A stretch of DNA of 64,000 bases, from the NCBI RefSeq assembly GCF_900090275.1, contig NZ_LT607755.1, positions 620,001-684,000 of the forward strand, given 5' to 3'. Below are positions 1 through 64,000 of this stretch, piece by piece. This stretch comes from Micromonospora zamorensis. Its GTDB lineage: Bacteria; Actinomycetota; Actinomycetes; Mycobacteriales; Micromonosporaceae. Position numbers and translations under genes: made by a program. Below the pieces are notes generated by a model. The model was not told the origin of the DNA. It did not search any database and saw nothing but the letters and a program-made list of their open reading frames with translations. Position 1 is the stretch's first letter. Each line of letters opens with the position of its first letter.

Positions 1-1022
1 CCGGTACGGGTGATGATCCGTCCGCTCAGCGTGGAGGAGACCAGCAGACCGAGGATCATCGGCAGCGTCATCAGGCCGGACATGGTCGGGCTCTGGCCGC
101 GGCTGATCTGGAAGTACTGGCCGAGGAAGACCGAGGCGCCGAACATGCCCACGCCGACAGCGATGCTGGCGACGACGGCCAGGGTGATGGTGCGGTTGCG
201 GAACAGCCGCGGCGGGATCATCGGCTCGGCGGCCCGGGTCTCGACCCGGATCGCCAGCGCGCCGAGCACCAGGGCACCGACCACCATGACGGCGCTCTGC
301 CAGGAGGCCCAGGCGAACTGGCCGCCAGCGAGCGAGACCCAGATCAGCAGCAGCGAGACGGCTGCGGTGATCAGCGTGGCGCCCCACCAGTCGATCTGTG
401 CCTTCCGCTTGATCACGGGCAGGTGCAGGGTCTTCTGGAGCACGACCAGCGCGGCGATGGCGAACGGCACGCCGACGTAGAAGCACCAGCGCCAGCCGAG
501 CCAGGAGGTGTCCACGATCACACCGCCGATCAGCGGGCCGCCGATGGTGCCGACGGCCATCACAGCGCCGAGGTAGCCGCTGTAGCGGCCCCGCTCGCGT
601 GGCGCGATCATGGTCGCCATGATCACCTGGGCCAGCGCGGTGAGGCCGCCGGCGCCGACTCCCTGGAGCACCCGGCAGGCGATCAGCTCACTGGTGCCCT
701 GTGCGGCCCCGGCCAGCACCGAGCCCAGCACGTAGATCCCCAGGGAGATCTGGACCAGGAGCTTCTTGCTGGTCAGGTCTGCGAGTTTGCCCCAGATGGG
801 GGTGGTCGCGGTGGTCGCGAGCAGGGCTGAGGTGACCACCCAGGTGTACGCGGACTGACTGCCGTGCAGTTCGGTGATGATCCTCGGCAGCGCGTTCGAG
901 ACGACCGTGGAGGAGAGGATCGCGACGAACATGCCCAGCAGCAGGCCGGAGAGGGCCTGCAGGATCTGCCGGTGCGTCATGTCGACGCCGGTCGCCCGTG
1001 GGGGCGCTGTCGCCTGGGTCAT
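1..1022 (-). CDS. MFS multidrug exporter, EmrB/QacA (DHA2) type, C-terminus beyond window
   Basis: Translated from ATG at 1022 this gives about 340 residues of a polytopic membrane protein and runs off the left edge. The N-terminal half shows the drug:H+ antiporter pattern: the loop GKLADLTSKK after the second helix, RVLQGVGAGG, and the motif-C-like stretch GTIGGPLIGGV. These fit the 14-helix DHA2 family that exports hydrophobic drugs or dyes. Two MarR-type palindromes lie just upstream and a marR gene precedes it on the same strand, so repression relieved by a ligand is inferred. Substrate cannot be told from sequence. Confidence 0.9.
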   Translation of the reverse strand, partial: MTQATAPPRATGVDMTHRQILQALSGLLLGMFVAILSSTVVSNALPRIITELHGSQSAYTWVVTSALLATTATTPIWGKLADLTSKKLLVQISLGIYVLGSVLAGAAQGTSELIACRVLQGVGAGGLTALAQVIMATMIAPRERGRYSGYLGAVMAVGTIGGPLIGGVIVDTSWLGWRWCFYVGVPFAIAALVVLQKTLHLPVIKRKAQIDWWGATLITAAVSLLLIWVSLAGGQFAWASWQSAVMVVGALVLGALAIRVETRAAEPMIPPRLFRNRTITLAVVASIAVGVGMFGASVFLGQYFQISRGQSPTMSGLMTLPMILGLLVSSTLSGRIITRT

Positions 1023-1088
1023 CGTTGCTGCCTCCGAAGGGAGTCGAGGTGAAAGCGACGGGGGCGGTTTCGCGAGGGTCGCCTGAGA

Positions 1089-1128
1089 GTTGCCTGAGGC
1101 AACCGTATATTTGGTTGCCTGAAGCAAC
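1089..1128. promoter_or_regulatory. Two tandem MarR-type operators upstream of the MFS gene
   Basis: Two 15-bp sites: a perfect palindrome GTTGCCTGAGGCAAC (1089-1103) and a near copy GTTGCCTGAAGCAAC (1114-1128), 25 bp centre to centre. They lie in the 145-bp gap between marR and the MFS start, with the only AT-rich bases (TATATTT) between them. On the minus strand the AT-rich segment would be the -10 region of the exporter promoter, so a bound MarR dimer would cover it. Binding by the adjacent MarR protein is inferred. Confidence 0.75.
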
Positions 1129-1167
1129 AACCTGACGGAGCGGTGCGCTATTCCCCGTCTCGGAGCG

Positions 1168-1608
1168 CTACTGCCAGGAGTCGTTGAACCGGCCCAACAG
1201 CCGGGCGAACTCCTCGACGTCCCGGGCCGGCCAGTCGTTCAGCGTGCGCAGCAACTCTCCCACCCGCGCAGACCGGGCTGCGTCGAACCGGCGCTGGCCC
1301 TCCTCGGTGAACGTGATCTGCGCGGCCCGTCGGTCACTCGGGTCGGGGTCGCGGTAGACCAGGCCGAGGACCTCCAAGGCGTTGATCTGCCGGCTCAGCG
1401 TTCCCTTGCCCACACCAAGCCGCGCCGCCAACTCGGTCAACCGGATCGACCCACTGCGCCGCAACCAGAGCAGCAGCCCGTAGGTGTTCGGCTCCAGGTT
1501 CGGATGCACCTCGCGGGCGATCTCCCAGGAAACCGCCCGCCCACGGCGCAGCAGGGCGGTCAACTCGTGCTCGACCGCCCGGATCGGTTCTGGCAGGTGC
1601 TCGTCCAC
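1168..1608 (-). CDS. MarR-family transcriptional regulator
   Basis: 146 residues, the usual MarR length. The winged helix-turn-helix is at about residues 52-105 (IRLTELAARLGVGKGTLSRQ, then the wing DPSDRRAAQITFTEEG), flanked by helices that form the dimer interface. The GTG start at 1608 lies 6 nt after TAGTCT on the minus strand, a leaderless-type promoter. It lies upstream of the MFS exporter on the same strand and probably represses it through the two 15-bp palindromes in between. Confidence 0.92.
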   Translation of the reverse strand: MDEHLPEPIRAVEHELTALLRRGRAVSWEIAREVHPNLEPNTYGLLLWLRRSGSIRLTELAARLGVGKGTLSRQINALEVLGLVYRDPDPSDRRAAQITFTEEGQRRFDAARSARVGELLRTLNDWPARDVEEFARLLGRFNDSWQ

Positions 1609-1617
1609 GCGTAGAGA

Positions 1618-3345
1618 CTACGGCGAGGCCGGCCGTGCGGCGGCCGAGAGTCGGCGCCGCATCACGGGGCGTAGGCGGCCGTCCTTCGTGGTGCCCTCGA
1701 TCACCACGTCAGCCCTGCGCCCCTCATGCGTCAGGGTCGCAACCGCGTTGCCGAAGTAGGGACCGGCCAACTTGCGCCACCGCACCCCCGGCCGTCGGAC
1801 ACCCGCGGAGCGAGCCAGCGCCCGGGTGGCACCGGCCGGACCGGCCGACCAACCGAGCCGCATCAGCGGACGGATGCCGGCCGGCACCTGGTTGTGGATC
1901 GGTGAGCAGGTGAGCTGGTGCACGGGTGTGACCACCGCCGGATCGCCGAACCGGGCCCGGGCCACGTACGAGTGGTGCACGTCCCCGGAGAGCACGCTGA
2001 TCGACGCCGGCGGGGCGTACGCCGGACCGGCGCCGACCCGCGCGCCGGACTGCCGGGGGGTGCCGGTGCCGATGCGGGTGAAGGTCTCCGCCAGCGCCTC
2101 GAAGGAACGCCGGAACGCCGCCCAGTGCTCCAGGTCCAGTGCGCGGCGCAGCTTCTCCGCCCCGCGGGCCACCCAGGGGCGACGCGAGTCCGCCAACTTC
2201 TCGTTCCACGCCTCGATGTGGTGGATGCCCTGCGGCAGCAGCCAGGGCAGCGAGGCGCCGACCACCAGGTGGTCGTAGACCCCGTGCGCCTGGTCGAGGA
2301 ACCAGGACCACTCGCCCGGCGGCAGCATCGCCCGGCTGCCCGGGTCGAGCACCCGGCTGCACCTGTTGTCGAGCATGACCAGCCGGGTCCGGCCCAGGTC
2401 CAGTGCGTAACTCCACTGGTACTGCACCGCGCGCCAGCGCTCGGTGTCGTGCGCCACGTCCGACTCCTGGTCGACCCGGTGCCCGAAATCGCGCAGCACC
2501 CCGGTGGCGTCCTCGGCGGCGGCGACCTTCGCGAAGACCGGGTCGGCGGCGATCTCGTCCGGGGAGAGGTTGCCGAGGTGCTGGTAGACCCAGTAGGAGG
2601 CGAGCCCGCTGCCGATCCGCTCCTGCCACCACGGCTGCTCGCGCATCTCGGCACGCCACGCCGCCGAGGTGTTCCAGTCGTCGATGATCTCGTGATCGTC
2701 GAAGATCATCACGCTCGGCACGGTGGAGAGCAGCCAACGGATCTCCGGGTCACGCCAGGACTCCAGGTAGAGCTTCGTGTACTCGTCGAAGCTCACCACC
2801 TGGTCGGCCGGGGCGCCCTTCGGACGCCGCCGGCGCCGACGCAGCAGCCGGCGCACCGTGGGCGAGGTGACGTCGGCGTAGACCTGGTCACCGAGCAGCA
2901 CCAGCAGGTCCGGCGGCGGGTTCGCCTCCGGGTCGGCCATCAACCGTCGGGCGTACGCGTCCAGCGCGTCCGGTGGCAGCTTGCGGGTCGTGGAGTGCTG
3001 GGTGGTCTCGCGGCACGAGCCGAAGATCAGGTTGACCGGCTGGTCCCGGTCGTCGGCGGCCCGGGTGCGGATCACGCTCGGCGGGAAGCCGCTGCTCGGC
3101 ACCGGCCAGACCACCTCGTCGTCGACGACCACCTCGTAGGTGGTCGCGCTGTCCGGGGTGAGCCCCTCCACCACCACGAGGGCGTAGTGGTGGTCGTACG
3201 CCGAGAAGGTGGGCGCGGTGCCGGTGGCGCCGTCGGCGGTGCGGACGGTGACCACGGCGGGCGCGGCCGTCTCCACCCAGACGGTCGCTCGGGTGTCCAC
3301 CACTCGCCGCAGGAGTGGGCCGATGAGGAGGTGTGCGGCGGGCAT
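1618..3345 (-). CDS. PhoD-like alkaline phosphatase / metallophosphatase
   Basis: 575 residues from ATG 3345; this start lies 7 nt after TAGGCT on the minus strand, whereas the upstream start at 3375 would lie inside the promoter. After an N-terminal beta-sandwich-like region (about 1-95) the metal-binding signatures of the PhoD family appear in order: LLGDQVYAD near 150, FDDHEIIDDWN near 215, and SGDVHHSY near 453. No Tat or Sec signal peptide is visible, unlike secreted PhoD enzymes, so it is probably cytoplasmic with an unknown phosphoester substrate. Its stop is 9 bp before marR. Confidence 0.85.
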   Translation of the reverse strand: MPAAHLLIGPLLRRVVDTRATVWVETAAPAVVTVRTADGATGTAPTFSAYDHHYALVVVEGLTPDSATTYEVVVDDEVVWPVPSSGFPPSVIRTRAADDRDQPVNLIFGSCRETTQHSTTRKLPPDALDAYARRLMADPEANPPPDLLVLLGDQVYADVTSPTVRRLLRRRRRRPKGAPADQVVSFDEYTKLYLESWRDPEIRWLLSTVPSVMIFDDHEIIDDWNTSAAWRAEMREQPWWQERIGSGLASYWVYQHLGNLSPDEIAADPVFAKVAAAEDATGVLRDFGHRVDQESDVAHDTERWRAVQYQWSYALDLGRTRLVMLDNRCSRVLDPGSRAMLPPGEWSWFLDQAHGVYDHLVVGASLPWLLPQGIHHIEAWNEKLADSRRPWVARGAEKLRRALDLEHWAAFRRSFEALAETFTRIGTGTPRQSGARVGAGPAYAPPASISVLSGDVHHSYVARARFGDPAVVTPVHQLTCSPIHNQVPAGIRPLMRLGWSAGPAGATRALARSAGVRRPGVRWRKLAGPYFGNAVATLTHEGRRADVVIEGTTKDGRLRPVMRRRLSAAARPASP

Positions 3346-3383
3346 GCGGCCGAGCCTACCGCCGGTTCCCGGCACCGGCCTGG

Positions 3384-3465
3384 TGCGGTGGTTGAGACTC
3401 CGGGCACCGCTCGGGGTGCGGTGGCTGAGACTCCGGGCACCGCCCCGGGTGCGGTGGCTGAGACG
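3384..3465. repeat. 33-bp tandem repeat between the PhoD-like gene and ftsY
   Basis: Units begin at 3384, 3417 and 3450, each opening with TGCGGTGG(T/C)TGAGAC; two full copies and about half of a third. The repeat fills most of the gap between the divergent phosphatase and ftsY promoters. The unit length is a multiple of three, so it makes open frames, but none looks like a protein. Confidence 0.8.
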
Positions 3466-3494
3466 CCGCCGCCCGCATCTGACAGGATTCCGGC

Positions 3495-4682
3495 ATGGCC
3501 GAATATCTCGTCCTCGCTCTGGTCCTGCTCGGTGTGCTGATCGCCGGCACAGTAGGGCTGGTCGTGCCGCGCCTGCGGCGTCGGCCCGAGCCCCCGCTGC
3601 CGCACACCGAGGTCGACACCAGGGCCGAGGAAGATCTCGCCGGCCCGCCGGTCGAGGCTCCGGAGTCCGAACTGTCCACCGGCGTCCTGGTCGAGCCGCC
3701 GCCGGTCATCGAGGCGCCCGCACCGGTGGAGGTGCCCGAGCCGACCGCCGGGCGGCTGGTCCGGCTCCGCTCGCGACTGTCCCGCTCGCAGAACGTCTTC
3801 GGCAAGGGCCTGCTCGGCCTGCTCGCCCGCGACCACCTCGACGAGGACGTCTGGGAGGAGATCGAGGACAGCCTGATCACCGCCGACGTCGGCGTCGACG
3901 CCACCCGCGACATCGTCGACCGGCTTCGTGAGCGCACCCGGGTGCTCGGCACCCGTTCGGCGTCCGAGCTGCGGGCACTGCTCGCCGCCGAGCTGGTCAA
4001 CGCGCTCGACCCGAGCCTGGACCGCTCGTTGCGGACCGCCCCGAAGGACGGCGTGCCGGCGGTGGTCCTCGTCGTCGGCGTCAACGGCGCCGGCAAGACC
4101 ACCACCTGCGGCAAGATCGCCCGGGTGCTGGTCGCCGACGGCCGTACCGTGCTGCTCGGCGCCGCGGACACCTTCCGGGCCGCCGCCGCCGACCAGCTGG
4201 AGACCTGGGGCTCCCGCGTCGGCGCGGAGACCGTCCGGGGGCCCGAGGCCGCCGACCCGGCCAGTGTCGCCTTCGACGCGGTCAAGCGCGGCATCGACAC
4301 CGGCGTGGACACCGTGCTCATCGACACCGCCGGCCGCCTGCAGAACAAGGTCGGCCTGATGGACGAGCTGGGCAAGGTCAAGCGCGTGGTGGAGAAGCAG
4401 GGCCCGATCGACGAGACACTGCTCATCCTGGACGCCACCACCGGCCAGAACGGCCTGGAGCAGGCCCGGGTCTTCACCGAGGTGGTCAACGTGACCGGCG
4501 TGGTGCTGACCAAGCTCGACGGCACCGCCAAGGGCGGCATCGTGATCGCCGTGCAGCGCAAGCTCGGCATCCCCGTGAAGCTGGTCGGCCTCGGTGAGGG
4601 CAAGGACGACCTGGCCCCGTTCGACCCGGCGCAGTTCGTCGACGCGTTGCTGGGGACCGAGGCCACCGGACGGGACGCGTAG
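3495..4682 (+). CDS. ftsY: Signal recognition particle receptor FtsY
   Basis: 395 residues. An N-terminal hydrophobic helix (about 4-26) replaces the long acidic A domain of E. coli FtsY, as in many actinobacteria, and is followed by an acidic/proline-rich linker. The NG GTPase domain has G1 GVNGAGKT (195-202), DTAGRLQNK for the G3 region and TKLDGTAKGG for the G4/closing loop. It docks ribosome-SRP complexes at the membrane together with Ffh, encoded in this window at 12155. ATG follows CAGGAT by 6 nt (leaderless start). Confidence 0.97.
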   Translation: MAEYLVLALVLLGVLIAGTVGLVVPRLRRRPEPPLPHTEVDTRAEEDLAGPPVEAPESELSTGVLVEPPPVIEAPAPVEVPEPTAGRLVRLRSRLSRSQNVFGKGLLGLLARDHLDEDVWEEIEDSLITADVGVDATRDIVDRLRERTRVLGTRSASELRALLAAELVNALDPSLDRSLRTAPKDGVPAVVLVVGVNGAGKTTTCGKIARVLVADGRTVLLGAADTFRAAAADQLETWGSRVGAETVRGPEAADPASVAFDAVKRGIDTGVDTVLIDTAGRLQNKVGLMDELGKVKRVVEKQGPIDETLLILDATTGQNGLEQARVFTEVVNVTGVVLTKLDGTAKGGIVIAVQRKLGIPVKLVGLGEGKDDLAPFDPAQFVDALLGTEATGRDA

Positions 4683-4688
4683 TCTCGG

Positions 4689-5552
4689 GTGTCCAGTGAC
4701 AACCGCGCATACGCGGGCTGGCGTGACCCCGGCCACCCCTCGCAGCGCCTCGGGAGACCGTACGTGACTTCGCAGGAGATCCCGCTGCACGGCGGCAACG
4801 TGAGCACCGTCGTCCGCGTCGGTGACACGGTCCGCCGCAACGCCGGGCCGTGGACACCGTCCGTGCACGCCCTGCTGCGGCACCTGGAGTACGTGGGCTT
4901 CACCGGCGCACCCCGGGCGCTCGGCATGGACGAGCGCAACCGCGAGGTGCTGTCGTACCTGGAGGGGGAGTGCGGGGAATACCCGCTCGCCCCGCACTGG
5001 GTGACCGACGAGGCGCTGGTCACCGTCGCCACCATGCTGCGGATGTTCCACGACGCGCAGTACGGCTTCACCCCGCAGCCGGGGGCGGTCTGGCGCTCGT
5101 TCGGGCCCCCGCCACCGGACACCGAGGTGATCTGCCACCACGACGCAGCGCCGCACAACGTGATCTGGCGGCCGGACGGCACCCTCGGGCTGATCGACTT
5201 CGACCTCGCCTCACCCGGCGCGCGGATCTACGACGTGGCGTACGCGGCCTGGACCTGGGTGCCGATCTTCGCGGACCGTGACTCGATCACGCTCGGCTGG
5301 AAGCACCCGGACCGGCCGCGCCGGCTCCGGCTCTTCGCCGACGCGTACGGGCTGATCCCTCGGGACCGGCACCGGCTGATCCGGACCATCCGCAAGCGGA
5401 TCGTGGACCACGTCGAGGGCATCCGCCGGATGGCCGCCGCCGGTGAGCCGGCGTTCGTCCGGATCGTGCACAAGGGCCACCTGCGCCGACCGATGCGCGA
5501 TCTGCGGCTGCTCGACTACGAGCGGCACGCACTCGAGAACGCCCTCCGCTGA
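4689..5552 (+). CDS. Aminoglycoside phosphotransferase-fold (APH) kinase, substrate unknown
   Basis: 287 residues, GTG start directly after ftsY. The kinase signature is HHDAAPHNVIW (catalytic Asp and metal-binding Asn) followed by GLIDFDLASPG (the DFG-like metal Asp). The N-terminal nucleotide-binding lobe is short. This superfamily includes antibiotic, choline, homoserine and macrolide kinases, and nothing in the sequence separates these. The start is uncertain because TAGTCT lies only 3 nt upstream and overlaps the ftsY stop. Confidence 0.85.
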   Translation: MSSDNRAYAGWRDPGHPSQRLGRPYVTSQEIPLHGGNVSTVVRVGDTVRRNAGPWTPSVHALLRHLEYVGFTGAPRALGMDERNREVLSYLEGECGEYPLAPHWVTDEALVTVATMLRMFHDAQYGFTPQPGAVWRSFGPPPPDTEVICHHDAAPHNVIWRPDGTLGLIDFDLASPGARIYDVAYAAWTWVPIFADRDSITLGWKHPDRPRRLRLFADAYGLIPRDRHRLIRTIRKRIVDHVEGIRRMAAAGEPAFVRIVHKGHLRRPMRDLRLLDYERHALENALR

Positions 5553-5678
5553 CCGTCGACCGGTCGATGCTCGGCCGGTCCCGTCAAGCGGACCGGTCGA
5601 TGGGCCTGGCCGGTCAGCCATCGACGTCCACCGTCCGAACGATCCACCATTGTCCATGCCGCCGACTGTGCGGACTTC

Positions 5679-5715
5679 GTGACACGTACGAAACAACCCG
5701 TCACGAAACGGAAAC
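5679..5715 (+). promoter_or_regulatory. GlnR box upstream of amtB
   Basis: Two half-sites in series: GTGAC-n6-GAAAC (5679-5694) and GTCAC-n6-GAAAC (5700-5715). This matches the actinobacterial GlnR consensus gTnAC-n6-GaAAC. It lies 114 bp upstream of amtB, inside the 276-bp gap after the kinase gene. GlnR activates amtB-glnK-glnD under nitrogen limitation in Streptomyces and relatives; the same is inferred here. The rest of the gap has only two copies of GACCGGTCGATG, at 5558 and 5591. Confidence 0.88.
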
Positions 5716-5828
5716 CCGCCCGGGACCCTGTGTGAAACAGCCGGCCGCGAAGCTTCCGCGCAACCGGCCTACGGGCGACGCTGCCCCGGAAAGCCGCGAA
5801 GGAGGAATTCACCCTTTAGGAGGCCAGC

Positions 5829-7602
<1,774 letters not shown>

Positions 7603-7618
7603 TCGCGCAACGACCGAC

Positions 7619-9894
7619 ATGACCTCGTTGATCAAGAAGAACGCGTCAGGACACGCCGGTGACGGTGACGCGAACCTCTTGATCAACGAGGTCGTCGGCG
7701 TTCCCGGGGGGATCGGGGAGTCCGCCCGGCTGGGGCGGGCGAGCGCTTACGACGCCTTTCTGCGAGGGCTGCTGCCTTCGCGGGAGGGGGTCGCGCTGAT
7801 CGCCGTCGGGGGGTTGGGGAGGCGGCAGTGCGCCCCGTACGGCGACCTCGACCTGGTCCTGCTGCACGCCGGGGTGCCCGGCACCGACGAGTTGGCCGCC
7901 TCGGTCTGGTACCCGATCTGGGACGCCGGCCTACGGCTCGACCACTCGGTACGCACCGTCTCCGAAGCACTCTCGGTGGCCCAGGACGACGTCAAGGTCG
8001 CCCTCGGGCTGCTCGACGCCCGGCTGGTGGCGGGCGACCAGACCTTGGCCGACGCGCTGATCCGCACCGCCGCCGACCACTGGCGGCGCACCGCCGTCCG
8101 GCACCTGCCCGGCCTGCGGGCGGTCACCGAAGCACGCTGGCAGGCCCACGGCGAGCTGGCCTTCCTGCTGGAGGGCGACCTGAAGGAGGCCGCCGGCGGT
8201 CTGCGCGACGTCGGGCTGCTGCGAGCGATCTCCGCCGCCGGCATCACCGACGCGCTGCGCCCCGCCGTACGCGCCGCCCACCTGCGCCTGCTGGACATCC
8301 GGGACGCCCTGCACCAGCAGGTCGGCCGCCGGGTCGACCGGCTGGTCGCCCAGGAACGAGACGGTGTGGCCGCGCTTCTCGCGCTGGAGGACGGCGACGC
8401 CCTCCTGCGACGGGTCGCCGGTGACGCCCGCACGGTCAGCCACGCCCTGGACGACGCGTTCCGTGCCGCCGACCGGCTGCGATCCGGCCGGTCCCGAGGG
8501 GGCGGCGCTCCCCCGCGCGCCGCCCGGTGGCCCGCGACGTGGTCGAGCACGACGGCGAGCTCGTGCTGGCCCGTACGGCGATCGGGGCTCGCCCCGACCC
8601 GAGCCTCTCGCTGCGGGTGGCCGCCGCGGCGGCCACGACCCGACTCCCGATCGCCCGGGCCACCTGCGAATGGCTGGCGGCGTACTGCCCGCCACTGCCC
8701 GCGCCCTGGCCGACTGATGCCCGGGCCGCGCTGACCACCCTGCTCGGCGCCGGTCCCGGCCTGGTGCCCGCCTGGGAAACCTGCGACCGGTACGGACTGG
8801 TCGACAACTGGCTGCCCGAATGGACCCGGCTGCGCAGTCTGCCGCAGCACAACCCGGTGCACCGCTACACCCTCGACCGGCACCTGGTGCAGACCGCTCA
8901 CGAGGCCAGCCGGCACGCCCGTGAGGTGGAACGGCCCGACCTGCTGCTCCTCGGCGCTCTCCTGCACGACATCGGCAAGGGACTTCCCGGTGATCACAGC
9001 ACCGTCGGGGTGCCCGTCGCCCAGGCGGCGGCGACCCGGATCGGTCTGCCCCCCACCGAGGTCGAGCTGATCGGCACGCTGGTCCGGTTGCACCTGCTGC
9101 TGCCCGACGTGGCCACCCGCCGTGACCTGGCCGACCCGGTCACCATCGCCTCGGTGGCCGAGTCGGTGGGGGACACCGGCACCCTCGACCTGTTGCACGC
9201 GCTGGTCCGCGCCGACGCGGCGGCGACCGGGCCGGCGGCCTGGTCGGACTGGAAGGGCCGACTCGTCGCCGAACTGGTCGGTCGGGTCCGCACCGCACTG
9301 GACACCGGCGTACTGCCCGAACCGCCCACCCCGGACCCGGCGCTGCTGGCCGGGCCCCTGCCGGTCGTCCATCTGACCGGCGACCGGGTGTCGGTCGCCG
9401 CGGCGGACCGGCGGGGCCTGCTCGCCACGGTCGCCGGCTGCCTGGCGCTGCACCGGCTGGAAGTGATCTCCGCGGATGCCTCCGTGGTCGACGGCCGTGC
9501 CCTGGTCGAGTGCCGGGTCCAACCCCGCTACGGTCTCCCGCCCGACCCGGTCCCGCTCCGCGCCGACCTCCGTCGTGCGGTCGGCGGCGACGTGTCGGTC
9601 ACCCAGCGGCTGCGGGGTCGGGCGCTCGCCGCCCGCGGCGGTGGGGCTGCTCCCCGGGTCGTCTGGCACCGCGAGGCGGCCACCAACGCCGTGCTGCTGG
9701 AGTTGCGCGCCGCCGACGCCGCCGGGTTGCTTTACCGGGTCGCCTGCGCGCTCGACGAGGCGGGCGCCCTGGTCCGCGCGGCCCGCATCTCCACTCTCGG
9801 CGCCGACGTGGTGGACGCCTTCTACCTGGTCGGAGGCTGGCCGGACGACGCCACCCGGGCCCGCCTGGAGGCGGCCGTCCTCGCCGCCGTCTGA
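7619..9894 (+). pseudogene. glnD: [Protein-PII] nucleotidyltransferase GlnD, frameshifted
   Basis: The N-terminal part is read in one frame from ATG 7619, with the nucleotidyltransferase motif GGLGRRQCAP-GDLDLVLLH at about residues 63-82. The rest is read in another frame from about 8500 to 9894, holding the HD domain (LLHDIGKGLPGDHS) and two ACT domains. The frames join only if one base is restored between about 8495 and 8530, where a G5 run (8498-8502) and a C5 run (8510-8514) occur. This is either a real inactivating deletion or a sequencing error. GlnD modifies GlnK according to glutamine level. The first 25 codons coincide with a palindromic repeat. Confidence 0.88.
7621..7693. repeat. 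Long palindromic (REP-like) hairpin over the glnD start
   Basis: 27-bp arms 7621-7647 and 7667-7693 match at 24 positions around a 19-nt loop containing GACACGCCG. The ends read GACCTCGTTGATCAAG and its complement. It begins 2 nt after the A of the glnD ATG, so the mRNA start would sit at the foot of a strong stem. It shares the TGATC outer end and loop sequence with the hairpin at 61476 and the end with that at 51452. Confidence 0.85.
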
Positions 9895-10058
9895 CCTACG
9901 GCGACACCGCCGACGGTTGCTGTCCGGCTGCGGCGTGCTGACACAGCCGGCCGCCTGGTCGCCGAGTGCCGCGCCGACTGCCTGGCTGCTTGGTCGCCGG
10001 GTGCGGCCGGGCGGTGCTCGGCCATTGCCAGCCGGTCACTCCTGAGAGCGTTATACCT

Positions 10059-10086
10059 CAGAGTCATATTTATGCCCCAGAGTCAT
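10059..10086. promoter_or_regulatory. Direct repeat CAGAGTCAT x2 in the glnD-histidine kinase gap
   Basis: Two copies of CAGAGTCAT (10059-10067, 10078-10086), 19 bp apart, in an AT-richer patch (TTATACCTCA, CATATTTATG). The spacing of nearly two helix turns is typical of a response-regulator or activator site. Otherwise the 329-bp gap 9895-10223 holds only the kinase promoter at its end (CAGAAT, 10211-10216). The binding protein is unknown; the adjacent response regulator is a candidate. Confidence 0.45.
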
Positions 10087-10223
10087 CAGGCTCGTGAGGA
10101 AGTCCGCCGTCAGTGCGCTGCGGTGCGATCGAAGGGCCCGTGAACGGGTACGTCCGGGGGCGTAGGTGCGGTGCCGCTCGTGGACGCACGTCAGGTGGCC
10201 TCGGCGCGGGCAGAATGACGGCC

Positions 10224-11387
10224 ATGCGAGGCAGCGGGCGGTGGCGGTGGCCGGAGGTGGCGGCAGACGCCGCGCTGGCTCTGGTGCTGCTCGGGTTCGG
10301 GCTGCTCGCCACCGGTCTGGCCGGGGACAACCAGCCGGGGTCGACGCCGGTGGACGCCGCCAGCCGGGTGCTGATCGCGGTCGCCGCGCTCGCTCTGCTG
10401 TTCCGCAGGCGCGCCCCGATCGCCACCCTCGCCGTGGTCACCGTGACCACATCGACGTACCTGGTGTTCGGCTACCCGTACGGGCCGATCCTGGTCGCGT
10501 TCCTCATCGCGGTGTACACCGTGGCGGTGCGACTGCCGGTGCGCCCGGCGGCGCTCGCCCTTGGCGGCGCGTTCGTCCTGTTGTTGGCGCACGTCTTCTG
10601 GTCCGAGGGTCCGGCGCCCGGCTGGGCCGGAGTGCTGCCCGCATCGGCGTGGGTGGTCGTACCGTTCGCGGTGGGGGTCGTGGTGCGGGTCAACCGCGAG
10701 ACGGCCGCGCGCAGCCGGGCCGAGGCGGCCCGCGATCGCGCCGAACAGGCCCGGCGGCAGGCCGACGAGGAGCGACTGCGCATCGCGCAGGAGGTGCATG
10801 ACGTGGTGGGGCACGGGCTTGCCGCGATCAGCATGCAGGCGGAGATCGCCCTGCACCTCCTGCCGAAACGGCCCGAGCAGGCGGAGACCGCGCTGACCGC
10901 GATCAGCCGGACCAGCCGGGAGGCGCTGGACGAGCTTCGGGTCACCCTCGGTGCGGTGCGGCAGGGCGCCGAGCGAGGGCCGGTGCCCGGTCTGGCCCGG
11001 CTCCCGGCGCTGCGCGACCGGCTCGCCGGGGCCGGACTCGCCGTCGACCTGTGTGTGACCGGCGATGCTCGGGACCTGCCGGCGGCGCTGGACCTGACCG
11101 CGTACCGGGTGGTGCAGGAGGCGTTGACCAACGTGCTGCGACACGCGGGGGTGGCCAACGCTGAGGTGCGCGTCGACTACCGCGCCGACGAGGTGACCGT
11201 CGAGGTCACCGACGAGGGCACCGGCGTGCGGCGGGGCGGAATGGACCCGGTCGACGACGAGAGTGGGCACGGTCTGGCCGGGATGCGGGAGCGGGTCGCG
11301 GCGTTGGGCGGGCGGTTGGCCGCCGGGCCGCGCCCCGGCGGCGGATTCCGGGTGTACGCCCGGCTGCCCGTAGGGCCCACCACGTGA
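10224..11387 (+). CDS. NarL-type sensor histidine kinase
   Basis: 387 residues. Five or so hydrophobic segments occupy about residues 10-150, then a linker coil, then the HisKA_3 dimerisation box ERLRIAQEVHDVVGHGL with phosphoacceptor His192, and an HATPase domain (EALTNVLRHAG; DEGTGVRRGG; GHGLAGMRERV). The start was set at ATG 10224 because CAGAAT ends 7 nt before it; ATG 10215 would overlap that -10. The stop overlaps the response-regulator start by 4 nt. No extracytoplasmic sensor domain is present; the signal is unknown. Confidence 0.93.
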   Translation: MRGSGRWRWPEVAADAALALVLLGFGLLATGLAGDNQPGSTPVDAASRVLIAVAALALLFRRRAPIATLAVVTVTTSTYLVFGYPYGPILVAFLIAVYTVAVRLPVRPAALALGGAFVLLLAHVFWSEGPAPGWAGVLPASAWVVVPFAVGVVVRVNRETAARSRAEAARDRAEQARRQADEERLRIAQEVHDVVGHGLAAISMQAEIALHLLPKRPEQAETALTAISRTSREALDELRVTLGAVRQGAERGPVPGLARLPALRDRLAGAGLAVDLCVTGDARDLPAALDLTAYRVVQEALTNVLRHAGVANAEVRVDYRADEVTVEVTDEGTGVRRGGMDPVDDESGHGLAGMRERVAALGGRLAAGPRPGGGFRVYARLPVGPTT

Positions 11388-12040
11388 TCCGGGTGCTGGT
11401 CGCCGACGACCAGGACCTGGTCCGGCTCGGTCTGCGCGCGCTGGTGGAGAGCGAGGACGACCTGGCGCTCGCCGGTGAGGCGGCCGACGGTTTGCAGGCG
11501 GTCGAGCTGGCGCGCCGGGAACGGCCGGACGTGGTGCTGATGGACATCCGGATGCCCGGCATCGACGGCATCGAGGCGACCCGGCGGATCGTCGCGGACC
11601 CCGACCTGACCGGTACGCGGGTGGTGGTGCTGACCACCTTCGAGCTGGACGAGTACGTCTTCGACGCGCTGCGGCACGGCGCGAGCGGGTTCCTCACCAA
11701 GGACACCCGACCGGCCGAGCTGCTGCGCGCCATCCGGTTGGTCGCCGAGGGGGAGGCGCTGCTGTCGCCGTCGGTGACCCGTCGGGTGGTGCGCGAGTTC
11801 GCCACCCGACCGTCGCGGGTGCTTCGTCCGCACCCCCGGCTGGGCGCGCTGACCGATCGGGAGCGCCAGGTCGTCGGTCTGGTCGGGGAGGGCCTGAACA
11901 ACGAGGAGATCGCCGCCCGGTTGGTGGTCAGCCCGGCGACCGCGCGGACCCACGTCAGCCGGGCGATGGGCAAGCTGGGAGCCCGGGACCGGGCCCAGCT
12001 CGTCGTGTTCGCGTACCAGTCGGGGTTGGTGTCGGGGTGA
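11384..12040 (+). CDS. NarL/FixJ-family response regulator
   Basis: 218 residues. Receiver domain with acidic pair DDQD near the N-terminus, phosphoacceptor Asp54 (VLMDIRMPG) and Lys in TKDTRP. The C-terminal LuxR-type HTH is LTDRERQVVGLVGEGLNNEE, then SPATARTHVSRAMGKLG. GTG start overlaps the kinase stop (GTGA), so the pair is translationally coupled. Target promoters unknown; the direct repeats at 10059 are a candidate site. Confidence 0.94.
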   Translation: MIRVLVADDQDLVRLGLRALVESEDDLALAGEAADGLQAVELARRERPDVVLMDIRMPGIDGIEATRRIVADPDLTGTRVVVLTTFELDEYVFDALRHGASGFLTKDTRPAELLRAIRLVAEGEALLSPSVTRRVVREFATRPSRVLRPHPRLGALTDRERQVVGLVGEGLNNEEIAARLVVSPATARTHVSRAMGKLGARDRAQLVVFAYQSGLVSG

Positions 12041-12154
12041 GGCCCGGGCCGGGCGACAGCGGCCTTGCGGCGGGGCGGTTACCCTAGCGGTGGCCGGACT
12101 CCGCAGTGCCGGCCGCGTTGTGCCCGCCGGAATACTGACAAACGGGATGTTCGC

Positions 12155-13717
12155 GTGTTTGACACCTTGAGTGACCGCCTGTCCGGGATCTTCACCAAGC
12201 TCCGCGGCAAGGGGCGGCTCACCGACGCCGACATCGACGCCACCGCGCGCGAGATCCGTCTCGCGCTGCTGGAGGCGGACGTCGCGCTGCCGGTGGTCAA
12301 GGGCTTCATCGCGGCCGTCAAGGAGCGGGCCCGCAGCTCCGAGGTCTCCCAGGCGCTGAACCCGGCCCAGCAGATCATCAAGATCGTCAACGAAGAGCTG
12401 ATCACCGTGCTCGGCGGCGAGGGCCGGCGGCTCCAGTTCGCCAAGCAGCCGCCGACCGTGATCATGCTGGCCGGTCTCCAGGGTTCCGGTAAGACGACCC
12501 TGGCCGGCAAGCTGGCCCGCTGGCTCAAGGGCCAGGGGCACCAGCCGCTGCTCGTCGCCGCCGACCTCCAGCGCCCCAACGCCGTCGGGCAGCTCCAGGT
12601 GCTCGGTGGCCGGGCCGGTGTCGAGGTGTACGCCCCGGAGCCCGGCAACGGCACCGGTGACCCGGTGCAGGTGGCGCGCGCCTCGATCGAGCACGCGAAG
12701 CGGGCTGCCCGCGACATCGTCATCGTCGACACCGCCGGCCGCCTCGGCATCGACGCCGAGATGATGCAGCAGGCCGCCGACATCCGCGACGCGGTCCAGC
12801 CGGACGAGGTCATCTTCGTCATCGACGCGATGGTCGGCCAGGACGCCGTCCGCACCGCCGAGGCGTTCCGCGACGGGGTCGGCATCACCGGCGTGGTGCT
12901 CTCCAAGCTCGACGGCGACGCTCGCGGCGGTGCCGCGCTGTCGGTGCGCGAGGTCACCGGGCAGCCGATCCTCTTCGCGTCCACCGGTGAGAAGCTGGAG
13001 GACTTCGACGTCTTCCACCCCGACCGGATGGCCAGCCGGATCCTCGGCATGGGCGACGTCCTCACTCTGATCGAGCAGGCCGAGCAGGCCTTCGACTCCG
13101 ATCAGAAGGAGAAGATGACCGCCAAGCTGATGGGCGGCGAGCAGTTCACCCTGGAGGACTTCCTCGATCAGCTCATCGCGGTCCGACGGATGGGCCCGAT
13201 CGCCAACGTGCTGGCCATGATGCCGGGCATGGGGCAGATGAAGGACCAGCTCGCCGAGCTGGACGACACCCACTTCGACCGGGTCACCGCGATCATCCGG
13301 TCGATGACCCCGGGCGAGCGGACCAACCCGAAGATCATCAACGGCTCCCGCCGGGCGCGTATCGCCAACGGCTCCGGGGTCACCGTGATGGACGTCAACC
13401 AGCTGCTCAACCGCTTTACCGACGCGCAGAAGATGATGAAGCAGATGGGCGGCATGATGGGCCTGCCCGGCGGTGGCCGGCGCAAGGCGACCAAGTCGCC
13501 GAAGAACAAGCGCAAGGGCACCAAGGGTGGCGGTCGGCCGCGTACGGGAGCGGGTGCCGGAGCCGGGATGCCGGGCGGCTTCCCGGGTGGCATGCCGCAG
13601 CTCCCGCCGGGGATGGACCCGAACGACCTCGCCGGTGGCCAGGGCCTTCCGCCCGGCTTCAAGCTCCCGAAGATCGACTTCAACAAGCTTGGCAAGGGCG
13701 ACAACCGCCCCCGCTGA
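12155..13717 (+). CDS. ffh: Signal recognition particle GTPase Ffh
   Basis: 520 residues from GTG 12155, giving the standard FDTLSDRLSGIF N-terminus. N domain, then G domain with P-loop GLQGSGKTT (Lys113), DTAGRLGIDAEMM and SKLDGDARGGAAL. The M domain is methionine-rich (MGPIANVLAMMPGMGQMKD) with the RNA-binding segment SRRARIANGSGVTVMDVN. The C-terminal extension is Lys/Gly/Pro-rich (KNKRKGTKGGGRP). Binds signal peptides on ribosomes with 4.5S RNA and delivers them to FtsY. The 114-bp upstream gap carries TTACCCTAGC, a possible -10. Confidence 0.97.
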   Translation: MFDTLSDRLSGIFTKLRGKGRLTDADIDATAREIRLALLEADVALPVVKGFIAAVKERARSSEVSQALNPAQQIIKIVNEELITVLGGEGRRLQFAKQPPTVIMLAGLQGSGKTTLAGKLARWLKGQGHQPLLVAADLQRPNAVGQLQVLGGRAGVEVYAPEPGNGTGDPVQVARASIEHAKRAARDIVIVDTAGRLGIDAEMMQQAADIRDAVQPDEVIFVIDAMVGQDAVRTAEAFRDGVGITGVVLSKLDGDARGGAALSVREVTGQPILFASTGEKLEDFDVFHPDRMASRILGMGDVLTLIEQAEQAFDSDQKEKMTAKLMGGEQFTLEDFLDQLIAVRRMGPIANVLAMMPGMGQMKDQLAELDDTHFDRVTAIIRSMTPGERTNPKIINGSRRARIANGSGVTVMDVNQLLNRFTDAQKMMKQMGGMMGLPGGGRRKATKSPKNKRKGTKGGGRPRTGAGAGAGMPGGFPGGMPQLPPGMDPNDLAGGQGLPPGFKLPKIDFNKLGKGDNRPR

Positions 13718-13782
13718 CGTCCGTGCCGGTCGAGGGCGACCTGCTCGCCCCCGACCGGGCGTGATCGGGTAGGACTGTGCGC

Positions 13783-14862
13783 ATGGCTCTTCACGTGCGC
13801 GGTGTGCTGCTCCCCGACGACGAGGTCCGGGATCTCTGGCTGGTCGGGGACCGGGTGACCTTCACTCCGGTGCCCGGTGCGGAGACGGTCGTCGACGGCG
13901 GCTTCGTCCTGCCGGGGTTGGTCGACGCGCACTGCCACATCGGCATCGCCCGAGGCGGCGCCCCGATCACCTCACTCGACCAGGCCCGCGAGTTGGCCCA
14001 CATCGACCGGGACGCCGGCGTGCTGGCGATCCGCGACGCCGGGTCGCCGTACCCGTACCCCGAACTCGACGACGAGCCGGACCTGCCGCGACTGGCCCGC
14101 GCCGGCCGGCACGTCGCGCCGCCGAAGCGCTACCTGCGGGACATCGGCGTGGAGGTCGACGCCACCGAGGTGGCCGCGACGGTGGCCGCCCAGGCGCGGG
14201 CCGGCAACGGCTGGGTCAAGCTGGTCGGCGACTGGATCGACCGGGGTGTGGGTGACCTCGCGCCGGCCTGGGACGCGGACACCCTCACCGCGGCCGTCCA
14301 GGCCGCCCACGCCGCCGGGGTACGCGCCGCGGTGCACACCTTCTCCGAGTCGGCGGTCGAGATCATGGTGCGGGCCGGGGTGGACTCGGTGGAGCACGGC
14401 ACCGGGCTCAGCCTGGACCTGATCGACGAGATGGCCCGGCGGGGCACTGCACTGATCCCCACAATGATCAACATCGCCACCTTCGGCGGCATCGCCGAGC
14501 AGGCGAGGGGCAAGTTCCCCGGGTACGCGGAGCACATGCTCGCGCTGCGCGACGGTTTCCCCGAGGTGGTGCGTGCCGCGTACGAGGCGGGGGTGCCGAT
14601 CTACGTGGGCACCGACGCCGGAGGCGGCATCGACCACGGCCTCGCCGCCGAGGAGATGCTTCTGCTGCACGAGCAGGCCGGCATGGCGCCCATCGACGTA
14701 CTCGCCGCCGCCTCCTGGGGCTCCCGACAGTGGCTGGGCTTCCCCGGCCTGGTCGAGGGTGGCCTCGCCGACCTGACCGTCTACCCCGAAGACCCCCGCC
14801 GCGACCTGCGCGTCGTCCGCGCCCCCTCCCGCACGATCCTGCGCGGCCAGGTAGTGCGCTGA
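13783..14862 (+). CDS. Amidohydrolase family protein (imidazolonepropionase-like)
   Basis: 359 residues. Metal-ligand motifs of the amidohydrolase superfamily: LPGLVDAHCHIG near the N-terminus, a carbamylatable Lys in NGWVKLVGD, HTFSESAVE, SVEHGTG, and the catalytic Asp in VGTDAGGGIDH. The C-terminal strand returns to the small beta-sandwich domain (LADLTVYPEDPRRD). Substrate unknown. ATG follows TAGGAC by 7 nt (leaderless). It converges with the tetR gene; repeats and a hairpin lie between them. Confidence 0.88.
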   Translation: MALHVRGVLLPDDEVRDLWLVGDRVTFTPVPGAETVVDGGFVLPGLVDAHCHIGIARGGAPITSLDQARELAHIDRDAGVLAIRDAGSPYPYPELDDEPDLPRLARAGRHVAPPKRYLRDIGVEVDATEVAATVAAQARAGNGWVKLVGDWIDRGVGDLAPAWDADTLTAAVQAAHAAGVRAAVHTFSESAVEIMVRAGVDSVEHGTGLSLDLIDEMARRGTALIPTMINIATFGGIAEQARGKFPGYAEHMLALRDGFPEVVRAAYEAGVPIYVGTDAGGGIDHGLAAEEMLLLHEQAGMAPIDVLAAASWGSRQWLGFPGLVEGGLADLTVYPEDPRRDLRVVRAPSRTILRGQVVR

Positions 14863-14865
14863 CCC

Positions 14866-14982
14866 CGCGCCGTGCCCCGGCGCGCCGTGCCCCGGCGCGC
14901 CGTGCCCCGGCCAGGGGAGGCAGCAACATCGGGGATGTTGCTGTCTCCCGCGCGCCGGAGGCAGCAACATCCGGGAAGTTGC
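14866..14982. repeat. 15-bp tandem repeat followed by a bidirectional hairpin
   Basis: Three identical copies of CGCGCCGTGCCCCGG (14866-14910) are followed by a 15-bp-arm inverted repeat, GGAGGCAGCAACATC (14916-14930) and GATGTTGCTGTCTCC (14934-14948), one mismatch, 3-nt loop. A weaker copy, GCAAC-n9-GTTGC, follows at 14964-14982. They lie between two convergent genes and probably terminate transcription both ways, although no T-run follows. Confidence 0.7.
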
Positions 14983-15027
14983 GGGCGCGGCGCCGCTCGG
15001 CGGTCAGTGCGGGGGCGGCGGGCGGGG

Positions 15028-15630
15028 TCAGCGGGCTGGGCGGATGGCGGCGCTGAAGAGGTGTACGGCCAGGTCGGCGAGGGCCGTGGCGGTCTGGTCG
15101 ATCGGCGCGCGGGGGAGCACGATGTGGCTCACCACCAACCGGACGATCGTGTCGGCGGCGAAGGCCAACGCGGCCTGGTCCGCTCCGGGAAGGTGATCGC
15201 CGGCCCACTCGATGAGCGCCCCGGACGCCTCGGTGAGCACCACCTCGGCCCGCGTGGTGAGGTACGGAAGCAGCTCGTCCGAACCACCTCGGGCGCTGGT
15301 CAGGATGGCCTTGACCAGCGGGTTGTCGGCTGCCGCGGCGAGGGTGTGCGCGATCGCGGCGTACGCGCCGGTCCGTACGTCGGTCCCGTGCGCGAGCAGG
15401 GCGGCACGGACGTCGCCGACGAAGCGGTCCACCTCGCGGCGGGCGAGTGCCTCGGCCAGCCCGGCCTTGTTGCCGAACTCGTTGTAGACGGTCTGCCGGC
15501 TCACTCCCGCCGTGGTGGCCACGCCGCCCATCCGGACCGCGTCCCAGCCGGCGGCGATGGTCTGCGCGCGGGCGGCGTCCACGATCGTGTCGCGCAGCCG
15601 CTGACGCGGCGAGTCCGTCGTTGCAGTCAT
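15028..15630 (-). CDS. TetR-family transcriptional regulator
   Basis: 200 residues. The N-terminal HTH (RLRDTIVDAARAQTIAAGWD ... GGVATTAGVSRQTVYNEFGN) is classic TetR. The C-terminal helical domain (residues 65-195) would bind an unknown ligand. It stands alone: its upstream side is a 22-bp repeat array and then proS in divergent orientation. TAGAAT lies 9 nt before ATG on the minus strand. No clear inverted-repeat operator was seen near its start. Confidence 0.93.
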   Translation of the reverse strand: MTATTDSPRQRLRDTIVDAARAQTIAAGWDAVRMGGVATTAGVSRQTVYNEFGNKAGLAEALARREVDRFVGDVRAALLAHGTDVRTGAYAAIAHTLAAAADNPLVKAILTSARGGSDELLPYLTTRAEVVLTEASGALIEWAGDHLPGADQAALAFAADTIVRLVVSHIVLPRAPIDQTATALADLAVHLFSAAIRPAR

Positions 15631-15655
15631 GATGGTCGAATTCTAGGGGCCGCGC

Positions 15656-15734
15656 GGCCCGCCCGCCCAGAGCGCATGGCCCGCCCGCCCAGAGCGCATG
15701 GCCCGCCCGCCCAGCGCGCATGGCCCGCCCGCCC
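15656..15734. repeat. 22-bp tandem repeat between tetR and proS
   Basis: Units GGCCCGCCCGCCCAG(A/C)GCGCAT start at 15656, 15678, 15700 and 15722; the last is partial. They fill the start of the 285-bp divergent gap; the remainder holds only the proS -10 (TAGGAT, 15902-15907). The copies are nearly identical, suggesting recent slippage. No protein-like reading frame crosses it. Confidence 0.8.
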
Positions 15735-15915
15735 GACGTGCGCCACCGGCCGGCCAGCGAACGCCGTCGAGCCGCCCACCGGCCGCCGTCGAGTTGTCCA
15801 GCGCCGTCACCACCGACGCCGCGAGCGTGCGCAACAGCCACCAGAAGGGGCTGCGACACGGCGCTGCGGCTCCCGGGCGCGGTGTCGCCCCGCGTGACGC
15901 ATAGGATGTGCGGTC

Positions 15916-17322
15916 ATGGCACGCGTGCTCACTCCCCGTGCGGAGGATTTCCCCCGCTGGTACCAAGACCTGATCGCCAAGGCAAAGCTGGCCGACAACG
16001 GCCCGGTTCGCGGCACCATGGTCATCCGACCGGCCGGCTACGCCATCTGGGAGCGTATGCAGGCCGAGATGGACGCCCGGATCAAGGCGGCGGGTGCGGA
16101 GAACGCGTACTTCCCGCTCTTCATCCCGGAGAGCTACCTCAAGCGTGAGGCCCAGCACGTCGAGGGCTTTTCGCCGGAGCTGGCGGTCGTCACCCACGGT
16201 GGTGGCAAGCCCCTGGCCGAGCCGATCGTGGTGCGCCCGACCAGCGAGACGGTCATCGGCGAGTTCATGGCCAAGTGGATCGACTCGTACCGGGACCTGC
16301 CGCTGCTGCTCAACCAGTGGGCGAACGTGGTCCGGTGGGAGCTGCGCCCGCGGCTCTTCCTGCGTACCAGCGAGTTCCTCTGGCAGGAGGGTCACACCGC
16401 GCACGCCACCCGCGAGGACGCCCGGGCGTACGCGCGGAAGATCCTGCACGAGGCGTACGAGGACCTGATGGTCAACGTCATCGGCATTCCGGTGGTGGTG
16501 GGCCTGAAGACGACGCGCGAGCGGTTCGCCGGGGCGACGGCCACGTACACCTGCGAAGGCATGATGGGTGACGGCAAGGCGCTGCAGTTGGGCACCAGCC
16601 ACGAGCTGGGCCAGAACTTCGCCAAGGCGTTCGACATCAGCTATTCGTCCAAGGAGGGCGGCCGGGAGCACGCCTGGACCACCTCCTGGGGCACGTCCAC
16701 CCGGATGCTGGGTGGCCTGATCATGGCGCACGGCGACGACAACGGTCTGCGCGTGCCGCCGAGGCTGGCCCCGATCCAGGCGTACGTCATGATCGTCAAG
16801 GACGGCGAGGGTGTCGCCGAGGCGGCGGCCAAGCTGCGCGACGGCCTGCGTGACGCCGGTGTCCGGGTCGCGCTCGACGACCGGACCGACACCGCCTTCG
16901 GCCGCCGGGCCGTCGACGCCGAGCTGCGTGGCTATCCGGTACGCATCGAGGTCGGCCCCCGGGACCTGGCCGTCGGCAACGCGACGGTGGTGCGCCGCAC
17001 CGACGGCTCGAAGTCCCCGACGCCGGTGGCCGACGTGGTCGCCGCTGTGCTGGCCGCGTTGGAGACGGACCAGCAGGTGCTGCACGACCAGGCGTTGGCC
17101 AACCGCGAGTCGCGCACGGTGGAGGTCGCCACGCTGGCCGAGGCGATCGAGGCCGCCGCGAACGGCTGGGCACGGGTGCCGTGGTCGGCGGTCGGCGTGG
17201 CCGGCGAGGCCGAGGCGAACGGTCAGGGCGTCACGGTGCGCTGCCTGCTGCGCGCCGACGGCTCGGTACCGGACTCCGAGGACGAGCCCGACCTGGTCGC
17301 CATCCTCGCCCGCGCCTACTGA
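15916..17322 (+). CDS. proS: Prolyl-tRNA synthetase, short (archaeal/eukaryal-like) form
   Basis: 468 residues, class II aminoacyl-tRNA synthetase. Motif 2 region RWELRPRLFLRTSEFLWQEG, motif 3 region TSWGTSTRMLGGLIMAHGDD, an HGXXA-type anticodon domain, and a C-terminal acidic end finishing in Tyr (AILARAY), as in the ProS3 group. The bacterial editing (INS) domain between motifs 2 and 3 is absent, so proofreading of alanyl-tRNA(Pro) would need a separate factor. TAGGAT lies 8 nt before ATG. Confidence 0.95.
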   Translation: MARVLTPRAEDFPRWYQDLIAKAKLADNGPVRGTMVIRPAGYAIWERMQAEMDARIKAAGAENAYFPLFIPESYLKREAQHVEGFSPELAVVTHGGGKPLAEPIVVRPTSETVIGEFMAKWIDSYRDLPLLLNQWANVVRWELRPRLFLRTSEFLWQEGHTAHATREDARAYARKILHEAYEDLMVNVIGIPVVVGLKTTRERFAGATATYTCEGMMGDGKALQLGTSHELGQNFAKAFDISYSSKEGGREHAWTTSWGTSTRMLGGLIMAHGDDNGLRVPPRLAPIQAYVMIVKDGEGVAEAAAKLRDGLRDAGVRVALDDRTDTAFGRRAVDAELRGYPVRIEVGPRDLAVGNATVVRRTDGSKSPTPVADVVAAVLAALETDQQVLHDQALANRESRTVEVATLAEAIEAAANGWARVPWSAVGVAGEAEANGQGVTVRCLLRADGSVPDSEDEPDLVAILARAY

Positions 17323-17405
17323 GGTGTAGGGAAGCCTGGGCCGGCGCGCGTGGGCATCCTTCTCCACGCCGGCGGCAGAGGAAGAACAACCCGAAGGTGG
17401 GTGCG

Positions 17406-18053
17406 GTGCGCTTCGAGCCGGGTCGGCTGATCATGCATCGGAACGTGCGGCACGGTCGGATCGGGTGGGTCCGGCCGGGCCGCGTGGTCAGCGACGACGA
17501 CCGGGGTCTGCTGGTGTGGATCGCCCGGGACTCCCCGGTGGCCCACGAGGTGACCGAGGCCGGGCTGGGGATGCGGGCGATGCCGTTCGCCCAGTGGATC
17601 TCGTCGTCGTACCGCTTGGCGCACGGGCGCTGGAACGGGCCGCCGCTGCTGAAGTTCCTGCCCACCGGGGCGGCGCACTCCGTCTGGTGGTTCCGCGACG
17701 CGCAGGGCCGGTTCGCCAACTGGTACGTCAACCTGGAGGAGCCCGGTGTCCGCTGGGACGACGGTCCGGTGGCCGGCGTCGACGTGGTGGACCAGGACCT
17801 GGACGTGGTGGTGCGACCGGACCTCAGCTGGGACTGGAAGGACGAGGACGAGTTCGTCGAGCGGCTCGCCTTCGGCGACGACTACTGGGTGACCGACGAG
17901 AAGGCGGTCCGCGCCGAGGGGGAGCGGGTGATCGCGCTCGCCGAGGCCGGCGAGTTCCCGTTCGACGGCACCTGGTGCGACTTCACACCCCCACCAGACT
18001 GGGACGTACCGGATGAACTTCCACCTGGATGGGACCGTTCGCCGGTGCGCTGA
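17406..18053 (+). CDS. DUF402 protein
   Basis: 215 residues. The fold-defining motif WWFRDAQGRFANWYVNLEEP and the acidic stretch DLDVVVRPDLSWDWKDEDEF identify DUF402 (FomD/Ntdp-like), members of which hydrolyse nucleoside di- or triphosphates or nucleotidylated phosphonates with a metal held by these acidic residues. GTG 17406 was chosen over GTG 17397 because GAAGG lies 8-12 nt upstream. Physiological substrate unknown. Confidence 0.8.
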   Translation: MRFEPGRLIMHRNVRHGRIGWVRPGRVVSDDDRGLLVWIARDSPVAHEVTEAGLGMRAMPFAQWISSSYRLAHGRWNGPPLLKFLPTGAAHSVWWFRDAQGRFANWYVNLEEPGVRWDDGPVAGVDVVDQDLDVVVRPDLSWDWKDEDEFVERLAFGDDYWVTDEKAVRAEGERVIALAEAGEFPFDGTWCDFTPPPDWDVPDELPPGWDRSPVR

Positions 18054-18062
18054 GAGGTGTCC

Positions 18063-18080
18063 CGCGTCACCGGTGACGCG
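18063..18080. terminator. 18-bp perfect palindrome after the DUF402 gene
   Basis: CGCGTCACCGGTGACGCG begins 10 bp after the stop codon. It could fold as a loop-poor stem in RNA and act as a terminator, although no T-run follows. It could equally be a protein-binding site for the ribosomal operon that starts 200 bp downstream; CAGAAT (18119-18124) is a possible -10 for rpsP. Confidence 0.5.
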
Positions 18081-18282
18081 GTGTCCGGGTCCGATGCGTG
18101 CGATCGGCATCGGATCTGGCAGAATGGGTCGCTGGTATCCGGCGCGCGTCCGGCGCCCTCTAACCCGGGCACGTCGCTAGTCCACCGAGTAGTCTCCGGC
18201 CCAACCCCACGGGTCCGGTCGGCGCTCACCCATGCACACCGCCCGCACGGGCCGGTGAGATCGCAACAGGAGCGAAACAACT

Positions 18283-18813
18283 GTGGCCGTAAAGATCCGG
18301 CTCCTGCGGATGGGCAAGATCCGCAACCCGCAGTACCGCATCGTCATCGCCGACTCGCGCACCAAGCGTGACGGTCGGGCGATTGAGTTCGTCGGGATTT
18401 ACCAGCCGAAGGAAGACCCTTCGATCATCGAGGTCAAGTCGGAGCGGGTCCAGTACTGGCTGTCCGTCGGCGCTCAGCCGAGCGAGGCGGTGCAGCGGCT
18501 GCTGGAGCTGACCGGTGACTGGCAGAAGTACAAGGGCCTGCCGGCCCCGCCGCCGCTCCTGGTCGCCCCCGAGCGGGCCGACCGCAAGGCTGTGTACGAG
18601 GCTGAGTCGAAGGCCGCCGCCGGGCTCGCCCCGGAGACGCCGGCCAAGCCGGCCAAGAAGGCCGCCAAGACCGCTGAGGCTCCGGCCGAGGCGCCCAAGG
18701 CTGAGGCTCCGAAGACCGAGGCTCCGGCTGAGGCTGCGAAGACCGAGGCTCCGGCCGAGGCTCCGAAGGCTGAGGCTCCGGCCGCCGCTGCCGACGCCGG
18801 TGAGCAGGCCTGA
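18283..18813 (+). CDS. rpsP: 30S ribosomal protein S16 with long C-terminal tail
   Basis: 176 residues, about twice the usual bacterial length of S16. Residues 1-85 are canonical ([20 protein letters not shown]). After about residue 115 the chain is a low-complexity Ala/Pro/Glu/Lys tail with repeats of [10 protein letters not shown] and EAPAEA type. GTG start. First gene of the rpsP-khpA-rimM-trmD-rplS cluster for ribosome assembly and tRNA/rRNA maturation. Confidence 0.97.
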
Positions 18814-18814
18814 C

Positions 18815-19048
18815 ATGCCTCTGCGTCCGGCGTTGGAGCACCTGGTCAAGGGCATCGTCGACCACCCGGACGACGTCCGGGTGCGGATGGTCGATTCCCG
18901 TCGGGGCAAGCGGCTCGAAGTCCGCGTGCACCCCGAGGACCTCGGCACGGTGATCGGGCGGTCCGGCCGGACCGCCAAGGCGCTGCGCCAGGTGATCGGC
19001 TCCATCGGCGGGCGCGGGGTACGCGTCGACATCGTCGACTCGTACTGA
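18815..19048 (+). CDS. khpA: KH-domain RNA-binding protein KhpA
   Basis: 77 residues, a single KH domain with the GxxG-type loop VIGRSGRTAKALRQVI. Starts 1 nt after the rpsP stop; its TGA overlaps the rimM ATG by one base (TGATG), implying coupled translation. KhpA pairs with KhpB (Jag/EloR) in other bacteria and affects cell-wall elongation and small-RNA stability; khpB is not in this window. Confidence 0.93.
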   Translation: MPLRPALEHLVKGIVDHPDDVRVRMVDSRRGKRLEVRVHPEDLGTVIGRSGRTAKALRQVIGSIGGRGVRVDIVDSY

Positions 19049-19608
19049 TGCAGCTCGTCGTTGGCAGGATCGGCAAGCCGCACGGCGTCCGCGGTGAAGT
19101 CACCGTGGAAGTGCGGACCGACGAGCCCGAAGCACGGTTCGCCCCCGGCACAGTGCTGCGCACTGAGCCGGGGGCGATGCCCCCGCCCACAGCCCCGGAA
19201 GACGAGCCCGGCGTTCCGTTCCGGGTTCCGGCGGAGCTGACCATCGAGGAAGCCCGCTTCCACCAGGGCCGGGTGCTGATCGCGTTCGCTGGGATCCCGG
19301 ACCGCAACACCGCAGAGGCGCTGCGCGGCACCCTGCTCGTGGTGGACAGCGCCGATGTGACCCCGCCGGACGACCCGGAGGAGTTCCACGACCACCAGCT
19401 CGTCGGGCTGGCCGTGGTCACCCCGACCGGTGAGCGGCTGGGCGAGGTGGCCCGGATCGACCACGCGCCGTCCTCGGACCTGCTGGTCCTGCGACGCTCC
19501 GAGGGGCGTACCGCGTTGATCCCGTTCGTCCGGGCGATCGTCCCGGAGGTCGACCTGGCCGGTGGACGTGTGATCGTCGACCCGCCAGCCGGACTGCTCG
19601 ATCTCTAG
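19048..19608 (+). CDS. rimM: Ribosome maturation factor RimM
   Basis: 186 residues. N-terminal RimM domain (VGRIGKPHGVRGEVTVE) and C-terminal PRC-barrel domain (EFHDHQLVGLAVVTPTGE ... LIPFVRAIVPEVDL). Assists 16S rRNA processing and 30S head assembly. The N-terminal domain carries a Pro/Glu-rich insertion (about residues 45-55). The next gene, trmD, starts 12 bp after the stop. Confidence 0.96.
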   Translation: MQLVVGRIGKPHGVRGEVTVEVRTDEPEARFAPGTVLRTEPGAMPPPTAPEDEPGVPFRVPAELTIEEARFHQGRVLIAFAGIPDRNTAEALRGTLLVVDSADVTPPDDPEEFHDHQLVGLAVVTPTGERLGEVARIDHAPSSDLLVLRRSEGRTALIPFVRAIVPEVDLAGGRVIVDPPAGLLDL

Positions 19609-19620
19609 GATCACCCCGCT

Positions 19621-20394
19621 ATGCGCGTCGACGTCGTGTCGATCTTTCCGGAATACTTCGCCCCGCTCGACCTGTCGCTGATCGGGCGGGCGCGGGCCAA
19701 CGGCGTACTCCAGCTTGCCGTGCACGACCTGCGGACCTGGACCCACGACGTGCACCGCACCGTCGACGACACTCCCTACGGCGGCGGGCCGGGGATGGTG
19801 ATGCGTCCGGAGCCGTGGGGTGAGGCGCTGGACGCGCTCGCGCCGGCCGACGCCCCGCCACCCCGGTTGCTGGTGCCGTCGCCGGCCGGTGCCCCGTTCA
19901 CCCAGGCCATGGCTCACGAGCTGGCCGCCGAGTCGCATCTGCTCTTCGCCTGCGGCCGGTACGAGGGCATCGACCAACGTGTTCTGGCGCACGCCGCCAC
20001 CCGGATGCCGGTCACCGAGGTCTCACTCGGTGACTACGTCCTCTTCGGTGGCGAGGTCGCGGTGCTGGTGATCCTGGAGGCGGTCACCCGGTTGCTGCCG
20101 GGGGTGCTGGGCAACGCGGGCTCGCTGGACGAGGAGTCGCACGCGCACGGGCTGCTGGAGGCGCCGATCTACACCAAGCCGCCGAGCTGGCGCGGGCACG
20201 ACGTGCCCGAGGTGCTCCGCTCGGGTGACCACGGCAGGATCGCCCGTTGGCGGCGCGAGGAGGGTCTGCTGCGCACCGCCGCCCGTCGTCCTGACCTGCT
20301 CGCCGCGCTGCCCGCCGATCGGCTCGACAAACGGGACATCGCGGCCCTGGACCAGGCCGGATTTCAGCTGCCGGCGGGGGATGTGGCAAAGTAG
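19621..20394 (+). CDS. trmD: tRNA (guanine37-N1)-methyltransferase TrmD
   Basis: 257 residues, a SPOUT-class knotted methyltransferase. Signatures: [31 protein letters not shown], and the SAM-binding knot [20 protein letters not shown]. Methylates G37 of tRNAs reading CNN codons and prevents +1 frameshifting. It is followed by a 142-bp gap before rplS. Confidence 0.97.
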
Positions 20395-20536
20395 GGGGGT
20401 TGCCGCATCCGTCCGCGCCCGCGGGCGGCTGCGAGGATCCCCGACCGGGGTCGGCCCGCCGACGTCACCCGGGGATCAGAATCACCCACCCGCGCACCGA
20501 GTGACGGTGCGCCGTGAGCCTTACGAGGACGCAGCG

Positions 20537-20893
20537 ATGAACATCCTGGACGCCCTTGACGCCCAGTCGAAGCGGACCGACCTTCCCGACTTCCGGGCCG
20601 GTGACACCGTCAAGGTGCACGCCCGCGTCGTCGAGGGCAACCGGTCCCGTGTCCAGATCTTCCAGGGCGTCGTGATCCGCCGCCAGGGTGACGGTCTGCG
20701 CGAGACCTTCTCGGTCCGCAAGGTCAGCTTCGGCGTCGGCGTCGAGCGGACCTACCCGATCAACGGCCCGGGCATCGACCGGATCGAGATCGTGACCCGC
20801 GGTGCCGTGCGCCGCGCCAAGCTCTACTACCTGCGCGAGCTGCGCGGCAAGAAGGCCAAGATCAAGGAGAAGCGGGAGAAGCAGCCCAGCTGA
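20537..20893 (+). CDS. rplS: 50S ribosomal protein L19
   Basis: 118 residues from ATG 20537, beginning [19 protein letters not shown] and containing the L19 signature [20 protein letters not shown]. Sits at the 30S-50S interface. Preceded by GAGGACG about 7 nt upstream. A long hairpin at 21011 closes the transcription unit. Confidence 0.97.
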
Positions 20894-21010
20894 CTTCCCG
20901 CTCACCACGCCGCCTGAGCTGTGCGTATGCCGTACCGACCAGACCGCACTACCCTGGTCGTACGGGCGCAGCGAGGCGGCGGCCCCGCCCACGTGGCGGG
21001 CAGCCGTCCA

Positions 21011-21050
21011 CTACCGCCCGTGGAGCCTCGACGAGGCTCCCGGGCGGTAG
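21011..21050 (+). terminator. Hairpin terminator after rplS
   Basis: CTACCGCCCG (21011-21020) pairs with CGGGCGGTAG (21041-21050); inside it GGAGCCTC pairs with GAGGCTCC around a 3-nt loop, leaving one bulged T. An 18-bp stem; no T-run, as is usual in high-GC actinobacteria. It separates the ribosomal operon from lepB. Confidence 0.75.
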
Positions 21051-21074
21051 TGCTTCTGTGGACCGGGGAGTGGC

Positions 21075-21944
21075 GTGGTGCAGACGCTTGACGAGGACGG
21101 CACCGTCGATCCGTGGCGCCGGCGGGCTCGCCGTGCCCGCCGCCAGATGCCTCTCTGGCAGGAGCTCCCGCTGCTGCTGGTGGTCGCGTTCTGCCTCGCG
21201 GTGCTGATCCGCACCTTCCTGCTCCAGGCGTTCTTCATCCCGTCCAGCTCGATGGAGGACACGCTCCTCATCGGGGACCGGGTGCTGGTCAACAAGGTCG
21301 TCTACGACGTACGCGACCCGCAACGCGGCGAGGTGGTGGTCTTCCGGGGCACCGACCGCTGGGCGCCGCAGGTCGACGAGCAGCCGGCGCCCGGCGTCGC
21401 CGGCAAGCTCACCCGCACCGTCGGTGACCTGGTCGGGGTGAGTCGCCCCGGCGAGAAGGACTTCATCAAGCGCGTGATCGGTCTCCCCGGCGACCGGGTC
21501 AAGTGCTGCGACAGCCAGGGTCGGGTGACCGTCAACGGCACGCCGCTCAACGAGCCGTACGTGCTGCGGGACTCCCCGCTGGACCTGCCGCCCAACCCGG
21601 CGGAGTGCCGCTCCCGGCGCTTCGACGAGGTCGTCGTACCGCCCGGTCAGATCTTCGTGATGGGTGACCACCGCGAGGTCTCGCAGGATGCGCGCTGCCA
21701 GGGCCCGGTGCCGATCGACAACGTGGTCGGGCGGGCCTTCATCGTGGTCTGGCCCTCGTCGCGGTGGACTTCGCTGTCGGTGCCGTCGACGTTCGACGAC
21801 GTGTCCGCGCCGGCGACGGCGTCTCCCGGCGCACCCCCGGTGCAACCGACCCCGCAGGGCGGTGTGCTGCTGATACTCCCGTTGGCAGCCGCACTGCGTG
21901 GTTCCCGCGCGTTCCGGTCGGTGGCGTCCAGTTCGGCAACGTAG
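21075..21944 (+). CDS. lepB: Type I signal peptidase (first of two)
   Basis: 289 residues. N-terminal membrane helix LLLVVAFCLAVLIRTFLLQA, catalytic serine in IPSSSMEDTL, catalytic lysine in DFIKRVIGLPGDRV, and box E GDHREVSQDARC. A C-terminal hydrophobic stretch (VLLILPLAAAL) may be a second anchor. GTG at 21075 or 21078. Cleaves signal peptides of Sec and Tat substrates on the outer membrane face. Tandem signal peptidases are common in actinobacteria; this copy has an insertion before the lysine box. Confidence 0.93.
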   Translation: MVQTLDEDGTVDPWRRRARRARRQMPLWQELPLLLVVAFCLAVLIRTFLLQAFFIPSSSMEDTLLIGDRVLVNKVVYDVRDPQRGEVVVFRGTDRWAPQVDEQPAPGVAGKLTRTVGDLVGVSRPGEKDFIKRVIGLPGDRVKCCDSQGRVTVNGTPLNEPYVLRDSPLDLPPNPAECRSRRFDEVVVPPGQIFVMGDHREVSQDARCQGPVPIDNVVGRAFIVVWPSSRWTSLSVPSTFDDVSAPATASPGAPPVQPTPQGGVLLILPLAAALRGSRAFRSVASSSAT

Positions 21945-21954
21945 GCTCCTTGGC

Positions 21955-22590
21955 GTGATTGACGAGCAGACCGACAAGCCCCGCAGCTCCTTCTGGAAGG
22001 AGCTGCCGATCCTGCTGGGTGTGGCGATCCTGGTCGCGGTGCTGGTCCGCGCCTTCGTGCTGCAGACCTTCTTCATCCCCTCCCCGTCCATGGAGAACAC
22101 TCTCAAGATCGACGACCGGGTGCTGGTCAACAAGCTGGTCTACGACTTCCGATCGCCGCACCGCGGCGAGGTGATCGTGTTCAAGGCTCCGACCGCCTGG
22201 AGCGGCAACCCCGACGGTGAGGACTTCATCAAGCGGGTGATCGGCGTCCCCGGTGACCACGTGGTCTGCTGCGACCCGGAGGAACGGCTGATGATCAACG
22301 GCAAGTCGTTGGACGAGCCGTACATCTTCTCGATGGACGGCATCCGCGACAAGCCCGCCGATCAGGAGTTCGACATCACCGTGCCGAAGGGCCGGCTGTG
22401 GGTGATGGGCGACCACCGCTCGGCTTCCGGTGACTCCCTGGAGCACTGGCAGCAGTCCGGGCAGAACATCACCGAGGCCACGATCCCCGAGGACGACGTC
22501 GTCGGTCGGGCGTTCACCGTCTTCTGGCCGGTGAGTCGGGCCACCTGGCTGACCGTGCCGGACCAGTTCGACGGCATTCCCAAGCCGTAG
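21955..22590 (+). CDS. lepB: Type I signal peptidase (second of two)
   Basis: 211 residues. Membrane helix LPILLGVAILVAVLVRAFVL, catalytic Ser in IPSPSMENTL, Lys in DFIKRVIGVPGDHV, and box E GDHRSASGDS. Compared with the previous gene it lacks the insertion and the C-terminal hydrophobic tail. GTG 21955 lies 7 nt after TAGGCT, which overlaps the stop of the first lepB, so it has its own leaderless promoter. Confidence 0.94.
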   Translation: MIDEQTDKPRSSFWKELPILLGVAILVAVLVRAFVLQTFFIPSPSMENTLKIDDRVLVNKLVYDFRSPHRGEVIVFKAPTAWSGNPDGEDFIKRVIGVPGDHVVCCDPEERLMINGKSLDEPYIFSMDGIRDKPADQEFDITVPKGRLWVMGDHRSASGDSLEHWQQSGQNITEATIPEDDVVGRAFTVFWPVSRATWLTVPDQFDGIPKP

Positions 22591-22638
22591 GCCGCCCGGG
22601 GCGTGGGCGATCCGCCGCCGGTCTGGCAGGCTGGGGCG

Positions 22639-23178
22639 GTGACCGTGAGCGCGAGGAGTGAGCCTGCGAGCCCCGCAGCCGCGAGCAGTGCCGACCGTGC
22701 CTATACCCCTCGACGCGCCGCCCGCGTGCTGCTCGTCGACGCGGCCGGCCGGGTCCTGCTGTTCGAGGGCTTCGACCCGGCCCGACCAGGGCACCGCTAC
22801 TGGTTCACCCCCGGCGGTGGGCTCGACCCGGCGGAGTCCCCGGCAGCCGGCGCGGCACGGGAGCTGGCCGAGGAGACCGGGTTGCGGCTCGACCCGGCCG
22901 AGTTGGGCGAGCCGGTCTGGTGCGACACGACCGAGTTCACGTTCGACGGCACCTGGTACCGCCAGGAACAGGACTTCTTCCTTTTCCGGGTGCAGTCCTG
23001 GCAGGTGGACACCACCGGCTTCAACGACATCGAGCAGCGCAGCATCGCCGATCACCGCTGGTGGCTTCCCGCCGAGTTGGCGGTCAGCGGTGAGCGGTTC
23101 TATCCCCCCGAGCTGCCCGTCCTGCTGACCCGGCTGGGGCAGTCGACCGGCGCGGGCCAGGGCGAGGCGTCGTGCTGA
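22639..23178 (+). CDS. NUDIX hydrolase
   Basis: 179 residues. Nudix box GGGLDPAESPAAG-ARELAEETGL fits GX5EX7REUXEEXGU. GTG 22639 was preferred over GTG 22603 because CAGGCT ends 6 nt before it. Would hydrolyse a nucleoside-diphosphate-linked compound; specificity unknown. Its stop lies 7 nt inside rnhB, so the two are probably coupled. Confidence 0.9.
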   Translation: MTVSARSEPASPAAASSADRAYTPRRAARVLLVDAAGRVLLFEGFDPARPGHRYWFTPGGGLDPAESPAAGAARELAEETGLRLDPAELGEPVWCDTTEFTFDGTWYRQEQDFFLFRVQSWQVDTTGFNDIEQRSIADHRWWLPAELAVSGERFYPPELPVLLTRLGQSTGAGQGEASC

Positions 23179-23984
23179 CCCCGCCGCGCACCGTCGTGCG
23201 CCGCGAGGCCGGCCTGTACGCCCTGGAGCGAGCGCTCCAGCGGCGCGGCTTCCGGCACGTCGCCGGCGCGGACGAGGCGGGCCGGGGCGCGTGTGCCGGT
23301 CCGCTGGTCGCCGCCGCGGCGGTGCTGCCCGAGGGGCGGCGCGGCGAGATCGAGGGGCTGGCCGACTCGAAGCTGCTCACCCCGGCGAGCAGGGAACGGG
23401 TGTACGCGGAGGTGGTGGACCGGGCACTCGCGTACGCCGTGGTGGTCATCCCCGCGGACGAGGTCGACGCCCGGGGGCTGCACGTGTGCAACCTGGCGGC
23501 GATGCGTCGGGCGCTCGCCTCCCTCACCACCCGCCCGGAGTACGTGCTGACCGACGGCTTCGGCGTGGACGGCCTGGGCGTGCCCGGCCTGGCGGTGTGG
23601 AAGGGTGACCGGGTCGCGGCGTGTGTGGCGGCGGCCAGCGTGCTCGCCAAGGTCACCCGGGACCGGATCATGGTGGAGCTGGACGGGGTGTTCCCGGCGT
23701 ACGGCTTCGCCGAGCACAAGGGTTACATCACCCCGGAGCACTCCGCTGCGCTGCGGGAGCACGGGCCGTGCCGGGAGCACCGGTTCTCGTACGTCAATGT
23801 CGCCGCGGTCTCCGGCCGCGACGGCCGGCCGCCGCGGGCCCGACGGCCCGGCGGCCACGCGCTGGAAGAGCCGATGGAGCGCTCCTGGGCGTCAGGGGGT
23901 ACCGTCGGCGTGGCGTTGGGCGAGCAGCCTCGGCCTCCGGCGCCGGTGGGGGAAGATGTGGCCATGGAAGGCGGAGTGCGATGA
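23172..23984 (+). CDS. rnhB: Ribonuclease HII
   Basis: 270 residues. Catalytic motif GADEAGRGACAGPLVAAA with the first Asp/Glu, LADSKLLTPASRE, TDGF, and AASVLAKVTRDRIM. The last 45 or so residues are Pro/Arg-rich and not part of the fold. Removes ribonucleotides from DNA. GTG start overlaps the NUDIX stop; the stop overlaps the next ATG (ATGA). Confidence 0.95.
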   Translation: MLTPPRTVVRREAGLYALERALQRRGFRHVAGADEAGRGACAGPLVAAAAVLPEGRRGEIEGLADSKLLTPASRERVYAEVVDRALAYAVVVIPADEVDARGLHVCNLAAMRRALASLTTRPEYVLTDGFGVDGLGVPGLAVWKGDRVAACVAAASVLAKVTRDRIMVELDGVFPAYGFAEHKGYITPEHSAALREHGPCREHRFSYVNVAAVSGRDGRPPRARRPGGHALEEPMERSWASGGTVGVALGEQPRPPAPVGEDVAMEGGVR

Positions 23985-24304
23985 GCGCGGAAGATCTCGA
24001 GAAGTACGAGACCGAGATGGAGCTGCAGCTCTACCGGGAGTACCGCGACATTGTCCGCCAATTCTCGTACGTGGTGGAGACGGAACGTCGGTTCTACCTG
24101 GCCAACCAGGTCGACCTGCATGTGCGCAACTCCGACGGCGAGGTCTACTTCGAGGTCGAGATGCACGACGCCTGGGTGTGGGACATGTACCGTCCTGCCC
24201 GCTTCGTGAAGAACGTCCGGGTGATGACCTTCAAGGACGTCAACGTCGAAGAGCTGGAGAAGCCCGACATCTCGCTGCCCGCCGACTCCGGCTTCGGCGG
24301 CTGA
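23981..24304 (+). CDS. DUF2469 protein
   Basis: 107 residues, acidic (SAEDLEKYETEMELQLYREY), matching DUF2469, a family restricted to actinobacteria and almost always next to rnhB. Starts within the rnhB stop. The C-terminal half is a beta-rich segment ending GFGG. Function unknown. GGAAGGCGGAG provides a ribosome-binding site inside rnhB. Confidence 0.92.
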   Translation: MSAEDLEKYETEMELQLYREYRDIVRQFSYVVETERRFYLANQVDLHVRNSDGEVYFEVEMHDAWVWDMYRPARFVKNVRVMTFKDVNVEELEKPDISLPADSGFGG

Positions 24305-24386
24305 CCGCACCCACGCCGACCGGCCGCACCACGGGCCCCCCACCCGCGGTGTGACCCCTGCCGCCGATCACTCGGCCGGCACCAGG

Positions 24387-25514
24387 TCACTCGGCCGGCA
24401 CCACGACCTCGACCCGCTGCACCAGGTTGTTGGCGAAGCCGCCACGGTTCCACGGCTGCTCGACCGGCTGGGTGCGACCCGACGCGTCGGTCGCCCGGGC
24501 ACCGAGCACGTGCCGGCCCGGCGTGGCGGACCACTCGTAGCGCCACCGCCGCCAGGCGAAGTCGCCGCCGTCCGCCGGGTCCAACTCGGCCGGCGCCCAG
24601 CTCTGCCCACCGTCGGTGGTGACCTCCACGGAGACCACCGGCGCGTGCCCCGACCAGGCCCGTCCGTCCACCGTGCACGGCCCGGGCCGCAGCACCCGGC
24701 GGCGGGACATGAAATCGGGGAAGCCAGGCGGGCGGACCAGCGCGCGGGGTTCGATCCGGGTGACCGGAACGCCCGGGTCGTCAGCGTCGGTGCGCACCCG
24801 GTACGCGACGGCGTTCTGGTAGCCCTCGAACGGCTCGGTGCGGATCTCGACCGACTGGAGCCATTTCACGTGCGCCATGCCATACCAGCCGGGCACGATC
24901 AGCCGAAGCGGGGCGCCGTGCTGCGGCAGCAGGGGAGCGCCGTTCATCTCGTACGCCAGCAGCACCTCCTCGCGCAGCGCGTCGGCGACCGGAAGGGCCC
25001 GCTGGTAGTCCTGCTCGACCCCACGCTCGACGCCGTGGTCGGCGCCGGTGAAGACCACGTCCACCGCGTCCGGCCCGAGGCCCGCCTCCCGCAGCAGCGG
25101 AGCGAGGGGGGTGCCGGTCCACTCGGCGTTGCCGACCGCCTCGACCAGCCAGGGCTGGCTGACCGGCCGGGGGTGCAGCAGGGCTCGCCCGTTGCCGGCG
25201 CACTCCAGGGTCACCTGCTGGGTGACCCGTGGCCGCTCACGCAGGTCGGCGAGGGTGACCGTCAGCGGGCGGTCCACCGCGCCGCCGATGGTCAGCGTGT
25301 GCGCCGCCGGGTCGACGTCCGGGATGTCGTAGTGGATCAGCAGGTAGTGCAACCCGGCCGGGGTGACGTCGTAGCGCAGCGCCTCCAACGGGATGCCGTG
25401 GTTGCGGGCGGCGAGCTGCAACTCCTCGGCGCTGATCGCCTCGTCCGGCTCCGCAAGCCGGGACGGGCCGCTCACGTCGGCCACCGTCGGCGTCCGGTCA
25501 TCGACAGTGGTCAT
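24387..25514 (-). CDS. Sulfite-oxidase-like molybdopterin oxidoreductase
   Basis: 375 residues from ATG 25514 (GGAGG 7 nt upstream). The Mo-cofactor domain has the ligand Cys in QVTLECAGNGR; a C-terminal dimerisation domain (VVSVEVTTDGGQSWAPAEL) follows. No Tat signal or membrane anchor is visible, so it is probably cytoplasmic, unlike YedY. Electron partner and substrate (sulfite or another oxyanion) unknown. Convergent with DUF2469, 82 bp away. Confidence 0.88.
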   Translation of the reverse strand: MTTVDDRTPTVADVSGPSRLAEPDEAISAEELQLAARNHGIPLEALRYDVTPAGLHYLLIHYDIPDVDPAAHTLTIGGAVDRPLTVTLADLRERPRVTQQVTLECAGNGRALLHPRPVSQPWLVEAVGNAEWTGTPLAPLLREAGLGPDAVDVVFTGADHGVERGVEQDYQRALPVADALREEVLLAYEMNGAPLLPQHGAPLRLIVPGWYGMAHVKWLQSVEIRTEPFEGYQNAVAYRVRTDADDPGVPVTRIEPRALVRPPGFPDFMSRRRVLRPGPCTVDGRAWSGHAPVVSVEVTTDGGQSWAPAELDPADGGDFAWRRWRYEWSATPGRHVLGARATDASGRTQPVEQPWNRGGFANNLVQRVEVVVPAE

Positions 25515-25675
25515 GCCTGGGCCTCCCCGGTCCACACGGCGGCACCCGCCGTACGCGGACCAGCCTAGGCCCTCCCTGGCAGCACGAACATGGCCCGGGG
25601 GACGGTGGGGTGAGGTCAGCGGGGGAGGAGGAGACTGGCGCCGGTTCGGCCGAACAGTCCCGGTGGAGGCTCCCA

Positions 25676-26122
25676 GTGCTCGCGGATGAGGAATTCTGGC
25701 GACTCGTCGACATGTTGGGCGGTCAGCCCGAGGTCCAGGACGACCGTCCGTACGAGCGGTTGACCTCGGTGCTGTCGGAGCAGCCGGTGGAGCGGATCGT
25801 CGACTTCGCCGAGGCGCTGGCGTTCAAGCTCCACCAACTGGACCGTCGGGTGCTGGCCCAGGCTGTCCTGCCCGGCGCCGACCGACTGTCCGATGACGAC
25901 TTCCTGTATGCGCGGTGCGCGGTGGTGGTGGCGGGACCAGCGGCCATGGCTGCCGTGCTGGCGGATCCCGCAGCGTTCGACCGCTTCACCACCGTCGAGG
26001 CCGCTCATGCGGAATCGATCCTCGACGTCCCCTCCGACGCCTACCAGAAGGCGACCGGGAAGGAGTGGGACCACGTCGAGGAGTACGACTACGAGACCGG
26101 CTCGAACGAGCCGTGGTGGTGA
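25676..26122 (+). CDS. DUF4240 protein
   Basis: 148 residues, beginning LADEEFWRLVDMLGG, the typical opening of DUF4240. Acidic and Trp-rich, with no membrane segment. The GTG start at 25676 has GGAGG 8 nt upstream. DUF4240 proteins are seen near contact-dependent or polymorphic toxin loci in some genomes and as singletons elsewhere; here it is a singleton. Function not known. Confidence 0.7.
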   Translation: MLADEEFWRLVDMLGGQPEVQDDRPYERLTSVLSEQPVERIVDFAEALAFKLHQLDRRVLAQAVLPGADRLSDDDFLYARCAVVVAGPAAMAAVLADPAAFDRFTTVEAAHAESILDVPSDAYQKATGKEWDHVEEYDYETGSNEPWW

Positions 26123-26237
26123 CCGGGCCGTAGCAGATCCTCGGCATCACTGGGTGGTCGTCCACAGGACCTCCGGTTGTCCCCAGGTCCGCAGGCCGGG
26201 CTGGCGGACGACCCGGCTTCGGTCGGAGGCTGCCGTC

Positions 26238-26975
26238 ATGCGACCCCCATCCGTCCCGCGCATCGGCCGGGTCCGCCATGCCGGGCTGCTCCGCGCCGCG
26301 CTTGTCCTCGCGCTGATCGTCCAGCTCGGCGGGTTGGTCGAGGCGACACCCCGCGAACCACCGACGCCGGCCGTGCCGGTCGCGGCGGCCCTGCCGTCCG
26401 CCCCGCAGCACGCCGGGCGGTTCCGCTGGCCGGTCACCGGGGCGCCTCGTCCGGTACGCCGATTCGACCCGCCGCCCCGGCCGTGGCTGCCCGGTCACCG
26501 GGGCGTCGACCTGGCCGCGCCGGCCGGAACGGTGATCCGAAGCGCCGGTCCGGGCACCGTGCTCTTCGCCGGTCTGGTGGCCGGGCGACCGGTGATCACC
26601 GTGGGGCACGCCGACGGGCTGCGAACCACCCACGAGCCGGTCCGACCCGCCGTACGTCCCGGCCAGCAGGTCACCGCCGGCACGCCGCTGGGCGAGCTGC
26701 TGCCCGGACACCCGGGTTGCCCGGCCGCGGCGTGCCTGCACTGGGGCCTGCGCCGTGGCACGGACTATCTGGACCCGCTGGCACTGCTCGGCCTCGGCCC
26801 GGTGCGACTGCTGCCGGTCAATCAGGCCGGCCCTCCGCTGCCGGTCCATGAGGCCGGCCCACCGTTGCCGGTCCATGGGGCCGGCCTCGGCGAGGTCAGC
26901 GCTGGGCGAGCAGCGCCGGCAGCCGCGCGGCCAGCCGCTCGTACTCGTCGGCGGTGTTGTAGACCTGACCGGTGA
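26238..26975 (+). CDS. M23-family peptidoglycan endopeptidase, exported
   Basis: 245 residues. A signal-type helix (about 15-32, LLRAALVLALIVQLGGLVEA) precedes an M23 LytM domain: HRGVDLAAPAGTVIRSAGPG holds the first metal ligands and CLHWGLRRG the last His. The expected middle HTYAHL-type motif is degenerate (LRTTHEPVRP), so activity is doubtful; it may be a LytM-like regulator. The C-terminus carries a nine-residue repeat AGPPLPVHE and overlaps the convergent aminotransferase gene by 80 bp. Confidence 0.82.
   Translation: MRPPSVPRIGRVRHAGLLRAALVLALIVQLGGLVEATPREPPTPAVPVAAALPSAPQHAGRFRWPVTGAPRPVRRFDPPPRPWLPGHRGVDLAAPAGTVIRSAGPGTVLFAGLVAGRPVITVGHADGLRTTHEPVRPAVRPGQQVTAGTPLGELLPGHPGCPAAACLHWGLRRGTDYLDPLALLGLGPVRLLPVNQAGPPLPVHEAGPPLPVHGAGLGEVSAGRAAPAAARPAARTRRRCCRPDR
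26825..26886. repeat. 27-bp in-frame tandem repeat in the M23 gene
   Basis: Units start at 26825, 26852 and 26879 (partial) and read GGCCGGCCC(T/A)CCG(C/T)TGCC, then GGTCCATGR. Each encodes AGPPLPVHE/G. They lie beyond the LytM domain, so length changes would not affect the fold. Confidence 0.8.
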
Positions 26976-28077
26976 GGCGCAACCACCCCCGGCCGTTCCA
27001 GCTCATCACCGCCACCTCGGCGGCGAGCCGTTCGCCGATCCGCGCCTGCAACGCCCGCGCCGCGTCGATGGTGGCGGCCAGGCCGGCCGGCAACGGAATG
27101 AGGCGCAGAGACACCTCCGGCCCGCCGGGGTCGGGCAGTTGGGCGGGAGGCACCCCCAGCGCGTCCGCGACCACCCGCTGGCCGTACGCGGCGAGCGCGG
27201 CGTTGTGCGCCCGCACCCGGTCGACGCCGAGACTGCGCAGCGTGAACAGGCCCGCCGGAGCGGCCAGCCAGGACGTGTAGTCGAGGGTCGCCTGCCACTC
27301 GACCCGGGCCGGGAAACCAGACTCCTGCTCCCAGGACACCACCAGCGGCTCGATCCGGTCCCGCCACTGCGGTGCCACCGCCAGCAGGGCGGTCCCGCGC
27401 GGGGCGTACGCCCACTTGTGCAGGTTGCCCACCCAGAAGTCCGCGCCGATGCTGGCCACCGTCGTGGACAGCATCCCCGGGGCGTGTGCGGCGTCGACCA
27501 GGACCGGTACGCCGTGTTCGCGGGCCACCCCGACGATCGCGGCGGTCGGGAAGAGCTTGGCCGTGGCCGAGGTGAGCTGGTCGACGACGAGCACCCGGGT
27601 CCGCCCGGGGCGCAGGCCCGCGCGGATGATCTGCACGAGCTGCTCGTCGCTCGCGGCCAGCGGGATCGGCAGCACCCGGCTGACCGCTCCGGTGCGACGG
27701 CACTCGCGCTGGATGGCCAGGCTCACCGCCCCGTACCCGTGATCTGTGCTGAGCACCTCGTCGCCGGGTTGCAGACCCAGCGACTGGAGCACGACGGCGA
27801 CGCCGGTCGTGGTGTTGCCCACCAGGGCGCTGCCGTCGGGGTCGGCACCCAGGAACCCGGCGAGGTGCCGGCGGGTGTGCGCGATCCGGTCGACCAGGCC
27901 CTGGGTGAAGAAGCGCAGCGGGTTGGCCTCCATCTCGTCACGCAGCCGCTGCTGGGCCCGCTGCACCCCGATCGGGACCGCGCCGAACGAGCCGTGGTTG
28001 AGGTGGCTGACCGCCGGGTCCAGGGAGAAGAGCAGGCGGGCGCCCGGAATGGGTTCAGGGGGCTGCGGGACGCTCAC
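26896..28077 (-). CDS. Class V PLP-dependent aminotransferase (isopenicillin-N-epimerase-like)
   Basis: 393 residues from GTG 28077 (TACGAT ends 6 nt upstream on the minus strand). Signatures: HLNHGSFGAVP at the N-terminus, the PLP-lysine region ADFWVGNLHKWAYAPRGTA, and VDAAHAPG with the PLP-binding Asp. The start LNHGSFG and KW-type lysine are those of the isopenicillin N epimerase/cysteine-desulfurase-like subfamily. No beta-lactam genes are near, so epimerase activity is not implied; substrate unknown. Confidence 0.88.
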   Translation of the reverse strand: MSVPQPPEPIPGARLLFSLDPAVSHLNHGSFGAVPIGVQRAQQRLRDEMEANPLRFFTQGLVDRIAHTRRHLAGFLGADPDGSALVGNTTTGVAVVLQSLGLQPGDEVLSTDHGYGAVSLAIQRECRRTGAVSRVLPIPLAASDEQLVQIIRAGLRPGRTRVLVVDQLTSATAKLFPTAAIVGVAREHGVPVLVDAAHAPGMLSTTVASIGADFWVGNLHKWAYAPRGTALLAVAPQWRDRIEPLVVSWEQESGFPARVEWQATLDYTSWLAAPAGLFTLRSLGVDRVRAHNAALAAYGQRVVADALGVPPAQLPDPGGPEVSLRLIPLPAGLAATIDAARALQARIGERLAAEVAVMSWNGRGWLRLTGQVYNTADEYERLAARLPALLAQR

Positions 28078-28120
28078 GTGATGATCGTAACCGCCGGGGC
28101 CCCCGCCCTCCGGTCCTTGA

Positions 28121-29179
28121 TCAGGCGCGTGGGTGGGCCTGACGGTAGGCGGCGCGCAGCCGCTCCACAGAAACGTGCGTGTAGATCTGCGTGCTGGCCA
28201 ACGACGCGTGGCCGAGCAGCTCCTGCACGGCCCGCAGGTCCGCGCCGCCCTCCAGGAGGTGGGTGGCCGCCGAGTGGCGCAGACCGTGTGGGCTCGTCCG
28301 GGGCAGACCGGCGGCCTCGGCGTACGCACCGACGATCTGACGGGCCGTCGTCGGGTTGAGTCGGCCACCCCTGGCACCCAACAGCAGCGCGTCCCCGGAA
28401 CGGGCACCCACCAACGCCGGACGGCCCCGACGCAGCCATTCGTCCAACGCCCGCTGTGCGGGCACCCCGTACGGCACCGCGCGCTCCCGTCCGCCCTTGC
28501 CGAACACCCGGATCACCCGCCGGCCATGGTCGACGTCCCCGACGTCCAACCCGCACGCCTCGCTGACCCGTACACCGGTGGCGTAGAGCAGCTCCAGCAG
28601 CACCCGGTCACGCAGCGGCACGGCCTCGATCTCGGCCGTCTGCGCCGCGCTCGGTGTTGGCCCCGGAGATGGGTCGGTGGGAGCTGGGCTTACGGACGGC
28701 GCCGGCCGCACCGGCGGGTTGGTGGGAGCTGAACCCACGGGCGGTGCCTGCCGGGACGGTGCCTCGACCAGGGCGGCGGCCTGGTCGGCGCGTAGGACGC
28801 TGGGCAGCTCGCGGTGCGCACGCGGACTCGCCAGCGCCGCACCGACGTCGGCGGAGAGCAGCCCGGCCCGGTGCGCCCAGGCGCTGAACGCCCGTGCCGA
28901 CGCGGCCCGGCGGGCCAGCGAGGTGCGGGCCGCACCGGTGGTGCGTTGCTTCGCCAGCCAGCTGCGCAGCACCGACAGGTCCAGCGCGCCCAGGTCGACG
29001 CAGCCCATCCGGACGGCGTGGTCGAGCAGCGAGACGAGATCGGTGACGTACGCGCGGACGGTGTGCGCCGACCGGTTACGCACCCGGGACAGGTGCTCGG
29101 CGAAGTCGTCGACGGCGTCACGCAGCTCGGGCGGTAGTGCCTGGTGCATGGCCCGGGTGCCCCGGTCCGGCCGGCTCAT
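28121..29179 (-). CDS. xerC: XerC-type tyrosine recombinase with a Pro-rich insertion
   Basis: 352 residues (ATG 29149 is an alternative giving 342). Core-binding SAM-like domain about 15-110; catalytic residues in order: Arg (ATGVRVSEACG), Lys (FGKGGRER), His-x-x-Arg (HGLRHSAATH), His (LLGHASLASTQ) and nucleophile Tyr (IYTHVS). Between the domains, about residues 145-185 form a Pro/Ala/Ser/Thr insertion absent from standard XerC (about 300 aa). Presumed chromosome-dimer resolution at dif; position next to dprA is the usual actinobacterial one. Confidence 0.9.
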   Translation of the reverse strand: MSRPDRGTRAMHQALPPELRDAVDDFAEHLSRVRNRSAHTVRAYVTDLVSLLDHAVRMGCVDLGALDLSVLRSWLAKQRTTGAARTSLARRAASARAFSAWAHRAGLLSADVGAALASPRAHRELPSVLRADQAAALVEAPSRQAPPVGSAPTNPPVRPAPSVSPAPTDPSPGPTPSAAQTAEIEAVPLRDRVLLELLYATGVRVSEACGLDVGDVDHGRRVIRVFGKGGRERAVPYGVPAQRALDEWLRRGRPALVGARSGDALLLGARGGRLNPTTARQIVGAYAEAAGLPRTSPHGLRHSAATHLLEGGADLRAVQELLGHASLASTQIYTHVSVERLRAAYRQAHPRA

Positions 29180-29309
29180 CGTGGCCGCGTCGGCTTGCGG
29201 ACCGGTCCATCGGCCCCGGCACCTTCACTGGCAGCTGGCACGGCACCAGCCTACGGCCGAACGACGAGGGTCACCGGCCCCCACGGTGCCGGTGTTCGTC
29301 GGGCCTCGA

Positions 29310-29420
29310 CTATCGCCTGTTGGACCTCCTGATCAGCACCACCACCAGGCCGGCAATGAGCACGGCGGACGTGAAGAGACAGCACAGCACCGTGATGTGC
29401 CACGGCTTGACAGCACCCAT
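29310..29420 (-). CDS. 36-residue single-pass membrane peptide
   Basis: Reading frame MGAVKPWHITV followed by a hydrophobic helix (VLCCLFTSAVLIAGLVVVLI) and a basic end RRSNRR. It fits a small inner-membrane peptide with a cytoplasmic basic C-terminus. The codons are GC-rich at third positions like the neighbours. It fills the 295-bp gap between dprA and xerC. Function unknown. Confidence 0.55.
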   Translation of the reverse strand: MGAVKPWHITVLCCLFTSAVLIAGLVVVLIRRSNRR

Positions 29421-29474
29421 GACCGGGCACCGTACCGGTAGGAGCGACATCTCAGTGCCCCCACGCTGGCGCCC

Positions 29475-30686
29475 TCAGGCCGACCCGGACGTCATCGCCG
29501 CCGTCGTGCGCTTCGGTCGGGAGCGCGGGATGAGGGCGTAACCGCCGTCGCGACGAACCACCATGGACAACTCCTCCAGGAGAGACAACTTGCGCAACGC
29601 GGTCCGCAGGTCGACACCCGCGCGGGCGGCGAGGCGGTCCACGCCCATCGCGCCTCGCTGCGGCAGCGCCTCCAGCAGTGACCGCGCGTCGTCGTCGAGC
29701 GCGTCGGCGGGCCGTTGCGGGCCGCGCGTCAACGGAGCCAGGTCCGCGCCGATCCGGCCCACCTCCTCAAGGACGTGCGCCAACCCGGTGACCAGCCGAG
29801 CCTTGGGGAACTCGCGGAGGAACTCGTGCGCGCCGACGGACATCGCCGAGGTCACCGGCCCAGGCACCACCATGGCCACCCGGTTGGTGTAGATGGCTCG
29901 CCGCGCGGTCTGCGTCGCGCCACTGCGTGCCGACGCCTCCACCAGGACGGTGCCCCGGGTGCCTGCGGCGATCACCCGGTTGCGGATCAGAAACCGGGGC
30001 CGCAGGGGTTCGGCACCGGGCGGCCACTCGCTGACCAGCAACCCGGTGTCGGCGATCCGGTCGAAGAGTGCGGCGTTGCCCATCGGGTACGGCCTGTCCA
30101 GCCCACAGGCGAGCACCGCGACGGTCAGGCCGCCGGCGTTGAGGGCACCCCGGTGGGCGGCGGCGTCGATGCCGAACGCGCCACCGGACACGACCGTCCA
30201 GTCCCGCTCGGCGAGCCCGTAACCCAACTCGGTCGCGACGTGCTGCCCGTAGCCGGTGGCCGCCCGCGCCCCGACCACGGCCACCGAACGATCCAGGGCC
30301 TCGCCCAACGGCCAACTTCCGCGTACCCAGAAGCAGAGCGGCGGGGCGGTCTCCACGTCCACCCGGCGGGTGACATCCGGCAGGCGCAGCTTGGCCAGGA
30401 CCGCGACCTGGGCTGGCCACTCCTCGTCGTCCGGCGTGACCAGGCGTGCTCCGAGCCGGTCCGCGCGCTCCAGCGCCTCGGCCGCCACCGCCCGGGCGTC
30501 GCCGGCCGCCGTCCGGGCGGCCACCGTGCTGTGCAGCCAACCGTCCGGGCTGCCGCCGTCGAGCAGCAGGTCCAGGGTCGCCACCGGGCCGTGCCGTTCG
30601 ACCAGTCGGTGCACCGCGCGGGTGCCCGGCTCGGCCAGCCAGGTCAGGGCGACCCGGGCCAGCCGCCGTTCGTCGTCGGCGCTCAT
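29475..30686 (-). CDS. dprA: DNA-processing protein DprA
   Basis: 403 residues. Rossmann-like DprA core: SVAVVGARAATGYGQHV, VSGGAFGIDAAAHRGAL, PYPMGNAALF, FLIRNRVIAAGTRGTVLVEA. A C-terminal winged-helix domain (about 325-385) follows. DprA loads RecA on incoming single strands during transformation. Its ATG overlaps the original comM stop (ATGA), showing that comM-dprA was a coupled operon. The prophage now separates this gene from the rest of comM and from the operon promoter, so expression may be reduced. Confidence 0.95.
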   Translation of the reverse strand: MSADDERRLARVALTWLAEPGTRAVHRLVERHGPVATLDLLLDGGSPDGWLHSTVAARTAAGDARAVAAEALERADRLGARLVTPDDEEWPAQVAVLAKLRLPDVTRRVDVETAPPLCFWVRGSWPLGEALDRSVAVVGARAATGYGQHVATELGYGLAERDWTVVSGGAFGIDAAAHRGALNAGGLTVAVLACGLDRPYPMGNAALFDRIADTGLLVSEWPPGAEPLRPRFLIRNRVIAAGTRGTVLVEASARSGATQTARRAIYTNRVAMVVPGPVTSAMSVGAHEFLREFPKARLVTGLAHVLEEVGRIGADLAPLTRGPQRPADALDDDARSLLEALPQRGAMGVDRLAARAGVDLRTALRKLSLLEELSMVVRRDGGYALIPRSRPKRTTAAMTSGSA

Positions 30687-30775
30687 GTCGCTTCTCCCGT
30701 CCGGAGTTGGATCGCTTCCCGCACGTCGTCCAGGTCCGGCCGATCCCGGCCGTCCAGGTCAGCGATGGTCCAGGC
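30683..30775 (-). pseudogene. comM: Detached 3' end of comM
   Basis: On the minus strand, the codons for WTIADLDGRDRPDLDDVR then EAIQLRTGEAT and TGA lie between the att core and dprA. These are the final helices of the Mg-chelatase-like C-terminal domain of ComM. Joining them to the gene at 48320-49747 across the 7-bp att core restores RVIRIAWTIADL in frame and gives a 506-residue ComM. Upstream, the frame continues into the prophage antisense to the integrase and has no plausible start. Confidence 0.92.
30769..30775. other. Left attachment site core (TCCAGGC)
   Basis: TCCAGGC is shared with 48313-48319. The left flank (GCGATGG) is host comM; the right flank (CATCGCAAGG) is phage. Removing the element between the copies rebuilds an intact comM codon frame. 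Serine integrases exchange strands at a central dinucleotide, here within CCAGG. The integrase start is only 27 bp away. Confidence 0.88.
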
Positions 30776-30802
30776 CATCGCAAGGATGCTTAGATCGCAG
30801 AC

Positions 30803-32242
30803 GTGGATGCACTCTCGTACGCACGCGCCAGCCAGGACAGGACCGGCGAGGAGCTGTCCGTCGCCCGTCAGCACGAAGACCACCGCGCCCTTGCCGACTC
30901 CCGCCAGGCGACGATCACCCGCGAGCTGACAGACAACGACGTGAGCGCTGCCGGCAAGCGGAAGCGCCCGGACTTCGAGGTCGGTCTGGAGTTGGTCCGC
31001 AAGGGTGAGGCTCGCGTCATCATCGCCACCGACATGAGCCGCCTGACCCGGGGCAAGGCCAGGGACGAGGTACGGCTGCTGGAGCTGGGCCTGGAGACGG
31101 GCCTCCAGCTCTGGTTCGTCCGTGCTCCCGACCTGGACCTCAGCACGGCGGCCGGCCGGCTCACCGCGTCCATCCTGATCGCTGCGGCGCGGCACGAGAT
31201 CGAGCAGAAGTCCGAGCGCCAGCGGCGGGCGGCGCGGCAGGCCGCAGAGCAGGGCCGCCGGATCGGTGGCCGCCGACCGTTCGGCTACGAGGCGGACGGC
31301 GTGACGATCCGGGAGGCCGAGGCCCAGGCCATCCGGGACGCCTACGACGCGGTGCTGACCGGCGTGCCGATCGGCCGGATCGCCGCGACGTGGAACGGGC
31401 GCGGCCTCACCACGCCGCAGACCAAGCGCGACGGGTCGCCTTCGCCGTGGACCGCCCAGACCGTCCGGCCCGTCCTGCTGAACCCCCGCTACGCCGGCCT
31501 GCGCAGCCATGTCACCGAACAGCTCCGGGAGTCGATGGACCCTCGGAAGGCCCGGATCAAGGGGATCGTGGGCAAGGCGGCCTGGAAGGGCCTCGTGGGT
31601 GAGGAGACGTGGCGCGCGGTGGTCGAGGTGCTGACCAACCCGTCCCGCCTCACCGGGCCGCGCTCCGGCAAGGGCCTGCTGACCGGCGTCGGGCTCTGCG
31701 GGATCTGTGAGGCGACCGTCCACCGTGGCGCGGCCCCGGCCCGTCGTGGTCAGCCCGGCCACACCACGTACCGCTGCCGCGCCTCGTACGGCCACGTAGG
31801 GCGTGCGTCCGAGCCGGTGGACCTCTACGTCACGGAGCTGGTGATCGCCCGCCTGGAGCGCCCTGACGCCGCCGCGCTGCTGATCGACCACGACCGGCCG
31901 AACGCCCGGGAGCTGGACCGCGAGACAAGGGCGATCAGGGCGCGGCTGGACGCGCTGGCACGGCTGCTCGCGGACGAGGTGCTGGACGAGATCAGCGTGC
32001 GCCGCGAGTCCAAGCGGCTGCGCGAGCGCCTGGCCGAGGTGGAGGCGGAGATGGCCGACGCCGGCCGGCTGGACGTCCTGGGGCCGCTGGTCCGGGCGGG
32101 CGACGTGCGGGCCGCCGTGCTGGCCCTGGACACCGACCGGCTGCGGCTGGTCATCAACCTGCTGATGACCGTCAAGCTGTTGCCGCCGGGCCGGGGCACG
32201 CGCACCTTCCGGCCGGAGTCCGTCGTGGTCGAGTGGCGTTAG
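30803..32242 (+). CDS. int: Large serine integrase
   Basis: 479 residues. Resolvase domain with nucleophile Ser10 (YARASQDRTGEE) and TDMSRLTRGK; recombinase domain about 155-260 (GRRPFGYEADG); Cys-containing ribbon (GLCGICEATV ... YRCRA) about 290-325; coiled coil about 365-425 (LDRETRAIRARLDALARLL). Integrates between attP and the comM attB without host factors. GTG 30803 lies 7 nt after TTAGAT, so a leaderless transcript is likely. Excision would need a directionality factor, perhaps one of the small adjacent proteins. Confidence 0.95.
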   Translation: MDALSYARASQDRTGEELSVARQHEDHRALADSRQATITRELTDNDVSAAGKRKRPDFEVGLELVRKGEARVIIATDMSRLTRGKARDEVRLLELGLETGLQLWFVRAPDLDLSTAAGRLTASILIAAARHEIEQKSERQRRAARQAAEQGRRIGGRRPFGYEADGVTIREAEAQAIRDAYDAVLTGVPIGRIAATWNGRGLTTPQTKRDGSPSPWTAQTVRPVLLNPRYAGLRSHVTEQLRESMDPRKARIKGIVGKAAWKGLVGEETWRAVVEVLTNPSRLTGPRSGKGLLTGVGLCGICEATVHRGAAPARRGQPGHTTYRCRASYGHVGRASEPVDLYVTELVIARLERPDAAALLIDHDRPNARELDRETRAIRARLDALARLLADEVLDEISVRRESKRLRERLAEVEAEMADAGRLDVLGPLVRAGDVRAAVLALDTDRLRLVINLLMTVKLLPPGRGTRTFRPESVVVEWR

Positions 32243-32267
32243 TTAGCGAGATAGATAAGCAATTCCG

Positions 32268-32301
32268 GGGTGGCCTGTGACGTTTCCGCAGGCCACCCTT
32301 T
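32268..32301 (+). terminator. Intrinsic terminator after the integrase
   Basis: GGGTGGCCTG (32268-32277) pairs perfectly with CAGGCCACCC (32289-32298) across an 11-nt loop and is followed by TTTGTGTTGTG. It starts 26 bp after the integrase stop and insulates it from the replication module. Confidence 0.88.
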
Positions 32302-32356
32302 GTGTTGTGTATGGCCTGTTCAGACGCATGATCACTCCGTGACTTAGAACACATGT

Positions 32357-32389
32357 ATAGCCAACATGAACAACTCTTGGCATGGCTAT
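32357..32389. promoter_or_regulatory. Inverted repeat ATAGCCA...TGGCTAT in the AT-rich intergenic region
   Basis: Seven-bp arms (32357-32363, 32383-32389) with a 19-bp spacer, in the most AT-rich stretch of the prophage (32303-32420), between the integrase terminator and the HTH gene. It is the best place for the early promoter and its operator. Which protein binds is unknown; the HTH protein just downstream is a candidate. Confidence 0.45.
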
Positions 32390-32488
32390 TTCACGTCCTC
32401 TAGTGTTCATTTCAGCGGCGAGATGCAACGGTTCGCAAGGCCACCGCAGAAGGACTCCTCTCAGTCCTAACGCGCCGCTGGAGCAGCA

Positions 32489-32791
32489 GTGGAAGACCAG
32501 AACTTCTACACCAAGGCGGACCTCGCCAAGAAGTTCAAGAAGACCGAGCAGACCATCCACAACTGGATCAAGGCCGGTCGACTCTGGACCGTGAAGGTGG
32601 AGGGCTCAGTCCTCATCCCCGAGTCCGCCGTCCAGGACATGCTGGCGGCCAACGTCCAGCAGCCCACCGGCCTGACCCGCGAGGCGCGTGCCGCCATTAC
32701 CGAGCTGGTCGCCGCAGCGCCGACGCTGACGCCGGAGAAGGTCGCCCAGCTCCGGCACATCCTCAACGACACCACCTCGGCGGTGGCGTGA
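32489..32791 (+). CDS. Small HTH DNA-binding protein (excisionase/MerR-like)
   Basis: 100 residues. N-terminal HTH_17-type domain FYTKADLAKKFKKTEQTIHN, then WIKAGRLWTVKVEGSVLIPE, the layout of excisionase-family winged helices. The C-terminal third is helical (LTREARAAITELVAAAPTLT). It is adjacent to the integrase and may be the recombination directionality factor, an early regulator, or a replication initiator; sequence alone does not decide. TGA overlaps the next ATG by one base. Confidence 0.75.
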   Translation: MEDQNFYTKADLAKKFKKTEQTIHNWIKAGRLWTVKVEGSVLIPESAVQDMLAANVQQPTGLTREARAAITELVAAAPTLTPEKVAQLRHILNDTTSAVA

Positions 32792-32955
32792 TGGCGTGCA
32801 TCTCCTGCGGCTCGCGCCGGCAGACCACGCGAGCGCTGGACCGGATGCTCCAGGCGGAGCGCAAGGTCCGGGAGGTCCCGGCAGACATCGACCTCTACGC
32901 CGCCGCAGGGCTCAACCTTGGCGTTGAGCAGCGCACCTCGGCAGGTGCCCGGTGA
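32791..32955 (+). CDS. 54-residue CxxC protein
   Basis: Starts MACISCGSRRQTTRALDRML. One Cys-x2-Cys pair at residues 3-6, then a basic helix and an acidic end. Coupled on both sides: the start overlaps the HTH stop and its stop overlaps the RepA start (GTGA). Too short to assign; a single zinc-knuckle half or dimerising metal site is possible. Confidence 0.6.
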   Translation: MACISCGSRRQTTRALDRMLQAERKVREVPADIDLYAAAGLNLGVEQRTSAGAR

Positions 32956-34085
32956 TCGAGTACAGCGACGACGAGGTGGCGAACCTGGCCATCGAGAAGA
33001 TTCTGGCCGACAAGCAGGCCGAGGCAGAGACGCAGGGGCCGGGCGAGCCGTTCGACTGGAGCGACTGCCCGGAGGCAGCCCCGAGGGAGCCGTCCGCCGA
33101 GCAGAGGCAGGCAGGGGAAGTCGTGGAAGCGGGCAAGTTGCCGGCCGTGGACATGCTGCGAGCGGCCCTGGTGGACTCGGACGGCTTGGACGACATCCCA
33201 GACCCGGTGCCGCTCATCGGGAACGACATCCTGTTCATCGACTCGATCAACTGGATGGTGGGCAAGCCCGGTCACGGCAAGTCGTTCGCTGCGATCGACA
33301 TGGCCGGCTGCGTCGCCACCGGATCACCGTGGCAGGGCTACCCCGTACGCCCCGGGCGAGTGCTCTACCTCATCGCTGAGGGCGTCCGGGGCGTCAAGAA
33401 GCGCGTGCGGGCGTGGGAGGCCGCGATGGGGCGCAGCATGGAGGACATCGACTTCCTGCCCATCGCGGTGCAGTCCACCAACGCGACCATGTGGGACGGG
33501 CTGGTTGCCCTGGCCGCCGAGCGGCAGTACGCCCTGATCGTGTTGGACACCCAGTCCCGGATCACGGTCGGCGTGGAGGAGAACTCCAACACCGAGATGG
33601 GCCGGTTCGTGGACCAGGCCGAGAAGCTGCGCAAGGCGTCGGCGGCCTGCGTGCTGATCGTTCACCACATCGGCCGGAACGGGGACACCGGACGCGGCGC
33701 GACCGTGTTGGACGGTGCTCTGAGCACCATCATCAAGGTGTCCAAGGACGGCGAGCTGGTGAAGCTGGAATGCACCAAGAACAAGGACGCCGAGGAATGG
33801 GACGACCTCACCCTGCGCCTGGTGCCGTACCTGGACTCGGTGGTCCCGGTGGTCGAACTCGGCCCCGGCGGCAGCTCCGGGAAGAGTGCGGCGCACAAGA
33901 TGGCGCAGGTCTGGTGGGAGAACTTCCAGGGGGACTGGATCAGCGCCTCCAAGGCCATTGACGCCGAGGTCGCCACCAAGTCGACGTTCCACCGTCACGC
34001 GAACGCCCTGGCGGGTCAGGGCTTGGTGGAGAAGCAGGAGATCGGCACCACCTACCGATTCAGGCTCACCAGGCACCCCGGCTGA
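32952..34085 (+). CDS. RepA-like RecA-fold ATPase/helicase (AAA_25)
   Basis: 377 residues. An acidic N-terminus (1-90), then a RecA-fold core with Walker A GKPGHGKS (104-111), Walker B ALIVLDT (194-200), and a sensor segment LIVHHIGRNGDTGRGA with an arginine-finger candidate. The C-terminus is a winged helix (TKSTFHRHANALAGQGLVEK). Resembles plasmid/phage RepA hexameric helicases (RSF1010 type). The iteron array starts 20 bp after the stop, supporting a replication role. Confidence 0.85.
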   Translation: MIEYSDDEVANLAIEKILADKQAEAETQGPGEPFDWSDCPEAAPREPSAEQRQAGEVVEAGKLPAVDMLRAALVDSDGLDDIPDPVPLIGNDILFIDSINWMVGKPGHGKSFAAIDMAGCVATGSPWQGYPVRPGRVLYLIAEGVRGVKKRVRAWEAAMGRSMEDIDFLPIAVQSTNATMWDGLVALAAERQYALIVLDTQSRITVGVEENSNTEMGRFVDQAEKLRKASAACVLIVHHIGRNGDTGRGATVLDGALSTIIKVSKDGELVKLECTKNKDAEEWDDLTLRLVPYLDSVVPVVELGPGGSSGKSAAHKMAQVWWENFQGDWISASKAIDAEVATKSTFHRHANALAGQGLVEKQEIGTTYRFRLTRHPG

Positions 34086-34104
34086 CCACCTTTCAAGTGC
34101 CCCT

Positions 34105-34282
34105 GTCCCACCGTCCCACCCTAAAGGGTGGTGGGACGGCTGGGACGGATCAGCGGAGCACTGGGACGCAGTGGGACGACTGGGACGGTCAAGAGAAACC
34201 GCAGGTCAGAGCGTTGTGACTGTCCCACTTTCTGTCCCACTCCTGATTACTCAAGATCACGACTCGGGGCCTAGCTGTCCCA
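34105..34282. repeat. Iteron array TGGGAC/GTCCCA x10, probable replication origin
   Basis: Ten hexamers in 178 bp: GTCCCA at 34105, 34113, 34222, 34234, 34277 and TGGGAC at 34132, 34141, 34162, 34172, 34181. Neighbouring copies are spaced 8-12 bp, about one helix turn. The orientation switches around CCACCC-TAAA-GGGTGG, a hairpin at 34115-34130. Chance expectation for one hexamer on either strand in 178 bp is well below one. Position right after the RepA-like gene makes an origin or initiator-binding region likely. Confidence 0.8.
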
Positions 34283-34306
34283 CAGATAAACGTCGATGGA
34301 GGACAA

Positions 34307-34579
34307 GTGATCGTCATTCGTAGGGACGGGATGTACGCCTGCCCGCTGGTGCTCTGCGACGCCTGCGGCAGGTGGATCACCGGCAAGGGCAACGTCTACT
34401 GGATCGAGCCCAAGGGTGTCGGGGACATCGCCAAGGTGTGGTTCGTCCACAAGCCCGGCTGCACCGGATTGGACCGGGTGATCGAGCAGCACACCGGGGA
34501 GCACGTCCACGACGAGGACCTGGATACCTGGCTGGACCACCTGCGGCGCAACACCGCCTTGAAGGACACCCATGACTGA
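34307..34579 (+). CDS. 90-residue Cys/His protein
   Basis: Starts MIVIRRDGMYACPLVLCDACG. A possible metal site: CPLVLCDAC and a later HKPGC. The remainder is acidic and helical (HVHDEDLDTWLDHLRRNTAL). Start GTG 34307 has GGAGGACA 8 nt upstream. Small zinc-binding proteins of this kind are common in actinophage early regions; function not known. Overlaps the next gene by 8 nt. Confidence 0.7.
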   Translation: MIVIRRDGMYACPLVLCDACGRWITGKGNVYWIEPKGVGDIAKVWFVHKPGCTGLDRVIEQHTGEHVHDEDLDTWLDHLRRNTALKDTHD

Positions 34580-34730
34580 GCTGGTGAGTGGTCGGTGGCT
34601 GGAGCAGGTGAAGGAGGCCACTGCCAGGCGGGAGCGGACGGCTGAGATGCGCAAGCAGATGTTGGAGCGTCGGCGCAAGGGCTTGGAGCGTAGGCACGCG
34701 ACGAAGCTCGCGCGGAACCGGGCCAAGTGA
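34572..34730 (+). CDS. 52-residue basic coiled-coil protein
   Basis: MTELVSGRWLEQVKEATARR then a highly basic helix (MRKQMLERRRKGLERRHATK) ending ARNRAK. Charge suggests nucleic-acid binding. It overlaps the preceding gene by 8 nt. A 13-bp hairpin follows. No family recognised. Confidence 0.6.
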   Translation: MTELVSGRWLEQVKEATARRERTAEMRKQMLERRRKGLERRHATKLARNRAK

Positions 34731-34733
34731 GCT

Positions 34734-34769
34734 GCCGGGGCTGGCGATCCACCCTGCGCCAGCCCCGGC
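34734..34769 (+). terminator. 13-bp perfect hairpin in the early operon
   Basis: GCCGGGGCTGGCG (34734-34746) and CGCCAGCCCCGGC (34757-34769), 10-nt loop, beginning 4 bp after the preceding stop and 23 bp before the next start. There is no T-run; it may attenuate expression between replication and the genes downstream. Confidence 0.65.
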
Positions 34770-34791
34770 TCAAGCCCTGGGAAGGGAACCC

Positions 34792-35205
34792 GTGGGGCGA
34801 GTCAAGAGGCCAGCACCACCGGAGCCGGCAGGGGAATGGCGGACCTTCGGGGACTGGCGAGAGGTGATCGAGGAGCTGGAGCTGTGCGGGGTGCCGCCCG
34901 AGGCGGACTACGAGGAGGCGTGCCTGACCTTGGAGGTCAACGGGAGCTGGGCCAGCCCGGTCTGGGTCAGCACGGCGCAGAACATCCGGGCCGCCTGGGC
35001 GGAGGTCGAGAGGACCGAGCCGGTGCTCTCGCCAGCCCCGAGGCACCGGCTCACCGACGAGGACGCCTGCCGCATCCGGGAGCTGTTCGCCACCGGCACG
35101 GTGACCAAGTCGCACTTGGCCCGGATGCACGCCGTAGACCCCAGCACGATCCGCGCGGTCATCAGCGGCAAGACGCACAACAAGTCAGTAAGCGAGATGG
35201 ATTAG
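34792..35205 (+). CDS. 137-residue protein with C-terminal HTH
   Basis: N-terminal two thirds are acidic and Trp-rich (GEWRTFGDWREVIEELELCG); residues about 88-130 form an HTH of the homing-endonuclease-associated type (LTDEDACRIRELFATGTVTK then HLARMHAVDPSTIRAVISGK). GTG start with GGGAAGGGAA upstream. Probable DNA-binding regulator of the phage; no target visible. Confidence 0.65.
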   Translation: MGRVKRPAPPEPAGEWRTFGDWREVIEELELCGVPPEADYEEACLTLEVNGSWASPVWVSTAQNIRAAWAEVERTEPVLSPAPRHRLTDEDACRIRELFATGTVTKSHLARMHAVDPSTIRAVISGKTHNKSVSEMD

Positions 35206-35207
35206 AA

Positions 35208-35366
35208 ATGGAGTACGAGATGAGTGACACGGAAGCCTGGCGCGAGGATCTGCTGACCCACGGGGAGATCCAGGTGGACCCGATCCGGCAGCACCGGAGG
35301 GGAATGCGGCTGGTGGGTATCGGCATCGTGATGATGGCGCTGTCGCTGCTCTGGGCCGCGATGTGA
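35208..35366 (+). CDS. 52-residue single-pass membrane protein
   Basis: Acidic N-terminus (MEYEMSDTEAWREDLLTHGE), basic patch RQHRRGMR, and a C-terminal hydrophobic helix (LVGIGIVMMALSLLWAAM). Starts 2 bp after the previous stop; its TGA overlaps the HNH start (GTGA). Single-span proteins in this position could be membrane-tethered accessory or holin-like factors, but the location in the early region argues against a lysis role. Confidence 0.6.
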   Translation: MEYEMSDTEAWREDLLTHGEIQVDPIRQHRRGMRLVGIGIVMMALSLLWAAM

Positions 35367-35626
35367 GCAGGGCCTGGAGGCAGGGCAGTACGACGCGGTG
35401 GCGCGCAACGCGGGCGGCTGTGCTGCACAGGGACAAGGAGACGTGCACCATCAAGGCCAAGGGCTGCACCGTGCGGGCTACTCACGTGGATCACATCGTG
35501 CCGCGCGAGATGGGCGGCACCGAGGAGATGGACAACCTGCGGGCAGCGTGCGAGCACTGCAACCTGAGCCGCAAGAGGGCTCGCGTTGAGCCCGAGCCAG
35601 CACCGAAGCGCGTCAGCAGTTGGTGA
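35363..35626 (+). CDS. HNH endonuclease
   Basis: 87 residues. HNH core: CTIKAKGC (first Cys pair), ATHVDHIVPREMGG (catalytic DH), and NLRAACEHCNLSRKR (Asn and second Cys pair). Small HNH proteins next to terminase are required for packaging cleavage in HK97-type phages. Here it is separated from terminase by a terminator and lies on the opposite strand. Confidence 0.9.
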   Translation: MSRAWRQGSTTRWRATRAAVLHRDKETCTIKAKGCTVRATHVDHIVPREMGGTEEMDNLRAACEHCNLSRKRARVEPEPAPKRVSSW

Positions 35627-35630
35627 TCGT

Positions 35631-35692
35631 TGGGCCGGCCGAAAAGTTCACGAACCCTGGCCGGTCCAACACCCGCTGCCCTGTTTTTTTGT
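35631..35692 (+). terminator. Hairpin plus T7 run between HNH and terminase
   Basis: GTTGGGCCGGCC (35631-35642) pairs with GGCCGGTCCAAC (35661-35672), one mismatch. A T7 run (35686-35692) lies 13 bp further on. It lies between the convergent HNH and terminase genes. On the minus strand the T-run reads as A7, so it mainly serves the rightward early transcript. Confidence 0.65.
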
Positions 35693-35698
35693 GCGCGA

Positions 35699-37216
35699 TT
35701 ACGCCAGCTCCAGGGGCGGCCGGACCTTGACGGTGCGGGCCAGGTGGACGGCTCCGGCCATCGCGTACGTACCGTCGATCGGCGCGGAGCCCCGGCGGGT
35801 GTAGACCCAGGCGTCGCCGTGCCGGAGCTTCTGGGTCTGGGACACGTGGGCGTTGAGCATGTCGTCGTCCGGGTGCTGAACCTGGCCGGTTATCACCTGC
35901 TCCGCCAGGCCCATGCAGACCGCCGGGGTGTCGCCGGTCAGCTCGGCGACCTTGGTCCGCCCCGCCCATGACCGCGAGCCCTTGGCGCGCAGGCTCGCCG
36001 CGATGCCCGCCGCCGGGCCGGCCGGGAACCACCCGAACTGCGCGGGCCGTAGCCGCTTCATGATGGCGGGCAGCTCGGCGCGGACGGCGGCCGTACAGCC
36101 GAATCCCTGCCACCGCTGGACGACCTCCACGTGGGTGATCCCGTCGATCGTGGCGGCGGCTACCAGGGTGGCGTGCTCGCCGTTCAGAGACACGTCAAGG
36201 CACAGACACAGGCGGGTGCGGTACTCGGCCAGGTTGACCGGCTCAGGGCTTCCAGCGGCCTTCCAGGCGTCCGGGTCGATGGCCGGGTCCAGGGTGTCGA
36301 CGCGCTGGCACATCATCTCGATACGGAACCGGGCCAGCGTCTCCCCTCCGGCGCGCTTCGCCTGTGTGGCCTGCCCGAGCAGCGCGTCCAGTTGCAGCGC
36401 CCGGCGGTTGAGGTCCGGGTTCGCGTAGGCCAGCGCCTCCACGTCGGTTGGGTCCGAGCCGGGCGGCGCGCTCCACGAGAACAGGCCCAGGCGGGGGTCG
36501 CCCTCCCCTGTCTCAATGAACGCCTGGGCGGCGTCTCCCAGCTCGTGAAGGACCACCGCGCTGTCGTCGCCCTCGTTCGTGATGATCACGGCCTGGGCGT
36601 CGGGAACGGCGTTCATGGTGGGGATCAGGGCGTCCCAGGCGTCGCGGTTCTTGTGCTGCCTCAGCTCATCGATGATGGCCCGGTCGATGGTGCGCGACCG
36701 GCCGGCGCGGGAGTTCGGCGCACCGAAGAGGTACGACGATCCCAGGCTGTTCCAGAACTCCTCCTCACCGATCTGCTTGTTGATGTGCCGAGCGGGAAGC
36801 TCGCGCGCCAGCAGCTCGATGGACTCGGCCATCTTGATCACCTCTTTCCACGACGCCTTTGCGGTGTCACGGGTGGAGTTGATGCCGAAGACGATCGGGA
36901 CCGTCTCAACGAACATCCAGTACAGCGTCAGGATGCGGCAGAACAGGCTCTTGCCGTTCTGTCGGGCCACCAGGATGAGAGCGATGCGGAACCGGGGCCG
37001 GCCGTCAGGCAGCAGCTCACCGATGTGGATGGCAAGCCATCGCTGCCACGGGTCGAGCGGCCAGCCGATCGCCCTGGCGAAGTCGATCAGCTCGTAGCCG
37101 AACGAGGCGTTCCGGTCGGTCAGGTCACGGAGCGGCGGCGTCCACAGTCGCGGCTCGACCCTTCCCAGCACGGCGGGCGCGGAGTTCGTCAAGCTCAGAG
37201 TCAGCGGGCTTGTCAT
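35699..37216 (-). CDS. terL: Terminase large subunit
   Basis: 505 residues. ATPase domain with Walker A VARQNGKS (83-90) and Walker B RAIIDE (179-184); the nuclease domain begins at the acidic strand LCLDVSLNGEH with later acidic residues. Packages DNA into the capsid through the portal. ATG 37216 has GGAAGG 6-7 nt upstream, so the 92-nt overlap with terS is probably real. Transcribed leftward, opposite to all structural genes. Confidence 0.92.
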   Translation of the reverse strand: MTSPLTLSLTNSAPAVLGRVEPRLWTPPLRDLTDRNASFGYELIDFARAIGWPLDPWQRWLAIHIGELLPDGRPRFRIALILVARQNGKSLFCRILTLYWMFVETVPIVFGINSTRDTAKASWKEVIKMAESIELLARELPARHINKQIGEEEFWNSLGSSYLFGAPNSRAGRSRTIDRAIIDELRQHKNRDAWDALIPTMNAVPDAQAVIITNEGDDSAVVLHELGDAAQAFIETGEGDPRLGLFSWSAPPGSDPTDVEALAYANPDLNRRALQLDALLGQATQAKRAGGETLARFRIEMMCQRVDTLDPAIDPDAWKAAGSPEPVNLAEYRTRLCLCLDVSLNGEHATLVAAATIDGITHVEVVQRWQGFGCTAAVRAELPAIMKRLRPAQFGWFPAGPAAGIAASLRAKGSRSWAGRTKVAELTGDTPAVCMGLAEQVITGQVQHPDDDMLNAHVSQTQKLRHGDAWVYTRRGSAPIDGTYAMAGAVHLARTVKVRPPLELA

Positions 37217-37427
37217 CGGCGGCCTTCCCGCGCTGAGCGAGCGCGCGAGCGCGCGGGGACATCTGGAGGGCTTCGAGAGTGGTCAAGAGGGCCGGCCCGA
37301 GCTTCGCGGCGTCGCCCCCACCGTCCAGCTCGGAGGCATAGAACCGGGCGAGGTCGGCCACGGCGCGGTCGCGCTCGCCGACCGGATGGGCCAGCAGCGC
37401 AGCATTCACGGACTCGGCCAGGGCCAC
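37125..37427 (-). CDS. terS: Terminase small subunit (probable)
   Basis: 100 residues, helical and charged (ERDRAVADLARFYASELDGG; LGPALLTTLEALQMSPRARA), ending Ala-rich. Assigned by position directly upstream of terL and by resemblance to short P27-like small subunits; no DNA-binding motif is obvious. GTG 37427 lies 6 nt after TATCCT on the minus strand, inside the palindromic control region. Overlaps terL by 92 nt in another frame. Confidence 0.72.
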   Translation of the reverse strand: MALAESVNAALLAHPVGERDRAVADLARFYASELDGGGDAAKLGPALLTTLEALQMSPRARALAQRGKAADDKPADSELDELRARRAGKGRAATVDAAAP

Positions 37428-37433
37428 AGAACT

Positions 37434-37462
37434 AGGATACCCCTACCCGGTAGGGGTATCAT
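37434..37462. promoter_or_regulatory. 25-bp palindrome with mirror-image divergent promoters (terS | portal)
   Basis: A perfect palindrome, GATACCCCTACC-C-GGTAGGGGTATC, spans 37436-37460 in the 41-bp gap between divergent GTG starts. Rightward, TATCAT (37457-37462) ends 6 nt before the portal GTG. Leftward, TATCCT (37439-37434) ends 6 nt before the terS GTG. Both -10 elements include the palindrome ends, so a dimeric protein here could control packaging and assembly genes together, and the two promoters could not be occupied simultaneously. Confidence 0.75.
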
Positions 37463-37468
37463 GATGTT

Positions 37469-38704
37469 GTGAGCCGGAGCCGGGGTCGTCAGCGTGCACG
37501 GCAGCACGCCCGGCAGGCCAAGCCGAGCAACCGGGTCACCTCCGTCAGCGACGAGGTGTTCGCTCAGTTCATCCGTCCGGGCGGACCGGCTGACCTCGCC
37601 GGCATCACCGTCTCGCAGGAGTCGATCCTTGGCCTCTCGGCCGTCTTCCGGGCTGTCTCGCTCGTCTCCGGCACCCTCGCCTCACTGCCGCTGCGCACGC
37701 TGCGCGAGGGTGAGAACGGCACCCCCGAGCGGGTCACGTCCGTCTTCGATGACCCGGACGGACCGGACGGTCAGACCCAGTTCGAGTGGACCGAAACCCT
37801 CTTCGCGTACCTGATGATCCACGGCAAGGCCGGGGCGTTGAAGGTCCGCAACGAGGCCGGCAGCCTCGTCCGGCTGCCGCTGGTGCATCCCGCCTCGTTC
37901 ACCGAGGAGATGCCGACCGGCGACGAGCGCCCGAGCGGCGGCCTGTGGTTCCGGGTGCAGCTTGAGGGTGGCGAGTCGGTGCGGCTCGACGCGGACGACT
38001 TCTGGTACGTCCCGGCGCTGTCGCTGGACGGCGTGGGCGGGATGGGCCTGTTGCAGGCGGCTCGCTTCTCTCTCGGGACGTCTCTCGCTGCCGAGCAGTC
38101 CGCCGGGAGGATGTTCACCAACGGCGCGCTCATCTCGGGCCTGGCGTCTCCCGATACCGAGGACGACCTGGACCCGGAAGACCTCCCGATCATCAAGAGG
38201 CAGCTCTCCAACGCCACGTCCGGCTCCGAGAACGTCGGCGCAATCGCCCTGATCAACCGGCGGCTCAAGTTCACGCCCTGGACGATGACCGCTGTCGACG
38301 CGCAGTTCCTCCAGAGCCGGCAGTTCCAGATCGAGGACGTCGCCCGCTGGACGGGCGTGCCGCCGCACCTGCTGATGCAGACCGAGAAGCAGACGAGCTG
38401 GGGCACGGGCGTCGAGGAGCAGAACCGCGCGCTGGGCCGGACGGTGCTCGCGCCGTGGGCCAGTCGCCTTGAGGGTCGCGGGTCACGGCTGCTCGTCCGT
38501 CCGCGCTGGATCGAGATCGACTTCACCGGCCTGGAGCGGCCGAGCCCGGACAAGGAGATCGAGTTGCTGATCAAGCAGGTCGGCGCGGGTCTGCTCACCA
38601 TCAACGAGGCGCGGGCGATCCGCAACCTGCCGCCGCTCCCCGAGCCGGCACCGCCGGTCGACGGCGACCGCGAGGAGGGCAGCGATGCACCGCCAGCCGA
38701 GTAA
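37469..38704 (+). CDS. Phage portal protein (HK97 family)
   Basis: 411 residues. Portal signatures: FRAVSLVSGTLASLPL near the N-terminus, FAYLMIHGKAGALKVRNEAG, and the stem/clip region DVARWTGVPPHLLMQTEKQT, then LITINEAR-like LLTINEARAIRNLPPL. Basic N-terminus (SRSRGRQRARQHARQAK). Forms the dodecameric DNA entry ring. First gene of the rightward operon; its stop lies 20 bp inside the protease gene. Confidence 0.93.
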   Translation: MSRSRGRQRARQHARQAKPSNRVTSVSDEVFAQFIRPGGPADLAGITVSQESILGLSAVFRAVSLVSGTLASLPLRTLREGENGTPERVTSVFDDPDGPDGQTQFEWTETLFAYLMIHGKAGALKVRNEAGSLVRLPLVHPASFTEEMPTGDERPSGGLWFRVQLEGGESVRLDADDFWYVPALSLDGVGGMGLLQAARFSLGTSLAAEQSAGRMFTNGALISGLASPDTEDDLDPEDLPIIKRQLSNATSGSENVGAIALINRRLKFTPWTMTAVDAQFLQSRQFQIEDVARWTGVPPHLLMQTEKQTSWGTGVEEQNRALGRTVLAPWASRLEGRGSRLLVRPRWIEIDFTGLERPSPDKEIELLIKQVGAGLLTINEARAIRNLPPLPEPAPPVDGDREEGSDAPPAE

Positions 38705-39353
38705 CCTCCGGGCGCTGCGGGCGGCGTGGCGTGCTGCGGCCGACGCTGTGACCGAGCGGTCGACGCCCTGCTTCCGCGTGGTCAACGAGGCCAAGGCGAC
38801 GAAGCTGTACGTCTACGACGTCATCGGTGGCTGGGACAACGATGCCGCCGAGTTCGTCCAGGCGGTGCACGGGCTCGACGTCGATGCCTTCGACCTCCAC
38901 ATCAACTCACCCGGCGGGTTCGTCTTCGACGCCGTGGCGATGTACGAGGCCGTTGCCGAGCACTCCGCTCGGGTGACCGTGAAGGTCGACGGCCTGGCCG
39001 CGTCTGCGGCGTCATTCCTGGCGATGGCCGGTGATGACATCGAGATCGCCAAGGGCGGCCGAATGATGATCCACGACGCCCAGGGCGTCGGCATCGGCTC
39101 GCCGGCCGAGCTGCGCGAGTACGCCGACCTGCTCGATGAGGTGTCCAACGACATCGCTGGCTACTACGCCGGCCGCGCGGGCGGCAAGCCCGCAGCCTGG
39201 CGCACTGCCATGTCAGCGACCACGTGGTACTCGGCGCAGCAGGCCGTGGACGCGAAGCTCGCCGACCGGGTCGCTGGCGGCAAGACCAAGACCGAAGGGC
39301 CGGACAACCGGACCCGGCTTATCCAGGCGCGACACCGCGCCCTGACTGCCTGA
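38685..39353 (+). CDS. ClpP-like head maturation protease
   Basis: 222 residues. ClpP/S14 fold: LHINSPGGFVFDAVAMYEAV oxyanion strand, nucleophile Ser107 in DGLAASAASFLAMAG, catalytic His130 in GRMMIHDAQG, and an acidic residue near DLLDEVSND. Cleaves scaffold/delta regions from the capsid protein. Overlaps portal by 20 nt; the capsid gene starts 9 nt after its stop. Confidence 0.93.
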   Translation: MHRQPSNLRALRAAWRAAADAVTERSTPCFRVVNEAKATKLYVYDVIGGWDNDAAEFVQAVHGLDVDAFDLHINSPGGFVFDAVAMYEAVAEHSARVTVKVDGLAASAASFLAMAGDDIEIAKGGRMMIHDAQGVGIGSPAELREYADLLDEVSNDIAGYYAGRAGGKPAAWRTAMSATTWYSAQQAVDAKLADRVAGGKTKTEGPDNRTRLIQARHRALTA

Positions 39354-39362
39354 GGAGGGCAG

Positions 39363-40658
39363 ATGCGCACCATCGAGGAGATCACCGCCGCGATGACCGC
39401 GCTCATCGACGGGGCCGCTGACCGCAGCCTCACCGATGACGAGGTCACCAACTACGAGGCCCTGGAAACCGAGCTGCAAGACGCGCAGCGCGACCAGGCC
39501 GTCCGCGCCCGCAACGCGGCCTACAACAGCGTGCGTCCGGCCGTCCGGCCGAGTGCCGCTGTCGTGACCCGCGAGGCGCTGCCGTACAACGTCCGCCGGG
39601 TCGAGCCGGGCCGCACCATCTTCAACGTCGGGTCCAACGGCTACGACTTCTCGACCGACCTCTTCGCCGTGGTCAACGGCGCGGGCACCGCCGAGGCCGA
39701 GAAGCGGGTCAACGCGCTGATCTCGGCCGCGTTCTCGCCGACCAACGACGTCGACCGGGCCGACACCGCGAGCCTCAACCCGAACACCTACCGGGGCGAC
39801 CTGTGGCAGCCGCAGATGGACTACGCGACTCCGCTCTGGGACATGATCAACAGCGGCCCCACTGACGGCCGCTCGTTCGACGTGCCGAAGTACAACAGCT
39901 CGTCCGGCCTGGTCGGTCCGGCCACCGAGGGCACCGAGCCCGAGCCGGGCGCGATGACCGTCACGGACCAGACCATCACGCCGACGCAGGTGTGGGGCAA
40001 GGTCGAGATCACCCGTCAGGCCGCGCGCCGGGGTGGCTCGCCGGAGCTGTCCGGCATCATCTGGGACCAGATGCTGCGGGAGTACTTCGAGGACCGGGAA
40101 GCCGCAGTGGCGACCTTCCTGAACACTCTCACCGCAGCGGCGGACATCACCCTGACCCCCACGCCGGCCACCACCCCGGACAACGACGACGACCAGCAGA
40201 CCGTCGCCGACCTGGAGGCGGCGATCTCCGACCTCCAGTTCGCCCGTGGTGGCAACCGCTTCCGGGCCTTCGCCGTCCACCAGCAGCTCTACCGGGTGCT
40301 GGCGCGCGTGAAGGACGACGCCGGCCGTCCGCTGTACCCGCAGATCAACCCGCAGAACGCCAACGGCACCACGCAGTCGCTGTACTCGTACATCGACGTC
40401 GCGGGCACCCGGGCCGTCCCGGCGTACGCGCTGGGCACGCCGGGCGCGACGGCGGTCAACTCGTGGCTGTTCGACCCGACCAAGGTCCGGGGCTGGGCGT
40501 CGGCTCCGGAGCGCCTGGACTGGAACTTCGGTGCCACCGTCCAGACCGCCAAGATCCCGCAGCTCTCGCACGTGACCATCGGCATCTACGGCGACATCGC
40601 CCTGGCCAACCTGGACATCAACGGCGTCCGGCAGGTCATCTTCGACGCGAGCGTCTGA
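39363..40658 (+). CDS. Major capsid protein, HK97 fold with N-terminal delta region
   Basis: 431 residues. The first 60 or so residues are a charged coiled coil (IEEITAAMTALIDGAADRSL; LETELQDAQRDQAVRARNAA), the expected protease-removed scaffold. The HK97 core follows: N-arm, TEGTEPEPGAMTVTDQTITP, TQVWGKVEITRQAARRGG with the spine helix SPELSGIIWDQMLREYFEDR, and C-terminal strands. AGGAGGGCAG provides a strong ribosome-binding site, as expected for an abundant protein. Confidence 0.93.
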   Translation: MRTIEEITAAMTALIDGAADRSLTDDEVTNYEALETELQDAQRDQAVRARNAAYNSVRPAVRPSAAVVTREALPYNVRRVEPGRTIFNVGSNGYDFSTDLFAVVNGAGTAEAEKRVNALISAAFSPTNDVDRADTASLNPNTYRGDLWQPQMDYATPLWDMINSGPTDGRSFDVPKYNSSSGLVGPATEGTEPEPGAMTVTDQTITPTQVWGKVEITRQAARRGGSPELSGIIWDQMLREYFEDREAAVATFLNTLTAAADITLTPTPATTPDNDDDQQTVADLEAAISDLQFARGGNRFRAFAVHQQLYRVLARVKDDAGRPLYPQINPQNANGTTQSLYSYIDVAGTRAVPAYALGTPGATAVNSWLFDPTKVRGWASAPERLDWNFGATVQTAKIPQLSHVTIGIYGDIALANLDINGVRQVIFDASV

Positions 40659-40663
40659 TCGTC

Positions 40664-40783
40664 ATGGCGAAGCTGAGCCAGAACCGGAAGGCGGCCGAGC
40701 GGGTCGCCGACCTTGAGGCCGAGGTCATCAGGCTGCGCGCCGAGCTGCGCAAGGCCAAGGCCACCCGCAAGACCGAGCAGTAG
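40664..40783 (+). CDS. 39-residue coiled-coil protein after the capsid gene
   Basis: MAKLSQNRKAAERVADLEAE then VIRLRAELRKAKATRKTEQ: heptad-like Leu/Val positions and a basic end. Small genes here occur in many actinophages without known role. Start is 5 bp after the capsid stop; the next gene starts 17 bp after its TAG. Confidence 0.6.
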   Translation: MAKLSQNRKAAERVADLEAEVIRLRAELRKAKATRKTEQ

Positions 40784-40800
40784 ACAGGAGGTGGGCGGTC

Positions 40801-41373
40801 ATGGCGTGGGCACCGGACTACATCACGGCAGACGAGTTGAAGGCGTACGTACGCGTTGACGACGATCTGGACGACGCTGACGTTGCCGACGCCGTGACCG
40901 CCGCTTCCCGAGCGGTGGACACGCACTGCCACCGCCAGTTCGGCCAGGTGGCTACGGCGCAGACCCGGCAGTACACCGCGACCTGGGACCGTTACCAGCG
41001 GGCCTACGTCGCCGCGATCGATGACCTCATGGTTGCCGACAGCCTGACGGTGGTGGACGCGAACGCCAACGAGGTGACGGGCTACGAGCTGCGGCCGGTG
41101 AACGCGGTGGCCAAGGGGAAGCCCTACACGGAGATCACGCTCCCGGGGGCCGGTGCGTATCAGCTCACGGGGCTCTGGGGCTGGGACGCCGTGCCGGCAG
41201 CGGTCAAGCTGGCGACCAAGCTCCAGGGGTCGCGGTTCCTGGCCCGGCGCGACTCGCCGTTCGGCATCGCCGGGTCGCCGACCATGGGCTCGGAGCTGCG
41301 GCTGCTGGCCCGGGTCGACCCTGACGTTGCCGTGTCGCTGGGCAAGTACGTCCGGCAGTGGTGGGCCGCCTGA
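40801..41373 (+). CDS. Head-tail connector (gp6-like adaptor)
   Basis: 190 residues. All-helical N-terminal part (DYITADELKAYVRVDDDLDD then VADAVTAASRAVDTHCHRQF) typical of HK97 gp6/SPP1 gp15 adaptors, with a beta-rich middle and a C-terminal helix (DVAVSLGKYVRQWW). Attaches below the portal. Its stop overlaps the next ATG (TGATG). Confidence 0.85.
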   Translation: MAWAPDYITADELKAYVRVDDDLDDADVADAVTAASRAVDTHCHRQFGQVATAQTRQYTATWDRYQRAYVAAIDDLMVADSLTVVDANANEVTGYELRPVNAVAKGKPYTEITLPGAGAYQLTGLWGWDAVPAAVKLATKLQGSRFLARRDSPFGIAGSPTMGSELRLLARVDPDVAVSLGKYVRQWWAA

Positions 41374-41780
41374 TGGACGTACGAGCGGTGATGACCGAGG
41401 TGGCCGAGCGGCTGCGCACCATCCCGAACCTGCGGGTGTACGACTACCCGCCCGGAACGGCGACAGCGCCAGCCGCCATCGTCAGCTACCCGGAGAGCAT
41501 CACCTACGACGAGACGTACGGCCGTGGGATGGACCGCATGGCGCTTCCGGTCGTCGTGCTGATCGGCCGACCGACCGACCGGAACACCCCCGACAAGCTC
41601 GCCGCGTACGCCAACGGCTCCGGCTCCAGCTCGGTGAAAGCCGTCCTGGAGTCCGGCACCTACACCGCTTTCGATGACCTCCGGGTCGAGAGCGCCGACT
41701 TCGACGTGGTGTCCCTCGGGGGCACCGACTACATGGCCGGGATGTTCAACCTGAACGTCTGGGGCCAGGGCAGCGCGTAG
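41373..41780 (+). CDS. Tail terminator / neck protein (probable)
   Basis: 135 residues. Opens with a helix (MDVRAVMTEVAERLRTIPNL) followed by RVYDYPPGTATAPAAIVSYP, the pattern of tail-completion proteins of the gpU/gp17 group in actinophages. Coupled to the connector gene by TGATG and lying just before the tail tube gene, which supports a role at the head-proximal tail end. Confidence 0.72.
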   Translation: MDVRAVMTEVAERLRTIPNLRVYDYPPGTATAPAAIVSYPESITYDETYGRGMDRMALPVVVLIGRPTDRNTPDKLAAYANGSGSSSVKAVLESGTYTAFDDLRVESADFDVVSLGGTDYMAGMFNLNVWGQGSA

Positions 41781-41794
41781 AGAGGACTGGCCTG

Positions 41795-42202
41795 ATGGCC
41801 TTCGTTCACGGCAAGAACACGTTCATCTCGCTGGGCGGGGATGACCTGTCAGCGTTCACGACCACGAGCCAGTTGGAGAAGACCGCCGACTCGCACGACG
41901 TCACCACGTACGGCAAGAAGGCGCACGTCTTCAACGGTGGCCTGCTCAACGGCAGCGGCACCATCTCGGGCATCTACGACAGCACCGCCAGCACCGGCCC
42001 GCGCGCCGTCATCAACCCGCTGGTGGGCACCGTCGTGGAGCTGATCCGTCAGCCAGAGGGCGCGGGCACGGGCAAGCCGCAGGACGTCGTGGACGTCCTG
42101 GTGACCAAGTACACCGAGACGAACCCGGTCGCCGACATGGTGACGTGGTCGTGCGACCTCCAGTTCAGCGACGAGATCAACTCGGCCGCGCAGCCCGCCT
42201 GA
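41795..42202 (+). CDS. Major tail (tube) protein
   Basis: 135 residues, beta-rich: KNTFISLGGDDLSAFTTTSQ, DVTTYGKKAHVFNGGLLNGS, and DMVTWSCDLQFSDEI. Matches small phage tail-tube proteins. GAGAGGACTGGCCTG upstream gives a good ribosome-binding site. Position before the tail chaperone and tape measure confirms the call. Confidence 0.85.
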   Translation: MAFVHGKNTFISLGGDDLSAFTTTSQLEKTADSHDVTTYGKKAHVFNGGLLNGSGTISGIYDSTASTGPRAVINPLVGTVVELIRQPEGAGTGKPQDVVDVLVTKYTETNPVADMVTWSCDLQFSDEINSAAQPA

Positions 42203-42222
42203 TCAACCAGGAGACGATCCAG

Positions 42223-42549
42223 ATGGACAAGACCAAGCTGACCGCGCAGACGCTGCCCAGCGGCACCGTCGAGGTCGAGGGGGTCGGAGAGGTCCACGTA
42301 CGCGGCCTCTCCCGGTTCGAGCTGCTGCTGGCCGGCAAGGTCGGCGGCGACGACGTGGCGCTGATGGAGCGCAAGATGCTGTCCTTCGCCATGACCGACC
42401 CGGAGATGACCGAGAAGGACGTGGAGGCGTGGCAGAAGACCTCGCCTGCCGGCCAGATCGCCCCGGTGGTGGCGAAGGTCAACGAGCTGTCCGGTGTGAG
42501 CCGGGGCGCGTCCAAGGAGGCGTACAAAAGCCTTCGAGAAGAGTCCTGA
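42223..42549 (+). CDS. Tail assembly chaperone, upstream (G-like) product
   Basis: 108 residues, MDKTKLTAQTLPSGTVEVEG and a helical C-terminal half (MERKMLSFAMTDPEMTEKDV; SRGASKEAYKSLREES). Follows the tail tube gene, as lambda gpG does. An open frame in register +1 starts before its stop and supplies the longer GT-like product; see 42500-42691. Confidence 0.85.
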   Translation: MDKTKLTAQTLPSGTVEVEGVGEVHVRGLSRFELLLAGKVGGDDVALMERKMLSFAMTDPEMTEKDVEAWQKTSPAGQIAPVVAKVNELSGVSRGASKEAYKSLREES

Positions 42550-42691
42550 CCTGGAGTTCGACTTCTTCCTGGCCGAGAAGCTGGGCATGACGGTCGCGGA
42601 GATGCGGCACCGGGTTTCCGGTGAGGAGTACGTCGGCTGGACGGTCTACTACGGCCGGAAGGCCCAGCGTGAGCAGATGGCGGGGAGGTGA
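42500..42691 (+). CDS. Tail assembly chaperone, downstream (T-like) frame reached by +1 frameshift
   Basis: The frame is open from 42500 to TGA 42691 and encodes PDLEFDFFLAEKLGMTVAEM then RHRVSGEEYVGWTVYYGRKA, a standard T-part sequence lacking its own start at the right place. It lies +1 (or -2) relative to the G-part, not -1 as in lambda. The A4 run at 42526-42529 (TAC AAA AGC) lets tRNA-Lys re-pair after a +1 slip, giving EAYK-AFEKSPDLEFDF and a 155-residue fusion. Confidence 0.75.
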   Translation, partial: AGARPRRRTKAFEKSPDLEFDFFLAEKLGMTVAEMRHRVSGEEYVGWTVYYGRKAQREQMAGR

Positions 42692-42694
42692 GCA

Positions 42695-43108
42695 GTGGAA
42701 GCCAAGATCAGCGTCGAGGGCCTGGCGGAGTTCAACCGTGGCCTGCGCAAGCTCGACTCCAACGCGCCGAAGCAGTTGCGCATCGCCCTCAACGAGGCGG
42801 CCGAGTTGCTGGTGTCGCGGACGGTGCCGCTGATCCCTCGGGTCACCGGGGCTGCCGCGAAGTCGCTCAAGGCGAAGTCCACCAGGACGTCCGCTCGGGT
42901 GTCCGTAGGCGGCCGGCACGCCCCGTACTACCCCTGGCTGGATTTCGGCGGACAGGGACGCCGTGCGGGGCGTCCGGCGGGGCGTCCGTTCATCCGTGAG
43001 GGCCGCTACCTCTTCCCGACGCTGGCCAAGCACCGCCCGGAGATCGAGCGGACGTTGCTCACCTCTCTGACGCAGGTTGCGCGCAACTCTGGGCTGGACG
43101 TGGACTGA
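42695..43108 (+). CDS. HK97 gp10-like putative tail component
   Basis: 137 residues. The fold signature is visible: KISVEGLAEFNRGLRKLDSN, LRIALNEAAELLVSRTVPLI, and a basic C-terminal part GRRAGRPAGRPFIREG. Usually this family lies before the tail tube gene; here it sits between chaperone and tape measure. GTG start; the stop overlaps the tape-measure ATG (TGATGG). Confidence 0.82.
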   Translation: MEAKISVEGLAEFNRGLRKLDSNAPKQLRIALNEAAELLVSRTVPLIPRVTGAAAKSLKAKSTRTSARVSVGGRHAPYYPWLDFGGQGRRAGRPAGRPFIREGRYLFPTLAKHRPEIERTLLTSLTQVARNSGLDVD

Positions 43109-44487
43109 TGGCCAACTCAGTGAACCTGGAGTTCGCGGGCGACGCCACGAAGCTGGCGAAGGCGGCGAAGCAGGCCGAGCAGGCGACCGCCGGGGTCGGC
43201 AAGGCCGCGACGGACGCCAACGACGACCTCCGCAAGGCAGCGGGCGGCAGCGACGAGTTCACCAGCAAGGTCGGGAGCCTGGGCGCGGCCGTGGACGGCG
43301 CGTCGACTGCGATCGGCGACGCCGCTGGCACGTTGCAGGCGTTCGCAGACATCCAGGCCGCCGGGTTCAACAAGACTCAGCGGCTTGAGCGGGCGCTGAA
43401 CGACATGGCCCAGGCTCAGGAGGACGCCAACCAGGCCATGATCGATGGCAAGCAGGCGACCCTTGACATCGGCCAGGCCCAGATCGACGCCGAGCAGGCC
43501 GTGCTTGACCAGGCTGCGGCGCAGAAGGAGTACAACGCAGCGGTCAAGGAGCACGGGGCCGGCAGCGAGGAGGCCAGGCAGGCGGCCCTTGACCTCAAGC
43601 AGGCGCAGCAGGACCTCAAGCAGGCAAACCTTGACGTTGACCAGGCCAACGCCGACGCGAACCAGTCAACGATCGACCTCAAGAACGCCCAGTTGGACCT
43701 GAACGAGGCGACCAAGGAGGCCAACCCGCCCGAGTTGCAGGAGTGGGCCGACAAGATCAACATGATCGCCCCGATCCTCACGGGGCTGGTCGGTGTCGTC
43801 GCCCTGGTCACTGCTGCTCAGTGGGCGTGGAACATCGCGCAGTTGGCCAGCCCGACGACGTGGATCATCCTGGCGATCGTCGCGCTGATCGCCGTGATCG
43901 TGCTCATCGCCACGCAGACCACGTGGTTCCAGGACCTCTGGAACGCGGCATGGGGTGGCATCAAGGATGCCGCGTCCGCTGTGGGCTCGTGGATCAAGGA
44001 CACCCTGTGGGACAAGTGGATCAAGGGTGCCTTCAACTCGATCACGGACAAGGCCGGGGACCTGATCGACTACATGAAGGACATGCCCGACAAGCTCAAG
44101 AAGGCATTCTCCAAGGTCACCGACTTCATCTTCGCCCCGTTCAGGGCCGCCTTCAACAAGGTGTCGGACGCCTGGAACTACACGATCGGCAGCCTGTCGT
44201 GGAGCGTCCCGGGCTGGATTCCCGGCATCGGCGGCAACAGCATCTCGGTCCCGGACCTGCCCAAGTTCCACTCCGGCGGCATCGTCCCCGGCACTCCCGG
44301 CTCCGAAGTGATGGCCGTGCTCCAGGCCGGAGAGCGAGTCACGCCCGTGACCGGCTCGGGCGGCGGCGCGGTGGTGGTCATCGACTCCGCTGGCTCCCGG
44401 CTGGACGACCTGCTGCTTGAGGTGCTGCGCAAGGCCGTGAAGACGCGCGGCGGCAACGTCCAGCTCGTGCTCGGCGGTGGAGCATGA
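43108..44487 (+). CDS. Tape measure protein (short)
   Basis: 459 residues. Residues about 1-210 form an Ala/Gln/Asp-rich coiled coil with repeats such as DLKQAQQDLKQANLDVDQAN; two hydrophobic segments follow (ILTGLVGVVALVTAAQWAWN; WIILAIVALIAVIVLIATQT). The C-terminal part has amphipathic helices and FHSGGIVPGTPGSEVMAVLQ, then GERVTP, a very common tape-measure ending. At roughly 0.15 nm per residue the tail would be near 70 nm, short for a siphovirus. Confidence 0.9.
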   Translation: MANSVNLEFAGDATKLAKAAKQAEQATAGVGKAATDANDDLRKAAGGSDEFTSKVGSLGAAVDGASTAIGDAAGTLQAFADIQAAGFNKTQRLERALNDMAQAQEDANQAMIDGKQATLDIGQAQIDAEQAVLDQAAAQKEYNAAVKEHGAGSEEARQAALDLKQAQQDLKQANLDVDQANADANQSTIDLKNAQLDLNEATKEANPPELQEWADKINMIAPILTGLVGVVALVTAAQWAWNIAQLASPTTWIILAIVALIAVIVLIATQTTWFQDLWNAAWGGIKDAASAVGSWIKDTLWDKWIKGAFNSITDKAGDLIDYMKDMPDKLKKAFSKVTDFIFAPFRAAFNKVSDAWNYTIGSLSWSVPGWIPGIGGNSISVPDLPKFHSGGIVPGTPGSEVMAVLQAGERVTPVTGSGGGAVVVIDSAGSRLDDLLLEVLRKAVKTRGGNVQLVLGGGA

Positions 44488-46625
44488 GTAAGGCATATAG
44501 CTTCAAGGTGGAGCTGTTCCTGGGGTCGCTCGGTTGGGTCGACATCACCGCAGACGTTCGCGGCAGCGTCACCATCACTCGGGGTCGCACCAGCGAGGGC
44601 AATCAGGCCGACCCGGGGCGCTGCACGTTCCGCCTGGACAACATCTCCGGCAACTACTCGCCGCGCGACCCGGCTGGCGCGTACTACGGGCTGCTCGGCC
44701 GGAACACACTGCTGCGCGTGAGCGCCGGACGGCCCCCGTTGACCGGCCGGTTCTACGGCGAGGTGGTGGCGTGGCCGCCCGGTTGGAGCCTCAACGGCAA
44801 GGACCGGTACGTAGACGTCGAGGCCGCTGGAGTCCTGCGCCGACTCGGGCAGGGCCAGTGGCCGAGTAAGTCGGCGCTCCGGCGAGCGATCGAGGACGCC
44901 GACGACCGGCCGATCGCGTGGTGGCCGCTGGAGGACGGTCGGTCGGTTGACCGGGCGGCATCCGGGGTGCCGGGCGGCCCGCCGATCGTTGAGCTGGGCC
45001 GCCGGTCCGAGACGAGTCACATCGGTGTCGGCGATTTCGACGGGCAGATCGTCTGGGGCGTCGAGGGCAGTCAGGGGGCCGCCTCACTGGTCGGCTTGCA
45101 GACCGGGGGTCGGCTGTCCGCGTCCATCCCGGCCAGCACCGCGACGAGCTGGACGTTCGAGTTCGCCATCCGGTTCGACGCGGGCTCCAACCCGGGCGGC
45201 AACTTCTCGTTGCCGATGACCCTGCGGTCGAGTGCCGGCTGGGACTGGGCGTTCATGTTTGACCCGGCCGGCACCGTCACGCTCGTCGGCGGCAGCACCG
45301 ACGCCTCGGTCATCGGCGTGGAACTGGTCGGCCCGCACCCTGGATGGGACGGGTACCTGCATCACATCCGGCTCGACGTCGAGCAGGACGGCGGGACCAG
45401 CTTTCATTACCTGTGGGTCGATGGAGTGGTCGTCGCCACCGGCCCCTGGTCCGGTTTCCTCGCCCCGGTGCCGGACCTGGTGCTGCCGAACTTCATGCTG
45501 GACAGCAGCGGTTGGGCTCCTTCGCTCGGACACCTGACGCTGTTCGCCCCGCGCGCCGCCTACTACGACTCCATCCGTCCTGGCGCGACCGCAGCCTGGG
45601 ACAACGAGGCCGCCACCGACCGGCTGGCCCGGCTGTGCGGTGAGGAAGGTATCTCGCTGACCATGTCGTCGGTGGCGGCCGACGCCGTGCAGCGGATGGG
45701 CTGGCAGCCGGTGGGGACGTTCGCCGAGTTGCTCGAACAGTGCGTTGCCGTGGACGGCGGCTACCTGCACGAGCGGCGCGACGCGCTCGGCCTCAAGTAC
45801 CGCCCGCGCGTGAGCCTCTACAACCAGACGCCCGTGCCCATCGCCTATGTTGGCAAGCTGGCACCGCCGTTCGAGCCGGTCGATGATGCCGATGCGGTGC
45901 GCAACGACGTCACGGTGAAGCGCACCTCGGGCAGCTCGGCCCGGGTGGTGGAAACCACCGGCAGGCTGGCCGCCTTGCCGCCACCGGCCGGGGTGGGCGT
46001 GTACCAGAGCAGCGTCGAGCTGAACCTGGCGAACGACGCTGCTCTGGCTGACCAGGCAGCGTGGCGAGTCCACCTCGGGACCGTGGACCAGCCCCGCTAC
46101 CCGGCGCTGTCGGTAGAGCTGGCCGCGCCCGCGTGGCGGAACGACCTCGCGGGGACCTCCGCGCTGCTCGGCGTCGACAGCGGTGACGTGATCGAGGTGA
46201 CCGGGCTGCCGTCGTGGGCGACCGGGGACGCGCGAACCCTGGTGCTCGGCTACACCGAGACGATCAGCGAGTTCACCTGGCGGATCACCTTCAACGGGGT
46301 GCCCGCGTCGCCGTGGGATGTCGCCACGGCGGATGGGCTCCAGCGCGCGGCGGCTGATGGGTCAACGCTGTCCGCTGCGCTGACCTCCACGGGGATGTCC
46401 CTGGGGCTGGCGTCCACCGTCTGGAACGGACCCTGGACCACCGACCCGACCGACTTCCCGCTGGATGTGCGGGTGGGCGAGGAACGGATTCGCCTGTCGG
46501 CCATCAGCGGTGGCAGTAGCCCTCAGACGGCCACGATCACCGCCCGGGGCCTCAACGGTGTGCAGAGGGCGTGGCCGGCCGGCACTGAGGTGGACGTATG
46601 GCAGCCGGCGATCGCACCACTATGA
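44484..46625 (+). CDS. Minor tail/hub protein with LamG-like insertion
   Basis: 713 residues. N-terminal 120 residues resemble Dit-like hub proteins (KAYSFKVELFLGSLGWVDIT; GRCTFRLDNISGNYSPRDPA). About 145-345 is a jelly-roll (IAWWPLEDG; TWTFEFAIRFDAG; HHIRLDVEQDGGTSFHYLWV), a LamG/concanavalin-like carbohydrate-binding domain. The C-terminal half returns to Tal-like beta domains. Probably the receptor-binding tip. Overlaps the tape-measure stop (ATGA). Confidence 0.8.
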   Translation: MSKAYSFKVELFLGSLGWVDITADVRGSVTITRGRTSEGNQADPGRCTFRLDNISGNYSPRDPAGAYYGLLGRNTLLRVSAGRPPLTGRFYGEVVAWPPGWSLNGKDRYVDVEAAGVLRRLGQGQWPSKSALRRAIEDADDRPIAWWPLEDGRSVDRAASGVPGGPPIVELGRRSETSHIGVGDFDGQIVWGVEGSQGAASLVGLQTGGRLSASIPASTATSWTFEFAIRFDAGSNPGGNFSLPMTLRSSAGWDWAFMFDPAGTVTLVGGSTDASVIGVELVGPHPGWDGYLHHIRLDVEQDGGTSFHYLWVDGVVVATGPWSGFLAPVPDLVLPNFMLDSSGWAPSLGHLTLFAPRAAYYDSIRPGATAAWDNEAATDRLARLCGEEGISLTMSSVAADAVQRMGWQPVGTFAELLEQCVAVDGGYLHERRDALGLKYRPRVSLYNQTPVPIAYVGKLAPPFEPVDDADAVRNDVTVKRTSGSSARVVETTGRLAALPPPAGVGVYQSSVELNLANDAALADQAAWRVHLGTVDQPRYPALSVELAAPAWRNDLAGTSALLGVDSGDVIEVTGLPSWATGDARTLVLGYTETISEFTWRITFNGVPASPWDVATADGLQRAAADGSTLSAALTSTGMSLGLASTVWNGPWTTDPTDFPLDVRVGEERIRLSAISGGSSPQTATITARGLNGVQRAWPAGTEVDVWQPAIAPL

Positions 46626-46637
46626 GAGGACCATGTT

Positions 46638-47135
46638 GTGACGATGCCAGTACCGATCGCGTCGGGGATGCGGCTGACCCCCTCCCGGCTGAACCGACCC
46701 ACCTCGTACAGCGTCCGGTCGACCGCATCGCAAACCGGTGTCGGCACCACCGAAACGCTGTCGTTGACCGTGCCCAGCGTGACGTTCAAGGCCGGGTGGG
46801 CGTATGAGGTGCAGATCCGAGGGCTCGTGTACGGCACCGCCGCCGCTCAGGCGCTGTTCCGGGTGCGGAAGACGAACGTTGCAGGCACTGACTGGGGTGA
46901 GTTCGGGCGGGTGCGGTGCGAGAGCACCAGCGCGGGCACGAGCGCCATGGCGAACGGGTCGATTGTGCTGCTGCGGTCGGCGACGACGGATCTGACCGCT
47001 GCCGTGGCGCTGACGATTGTGGCGTCGTCGGGCACGGTGAACGTGTTCGCTAACGCGGCCTCCCCTCGGTATGTGGTGGTCCGCCCGTGCGGGTTCGCTT
47101 CCGAGTACGCCGGCTGCGGCGTGGAGGTGAACTGA
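46638..47135 (+). CDS. Distal tail protein, beta-rich
   Basis: 165 residues, beta-sandwich-like with alternating Thr/Val (SLTVPSVTFKAGWAYEVQIR; ALTIVASSGTVNVFANAASP). Two Cys near the C-terminus. Last gene of the structural operon. Similar short proteins end tail operons in other actinophages and are thought to be fibre or spike subunits; assignment is by position and composition. Confidence 0.65.
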   Translation: MTMPVPIASGMRLTPSRLNRPTSYSVRSTASQTGVGTTETLSLTVPSVTFKAGWAYEVQIRGLVYGTAAAQALFRVRKTNVAGTDWGEFGRVRCESTSAGTSAMANGSIVLLRSATTDLTAAVALTIVASSGTVNVFANAASPRYVVVRPCGFASEYAGCGVEVN

Positions 47136-47201
47136 TGACCCGCGTAATGGGGTGACCGCAGGAGCCCTGACATGTCCGGCGGCGAGGGCTATTGCTGGGC
47201 G

Positions 47202-47417
47202 TCAGCTCTCGTTGCCCCGGATCTGGTACCGGGCGGCGCGACGTGCCCGGTACTCAGCCAGGAGTTCGGCGGCCTCGTCCAGCTTCGGGCAGGGGCCTTC
47301 ATCGGGACAGGAGGAGCAGGTGTCCCGCTCATGCCAGGTGATGCAGTAGGACGCCTGCTCCACATAGAAGGGAACGCTGGTCAGAGTCCGGGGCTGGTGA
47401 TCGGGGTACGTACTCAT
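47202..47417 (-). CDS. 71-residue Cys-rich protein, minus strand
   Basis: MSTYPDHQPRTLTSVPFYVE, a Cys cluster YCITWHERDTCSSCPDEGPC, and a helical end LDEAAELLAEYRARRAARYQ. GAAGGG lies 6-7 nt before the ATG on the minus strand, which favours it over the rightward open frame across the same bases. Its start is 26 bp from that of the next, divergent gene. Possible metal-binding protein; no family recognised. Confidence 0.6.
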   Translation of the reverse strand: MSTYPDHQPRTLTSVPFYVEQASYCITWHERDTCSSCPDEGPCPKLDEAAELLAEYRARRAARYQIRGNES

Positions 47418-47442
47418 TGCGTGCCCTTCGGGGGAGGAAGAG

Positions 47443-47787
47443 ATGGGCGAGGAGTCGATGGATGTGAACCTGGGGGAGGTCACACGGCGGCTGGACCGGA
47501 CGGACGAAGAGGTGCGAGGGCTGGGCACCGAGATGCGGGCTGGCTTCCAGTCGCTTGGCGACAAGATGGAGCGCCTAGCCTTCGTGCCGGCGGCGGTCTA
47601 CGCGGCGGACCGGGCGGCCGATACGGAGCGCGTCCGGCGCTTGGAGGCTGACCTTCACCAAGAGGTGCGCGAGCGCGAGGAGGCGCAGAAGACCTCGGGG
47701 AGCAACCGCTGGTCGCTGCTGCTGGCGGGGCTCGGCATCCCGGCCTCCGTGCTGGCCGGAGTGGTTACCTCCCGCTTCACGAACTGA
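47443..47787 (+). CDS. XhlA-like coiled-coil/membrane protein, possible holin-type lysis factor
   Basis: 114 residues. Coiled coil with charged heptads (LGEVTRRLDRTDEEVRGLGT; EADLHQEVREREEAQKTSGS), then one C-terminal hydrophobic helix (WSLLLAGLGIPASVLAGVVT). This is the layout of haemolysin XhlA of Bacillus phage PBSX, associated with lysis. GGGGAGGAAG precedes ATG. No endolysin lies beside it, so the lysis role is only inferred. Confidence 0.6.
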   Translation: MGEESMDVNLGEVTRRLDRTDEEVRGLGTEMRAGFQSLGDKMERLAFVPAAVYAADRAADTERVRRLEADLHQEVREREEAQKTSGSNRWSLLLAGLGIPASVLAGVVTSRFTN

Positions 47788-47892
47788 GCGGTACGGCCGC
47801 TGGTTGAGGTTCGTGGTCAGCACGGTTGGCCTCCGTCCGTTACCCCCGCGAGGGCCGGGAGCCCCGCTCACCGCCCCCCGCAGGGGATTAGG

Positions 47893-47926
47893 GGACCGAC
47901 CCCCAACGGGGGGCGGGGGCCGGTCC
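47893..47926 (+). terminator. G/C-rich hairpin after the XhlA-like gene
   Basis: GGACCG (47893-47898) and CGGTCC (47921-47926) enclose C5 and G-runs (ACCCCCAACGGGGGG) that extend the stem. It lies in the 251-bp gap between the XhlA-like gene and the GntR gene and could end the late transcript. Stem pairing is imperfect in the middle. Confidence 0.5.
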
Positions 47927-47970
47927 GGGTGGGCCTCCTGCCAAGGTGCCCAGCGCCGAATCTGTCATGC

Positions 47971-48009
47971 CCGGGTATACCCGGTCAAGGGTGGATCGCC
48001 GGGTATTAC
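47971..48009. promoter_or_regulatory. Repeated CCGGGTAT(A/T)AC sites upstream of the GntR-type gene
   Basis: A 14-bp perfect palindrome CCGGGTATACCCGG (47971-47984) and a second partial copy CCGGGTATTACAGG (47999-48012), 28 bp apart. TATACC inside the first could be the -10 of the downstream gene (start 48039). GntR-family proteins bind short palindromes in their own promoters, so autoregulation is likely. Confidence 0.6.
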
Positions 48010-48038
48010 AGGTGATGATTGACGGAGGAGGTAAGGGC

Positions 48039-48290
48039 ATGGTCAACTCGGCGAGTCCTGCCAAGGAGCCAGTCATGCCTGCCCAGACCAAGACCGACAA
48101 GCTCATGTCCGCGATCAGGGACCGCATCGCCAAGGGCGAGTTCGGCCCTGGCGACAAGCTGCCCAGTGGCACCGAGATGATCGACCAGTACGGCGTCTCG
48201 CGGATCACCGTGCGGATGGCGATGGAGCGATTGAAGGCGTCCGGCGAGGTGGAGTCCATCCCCGGCAGCGGTTACTACGTCTCCGACTGA
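48039..48290 (+). CDS. Minimal GntR-type winged-helix regulator
   Basis: 83 residues from ATG 48039 (GGAGGAGGT 7 nt upstream). Nearly the whole protein is the GntR wHTH: DKLMSAIRDRIAKGEFGPGD, KLPSGTEMIDQYGVSRITVR, MAMERLKASGEVESIPGSGY. There is no effector-binding domain. It ends 22 bp before the right att core. It is the best candidate for a repressor or excision control protein, as no CI-like repressor is present. Confidence 0.82.
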   Translation: MVNSASPAKEPVMPAQTKTDKLMSAIRDRIAKGEFGPGDKLPSGTEMIDQYGVSRITVRMAMERLKASGEVESIPGSGYYVSD

Positions 48291-49747
48291 CCGGAGTTAC
48301 GCCATTCCCCTATCCAGGCGATCCGAATGACCCGGTCGAAGCCGCGCGCCGACAGCGAGCCGGAGTCGAGCCGGCCCCGCAGTTCGGCGGTGACCCGGGC
48401 GGGCAGCCGCCACGGCGGTCGGCGCAGGTGCGGGCCGTCCACCTCGGCGTTCACGCGCCGGCCGAGACCGGCCCAGCGGGTGGCCGCCGCCTGCCGGGCC
48501 GTTGCCACCCGGGCGGCGACCGTCGCCGACGGCTCGGTGTCGCCCTCGGGTGCCAGCAACTCCGCCGCCCGCACCGGCATCAGCCGAACCTGTACGTCGA
48601 TCCGGTCGAGCAGCGGCCCGGAGAGCCGGCCCAGGTAGCGGCGGCGGACCAGCGCTGTGCACTCGCAGTGCGCGTCGCCGGACGGCTTCGCACACGGGCA
48701 CGGATTGGCGGCAAGCACCAGTTGGGTCCGGGCCGGGTACACGGTGCCGCCCCCGCTGCGACTCAGCTGGATGCGACCGTTTTCCAGTGGTTGGCGCAGG
48801 GCCTCCAACGCGCCCTTGCTGAACTCGGGGGCCTCGTCCAGGAACAGCACCCCGCGGTGTGCCAGCGACACCGCGCCGGGCCGGGCCAGCCCCGAGCCTC
48901 CACCGACCAGCGACGGCACGGTCGCGGTGTGGTGCGGCGCCTGGAACGGCGGGCGACGCAGCAACCGGCCGCCCGGCGGCAGCAGCCCGGCAATCGAGTG
49001 CAGCGCCGTGACCTCCAGCGCCGCGTCGTCGTCCAGCTCGGGCAGGATCGACGGCAGCCGTTCGGCCAGCATCGTCTTGCCGGCACCCGGAGGGCCGAGC
49101 AGGGCCACGTGGTGCCCGCCGGCGGCGGCGACCTCCAACGCGCGTCGGCCCAGCTGCTGCCCGGCGACATCGGCGAGATCCGGTCCGTCGTCCAGCTGTG
49201 CCGGGACGGCCGTCGGAGGCTCGATCAGCGGAGTGCCGTCGCGAACGAAGGCGACCAGCCGGTGCAGGTTGTCCACCGCTCGCACCCGTACTCCCGGGAT
49301 GACCGCGGCCTCGGCGGCGTTGCCAACCGGCACGATCACCCGCCCGACGCCGGCCTGGGCCGCGGCGGCGACCATCGGGAGCACCCCGCGCACCGGTCGG
49401 ACCGTCCCGTCGAGCCCCAACTCGCCGAGGACCACGACCCCCTCCAGCGGAAGCAGTGGCAGTTCGCCCGAGCCGCCGAGTAGCGCCGCGGCGATGGCGA
49501 GATCGAAGGCCGAGCCGAACTTCGGCAGCGTGGCGGGCAGCAGGTTGAGGGTGATCCGCCGGTTGGGCCAGCGCTGGCCGGAGTTGACCACGGCGGCGCG
49601 AACGCGGTCGCGGGCCTCGTACAGGGCGGTGTCCGGTAACCCGGATATCACCACCGCCGGCAGGCCGGCGGACAGGTCGGCCTCCACCTCGACCAGGTGA
49701 CCGGTCACCCCGACCAAGCCCACACAGAGCACCTTGGCGTAGCTCAT
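48275..49747 (-). pseudogene. comM: comM (yifB) Mg-chelatase-like AAA+ ATPase, truncated by the prophage
   Basis: 490 codons remain; the first 478 are ComM. N-terminal Lon-protease-like fold (VLCVGLVGVTGHLVEVEADL), Walker A LLGPPGAGKTMLAERLP, Walker B RGVLFLDEAPEFS, a Cys group ANPCPCAKPSGDAHCECT and sensor region RRYLGRLSGPLLDRIDVQVR. It then reads LSARGFDRVIRIAW into 12 phage-encoded residues (IGEWRNSGQSET) instead of the native 28. ComM is a hexameric branch-migration helicase for natural transformation in Gram-negatives. The truncated C-terminal domain may cost function. Confidence 0.93.
48313..48319. other. Right attachment site core (TCCAGGC)
   Basis: Identical to 30769-30775. The left flank (CATTCCCCTA) is phage; the right flank (GATCCGAATGACC) is comM. 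Phage-side flanks give the inferred attP CCCCTA-TCCAGGC-CATCG; host-side flanks give attB GATGG-TCCAGGC-GATCC. Confidence 0.88.
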
Positions 49748-49779
49748 GGCGCCGTCACCGATCCTTGGGAGCGCGCATG

Positions 49780-50148
49780 TCAGAACGCGCCCTTGAGGTG
49801 GTCGACCTGCGCCGGGCCGGCGTCGGGCAGCCGCACCGACAGCACGTCGAAACGCACCTCCTCGGCGGTCGTGCCGGTCTCGGTCAGCCAACGGGCGGCG
49901 AGCCCGCGCAGCCGGCGGGCCTTGGCCGGAACGACCGCCTCGGCCGGGGTGCCGAAGTCGTCGCCCCGGCGGGTCTTCACCTCGCAGAAGGCGAGCACCG
50001 GCCCGTCCCACGCGATGATGTCGATCTCCCCGGCCGCGCAACGCCAGTTTCGGGCGATCGGGCGCAGCCCTGCCTCGGTCAGGTGCCGGGCGGCACACCG
50101 CTCGCCGTACGCGCCGACCGCCTGGTTCCGATTCGTCATGGCCGGCAC
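49780..50148 (-). CDS. yraN: YraN family protein (UPF0102)
   Basis: 122 residues (119 if ATG 50139 is used). Holliday-junction-resolvase-like nuclease fold: NWRCAAGEIDIIAWDGPVLA then FCEVKTRRGDDFGTP, with the acidic catalytic-type residues Glu, Asp and Glu-x-Lys. Precedes comM by 32 bp; yraN-comM-dprA is the standard actinobacterial operon. Function unproven, probably DNA repair or recombination. Confidence 0.92.
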   Translation of the reverse strand: MPAMTNRNQAVGAYGERCAARHLTEAGLRPIARNWRCAAGEIDIIAWDGPVLAFCEVKTRRGDDFGTPAEAVVPAKARRLRGLAARWLTETGTTAEEVRFDVLSVRLPDAGPAQVDHLKGAF

Positions 50149-50335
50149 GGTGCCCGCCAGAGTGCGCGTTTCGCGACCCCGGTGACGGCCCAGCTGTGGA
50201 CGACGGGTGTCCTGTGGACAACCGGACGATCATGCCCGGATGTGCTACGGCGACATCCTGGACAGGTTGTGCCTGCGGTGTCGCTGAGCTGGGGCCGGAT
50301 GGCGCGCGGGCTGCCGGTCGCATACGGTGCCTGAC

Positions 50336-51406
50336 GTGGACGGACGACGGAGCTTTCCGGAAGATCAGGAGTCGCGCTGGTACCCCGATGAGCGGGGTCG
50401 CGGTTACGGCGAGTCGGAGTGGCGCGGCACGGGCGAATCGCGGTACCGGGACACTGAGGTTCCCGAGCAGCGCGGCCCCGACGAGAGCCGCTCCGTCGAG
50501 GACACCGGCGTCGGTCGCCGCCGGGAGCCGGACTCCGGTCGCTTCGGCGCCGTCGATGCGAGCGGCCGCTTCGGTACGCCTGAGTCGGACTCGGGTCGGC
50601 TGAGCGCTGTGGACGCGGGCCGGTTCGGCGCCCCCGAACCGGACTCGGGCCGCTTCGGTGCCGTGGAAGCCCCGCCTGCTCGGTTCGGCGCGAGTGAGCC
50701 CGAATCGGGACGGTTCGGTGCGGTTGACCCGTTGAGCGATGCACGATCGGAAGCGGACGGTTACCGGGCGACCCGCTCGCGGAGGGCTGACCGGGACCCG
50801 TCGGAGGTCTCCGGTGAGCTGCCCGGTCGACGGGCCGCCCGCGAGTCGACCGGGCTTGGTTCACCGCTGACCACCGGCCTGCCGGAGGCCACCAGGGACG
50901 CCCTGCCGGCGTCCGACACGTCCGCTGCCGCGCTCGCCGACCAGGTGCGTCCCGCCCCGCTGGCTGGCTACCCGATCATCGAGCCGAGCCGGGGCGGTGA
51001 CACGCCACACCCGCTGGAGATGCCGACCGGCCCGATGCCGGGGATCGGTCCCCGCCCGGACCTGCCCGCGACGGAGCCGTCGACGTACCCCCCGGTGGCT
51101 GACGGCGTCTACCGGACCCGCCGGCCGGTGCTGGCCGTACTCTTCGCTCTGCTGGTGTTGATCTTCGAAGTCCCCGCGCTGCGGGTGCTGCTGGCGGGCG
51201 TGACCGGCGACCCGGTGGACGCCGGGAACGTGGTGGTGGGTATCGCCCTGGTCGCCGGGCTGCCGATCTTCGCGACCGGGCTCTACGGGCTCCGGACCGG
51301 CGGTCTGGCGCTCTCCGACGGTGGTCGGGGGTGGCTCCGCCCGCCCACGGCCTACCTGACGGTCGGGCTGGTGCTCTTCCTCGCGGCCGCGCTCGCTGTC
51401 GGCTGA
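50336..51406 (+). CDS. Repeat-rich protein with C-terminal membrane domain
   Basis: 356 residues from GTG 50336 (TACGGT ends 7 nt upstream). Residues about 1-260 are disordered, charged, with repeats PDSGRFGAV(D/E) and [10 protein letters not shown]. Three hydrophobic segments follow ([57 protein letters not shown]). The cytoplasmic repeat region may bind cell-envelope proteins. No family recognised. Confidence 0.75.
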
Positions 51407-51451
51407 CCCGTCGAGCGCCGCCAGCTGTGCGTGGCGCTGCCTGCCGCGTCT

Positions 51452-51528
51452 TGATCGACTCGGCTTTCAGGAAGTCGCGGTGTCCGGATGGGCGCGAAGC
51501 CGCGGTTTCCAGGAAACCGAGTCGATCA
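51452..51528. repeat. Long palindromic hairpin upstream of rpsB
   Basis: 29-bp imperfect arms: TGATCGACTCGGCTTTCAGG... (51452-51480) and the complementary right arm ending ...AACCGAGTCGATCA (51500-51528), about 24 of 29 positions pairing. It shares the TGATC outer end with hairpins at 7621 and 61476. It fills part of the 391-bp gap 51407-51797; the remainder holds a possible -10 TACACT (51612-51617) and an rpsB leader of about 180 nt. Confidence 0.78.
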
Positions 51529-51797
51529 TCGCCGAACGCGCCGCCCCGCCGTGCGCCCGCCGCGCATCCCGCGCACTTCGCACCCCGGGGCGGCTGAACG
51601 GGCGAGGGGCGTACACTGGCCAACTGGCGACCGCCTCGTGCGGTCGACCTCGCGCGCCCTCTTCACGAATCGTCGTGGAGCGACGGCCTCCCTGGTCCCG
51701 ATCTTGATCGGGTCCACCATGGGTCGGCGACCAGGCGCCAGGACGCCCGGCCACCGGCCGGGCGTGACAACCAGGGATCTTGAGGAGTACCCCAACC

Positions 51798-52712
51798 ATG
51801 GCCGTCGTGACCATGCGCCAGCTGCTGGAGAGCGGTGTCCACTTCGGGCACCAGACCCGGCGCTGGAACCCGAAGATGAAGCGCTTCATCATGACCGAGC
51901 GCAACGGCATCTACATCATCGACCTGCGCCAGACCCTCGAGTACATCGAGAAGGCGTACGAGTTCGTGCGTGGGACCGTCGCCGAGGGTGGCAGCATCCT
52001 GTTCGTCGGCACCAAGAAGCAGGCCCAGGAGGCGATTGCCGAGCAGGCGACCCGGGTCGGCCAGCCGTACGTCAACCACCGCTGGCTCGGTGGCATGCTG
52101 ACCAACTTCCAGACGGTGTACAAGCGGCTCCAGCGGATGAAGGAGCTGGAGGGCCTGGGTGACCTCAGCGGCACCGCCGCCGGTTACACCAAGAAGGAGA
52201 CCCTGCAGCTCTCCCGCGAGAAGATCAAGCTGACCCGCACCCTCGGTGGTCTGCGGGACATGCAGAAGCTTCCCGCCGCGGTCTGGATCGTCGACACCAA
52301 GAAGGAGCACATCGCCGTCGACGAGGCCCGCAAGCTGGGCATCCCGGTGATCGCGGTGCTGGACACCAACTGTGACCCGGACGAGGTCGACTTCCCGATC
52401 CCGGGCAACGACGACGCGATCCGCTCGGCGGAGCTGCTGACCAAGGTCGTCGCCGCTGCCGTCGCGGATGGTCTGATCGCACGTTCCGGCCGTCGCCGGG
52501 GCAACGACGAGAAGCCCGAGGGTGTCGCGAGCGACGAGCCGCTGACCGAGTGGGAGCGCGAGCTGCTGGAGCCGAAGAAGGCCGACGAGTCGGCCGCCCC
52601 GGCCGCCCCGGCCGAGCAGCCCGCCGCTGCTGCCGCCGAGCAGCCCGCCGCCACCCCGGAGCAGCCGGCGCAGGCCGCCACCGAGCAGCCGGCGGCAGCC
52701 ACCGCGGAGTGA
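51798..52712 (+). CDS. rpsB: 30S ribosomal protein S2 with Ala/Pro-rich tail
   Basis: 304 residues. Core signatures [40 protein letters not shown] and [20 protein letters not shown]. The last 45 residues are low-complexity (repeats of EQPAA). ATG 51798 chosen for the standard [10 protein letters not shown] start; GAGGAG is 12 nt upstream. Paired with tsf as in most bacteria, but a strong hairpin separates them. Confidence 0.97.
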
Positions 52713-52717
52713 TCGCA

Positions 52718-52763
52718 CCGTCGCTGCCCGCCGTCCGTTTTCGCGAACGGCGGGCAGCGACGG
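52718..52763 (+). terminator. 17-bp-stem hairpin between rpsB and tsf
   Basis: CCGTCGCTGCCCGCCGT (52718-52734) pairs perfectly with ACGGCGGGCAGCGACGG (52747-52763) around a 12-nt loop rich in T. No T-run follows. In other bacteria this site attenuates rpsB transcription relative to tsf; the same is likely here. Confidence 0.8.
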
Positions 52764-52845
52764 TACGCCGGGCACGATCCGCCCGGATCCGGGTAACCGT
52801 CACCTCTGACCATCCACACGCCGTCTCAACACCGAAGAGAGAGCC

Positions 52846-53673
52846 ATGTCCCAAATCACCGCCGCGGACGTCAAGAAGCTCCGCGACCTCACCGGCGCCG
52901 GCATGATGGACAGCAAGAAGGCGCTGACCGAGGCCGAGGGCGACTTCGACAAGGCCATCGAGATCCTGCGCGTCAAGGGCGCCAAGGACGTCGGCAAGCG
53001 GGCCGGTCGTACGGCCGCCAACGGCCTGGTCGCCCACTCCGGCAAGGCGCTGCTCGAGCTCAACTGCGAGACCGACTTCGTCGCCAAGACCGAGTCGTTC
53101 ATCGCGCTGGCCCAGCAGCTGGTCGAGCACGGCGAGCGCGCCGGCGTGAACACCGCCGAGGAGCTGCTCGCCACCGAGCTCGACGGCAAGGTCGTCGCGG
53201 ACCTGATCCAGGAGCAGTCGGCCAAGATCGGCGAGAAGCTGGTGCTCAACCGGTTCGCCCGGGTCGAGGGCACCACCGCCGTCTACCTGCACCGCAAGGC
53301 CCAGGACCTGCCGCCGGCCGTTGGTGTGCTGGTGTCGTACACCGGTAAGACCGACGAGGCTGGCGACGCCGACGCCCGTGGTGTGGCCATGCAGATCGCC
53401 GCGATGCGGCCGAAGTACCTGACCCGGGACGAGGTTCCGGCTGAGGTCGTCGAGTCCGAGCGGCGCATCGCCGAGCAGACCGCCCGCGAGGAGAACAAGC
53501 CCGAGGCGGCCCTGCCGAAGATCATCGAGGGTCGGGTGAACTCGTTCTTCAAGGACTACGTCCTGATCGAGCAGTCGTCCGTCGCTGACAACAAGAAGTC
53601 GGTGAAGCAGTTGCTGGCCGAGGCTGGCATCGAGGTCACCCGCTTCGTGCGGTTCGAGGTCGGCCAGGCCTGA
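52846..53673 (+). CDS. tsf: Elongation factor Ts
   Basis: 275 residues. Begins [20 protein letters not shown], with the conserved [16 protein letters not shown] and [10 protein letters not shown] motifs. Nucleotide-exchange factor for EF-Tu. Upstream AGAGAGAGCC is a weak ribosome-binding site. A T-ended hairpin follows. Confidence 0.97.
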
Positions 53674-53719
53674 GCCGTCACCGGGCGCCGTGGGCGCCCG
53701 TGGGCAGAAGACGTCGACG

Positions 53720-53764
53720 AGGAGGCCGCCGGTGTACGTGACAGGCACCGCGGCCTCCTTGTCA
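53720..53764 (+). terminator. Terminator after tsf
   Basis: AGGAGGCCGCCGGTG (53720-53734) and CACCGCGGCCTCCT (53746-53759) form a stem with one bulge and are followed by TTGTC. The pyrH -10-like TAGGGT (53767-53772) begins right after. Confidence 0.78.
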
Positions 53765-53834
53765 CATAGGGTCGGCAGCGGCAGGTTCGCGGTACGCGCC
53801 GCACGGGGCGTGCGCGTGGGGAAGGGCGGGGCGG

Positions 53835-54602
53835 ATGACGCAGGTTGTGAGTGACCGGACGCTGGCGGTGGACGATCCGACGGCACCGCCGCCGGGACGG
53901 GCCCGCCGGGTGGTGCTGAAGCTCTCCGGTGAGGTGTTCGGCGGCGGCGCGATCGGCGTCGACCCGGACGTCGTCCAGGCCATCGCCCGGCAGATCGCCA
54001 CCGTGGTCCGTCGCGGCGTGCAGGTCTCCGTGGTGGTAGGCGGCGGCAACTTCTTCCGCGGCGCGGAGCTGCAAAAGCGCGGGATGGACCGGGCCCGCGC
54101 CGACTACATGGGCATGCTCGGCACCGTGATGAACTGCCTCGCGTTGCAGGACTTCCTGGAGAAGGAAGGCATCGAGACGCGGGTGCAGAGCGCCATCACG
54201 ATGGCTCAGGTCGCCGAGCCGTACATCCCCCTGCGGGCGATCCGGCACCTGGAGAAGGGCCGTGTGGTCATCTTCGGCGCCGGCGCCGGGATGCCGTACT
54301 TCTCCACCGACACGGTGGCCGCCCAGCGGGCTCTGGAGATCCGGGCCGACGTGGTGCTGATGAGCAAGAACGGCGTGGACGGCGTCTACACCGCCGACCC
54401 GCGGATCGACCCCACCGCCAGCAAGCTCGACTCGATCACCTTCTCCGAGGCGCTGCGCCGCAACCTGCGGGTGGCCGACGCGGCGGCGTTCAGCCTCTGC
54501 ATGGAGAACGGCCTGCCGATGCTGGTCTTCGGCGCGCAGGGTGACGACACCATCATCCGCGCTGTGGGTGGCGACAAGATCGGCACCCTGATCACCGCCT
54601 GA
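53835..54602 (+). CDS. pyrH: UMP kinase PyrH
   Basis: 255 residues. Amino-acid-kinase fold: [51 protein letters not shown], and [20 protein letters not shown]. Phosphorylates UMP to UDP. The 25-residue N-terminal extension before KLSGE is typical in actinobacteria. Followed by frr at 83 bp. Confidence 0.97.
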
Positions 54603-54685
54603 GCCCCGCCGGCGGCGACGGCAGCGGCGGTCCTGACGACTTTCAGCAGAGCCCACCACGAGCACAGAAGGAGGCGAGGAGACCG

Positions 54686-55243
54686 GTGATCGACGACACC
54701 CTCCTCGAGGCCGAGGAAAAGATGGAGCGTGCGGTTGAGCACGCCAAGGAGGAGTTCGGCGCCATCCGTACCGGTCGCGCCAACGCCGCCATGTTCTCCA
54801 AGGTCATCATCGACTACTACGGCACGCCCACGCCACTGACCCAGATGGCGTCCATCGCGGTGCCCGAGCCGCGGATGGCCATCATCAAGCCGTACGACAA
54901 CTCGCAGATCAATGCGATGGAGAAGGCGATCCGCGACTCGGACCTCGGGGTGAACCCGAACAACGAGGGCAACCAGTTGCGCATCCTGCTCCCGCAGATG
55001 ACCGAGGAGCGCCGCCGCGACATGATCAAGGTGGCCCGGCACAAGGGCGAGGAGGCCAAGGTGGCGATCCGCAACGTCCGCCGCCGTGGCAAGGAAGAGC
55101 TGGACCGGATCGTCAAGGACGGTGAGGCCGGCGAGGACGACGGTCGCCGCGCCGAGAAGGAACTCGACGACCTGACCCAGCGCTACGTCGCCAGCATCGA
55201 CGACCTGGTCAAGCACAAGGAAACCGAACTGCTCGAGGTGTGA
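54686..55243 (+). CDS. frr: Ribosome recycling factor
   Basis: 185 residues, the usual length. Signatures [40 protein letters not shown] and [23 protein letters not shown] start with GGAGGCGAGGAG upstream. Splits post-termination ribosomes with EF-G. Confidence 0.97.
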
Positions 55244-55273
55244 CCGTCCGCCCGTCGCTCGGGTGAGATGCGC

Positions 55274-55305
55274 CGAGGCCCGACCCCCACCGGGGCCGGG
55301 CCTCG
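55274..55305 (+). terminator. Terminator after frr
   Basis: CGAGGCCCG (55274-55282) pairs with CGGGCCTCG (55297-55305), 14-nt loop. The 392-bp gap 55244-55635 also holds a GATTCCCGG (55500-55508) / CCGGGAATC (55526-55534) inverted repeat just after TAGGCT and CAGGAT hexamers, perhaps in the cdsA leader. Nothing else was recognised in the gap. Confidence 0.7.
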
Positions 55306-55635
55306 TGTCGTACGTGAGCGGGGAAGCCAGACGGTCCTGAGGCTCTTCCCGGATCGTGCGGGAGACGAGTCGGATCATGACTGCGGTCTGCGTACCGGAT
55401 GGGTGGGTATCGCTCGGCGACGGGCCGCCGGCCACTGGCGATGTCGATCGCCGTGCCTCGTCCGCCGTGCCGATCCGGCGGGTGCAGTAGGCTCGGCAGG
55501 ATTCCCGGCCACCGGGCGGTGAACACCGGGAATCGACCGACCGTCGGGGCGGTCAATCGGAGGAACATCGCGCGTGTAGGGGATGCTTGTGGTCTTGCGT
55601 CATGTGGTGGTTCTCGCGCCTCGTCGCGGTGCGTG

Positions 55636-56922
55636 ATGTCCCACCCCGACCCCTACGGCAGCGAGCCTCGCGGCTGGGACCGCGCCGAGCGCCCGGTGGC
55701 ACTGCCGTGGCCCGAGCAGGACCTGGAGGCCGGCCAGTGGAGCCGCCGTCCCACGGCTGGCCCTGAGCTGTACGCCGACCCGCACACCCGGCCGTACGCG
55801 GACCCGAACCCGTACGACGAGCGTGGCCGGACCGTCCGCCCGGACGACCGGGACCGTTTCGACGACCGCGACCCTCGCGAGGACGACCGGAACCAGCCCG
55901 ACCGTTACGACGGCCCGCAACCGTTCGACGGACCGGTCCGCTACGACGACGACGCCGGTTACCCGACCGCGCAGCTCGCGCCCATCGGGGCCGAGATCGC
56001 ACCGGACCCGGGGCCGGTGATCGAGCCGGAGCCGCCGTCCGGTCGGCGGACGAAGGGCCGACGCCGGGCCAGTGTCGATCGACCGGCCACCCAGCAGTTG
56101 GGCACCGGGCGTGCCGGCCGTAACCTCCCGGCGGCGATCGGCGTGGGGCTCGGCCTCGGCGCGTTGATCGTGGTGCCGCTGGTGGTCTACCCGTTGGCGT
56201 TCCTGCTGGTGCTCGCCGGTGCCGTCGCCGTCGGCATGTGGGAGATGGCCCGGGCGGTCCGACGCAGCGGAGCGCACCCGCCGTTGGTGCCGTTGATCGC
56301 CGGTGGCGTGCTGACCGTGGGCCTGGCCTGGTTCGCCGGCCCGGACGCGCTCAGTCTGGGGCTGTTGGTCACCGTGCTGGGCACCATGATCTGGCGGCTG
56401 GGTGACGGGCCGGCCGGCTTCCAACGGGATCTCACCGCCGCCACTCTGATCGCGGTCTACGTGCCGTTCCTCGCCGGGTTCGCGGCGTTGCTCGCGGCGG
56501 CCCCCGACGACGGCCCGTTGCGCATCCTGGCCACGCTGATTGCGGTGGTCCTCTCCGACACCGGTGGGTACGCGGCCGGCGTCTCCTTCGGGCGACACCC
56601 GATGGCCCCGTCGATCAGCCCGAAGAAGTCCTGGGAGGGCTTCGCCGGCTCGGTCACGGCGGCGGCCCTGGGCAGTGCGCTGCTGTTGTGGCTGATGTTC
56701 GAGGTGGCCCCCTGGTGGGGTGCGGTGTTCGGGGTGGCCGTCTCCTGCGCGGCGGTCCTCGGAGACCTGGCCGAGTCGATGATCAAGCGGGATCTCGGCG
56801 TGAAGGACATGAGCAACCTGCTGCCCGGCCATGGCGGTCTGATGGACCGGCTGGACTCGATCCTGTTCGCGGTGCCGACGGCCTACCTGCTGCTGGCCGT
56901 CTTCGTGCCGGTGGTGAACTGA
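55636..56922 (+). CDS. cdsA: CDP-diacylglycerol synthase CdsA
   Basis: 428 residues. The first 140 are an acidic/basic low-complexity cytoplasmic region (DDRDRFDDRDPREDDRNQPD). About eight membrane helices follow, with the family signature SPKKSWEGFAGSVTAAALGS then KRDLGVKDMSNLLPGHGGLMDRLDS split by a short loop. ATG 55636 taken; GTG 55633 is adjacent. Makes CDP-DAG for phospholipids. Confidence 0.94.
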   Translation: MSHPDPYGSEPRGWDRAERPVALPWPEQDLEAGQWSRRPTAGPELYADPHTRPYADPNPYDERGRTVRPDDRDRFDDRDPREDDRNQPDRYDGPQPFDGPVRYDDDAGYPTAQLAPIGAEIAPDPGPVIEPEPPSGRRTKGRRRASVDRPATQQLGTGRAGRNLPAAIGVGLGLGALIVVPLVVYPLAFLLVLAGAVAVGMWEMARAVRRSGAHPPLVPLIAGGVLTVGLAWFAGPDALSLGLLVTVLGTMIWRLGDGPAGFQRDLTAATLIAVYVPFLAGFAALLAAAPDDGPLRILATLIAVVLSDTGGYAAGVSFGRHPMAPSISPKKSWEGFAGSVTAAALGSALLLWLMFEVAPWWGAVFGVAVSCAAVLGDLAESMIKRDLGVKDMSNLLPGHGGLMDRLDSILFAVPTAYLLLAVFVPVVN

Positions 56923-57025
56923 GGCATGATCACGGCGTTCCGGTCATCTGGCTGCGGCGGTCGCCGCCCGTTCGACACCTCCGCACCGGCACCTGCCGCC
57001 GACGGCGTGACACACTAGACCAGCC

Positions 57026-58183
57026 ATGACGAGCCTGCCGTTGATCCCCGCCATCTCGGACGCCACCGCCGCGCGCCGAGCCTCCATGCCGCCGAAGCAC
57101 CTCGCCGACCTGGACCTGGCCGGCCGCCAGGCGCTGGTCACCGAGTTGGGTGAGCCCGCGTTCCGCGCCAAGCAGGTCTCGAATCACTACTTCGGGCGGC
57201 TGGTCCGCGACCCGCAGGCCATGACCGATCTGCCCGCGGCGACCCGGGAGCGGCTGTCCGAGCAGCTCATGCCCACCCTGCTCACCCCGGTGCGCGAGCT
57301 GGCGTGTGACGACGGCGCGACCCGTAAGGCGCTCTGGCGGCTGCACGACGGCGCTCTGGTGGAGAGCGTGTTGATGGGCTATCCGGACCGGGTGACCGTC
57401 TGCATCTCCAGCCAGGCGGGCTGCGGGATGGCCTGCCCGTTCTGCGCGACCGGCCAGGCCGGGCTTACCCGCAACCTGTCCACCGCCGAGATCGTCGACC
57501 AGGCCGTGTACATGGCCGGCGTGGCGGCCTCCGGTGCGGTGGTCGGCTCCCCGCCGCGGCTGTCGCGTGTCGTGTTCATGGGCATGGGCGAGCCGTTGGC
57601 CAACTACAACCGGGTGATCGGTGCGATCCGTCGCCTGGTCAGCCCTGCTCCGGAGGGGCTCGGCCTGTCCCAGCGGCACATCACCGTTTCCACGGTCGGC
57701 CTGGTTCCGGCCATCCGCCGACTGGCCAGCGAAGACCTCTCAGTGACCCTTGCGCTGTCGTTGCACGCGCCCGATGATGATCTGCGCGACGAACTCGTGC
57801 CGGTGAACCAGCGCTGGAAGGTAGCCGAGGTGCTGGACGCAGCGTGGGACTACGCCGCCCGGACGGGCCGTCGCGTGTCGATCGAGTACGCGATGATCAA
57901 GGACGTGAACGACCAGCCGTGGCGAGCCGACCTCCTCGGGCGGCTGCTGGCCGGCAAGTTGACCCACGTGAACCTCATTCCACTCAATCCGACGCCGGGC
58001 AGCCGCTGGGACGCGAGCCCGAAGCCGGTGGAGCGGGAGTTCGTCCGGCGGTTGCGCGATGCCGGGGTGTCCACCACCGTACGGGACACCCGAGGTCGCG
58101 AGATCGACGGCGCGTGTGGTCAGCTCGCCGCCGCCGAGGACAACGACACCAACACCGACCGCGCCGGAGAGGCACCGGCGTGA
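57026..58183 (+). CDS. rlmN: Dual-specificity 23S rRNA/tRNA methyltransferase RlmN
   Basis: 385 residues. Radical-SAM cluster motif [31 protein letters not shown], and the C-terminal methyl-carrying Cys in the [18 protein letters not shown] segment. Methylates A2503 of 23S rRNA and A37 of tRNAs. CACACT lies 9 nt before the start ATG. Final residues are Asp/Asn/Thr-rich. Confidence 0.95.
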
Positions 58184-58214
58184 CCGGGCGTGGCGAACGA
58201 GACCAGGAGACATA

Positions 58215-59378
58215 GTGGCGAGTCAGGGTCAGCGTTTCCGGCGCAAGGCGCTCCGCCGGGGATACAAGGTCGACGAGGTGGATGCCTTCCTCGACCGGGT
58301 CGAGGCGACACTCGACGGCCGACAGGTCGGCGCGCCGGTGGCCTCCCAGGAGGTCCACGACGTCGTCTTCCGGGTCCGGTTCAACGGCTACGACGAGTGG
58401 CAGGTCGACCTGCACCTGGACCGGGTGGAGCGGCAGCTGGCCGAGCTGGAGGAGCGCAACAGCGCCGGGCGCGGTGGCGACCCCCGAATGGGTGACCGGA
58501 TGGGCCCACCGGACCGGATGGGGCCGCCGATGCGCGATGAGCGGGGCATGGTTCCGCAGCCGATGCCGCCCCGTCCGATGCCCGCGCAGGCCGGCCCGCC
58601 CGACCGCTACGGCCGCTACGACGAGCCGACCGGTGCCTTCGCCGGTGGGTACGACGCCCCCCGGGGCGGTTACGACGCGCCGCGCGGCCCGGCCGGTCCT
58701 GGCCCGATGGGCCCCGGCGGCCCGATGGGCCCCGGTCCGATGGGTGGCCACGGCGTTCCGCCGCGCGGCCTCCCCGCCGGCCCCTCGGGTTACGGCCAGG
58801 ACGACCAACGTGGGCCCGGCGGCTACGGCCCGGATGATCAGCGCGGTGGGTACGGCCCCGACGATCAGCGTTCGCCCGGCGGTTATCCGCCGCCGGAGGA
58901 GCCGCGCTTCGACGGCTTCGAGGCCGGGCGACACGGTCGGGCCGACATGACCGCCGAGATCCGGATGCCGGAGCGGGACCTGCGCGACATGCGCCGGGGC
59001 CCGGCCGGTCCGCCGCAGCTGCCTCAGCAGGGCATCGGTGGCGCGCCGATGGCCGGCCCGCCCGCCGTGGCCGGCCCCCCGATGGGCGGCCCGCCGATGG
59101 GTGGTCCGCCGATGGCCGGCCCGCCCGGCAGCGATCTGTACCGGGTCGACCAGATCCGCCGCAGCTTCCAGGTACGCCGGTTCGGCAGCGGTTACGACCC
59201 GGACCAGGTGGACCGGTTCTTCGAGACCCTGCTCGGCGGCATGCAGCGCCGCAACCCGATGCCGGTCGACCCGAAGGACCTGGACACGCTCCGGTTCGGG
59301 CTGGTGCCCGGCGGCTACTTCGAGGCTGAGGTCGACGCCGCGCTCAAGGACGTGCAGGACATTCTCTTCGGGCGCTGA
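58215..59378 (+). CDS. Two-domain DivIVA-like protein with Gly/Pro/Met linker
   Basis: 387 residues from GTG 58215 (AGGAGA 7 nt upstream). An N-terminal DivIVA-type unit (FRRKALRRGYKVDEVDAFLD then RVEATLDG), a duplicate-like C-terminal unit (VRRFGSGYDPDQVDRFFETL), and between them about 240 residues rich in Gly, Pro, Met and Asp, with repeats GPMGPGGPMGPGPM and YGPDDQRG. No long coiled coil as in true Wag31/DivIVA. Possibly a membrane-curvature or polar-growth partner. Confidence 0.75.
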   Translation: MASQGQRFRRKALRRGYKVDEVDAFLDRVEATLDGRQVGAPVASQEVHDVVFRVRFNGYDEWQVDLHLDRVERQLAELEERNSAGRGGDPRMGDRMGPPDRMGPPMRDERGMVPQPMPPRPMPAQAGPPDRYGRYDEPTGAFAGGYDAPRGGYDAPRGPAGPGPMGPGGPMGPGPMGGHGVPPRGLPAGPSGYGQDDQRGPGGYGPDDQRGGYGPDDQRSPGGYPPPEEPRFDGFEAGRHGRADMTAEIRMPERDLRDMRRGPAGPPQLPQQGIGGAPMAGPPAVAGPPMGGPPMGGPPMAGPPGSDLYRVDQIRRSFQVRRFGSGYDPDQVDRFFETLLGGMQRRNPMPVDPKDLDTLRFGLVPGGYFEAEVDAALKDVQDILFGR

Positions 59379-59394
59379 CCCCGACGCGTACGGA

Positions 59395-59429
59395 CGAGGG
59401 CCCGTCCCCCGGGTGGGGGCGGGCCCTCG
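59395..59429 (+). terminator. Terminator after the DivIVA-like gene
   Basis: CGAGGGCCCG-T-CCCCC (59395-59410) pairs with GGGGGCGGGCCCTCG (59415-59429) with one bulge, 4-nt loop. It serves two convergent genes. Confidence 0.82.
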
Positions 59430-59463
59430 GCGTCGTCGGCCGGTCGTCCGGCGGTCGGTCGGG

Positions 59464-59685
59464 TCAGGAGCGCAGACCGTTGCGCCGAAGCACGATGTCG
59501 CCGATCACGATGATCAGCAGCAGCGCGGCCAGGCCGATCAGCCAGAGGTCCTCGACCCTGCCCTCGTGGTTGCCGCAGATCATCGCCAGCAGCGCCAGTG
59601 CGGACAGCACGGCGCCGATCTGCCCGGCCTTGCGGTGCCCGGGCTTGTGCTGGTCTGGCGACGTTACCGGCTCGCTTCCTGCCAC
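59464..59685 (-). CDS. DUF2631 membrane protein
   Basis: 73 residues with two hydrophobic helices (IGAVLSALALLAMICG; LWLIGLAALLLIIVIGDIVL) and a cytosolic N-terminus AGSEPVTSPDQHKPGHRKAG. DUF2631 proteins are small actinobacterial membrane proteins of unknown role. GTG 59685 has GGGAAGGA upstream. Confidence 0.78.
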   Translation of the reverse strand: MAGSEPVTSPDQHKPGHRKAGQIGAVLSALALLAMICGNHEGRVEDLWLIGLAALLLIIVIGDIVLRRNGLRS

Positions 59686-59884
59686 TGTCGGTCCTTCCCT
59701 CGCGATCGGATCTTTGGTTAGTCTGGCACGCCTCCTGCTCGGCGCGGCGGGGTGGGGGTTTCCCGGCCGTCAGGCCCTGCCCACCCGGGGCCGAACGGCA
59801 CTACCGGCGTCGCGGGGCGGTGGTCAGACTCCCTCCGGTAGCGTTTGGCGTACACCTGATTGTCTGTTTGAGGGGGACTGTGCG

Positions 59885-61465
59885 GTGCGAGTGACCGGAA
59901 CCGGGCACGCCAGCATGCGGATCGACACGGCCGCGGGCAGCATTCTGTGCGACCCGTGGGTCAACCCGGCCTATTTCGCCTCGTGGTTCCCGTTCCCGGA
60001 CAATTCCCTGCTCGACTGGGAGACGCTGGGCCAGGTCGACTACCTGTACGTGTCCCACCTGCACCGGGACCACTTCGACGCCAAGCATCTGCGGGACTTC
60101 ATCTCCAAGGACGCCACGGTCCTGCTCCCCGAGTTCCCCACCTCGGAGATGGAGGACGAGTTCCGGGCGCTGGGCTTCACCAAGTTCCTGAGGGCACCCA
60201 ACGAGCAGGTCGTGGAGCTGCCCGGCGGCCTCAAGATCATGATCCAGGCGCTGACCAGCCCGACCGACGGACCGATCGGCGACTCGTCGCTCTGGGTCGA
60301 GCACGACGGGGTGCGGCTGCTCAACCAGAACGACGCCCGCCCCACCGACCTGAGCGTCTTCGCCGAGTTGGGGCACGTGCACGCGCATCTGCTCCAGTTC
60401 TCCGGCGCGATCTGGTACCCGATGGTCTACGAGCTGCCGCAGGCGGCGAAGACCGCGTTCGGCAAGCAGAAGCGTGACCGGCAGTTCGACCGGACGTGGC
60501 GCTACATCGACGACCTGAAGGCCGACCACGTCTTCCCGATCGCCGGCCCGCCGTGCTTCCTCGACGACGAGTTGTGGCAGTTCAACGACATCCACGGCGA
60601 CGAGGGCAACATCTTCCCCGACCAGTCCGTCTTCCTGGCGGAGTACGCCAAGGTCGGCGGCACCAACGGCATCGTGCTGCTGCCGGGCAGCGTCGCCGAG
60701 GTCACCACCGAGGGCGCGAGCACCACCCACCCGGTGCCGGTGGAGGAGTTCTTCGCGAACAAAGTCGCCCACCTGGAGGAGATGCGGGAGCGTAAGCGCC
60801 CGGTCATCGAGGCCGAGAAGGCATCCTGGCGGCACCCCGAGGTGGACGTCCTCGGCGAGATGAAGCGCCGCATCGAGCCGCTGCTGGACGAGTCGATCTA
60901 CCTCGCCAAGGGCGTGGGTGGCCCGGTCCGCTTCGACCTGGTCGGCTACGACGGCGAGAGCGTCGAGTCGATCGTGGTGGACTTCCCGGGCAAGGAGGTC
61001 CGGCCGTACGCCGACGAGAAGGTCCGCTACCGGTTCCGTACCGAGCGGTCGCTGATCGAGCACCTGCTCTTCATCGACGAGGTGGACTGGGTCAACTCGC
61101 TCTTCCTGTCCTGCCGCTTCTCGGCGGCCCGGATCGGCCAGTACAACGAGTTCGTCTACGCGTTCTTCAAGTGCCTCTCCGAGGAGCGTCTCCAGTACGC
61201 CGAGGGCTGGTACGACGAGCACGAGCGCAGCACCGACGCCGAGGACATCACCCTGGGCGACTGGGTGGTGCAGCGGCGTTGCCCGCACCTGAAGGCGGAC
61301 CTGACCCGGTTCGGCATCGTCGACGGTGACCAGCTCACCTGCCAGCTGCACGGCTGGCGCTTCGACCTGCCCAGCGGCCGTTGCCTCACGAGCGTCGGCC
61401 ACAAGGTGAGAGCCCACCGGGTGGACGCGGAAACCCCGGCCCCCGCCGGCGAAGCGGTGATCTGA
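59885..61465 (+). CDS. namH: Rieske/metallo-beta-lactamase protein, NamH-like UDP-MurNAc hydroxylase
   Basis: 526 residues from GTG 59885 (GAGGGGGA upstream). N-terminal MBL fold with SHLHRDHFDAKHLRDF metal motif; C-terminal Rieske site CPHLKADLTRF ... CQLHGWRFDL (Cys-x-His, 17 residues, Cys-x2-His). This combination and length match Mycobacterium tuberculosis NamH (Rv3818), which makes N-glycolylmuramic acid; glycolylated muramic acid is a marker of Micromonosporaceae. The identity is inferred. Two long hairpin arms follow the stop. Confidence 0.72.
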   Translation: MRVTGTGHASMRIDTAAGSILCDPWVNPAYFASWFPFPDNSLLDWETLGQVDYLYVSHLHRDHFDAKHLRDFISKDATVLLPEFPTSEMEDEFRALGFTKFLRAPNEQVVELPGGLKIMIQALTSPTDGPIGDSSLWVEHDGVRLLNQNDARPTDLSVFAELGHVHAHLLQFSGAIWYPMVYELPQAAKTAFGKQKRDRQFDRTWRYIDDLKADHVFPIAGPPCFLDDELWQFNDIHGDEGNIFPDQSVFLAEYAKVGGTNGIVLLPGSVAEVTTEGASTTHPVPVEEFFANKVAHLEEMRERKRPVIEAEKASWRHPEVDVLGEMKRRIEPLLDESIYLAKGVGGPVRFDLVGYDGESVESIVVDFPGKEVRPYADEKVRYRFRTERSLIEHLLFIDEVDWVNSLFLSCRFSAARIGQYNEFVYAFFKCLSEERLQYAEGWYDEHERSTDAEDITLGDWVVQRRCPHLKADLTRFGIVDGDQLTCQLHGWRFDLPSGRCLTSVGHKVRAHRVDAETPAPAGEAVI

Positions 61466-61475
61466 CCCGCCTCGT

Positions 61476-61532
61476 TGATCATGAAGTTATTGCCCCGACA
61501 CGCCGCCACGGCAGGCAATAACTTCATGATCA
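61476..61532. repeat. 19-bp perfect hairpin repeat between convergent genes
   Basis: TGATCATGAAGTTATTGCC (61476-61494) and its exact complement (61514-61532) around a 19-nt loop with GACACGCCG. Begins 10 bp after the namH-like stop and ends 23 bp before the convergent flavoprotein stop, so it also serves as a bidirectional terminator. It belongs with the hairpins at 7621 and 51452. Confidence 0.88.
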
Positions 61533-61555
61533 CGCACTTCTGCGGTAGGTCGGGG

Positions 61556-63151
61556 TCAGCGGCCCAGGTCCGTGAGGATTCGGCGGGCGGCGTTGTGGCC
61601 TGCCGCGCCGATGACGCTGCCGGCCGGGTGGCAGCCGGCGCTGCCGGCGTACACGCCGTCGATGCCGGTGGCGTAGGGCATCCGGTCGGTGAACGAGACC
61701 GTGTTGTCGACGTGGTGGATGTGCCCGCCGGTGATGCCGAAGTGCTTCTCGATGCCGGGCGGGGGGAGCGGCACCGCGTCGGCGATCAGGTCACCGGTGC
61801 CGGGGGCGTACCGCTCGACGATCCCGATGAGCCGGTCGACGTAGCCGGGCAGTGCCGCGTCCCAGGTGGTGCCGGCCAGCTCGTAGGGGACCGACTGGAC
61901 GAAGAGCGCCGACGAGTGGTGCCCGGCGGCGTCGGAGAGCGACGGGTCGACGGTGGTGTGCAGGTACCACTCGATGGTCGGCTCCGCCGGCAGTCGCCCG
62001 GCCTGCACGTCCGCCCACATCGAGCGCAGCGCGGTCATCGGCGACGTGTCGTCCCCGCCGACCAGCGACGCGGAGCCGGGCAGCAGGTGGATGGTCGAGC
62101 CGAACGGGCTCGGCGCGTCGGCCGGCAGGCAGGAGAACCGGGGCAGCCCGGTGAGCGCCAGGTTGAGCTTGAGGGTGGTGCCGGGGCGGCGGACCGCCGC
62201 CATCCGTTCGCCGAGCGGCGCCGGGAGCGCGCCGTCGGGCAGCAGGTCCATCAACCGGTACGGGTCACACGCGCCGAGCACCACCTTGGCGGCGACCTGT
62301 CGGCCGTCGGCCAGCACCACTCCGCTGGCCGCGCCGCCGTCGAGGGTCACCGCACTCACCGGCGTACCGGTCAGGATTGTCGCCCCGGCGGCGCGGGCGG
62401 CCTCGGCGAACGTCCGTGAGACAGTGCCCATCCCACCCTCGGCGATCATCCAGGTGCCGCCGGACCCGGGCAGCCGGCACATGTTGTGCACGAGGAAGTT
62501 GTGGCCCGTGCCGGGGTCGTCCGGGCCGGCGTTGAGGCCGGACAGCCCGTCGGTGACCGCGTACATGCTGACCAGCAGCTCGGAGCGGAACTCGAACCGG
62601 GCCAGGTAGTCGGCCACCGAGCCCTGCACGAGGTCGACGAAGACCTGCCGCAGCGCCGGTCGCACGTGCCGCTCCGCGGTCTCCTGGACGCTCAGTGGCT
62701 CGGCCAGCCAGGCCGGGGCGAGATCCTCGCGCAGCGCGGCCAGTTCGGCCTGCATGGCGTCGTCGGCGGCCACGTCGGCGGGGGAGAAGAACTCCGCGAG
62801 CTGCGCCCGGGTGGCTGCGGTGTCGCTTCCGAAGAGCAGGTACGGCGAGCCGAGGCCACCCGGCGTGGGCAGGAAGTAGTGCGGGTCGCGGCGCAGCACC
62901 GGGATCCGGACGTCGAGCGTGGCGAGCAGTTCCGGTGGCATCAACCCGAGCAGGTACGAGCCGGTGGAGTGCCGCAGCCCTGGCACCTTCGGGAACGGGT
63001 TCTCGGTGCGGGTCGCGCCGCCGATCACGTCGGCCGCCTCCAGCACCAGGACGTCCAGGCCGGCGCGGGCCAGCAGGACTGCGGAGACCAGGCCGTTGTG
63101 CCCGGCACCGACGATCACGACGTCGGCGCGGGCCGGAATCTCACTGCTCAT
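61556..63151 (-). CDS. Phytoene-desaturase-like FAD oxidoreductase
   Basis: 531 residues from ATG 63151 (TAGGCT ends 8 nt upstream on the minus strand). N-terminal FAD-binding GxGxxG motif DVVIVGAGHNGLVSAVLLAR, LEAADVIGGATRTE, and C-terminal GVYAGSAGCHPAGSVIGAAG. This is the CrtI-like/pyridine-nucleotide-disulphide family (PYROXD2-like). No carotenoid genes are near, so the substrate is unknown. Confidence 0.88.
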   Translation of the reverse strand: MSSEIPARADVVIVGAGHNGLVSAVLLARAGLDVLVLEAADVIGGATRTENPFPKVPGLRHSTGSYLLGLMPPELLATLDVRIPVLRRDPHYFLPTPGGLGSPYLLFGSDTAATRAQLAEFFSPADVAADDAMQAELAALREDLAPAWLAEPLSVQETAERHVRPALRQVFVDLVQGSVADYLARFEFRSELLVSMYAVTDGLSGLNAGPDDPGTGHNFLVHNMCRLPGSGGTWMIAEGGMGTVSRTFAEAARAAGATILTGTPVSAVTLDGGAASGVVLADGRQVAAKVVLGACDPYRLMDLLPDGALPAPLGERMAAVRRPGTTLKLNLALTGLPRFSCLPADAPSPFGSTIHLLPGSASLVGGDDTSPMTALRSMWADVQAGRLPAEPTIEWYLHTTVDPSLSDAAGHHSSALFVQSVPYELAGTTWDAALPGYVDRLIGIVERYAPGTGDLIADAVPLPPPGIEKHFGITGGHIHHVDNTVSFTDRMPYATGIDGVYAGSAGCHPAGSVIGAAGHNAARRILTDLGR

Positions 63152-63162
63152 GCCGCCGCAGC

Positions 63163-64000
63163 CTAGTCCGTGGAGCCGGTGCGCTGGGCGCGCCAGCGGG
63201 AGAGGGTCAGGGTGGCGGAGTAACCGGCCAGGACGATCACGTGGAACATGTAGAGCCATAGGAGCACGGCCACGCCGGCGCCGATCTCGTCGAAGCCACC
63301 GAACGGCACTCCCAGGTCCAGGGGGAGCGAGGCGAAGAGCACGAAGCCGTGCAGGAAGCCGGAGAGGTTCGCCGCGGTGAACGATCCGATCCCGAGCGTG
63401 GAGAGCCAGTCCGGGGAGGCCGACCCGACGACCCGGAACACCCACACCAGCACCGGCGTGAGCACCAGCCAGACCGCCAGGAACGACAGCACCACGCCCA
63501 GCGCGCCGACCCAGCCGCCCTGACGGACGAGACGGGTGGTGAGCGGGAGTGCCAGCAGGATCGACAGCAGCAGCGCGGGGGCCGGCGCGAGCAGCGGTAG
63601 CAGGAGGATCCGACCCCGCCAGCCGACCAGGTGCTCGTCGGAACGGGGTGCCGCCACCGAGACGAACGCCCGGCGCAGCCCCTCGCCGTACAGGGACGCG
63701 GGAAGCAGCGAGGCCAGAGCCAGCAGCGGGGTCAACTCCACCCCGGCGTTGACCAACGCGTCCACCGCGCGGGGTGCGCCGATCGCGGTGGGCAGGGCTT
63801 CCACGGCGTACGAGGTGAGCCGGCGTACCCGGTCGGCTCCGGCGACCAGGGAGGTGAGCCAGATCGCCAACAGGGCGACCGGCACCACGGCGATCGCGCC
63901 GTAGAAGGTGATCGCGGCGGCGTGCAGTGACAGGTCCCGCCCACGTAGCGGGCGGAACGCGGCCCGGGTGATCCGCTTCGCCTGCTGCCATCCGCTGCCC
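63163..64000 (-). CDS. YihY/BrkB-family inner-membrane protein, N-terminus cut by window
   Basis: About 278 residues visible; the reading frame continues beyond the right edge. Six or so hydrophobic segments; the family-typical helix LSLHAAAITFYGAIAVVPVA near the N-terminus matches YihY. Ends SRWRAQRTGSTD, 11 bp before the flavoprotein start. YihY proteins are of uncertain function (once called RNase BN). Confidence 0.85.
   Translation of the reverse strand, partial: GSGWQQAKRITRAAFRPLRGRDLSLHAAAITFYGAIAVVPVALLAIWLTSLVAGADRVRRLTSYAVEALPTAIGAPRAVDALVNAGVELTPLLALASLLPASLYGEGLRRAFVSVAAPRSDEHLVGWRGRILLLPLLAPAPALLLSILLALPLTTRLVRQGGWVGALGVVLSFLAVWLVLTPVLVWVFRVVGSASPDWLSTLGIGSFTAANLSGFLHGFVLFASLPLDLGVPFGGFDEIGAGVAVLLWLYMFHVIVLAGYSATLTLSRWRAQRTGSTD

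Follow-up and report, generated by a model that had tools for sequence, protein, structure and literature searches.

A stretch of 64,000 nt of the Micromonospora zamorensis genome (GCF_900090275.1, NZ_LT607755.1, 620,001-684,000; hereafter the window, whose numbering is used for all positions) carries comM and dprA on the minus strand, separated by a 17,544-bp mini-siphophage with a serine integrase. The 5' part of comM, which encodes a YifB-type AAA+ helicase, occupies 48323-49747 (codons 1-475, minus strand) and was identified by its frame and as the sole strong ChlI-domain match in the genome. The 3' stub at 30683-30778 (minus strand) holds codons 476-506 and the stop, overlaps the start of dprA, and was recognized by its frame and by comparison with the uninterrupted gene of a relative, G011. 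The dprA gene (29475-30686, minus strand; Pfam DNA_processg_A) retains an intact 403-aa frame, which the element severs from yraN-comM. The gene upstream of comM (49780-50148, minus strand), which we take to be yraN, has this position in all 29 intact relatives. The order yraN-comM-dprA was kept in all 29 intact loci examined, with the start of dprA at most 18 bp from the end of the comM match. In the close relatives the attB site in comM is uninterrupted, and none of them ends comM as this strain does. The original prediction of a serine-integrase prophage that lies in comM and parts it from dprA is supported by the junctions, the frame and these relatives.

The genes of the element were assigned by family matches unless another basis is given. 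On the plus strand next to the left junction lies a large serine integrase of 479 aa (30803-32242; Pfam Resolvase and Recombinase, phrog_95 integrase), followed on the same strand by an excisionase-like HTH_17 protein (32489-32791), a candidate directionality factor or regulator, a primase/helicase-like AAA_25 ATPase (32952-34085) and an HNH endonuclease (35363-35626). The terminase large subunit (35699-37216) is on the minus strand, opposite to the head-tail genes, as is a small subunit-like gene (37125-37427), which matched Pfam Terminase_6 when the stop-to-stop frame 37125-37442 was used (E 1e-5; 26.4 bits, below the cut-off of 27). The plus strand then carries the portal protein (37469-38704), the head maturation protease (38685-39353), the major capsid protein (39363-40658), and the head-tail connector genes, tail terminator, major tail protein and neck protein (40801-43108, within which 42145-42549 has no family). 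A short tape measure protein of 459 aa (43108-44487) and a 713-aa phrog_5313 protein of unknown function (44484-46625), taken as a tail protein by position, complete the tail genes, and a GntR-family HTH regulator (47946-48290, plus strand) adjoins the right junction. The tailed-phage set of terminase, portal, protease, capsid and tail genes is thus present. No endolysin was recognized among the proteins of the element in the family scans, so the element may depend on outside help or be defective in part; 46638-47135 and 47172-47651 gave no family, and 47443-47787 matches only a family of unknown function. The scanned proteins of the element included no transposase family, whereas an AbaR-type island would have Tn7-like transposition genes; a serine integrase was found instead.

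Both junctions have a short identical core, dissimilar arms, and the integrase adjoining one of them. Copies of TCCAGGC at 30769-30775 (the attB half-site copy) and 48313-48319 (the attP half-site copy) are spaced by 17,544 bp, and this heptamer had been proposed as the crossover core. Joining comM across it reproduced the open frame of 506 codons whose stop overlaps the ATG of dprA, and gave RIAW instead of RMAW. Codon 476 is ATG (RMAW) in 28 of the 29 intact close relatives, TTG (RLAW) in one and ATC in none; RMAW also stands at this place in the proteins P0001, P0002 and P0003. Since the relatives read ATG, TCCAGGC was ruled out as the crossover, which we place at the dinucleotide AT, 8 bases beyond it, at 30777-30778 on the integrase side and 48321-48322 on the comM 5' side. 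These are the first two bases of the Met476 codon. The inverted symmetry of attP also peaks about AT, with 26 of 50 bases against 22 for the runner-up among 19 centers tested, and AT is its own reverse complement. Judged from the sequence, TCCAGGC is a half-site shared by attB and attP.

With this crossover, the expected exchange of 28 ComM residues for 12 of the phage becomes a loss of 31 native residues (476-506, C-terminal only) and a gain of 15. The occupied frame encodes a ComM of 490 aa, that is, residues 1-475 plus a phage-encoded tail, IAWIGEWRNSGQSET, which ends at 48278 and whose A-W match the native residues. Codons 1-475 showed no decay, with a dN/dS of 0.084 relative to G011 (12 nonsynonymous and 55 synonymous changes). 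A backup ComM elsewhere in the genome was ruled out; the other two ChlI-domain matches scored 33.3 and 25.5 bits, and the latter is below the cut-off and inside radA. In this genome comEC (E 6.4e-53) and radA are present, and the dprA frame is open. No sigma-70-like promoter able to serve dprA was found in 30600-32600, a scan that weighs little in this organism. In other bacteria the loss of ComM is reported to reduce transformation without abolishing it (PMC11472951). An intact RadA might substitute for ComM, an idea taken from a study of Firmicutes and not shown in actinobacteria (PMC11612176).

Across 160 genomes of the genus, comM was full-length in 129. In 19 the locus held a serine integrase or the fossil of one, and these lie at about five places within the gene. 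Six crossover places were compared for conservation, and four of them fall on conserved comM motifs; the motif codons used are Walker A Lys224, Walker B Asp304-Glu305 and the C-terminal RMAW. The mean nucleotide identity of the six was 0.68, compared to 0.58 for all 13-codon windows (P 0.0016), and sites 82 and 37 had average conservation only. A tyrosine-recombinase element is also inserted at the Walker B codons. The break at residue 204 in G095 proved to be the fossil of a site-82-type integrase combined with a deletion, and was therefore not counted as a separate site. At the same attB, M. arborensis (G005) has a different element, 9.3 kb long and inserted the other way round, whose integrase gene is 78% identical in DNA to that of the window.

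In other genera, too, integrases related to this one occupy this very place in comM. Of 28 loci of its relatives, 17, from many actinobacterial genera, had an adjoining piece of comM, and 11 had none. On the integrase tree, from which the fragments G095 and L029 and the fossils of G112, G127 and G138 were left out, the C-site label required 2 changes compared with 8.4 in shuffles. Seven of the nine C-site integrases grouped together (91/93, under the program's star) and the other two stood apart. The tree indicates that comM was targeted repeatedly, by four or five integrase groups.

In five genomes (G052, G100, G112, G127 and G138) a site-82-type integrase or fossil accompanied a comM that was largely gone and a dprA that was truncated or missing, and some lineages have lost comM altogether. 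Where comM was lost, comEC was weak (E above 1e-45 for one domain, a cut-off chosen after the scores were seen) or absent in 11 of 12 genomes, a set that includes the very fragmented assemblies G059, G079 and G118 (Fisher P 1e-9, genomes counted without regard to shared ancestry); this is only a hint that comM loss goes with comEC loss. A link between mere occupancy of comM and loss of comEC was ruled out: comEC gave a full match in all 14 genomes whose comM was occupied but otherwise retained and a strong one in 118 of 129 with an intact comM, leaving 0 and 11 weak or absent, respectively (Fisher P 0.60). The radA gene was found in 160/160 genomes and was of full length in all 150 listed; among the other ten, G038 and G108 scored lower.

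The insertion is no isolated convergence and fits a pattern known from other bacteria. The proposed independent convergence with the AbaR islands of Acinetobacter was right in itself, although the case is far from unique, comM being a frequent target of serine integrases in two reports (PMC10083194; PMC9203015). In the first (Durrant 2022), homologs of Mg-chelatase (comM) were the target of 12.4% of predicted site-specific serine integrases, the same gene family and enzyme class as here, and targets were enriched in DNA competence genes. The available part of that account gives no within-gene site map, orientation or link to dprA and comEC, which were examined here. Wolbachia sr1WO prophages likewise carry a serine recombinase and interrupt a magnesium chelatase gene, whose halves flank them at both ends; host and phage are unrelated to those here (PMC9203015). 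In Croucher et al. (2016), mobile elements split comM of Aggregatibacter, Acinetobacter, Mannheimia, Francisella and Pseudomonas, all gamma-proteobacterial, unlike the present actinobacterial case (PMC4774983). The AbaR islands of A. baumannii are tied in another report to a Tn7-like element (PMC11472951), instead of a serine integrase.

The best overall explanation, to which we give a probability of roughly 0.87, is that a small temperate siphophage used its large serine integrase to enter an attB in comM codon 476, with strand exchange at AT. Because this core is symmetric, the integrase family probably does not fix the direction of the element. The lysogen would make a ComM without its conserved C-terminal segment and dprA would lose co-transcription with comM, and through both changes ComM-dependent recombination, if any, would be lowered, with comEC, the gene for DNA uptake, retained. 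Judging from the relatives, integrases may favor comM as a dispensable gene whose conserved motif codons are shared by many hosts. For the element a possible gain, by analogy with a published model, would be harder removal by host transformation (PMC4774983).

Why comM is chosen allows several answers. It may be used only as a conserved, widespread, non-essential gene, with any effect on transformation incidental, and we consider this to have nearly an even chance. The above-average conservation of the crossover places, the Walker B codons shared with a tyrosine-recombinase element and the complete loss of comM in some lineages agree with it. However, radA, a recombination gene comparable in length, is present in all 160 genomes and full-length in the 150 listed, so conservation alone does not suffice, although radA could be harder to dispense with; two of the sites, 82 and 37, are no more than averagely conserved, and the reported excess of competence genes among the targets of serine integrases (PMC10083194) also tells against incidental choice. 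An account in terms of intragenomic conflict, which we hold to be somewhat doubtful, is that elements crippling ComM persist since the heterologous recombination that would delete them is reduced. That four or five integrase groups have targeted comM repeatedly speaks for it, and the full comEC matches in the occupied genomes mean that the uptake gene is still there; but strong comEC is also usual where comM is intact, so the occupied genomes do not stand out. To our knowledge, no natural transformation has been recorded in the genus Micromonospora, which weakens this account as well. Model and cases in its favor have been published (PMC4774983), and comM inactivation is reported to accompany lost transformation in A. 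baumannii (PMC11472951).

A switch like that at Listeria comK, with comM held off by the prophage and restored by its excision whenever DNA uptake benefits the cell, appears improbable. The A118-type prophages in comK share the serine integrase, a competence gene as target and precise junctions with the present element, and their excision is regulated; comK is a regulator, unlike comM. Exact junctions that restore the frame, an intact integrase with an excisionase-like HTH gene, and 475 upstream codons free of decay fit such a switch, but any recent site-specific prophage is expected to look the same, and the five genomes with eroded comM and dprA are the opposite of a kept switch. Beyond the integration event itself, we put forward as an unlikely but broader reading that actinobacterial comM is a multi-site landing zone. 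Different recombinases would have converged on motif codons that the host could hardly alter without harming the enzyme, and old insertions would escape curing and decay along with dprA, sometimes with comEC as well, making phage integration a one-way loss of transformation genes.

A soil actinomycete thus joins the hosts in which mobile elements regularly target the gene of a recombination helicase. The 160 genomes offer a natural gradation, with whole elements at one end and integrase fossils next to lost comM and dprA at the other, on which a causal role of phages in the loss of natural transformation could be tested, and the symmetric core with opposite insertions points to a natural integrase that may ignore direction. 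No earlier report of comM insertions in Micromonospora was found in a limited search, with comM an ambiguous term and subscription papers outside its scope. As far as such searches show, the multi-site map of comM, the opposite orientations at one palindromic core and the integrase fossils beside a decayed comM-dprA are apparently new. The capsid had no matching relative among 50,697 phage records and was found at 21 loci of viral contigs; the same phage also occurs in viral contigs at 100%.

The window covers positions 620001-684000 of the single 7.1-Mb contig of the M. zamorensis genome (G000). A yraN-like gene (49780-50148), comM (from 49747 downwards) and dprA (30686-29475) all lie on the minus strand, and the last 31 comM codons are set apart from the remainder by a 17,544-bp element. 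The serine integrase (30803-32242) is on the dprA side of this element, which further encodes an excisionase-like HTH protein, an ATPase of the AAA_25 family and an HNH nuclease. Its two terminase genes are on the minus strand. The head and tail genes are those for portal, protease and capsid, the connectors, the major tail protein and a short tape measure of 459 aa. The element also has a GntR regulator and a protein of 713 aa; no endolysin was recognised among its genes.

The original prediction placed the crossover at TCCAGGC, which gives RIAW in the rejoined ComM. This position was not borne out, as 28 of 29 intact relatives read RMAW (ATG) and the remaining one reads RLAW (TTG). When the crossover was moved eight bases, to an AT common to both junctions, the codon became exactly ATG. 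The inverted symmetry of attP was also best about this AT, with 26 of 50 bases compared to 22 for the runner-up among 19 centres. From this crossover, the ComM of the lysogen is predicted to consist of residues 1-475 followed by a phage-encoded tail, IAWIGEWRNSGQSET. Among three homologs compared, the uninterrupted P0002 differed from the rejoined ComM at five residues. P0003, labelled Micromonospora arborensis, was also intact; the comM of the M. arborensis genome G005 is split twice. The dN/dS of the 475 comM codons upstream of the junction was 0.084 against the close relative G011, which indicates no decay, yet mostly reflects the time before insertion.

At the same codon, M. arborensis G005 carries a different element of 9,346 bp. 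The alignment of the two elements was confined to the integrase region (78% over 1,433 bp), and their attP sites agreed in 48 of 62 positions. The integrase runs with comM in G005 and against it in G000. AT is its own reverse complement, and for other serine integrases the direction was reported to depend on the central dinucleotide (PMC3783163, including its reference on Bxb1). We infer that the natural AT core permits both insertion directions. At the other loci occupied at this C-terminal site, the integrase runs with comM in G050, L005, L008, L009 and L010; L006 and L007 have the reverse arrangement. Where both junctions were readable, the core dinucleotides look different, being CT in G050 and L006 and TG in L007.

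comM was surveyed in 160 Micromonospora genomes, our own included. It was full-length in 129, broken, a remnant or only a distant match in 24, and missing in seven; radA, the control gene, had a match in every one of the 160, above the cut-off in 159. Moreover, radA was full length in all rows listed (150 genomes), and G038 and G108 among the other ten scored clearly lower. A serine integrase or its fossil was present at the comM locus in 19 of the 160 genomes. The integrases lie at residue 82 (G012, G070, G137, G051, G052 and G100), 224 (G071 and G148), about 277 (G010), 304 (G005, G030, G092 and G115) and 476 (G000, G005 and G050), and fossils of the residue-82 type occur in G095, G112, G127 and G138. 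The comM halves of G050, G070 and G148 are on separate contigs. G005 holds two elements in one comM, at residues 304 and 476 (L122-L123). Other breaks were apparent frameshifts free of any insert (G074, G119, G145 and G146), a split at contig ends (G036) and a deletion (G098); G020, G027 and G142 kept dprA remnants at most, with no integrase seen, and the assemblies of G059, G079 and G118 are highly fragmented. The locus of G137 (L131-L132) is rearranged: past its split main copy and upstream of yraN lies another comM fragment (293-477). Two genomes, G145 (L085) and G135 (C2:1493708-1495231), have an additional ComM-like gene that shares 51-52% identity with the query.

Some of the occupied loci differ in how much of comM is left. 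The comM halves of G051 are separated by about 2 kb holding a whole integrase, G052 and G100 keep the integrase with most of comM gone, and G112, G127 and G138 retain only the C-terminal part of a site-82-type integrase (74-77% identical) between yraN or comM and dprA remnants. This series reads as erosion of old insertions, though it may stem from a single ancestral insertion. comEC gave a full-length, high-scoring domain match in each of the 14 genomes, G000 among them, whose comM is occupied but otherwise preserved. By our own cut-off for weak matches, and with kinship ignored, comEC was weak or absent in 11 of 129 genomes with intact comM compared to 11 of 12 with comM lost.

Across genera, relatives of the window's integrase are encoded at 28 genome loci, and in 17 a comM piece adjoins the integrase; none was found at the other 11. 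Seven of these 17 are at residue ~477 (M. arborensis, Kineosporia, a Pseudonocardiales MAG, Intrasporangiaceae, Microbacterium, Arthrobacter and Sinomonas), nine, plus a second Sinomonas element, near residue 82-85 (L026 by a 32-residue match only), and one, L022, near residue 37. The comM of Sinomonas sp. ASV486 (L010, 605-11395) contains two elements, at residues ~84 and ~480, and both bring a serine integrase of their own.

The names Walker A and Walker B were assigned by us to comM sites from motif letters. In a class-wide draw of 128 genomes, where comM split at contig ends or matched as two pieces of one frame was left uncounted, comM was split near residue 302-306 by 7-22 kb in G177, G223 and G284, and G233 showed a frameshift. 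A serine integrase lies at the break in G223 and G284, and two tyrosine recombinases in a row take its place in G177. These tandem recombinases (L199, 1786-5594) belong to an enzyme class unrelated to serine integrases and occupy a site, the Walker B codons, that serine integrases also use.

Nucleotide identity was calculated in 13-codon windows for 40 intact ComM genes of this draw and G011. The mean was 0.68 at the six crossover places compared to 0.58 overall (P 0.0016). Sites 304, 224, 476 and 277 ranked at the 99th, 98th, 93rd and 86th percentiles, respectively, and sites 82 and 37 lower, at the 64th and 48th. Therefore, motif codons are favoured as insertion sites, though not every site fits.

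In a tree of 47 integrases, the site labels were strongly clustered, with 11 changes compared to 27.7 after shuffling (none of 200 shuffles was as low). The site-304 integrases form one tight group (100/100) on a long branch, the site-277 enzyme stands alone on another, and the tight site-224 pair (100/100), also long-branched, falls inside a 25-row clade (99/83) containing all site-82 enzymes. Seven of nine C-site rows group together (91/93, not starred), the other two being unresolved in the tree. This gives four or five integrase groups that use comM, each at its own place; the program warned that long-branch joins may be false.

Magnesium-chelatase/comM homologs were described as favoured serine-integrase targets, hit by 12.4% of the site-specific integrases, and competence genes as enriched among the targets (PMC10083194). 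Wolbachia WO phages likewise target such a homolog (PMC9203015). Thus, the window's element belongs to a known kind, to which the multi-site map, the opposite orientations and the integrase fossils are added here. ComM was described as a hexameric branch-migration helicase acting in Gram-negative transformation (PMC11612176); its loss lowered transformation by one to two orders of magnitude in A. baumannii and made little difference in V. cholerae when the DNA was identical (PMC11472951). Here, the insertion most likely leaves ComM lacking the C-terminal segment and dprA separated from the rest of its operon.

The element's capsid had matches at 21 viral-contig loci. One contig of 15,175 bp contains 16 of 19 compared element proteins, all at 100%; missing from it are the integrase end and the final genes. 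The capsids of the remaining 20 were 41-75% identical. The order terminase, portal, protease, capsid and tail genes is kept in several relatives. The retrieved portions of these 21 contigs contained no relative of the integrase. Another viral contig, L211, was reached via its integrase (37%) and also encodes relatives of the AAA gene (53%), HNH (38%), terminase (30%) and capsid (41%). Therefore, the element belongs to a genuine lineage of very small siphophages, in which one relative has a related integrase. In the window, the terminase genes (35699-37427) and the head-tail genes are on opposite strands; the same holds for nine of 17 viral contigs with a terminase match, the other eight having them on the same strand, so this inversion is not general.

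Based on 20 proteins from nine elements, the comM elements (8-22 kb) are mixed in kind. Four have a capsid gene, several encode AAA_25 ATPases and two have minor tail genes; HerA-like ATPases occur in two site-304 elements. The Intrasporangiaceae element (L007, 16197-18071) encodes a fusion of a DNA methylase with an Mrr-type nuclease domain, which may be a defence gene. Within the genus, capsid matches occur in 13 of the 160 genomes, our own included (L240-L244 and other places); ten others were 43-54% identical and two were only short.
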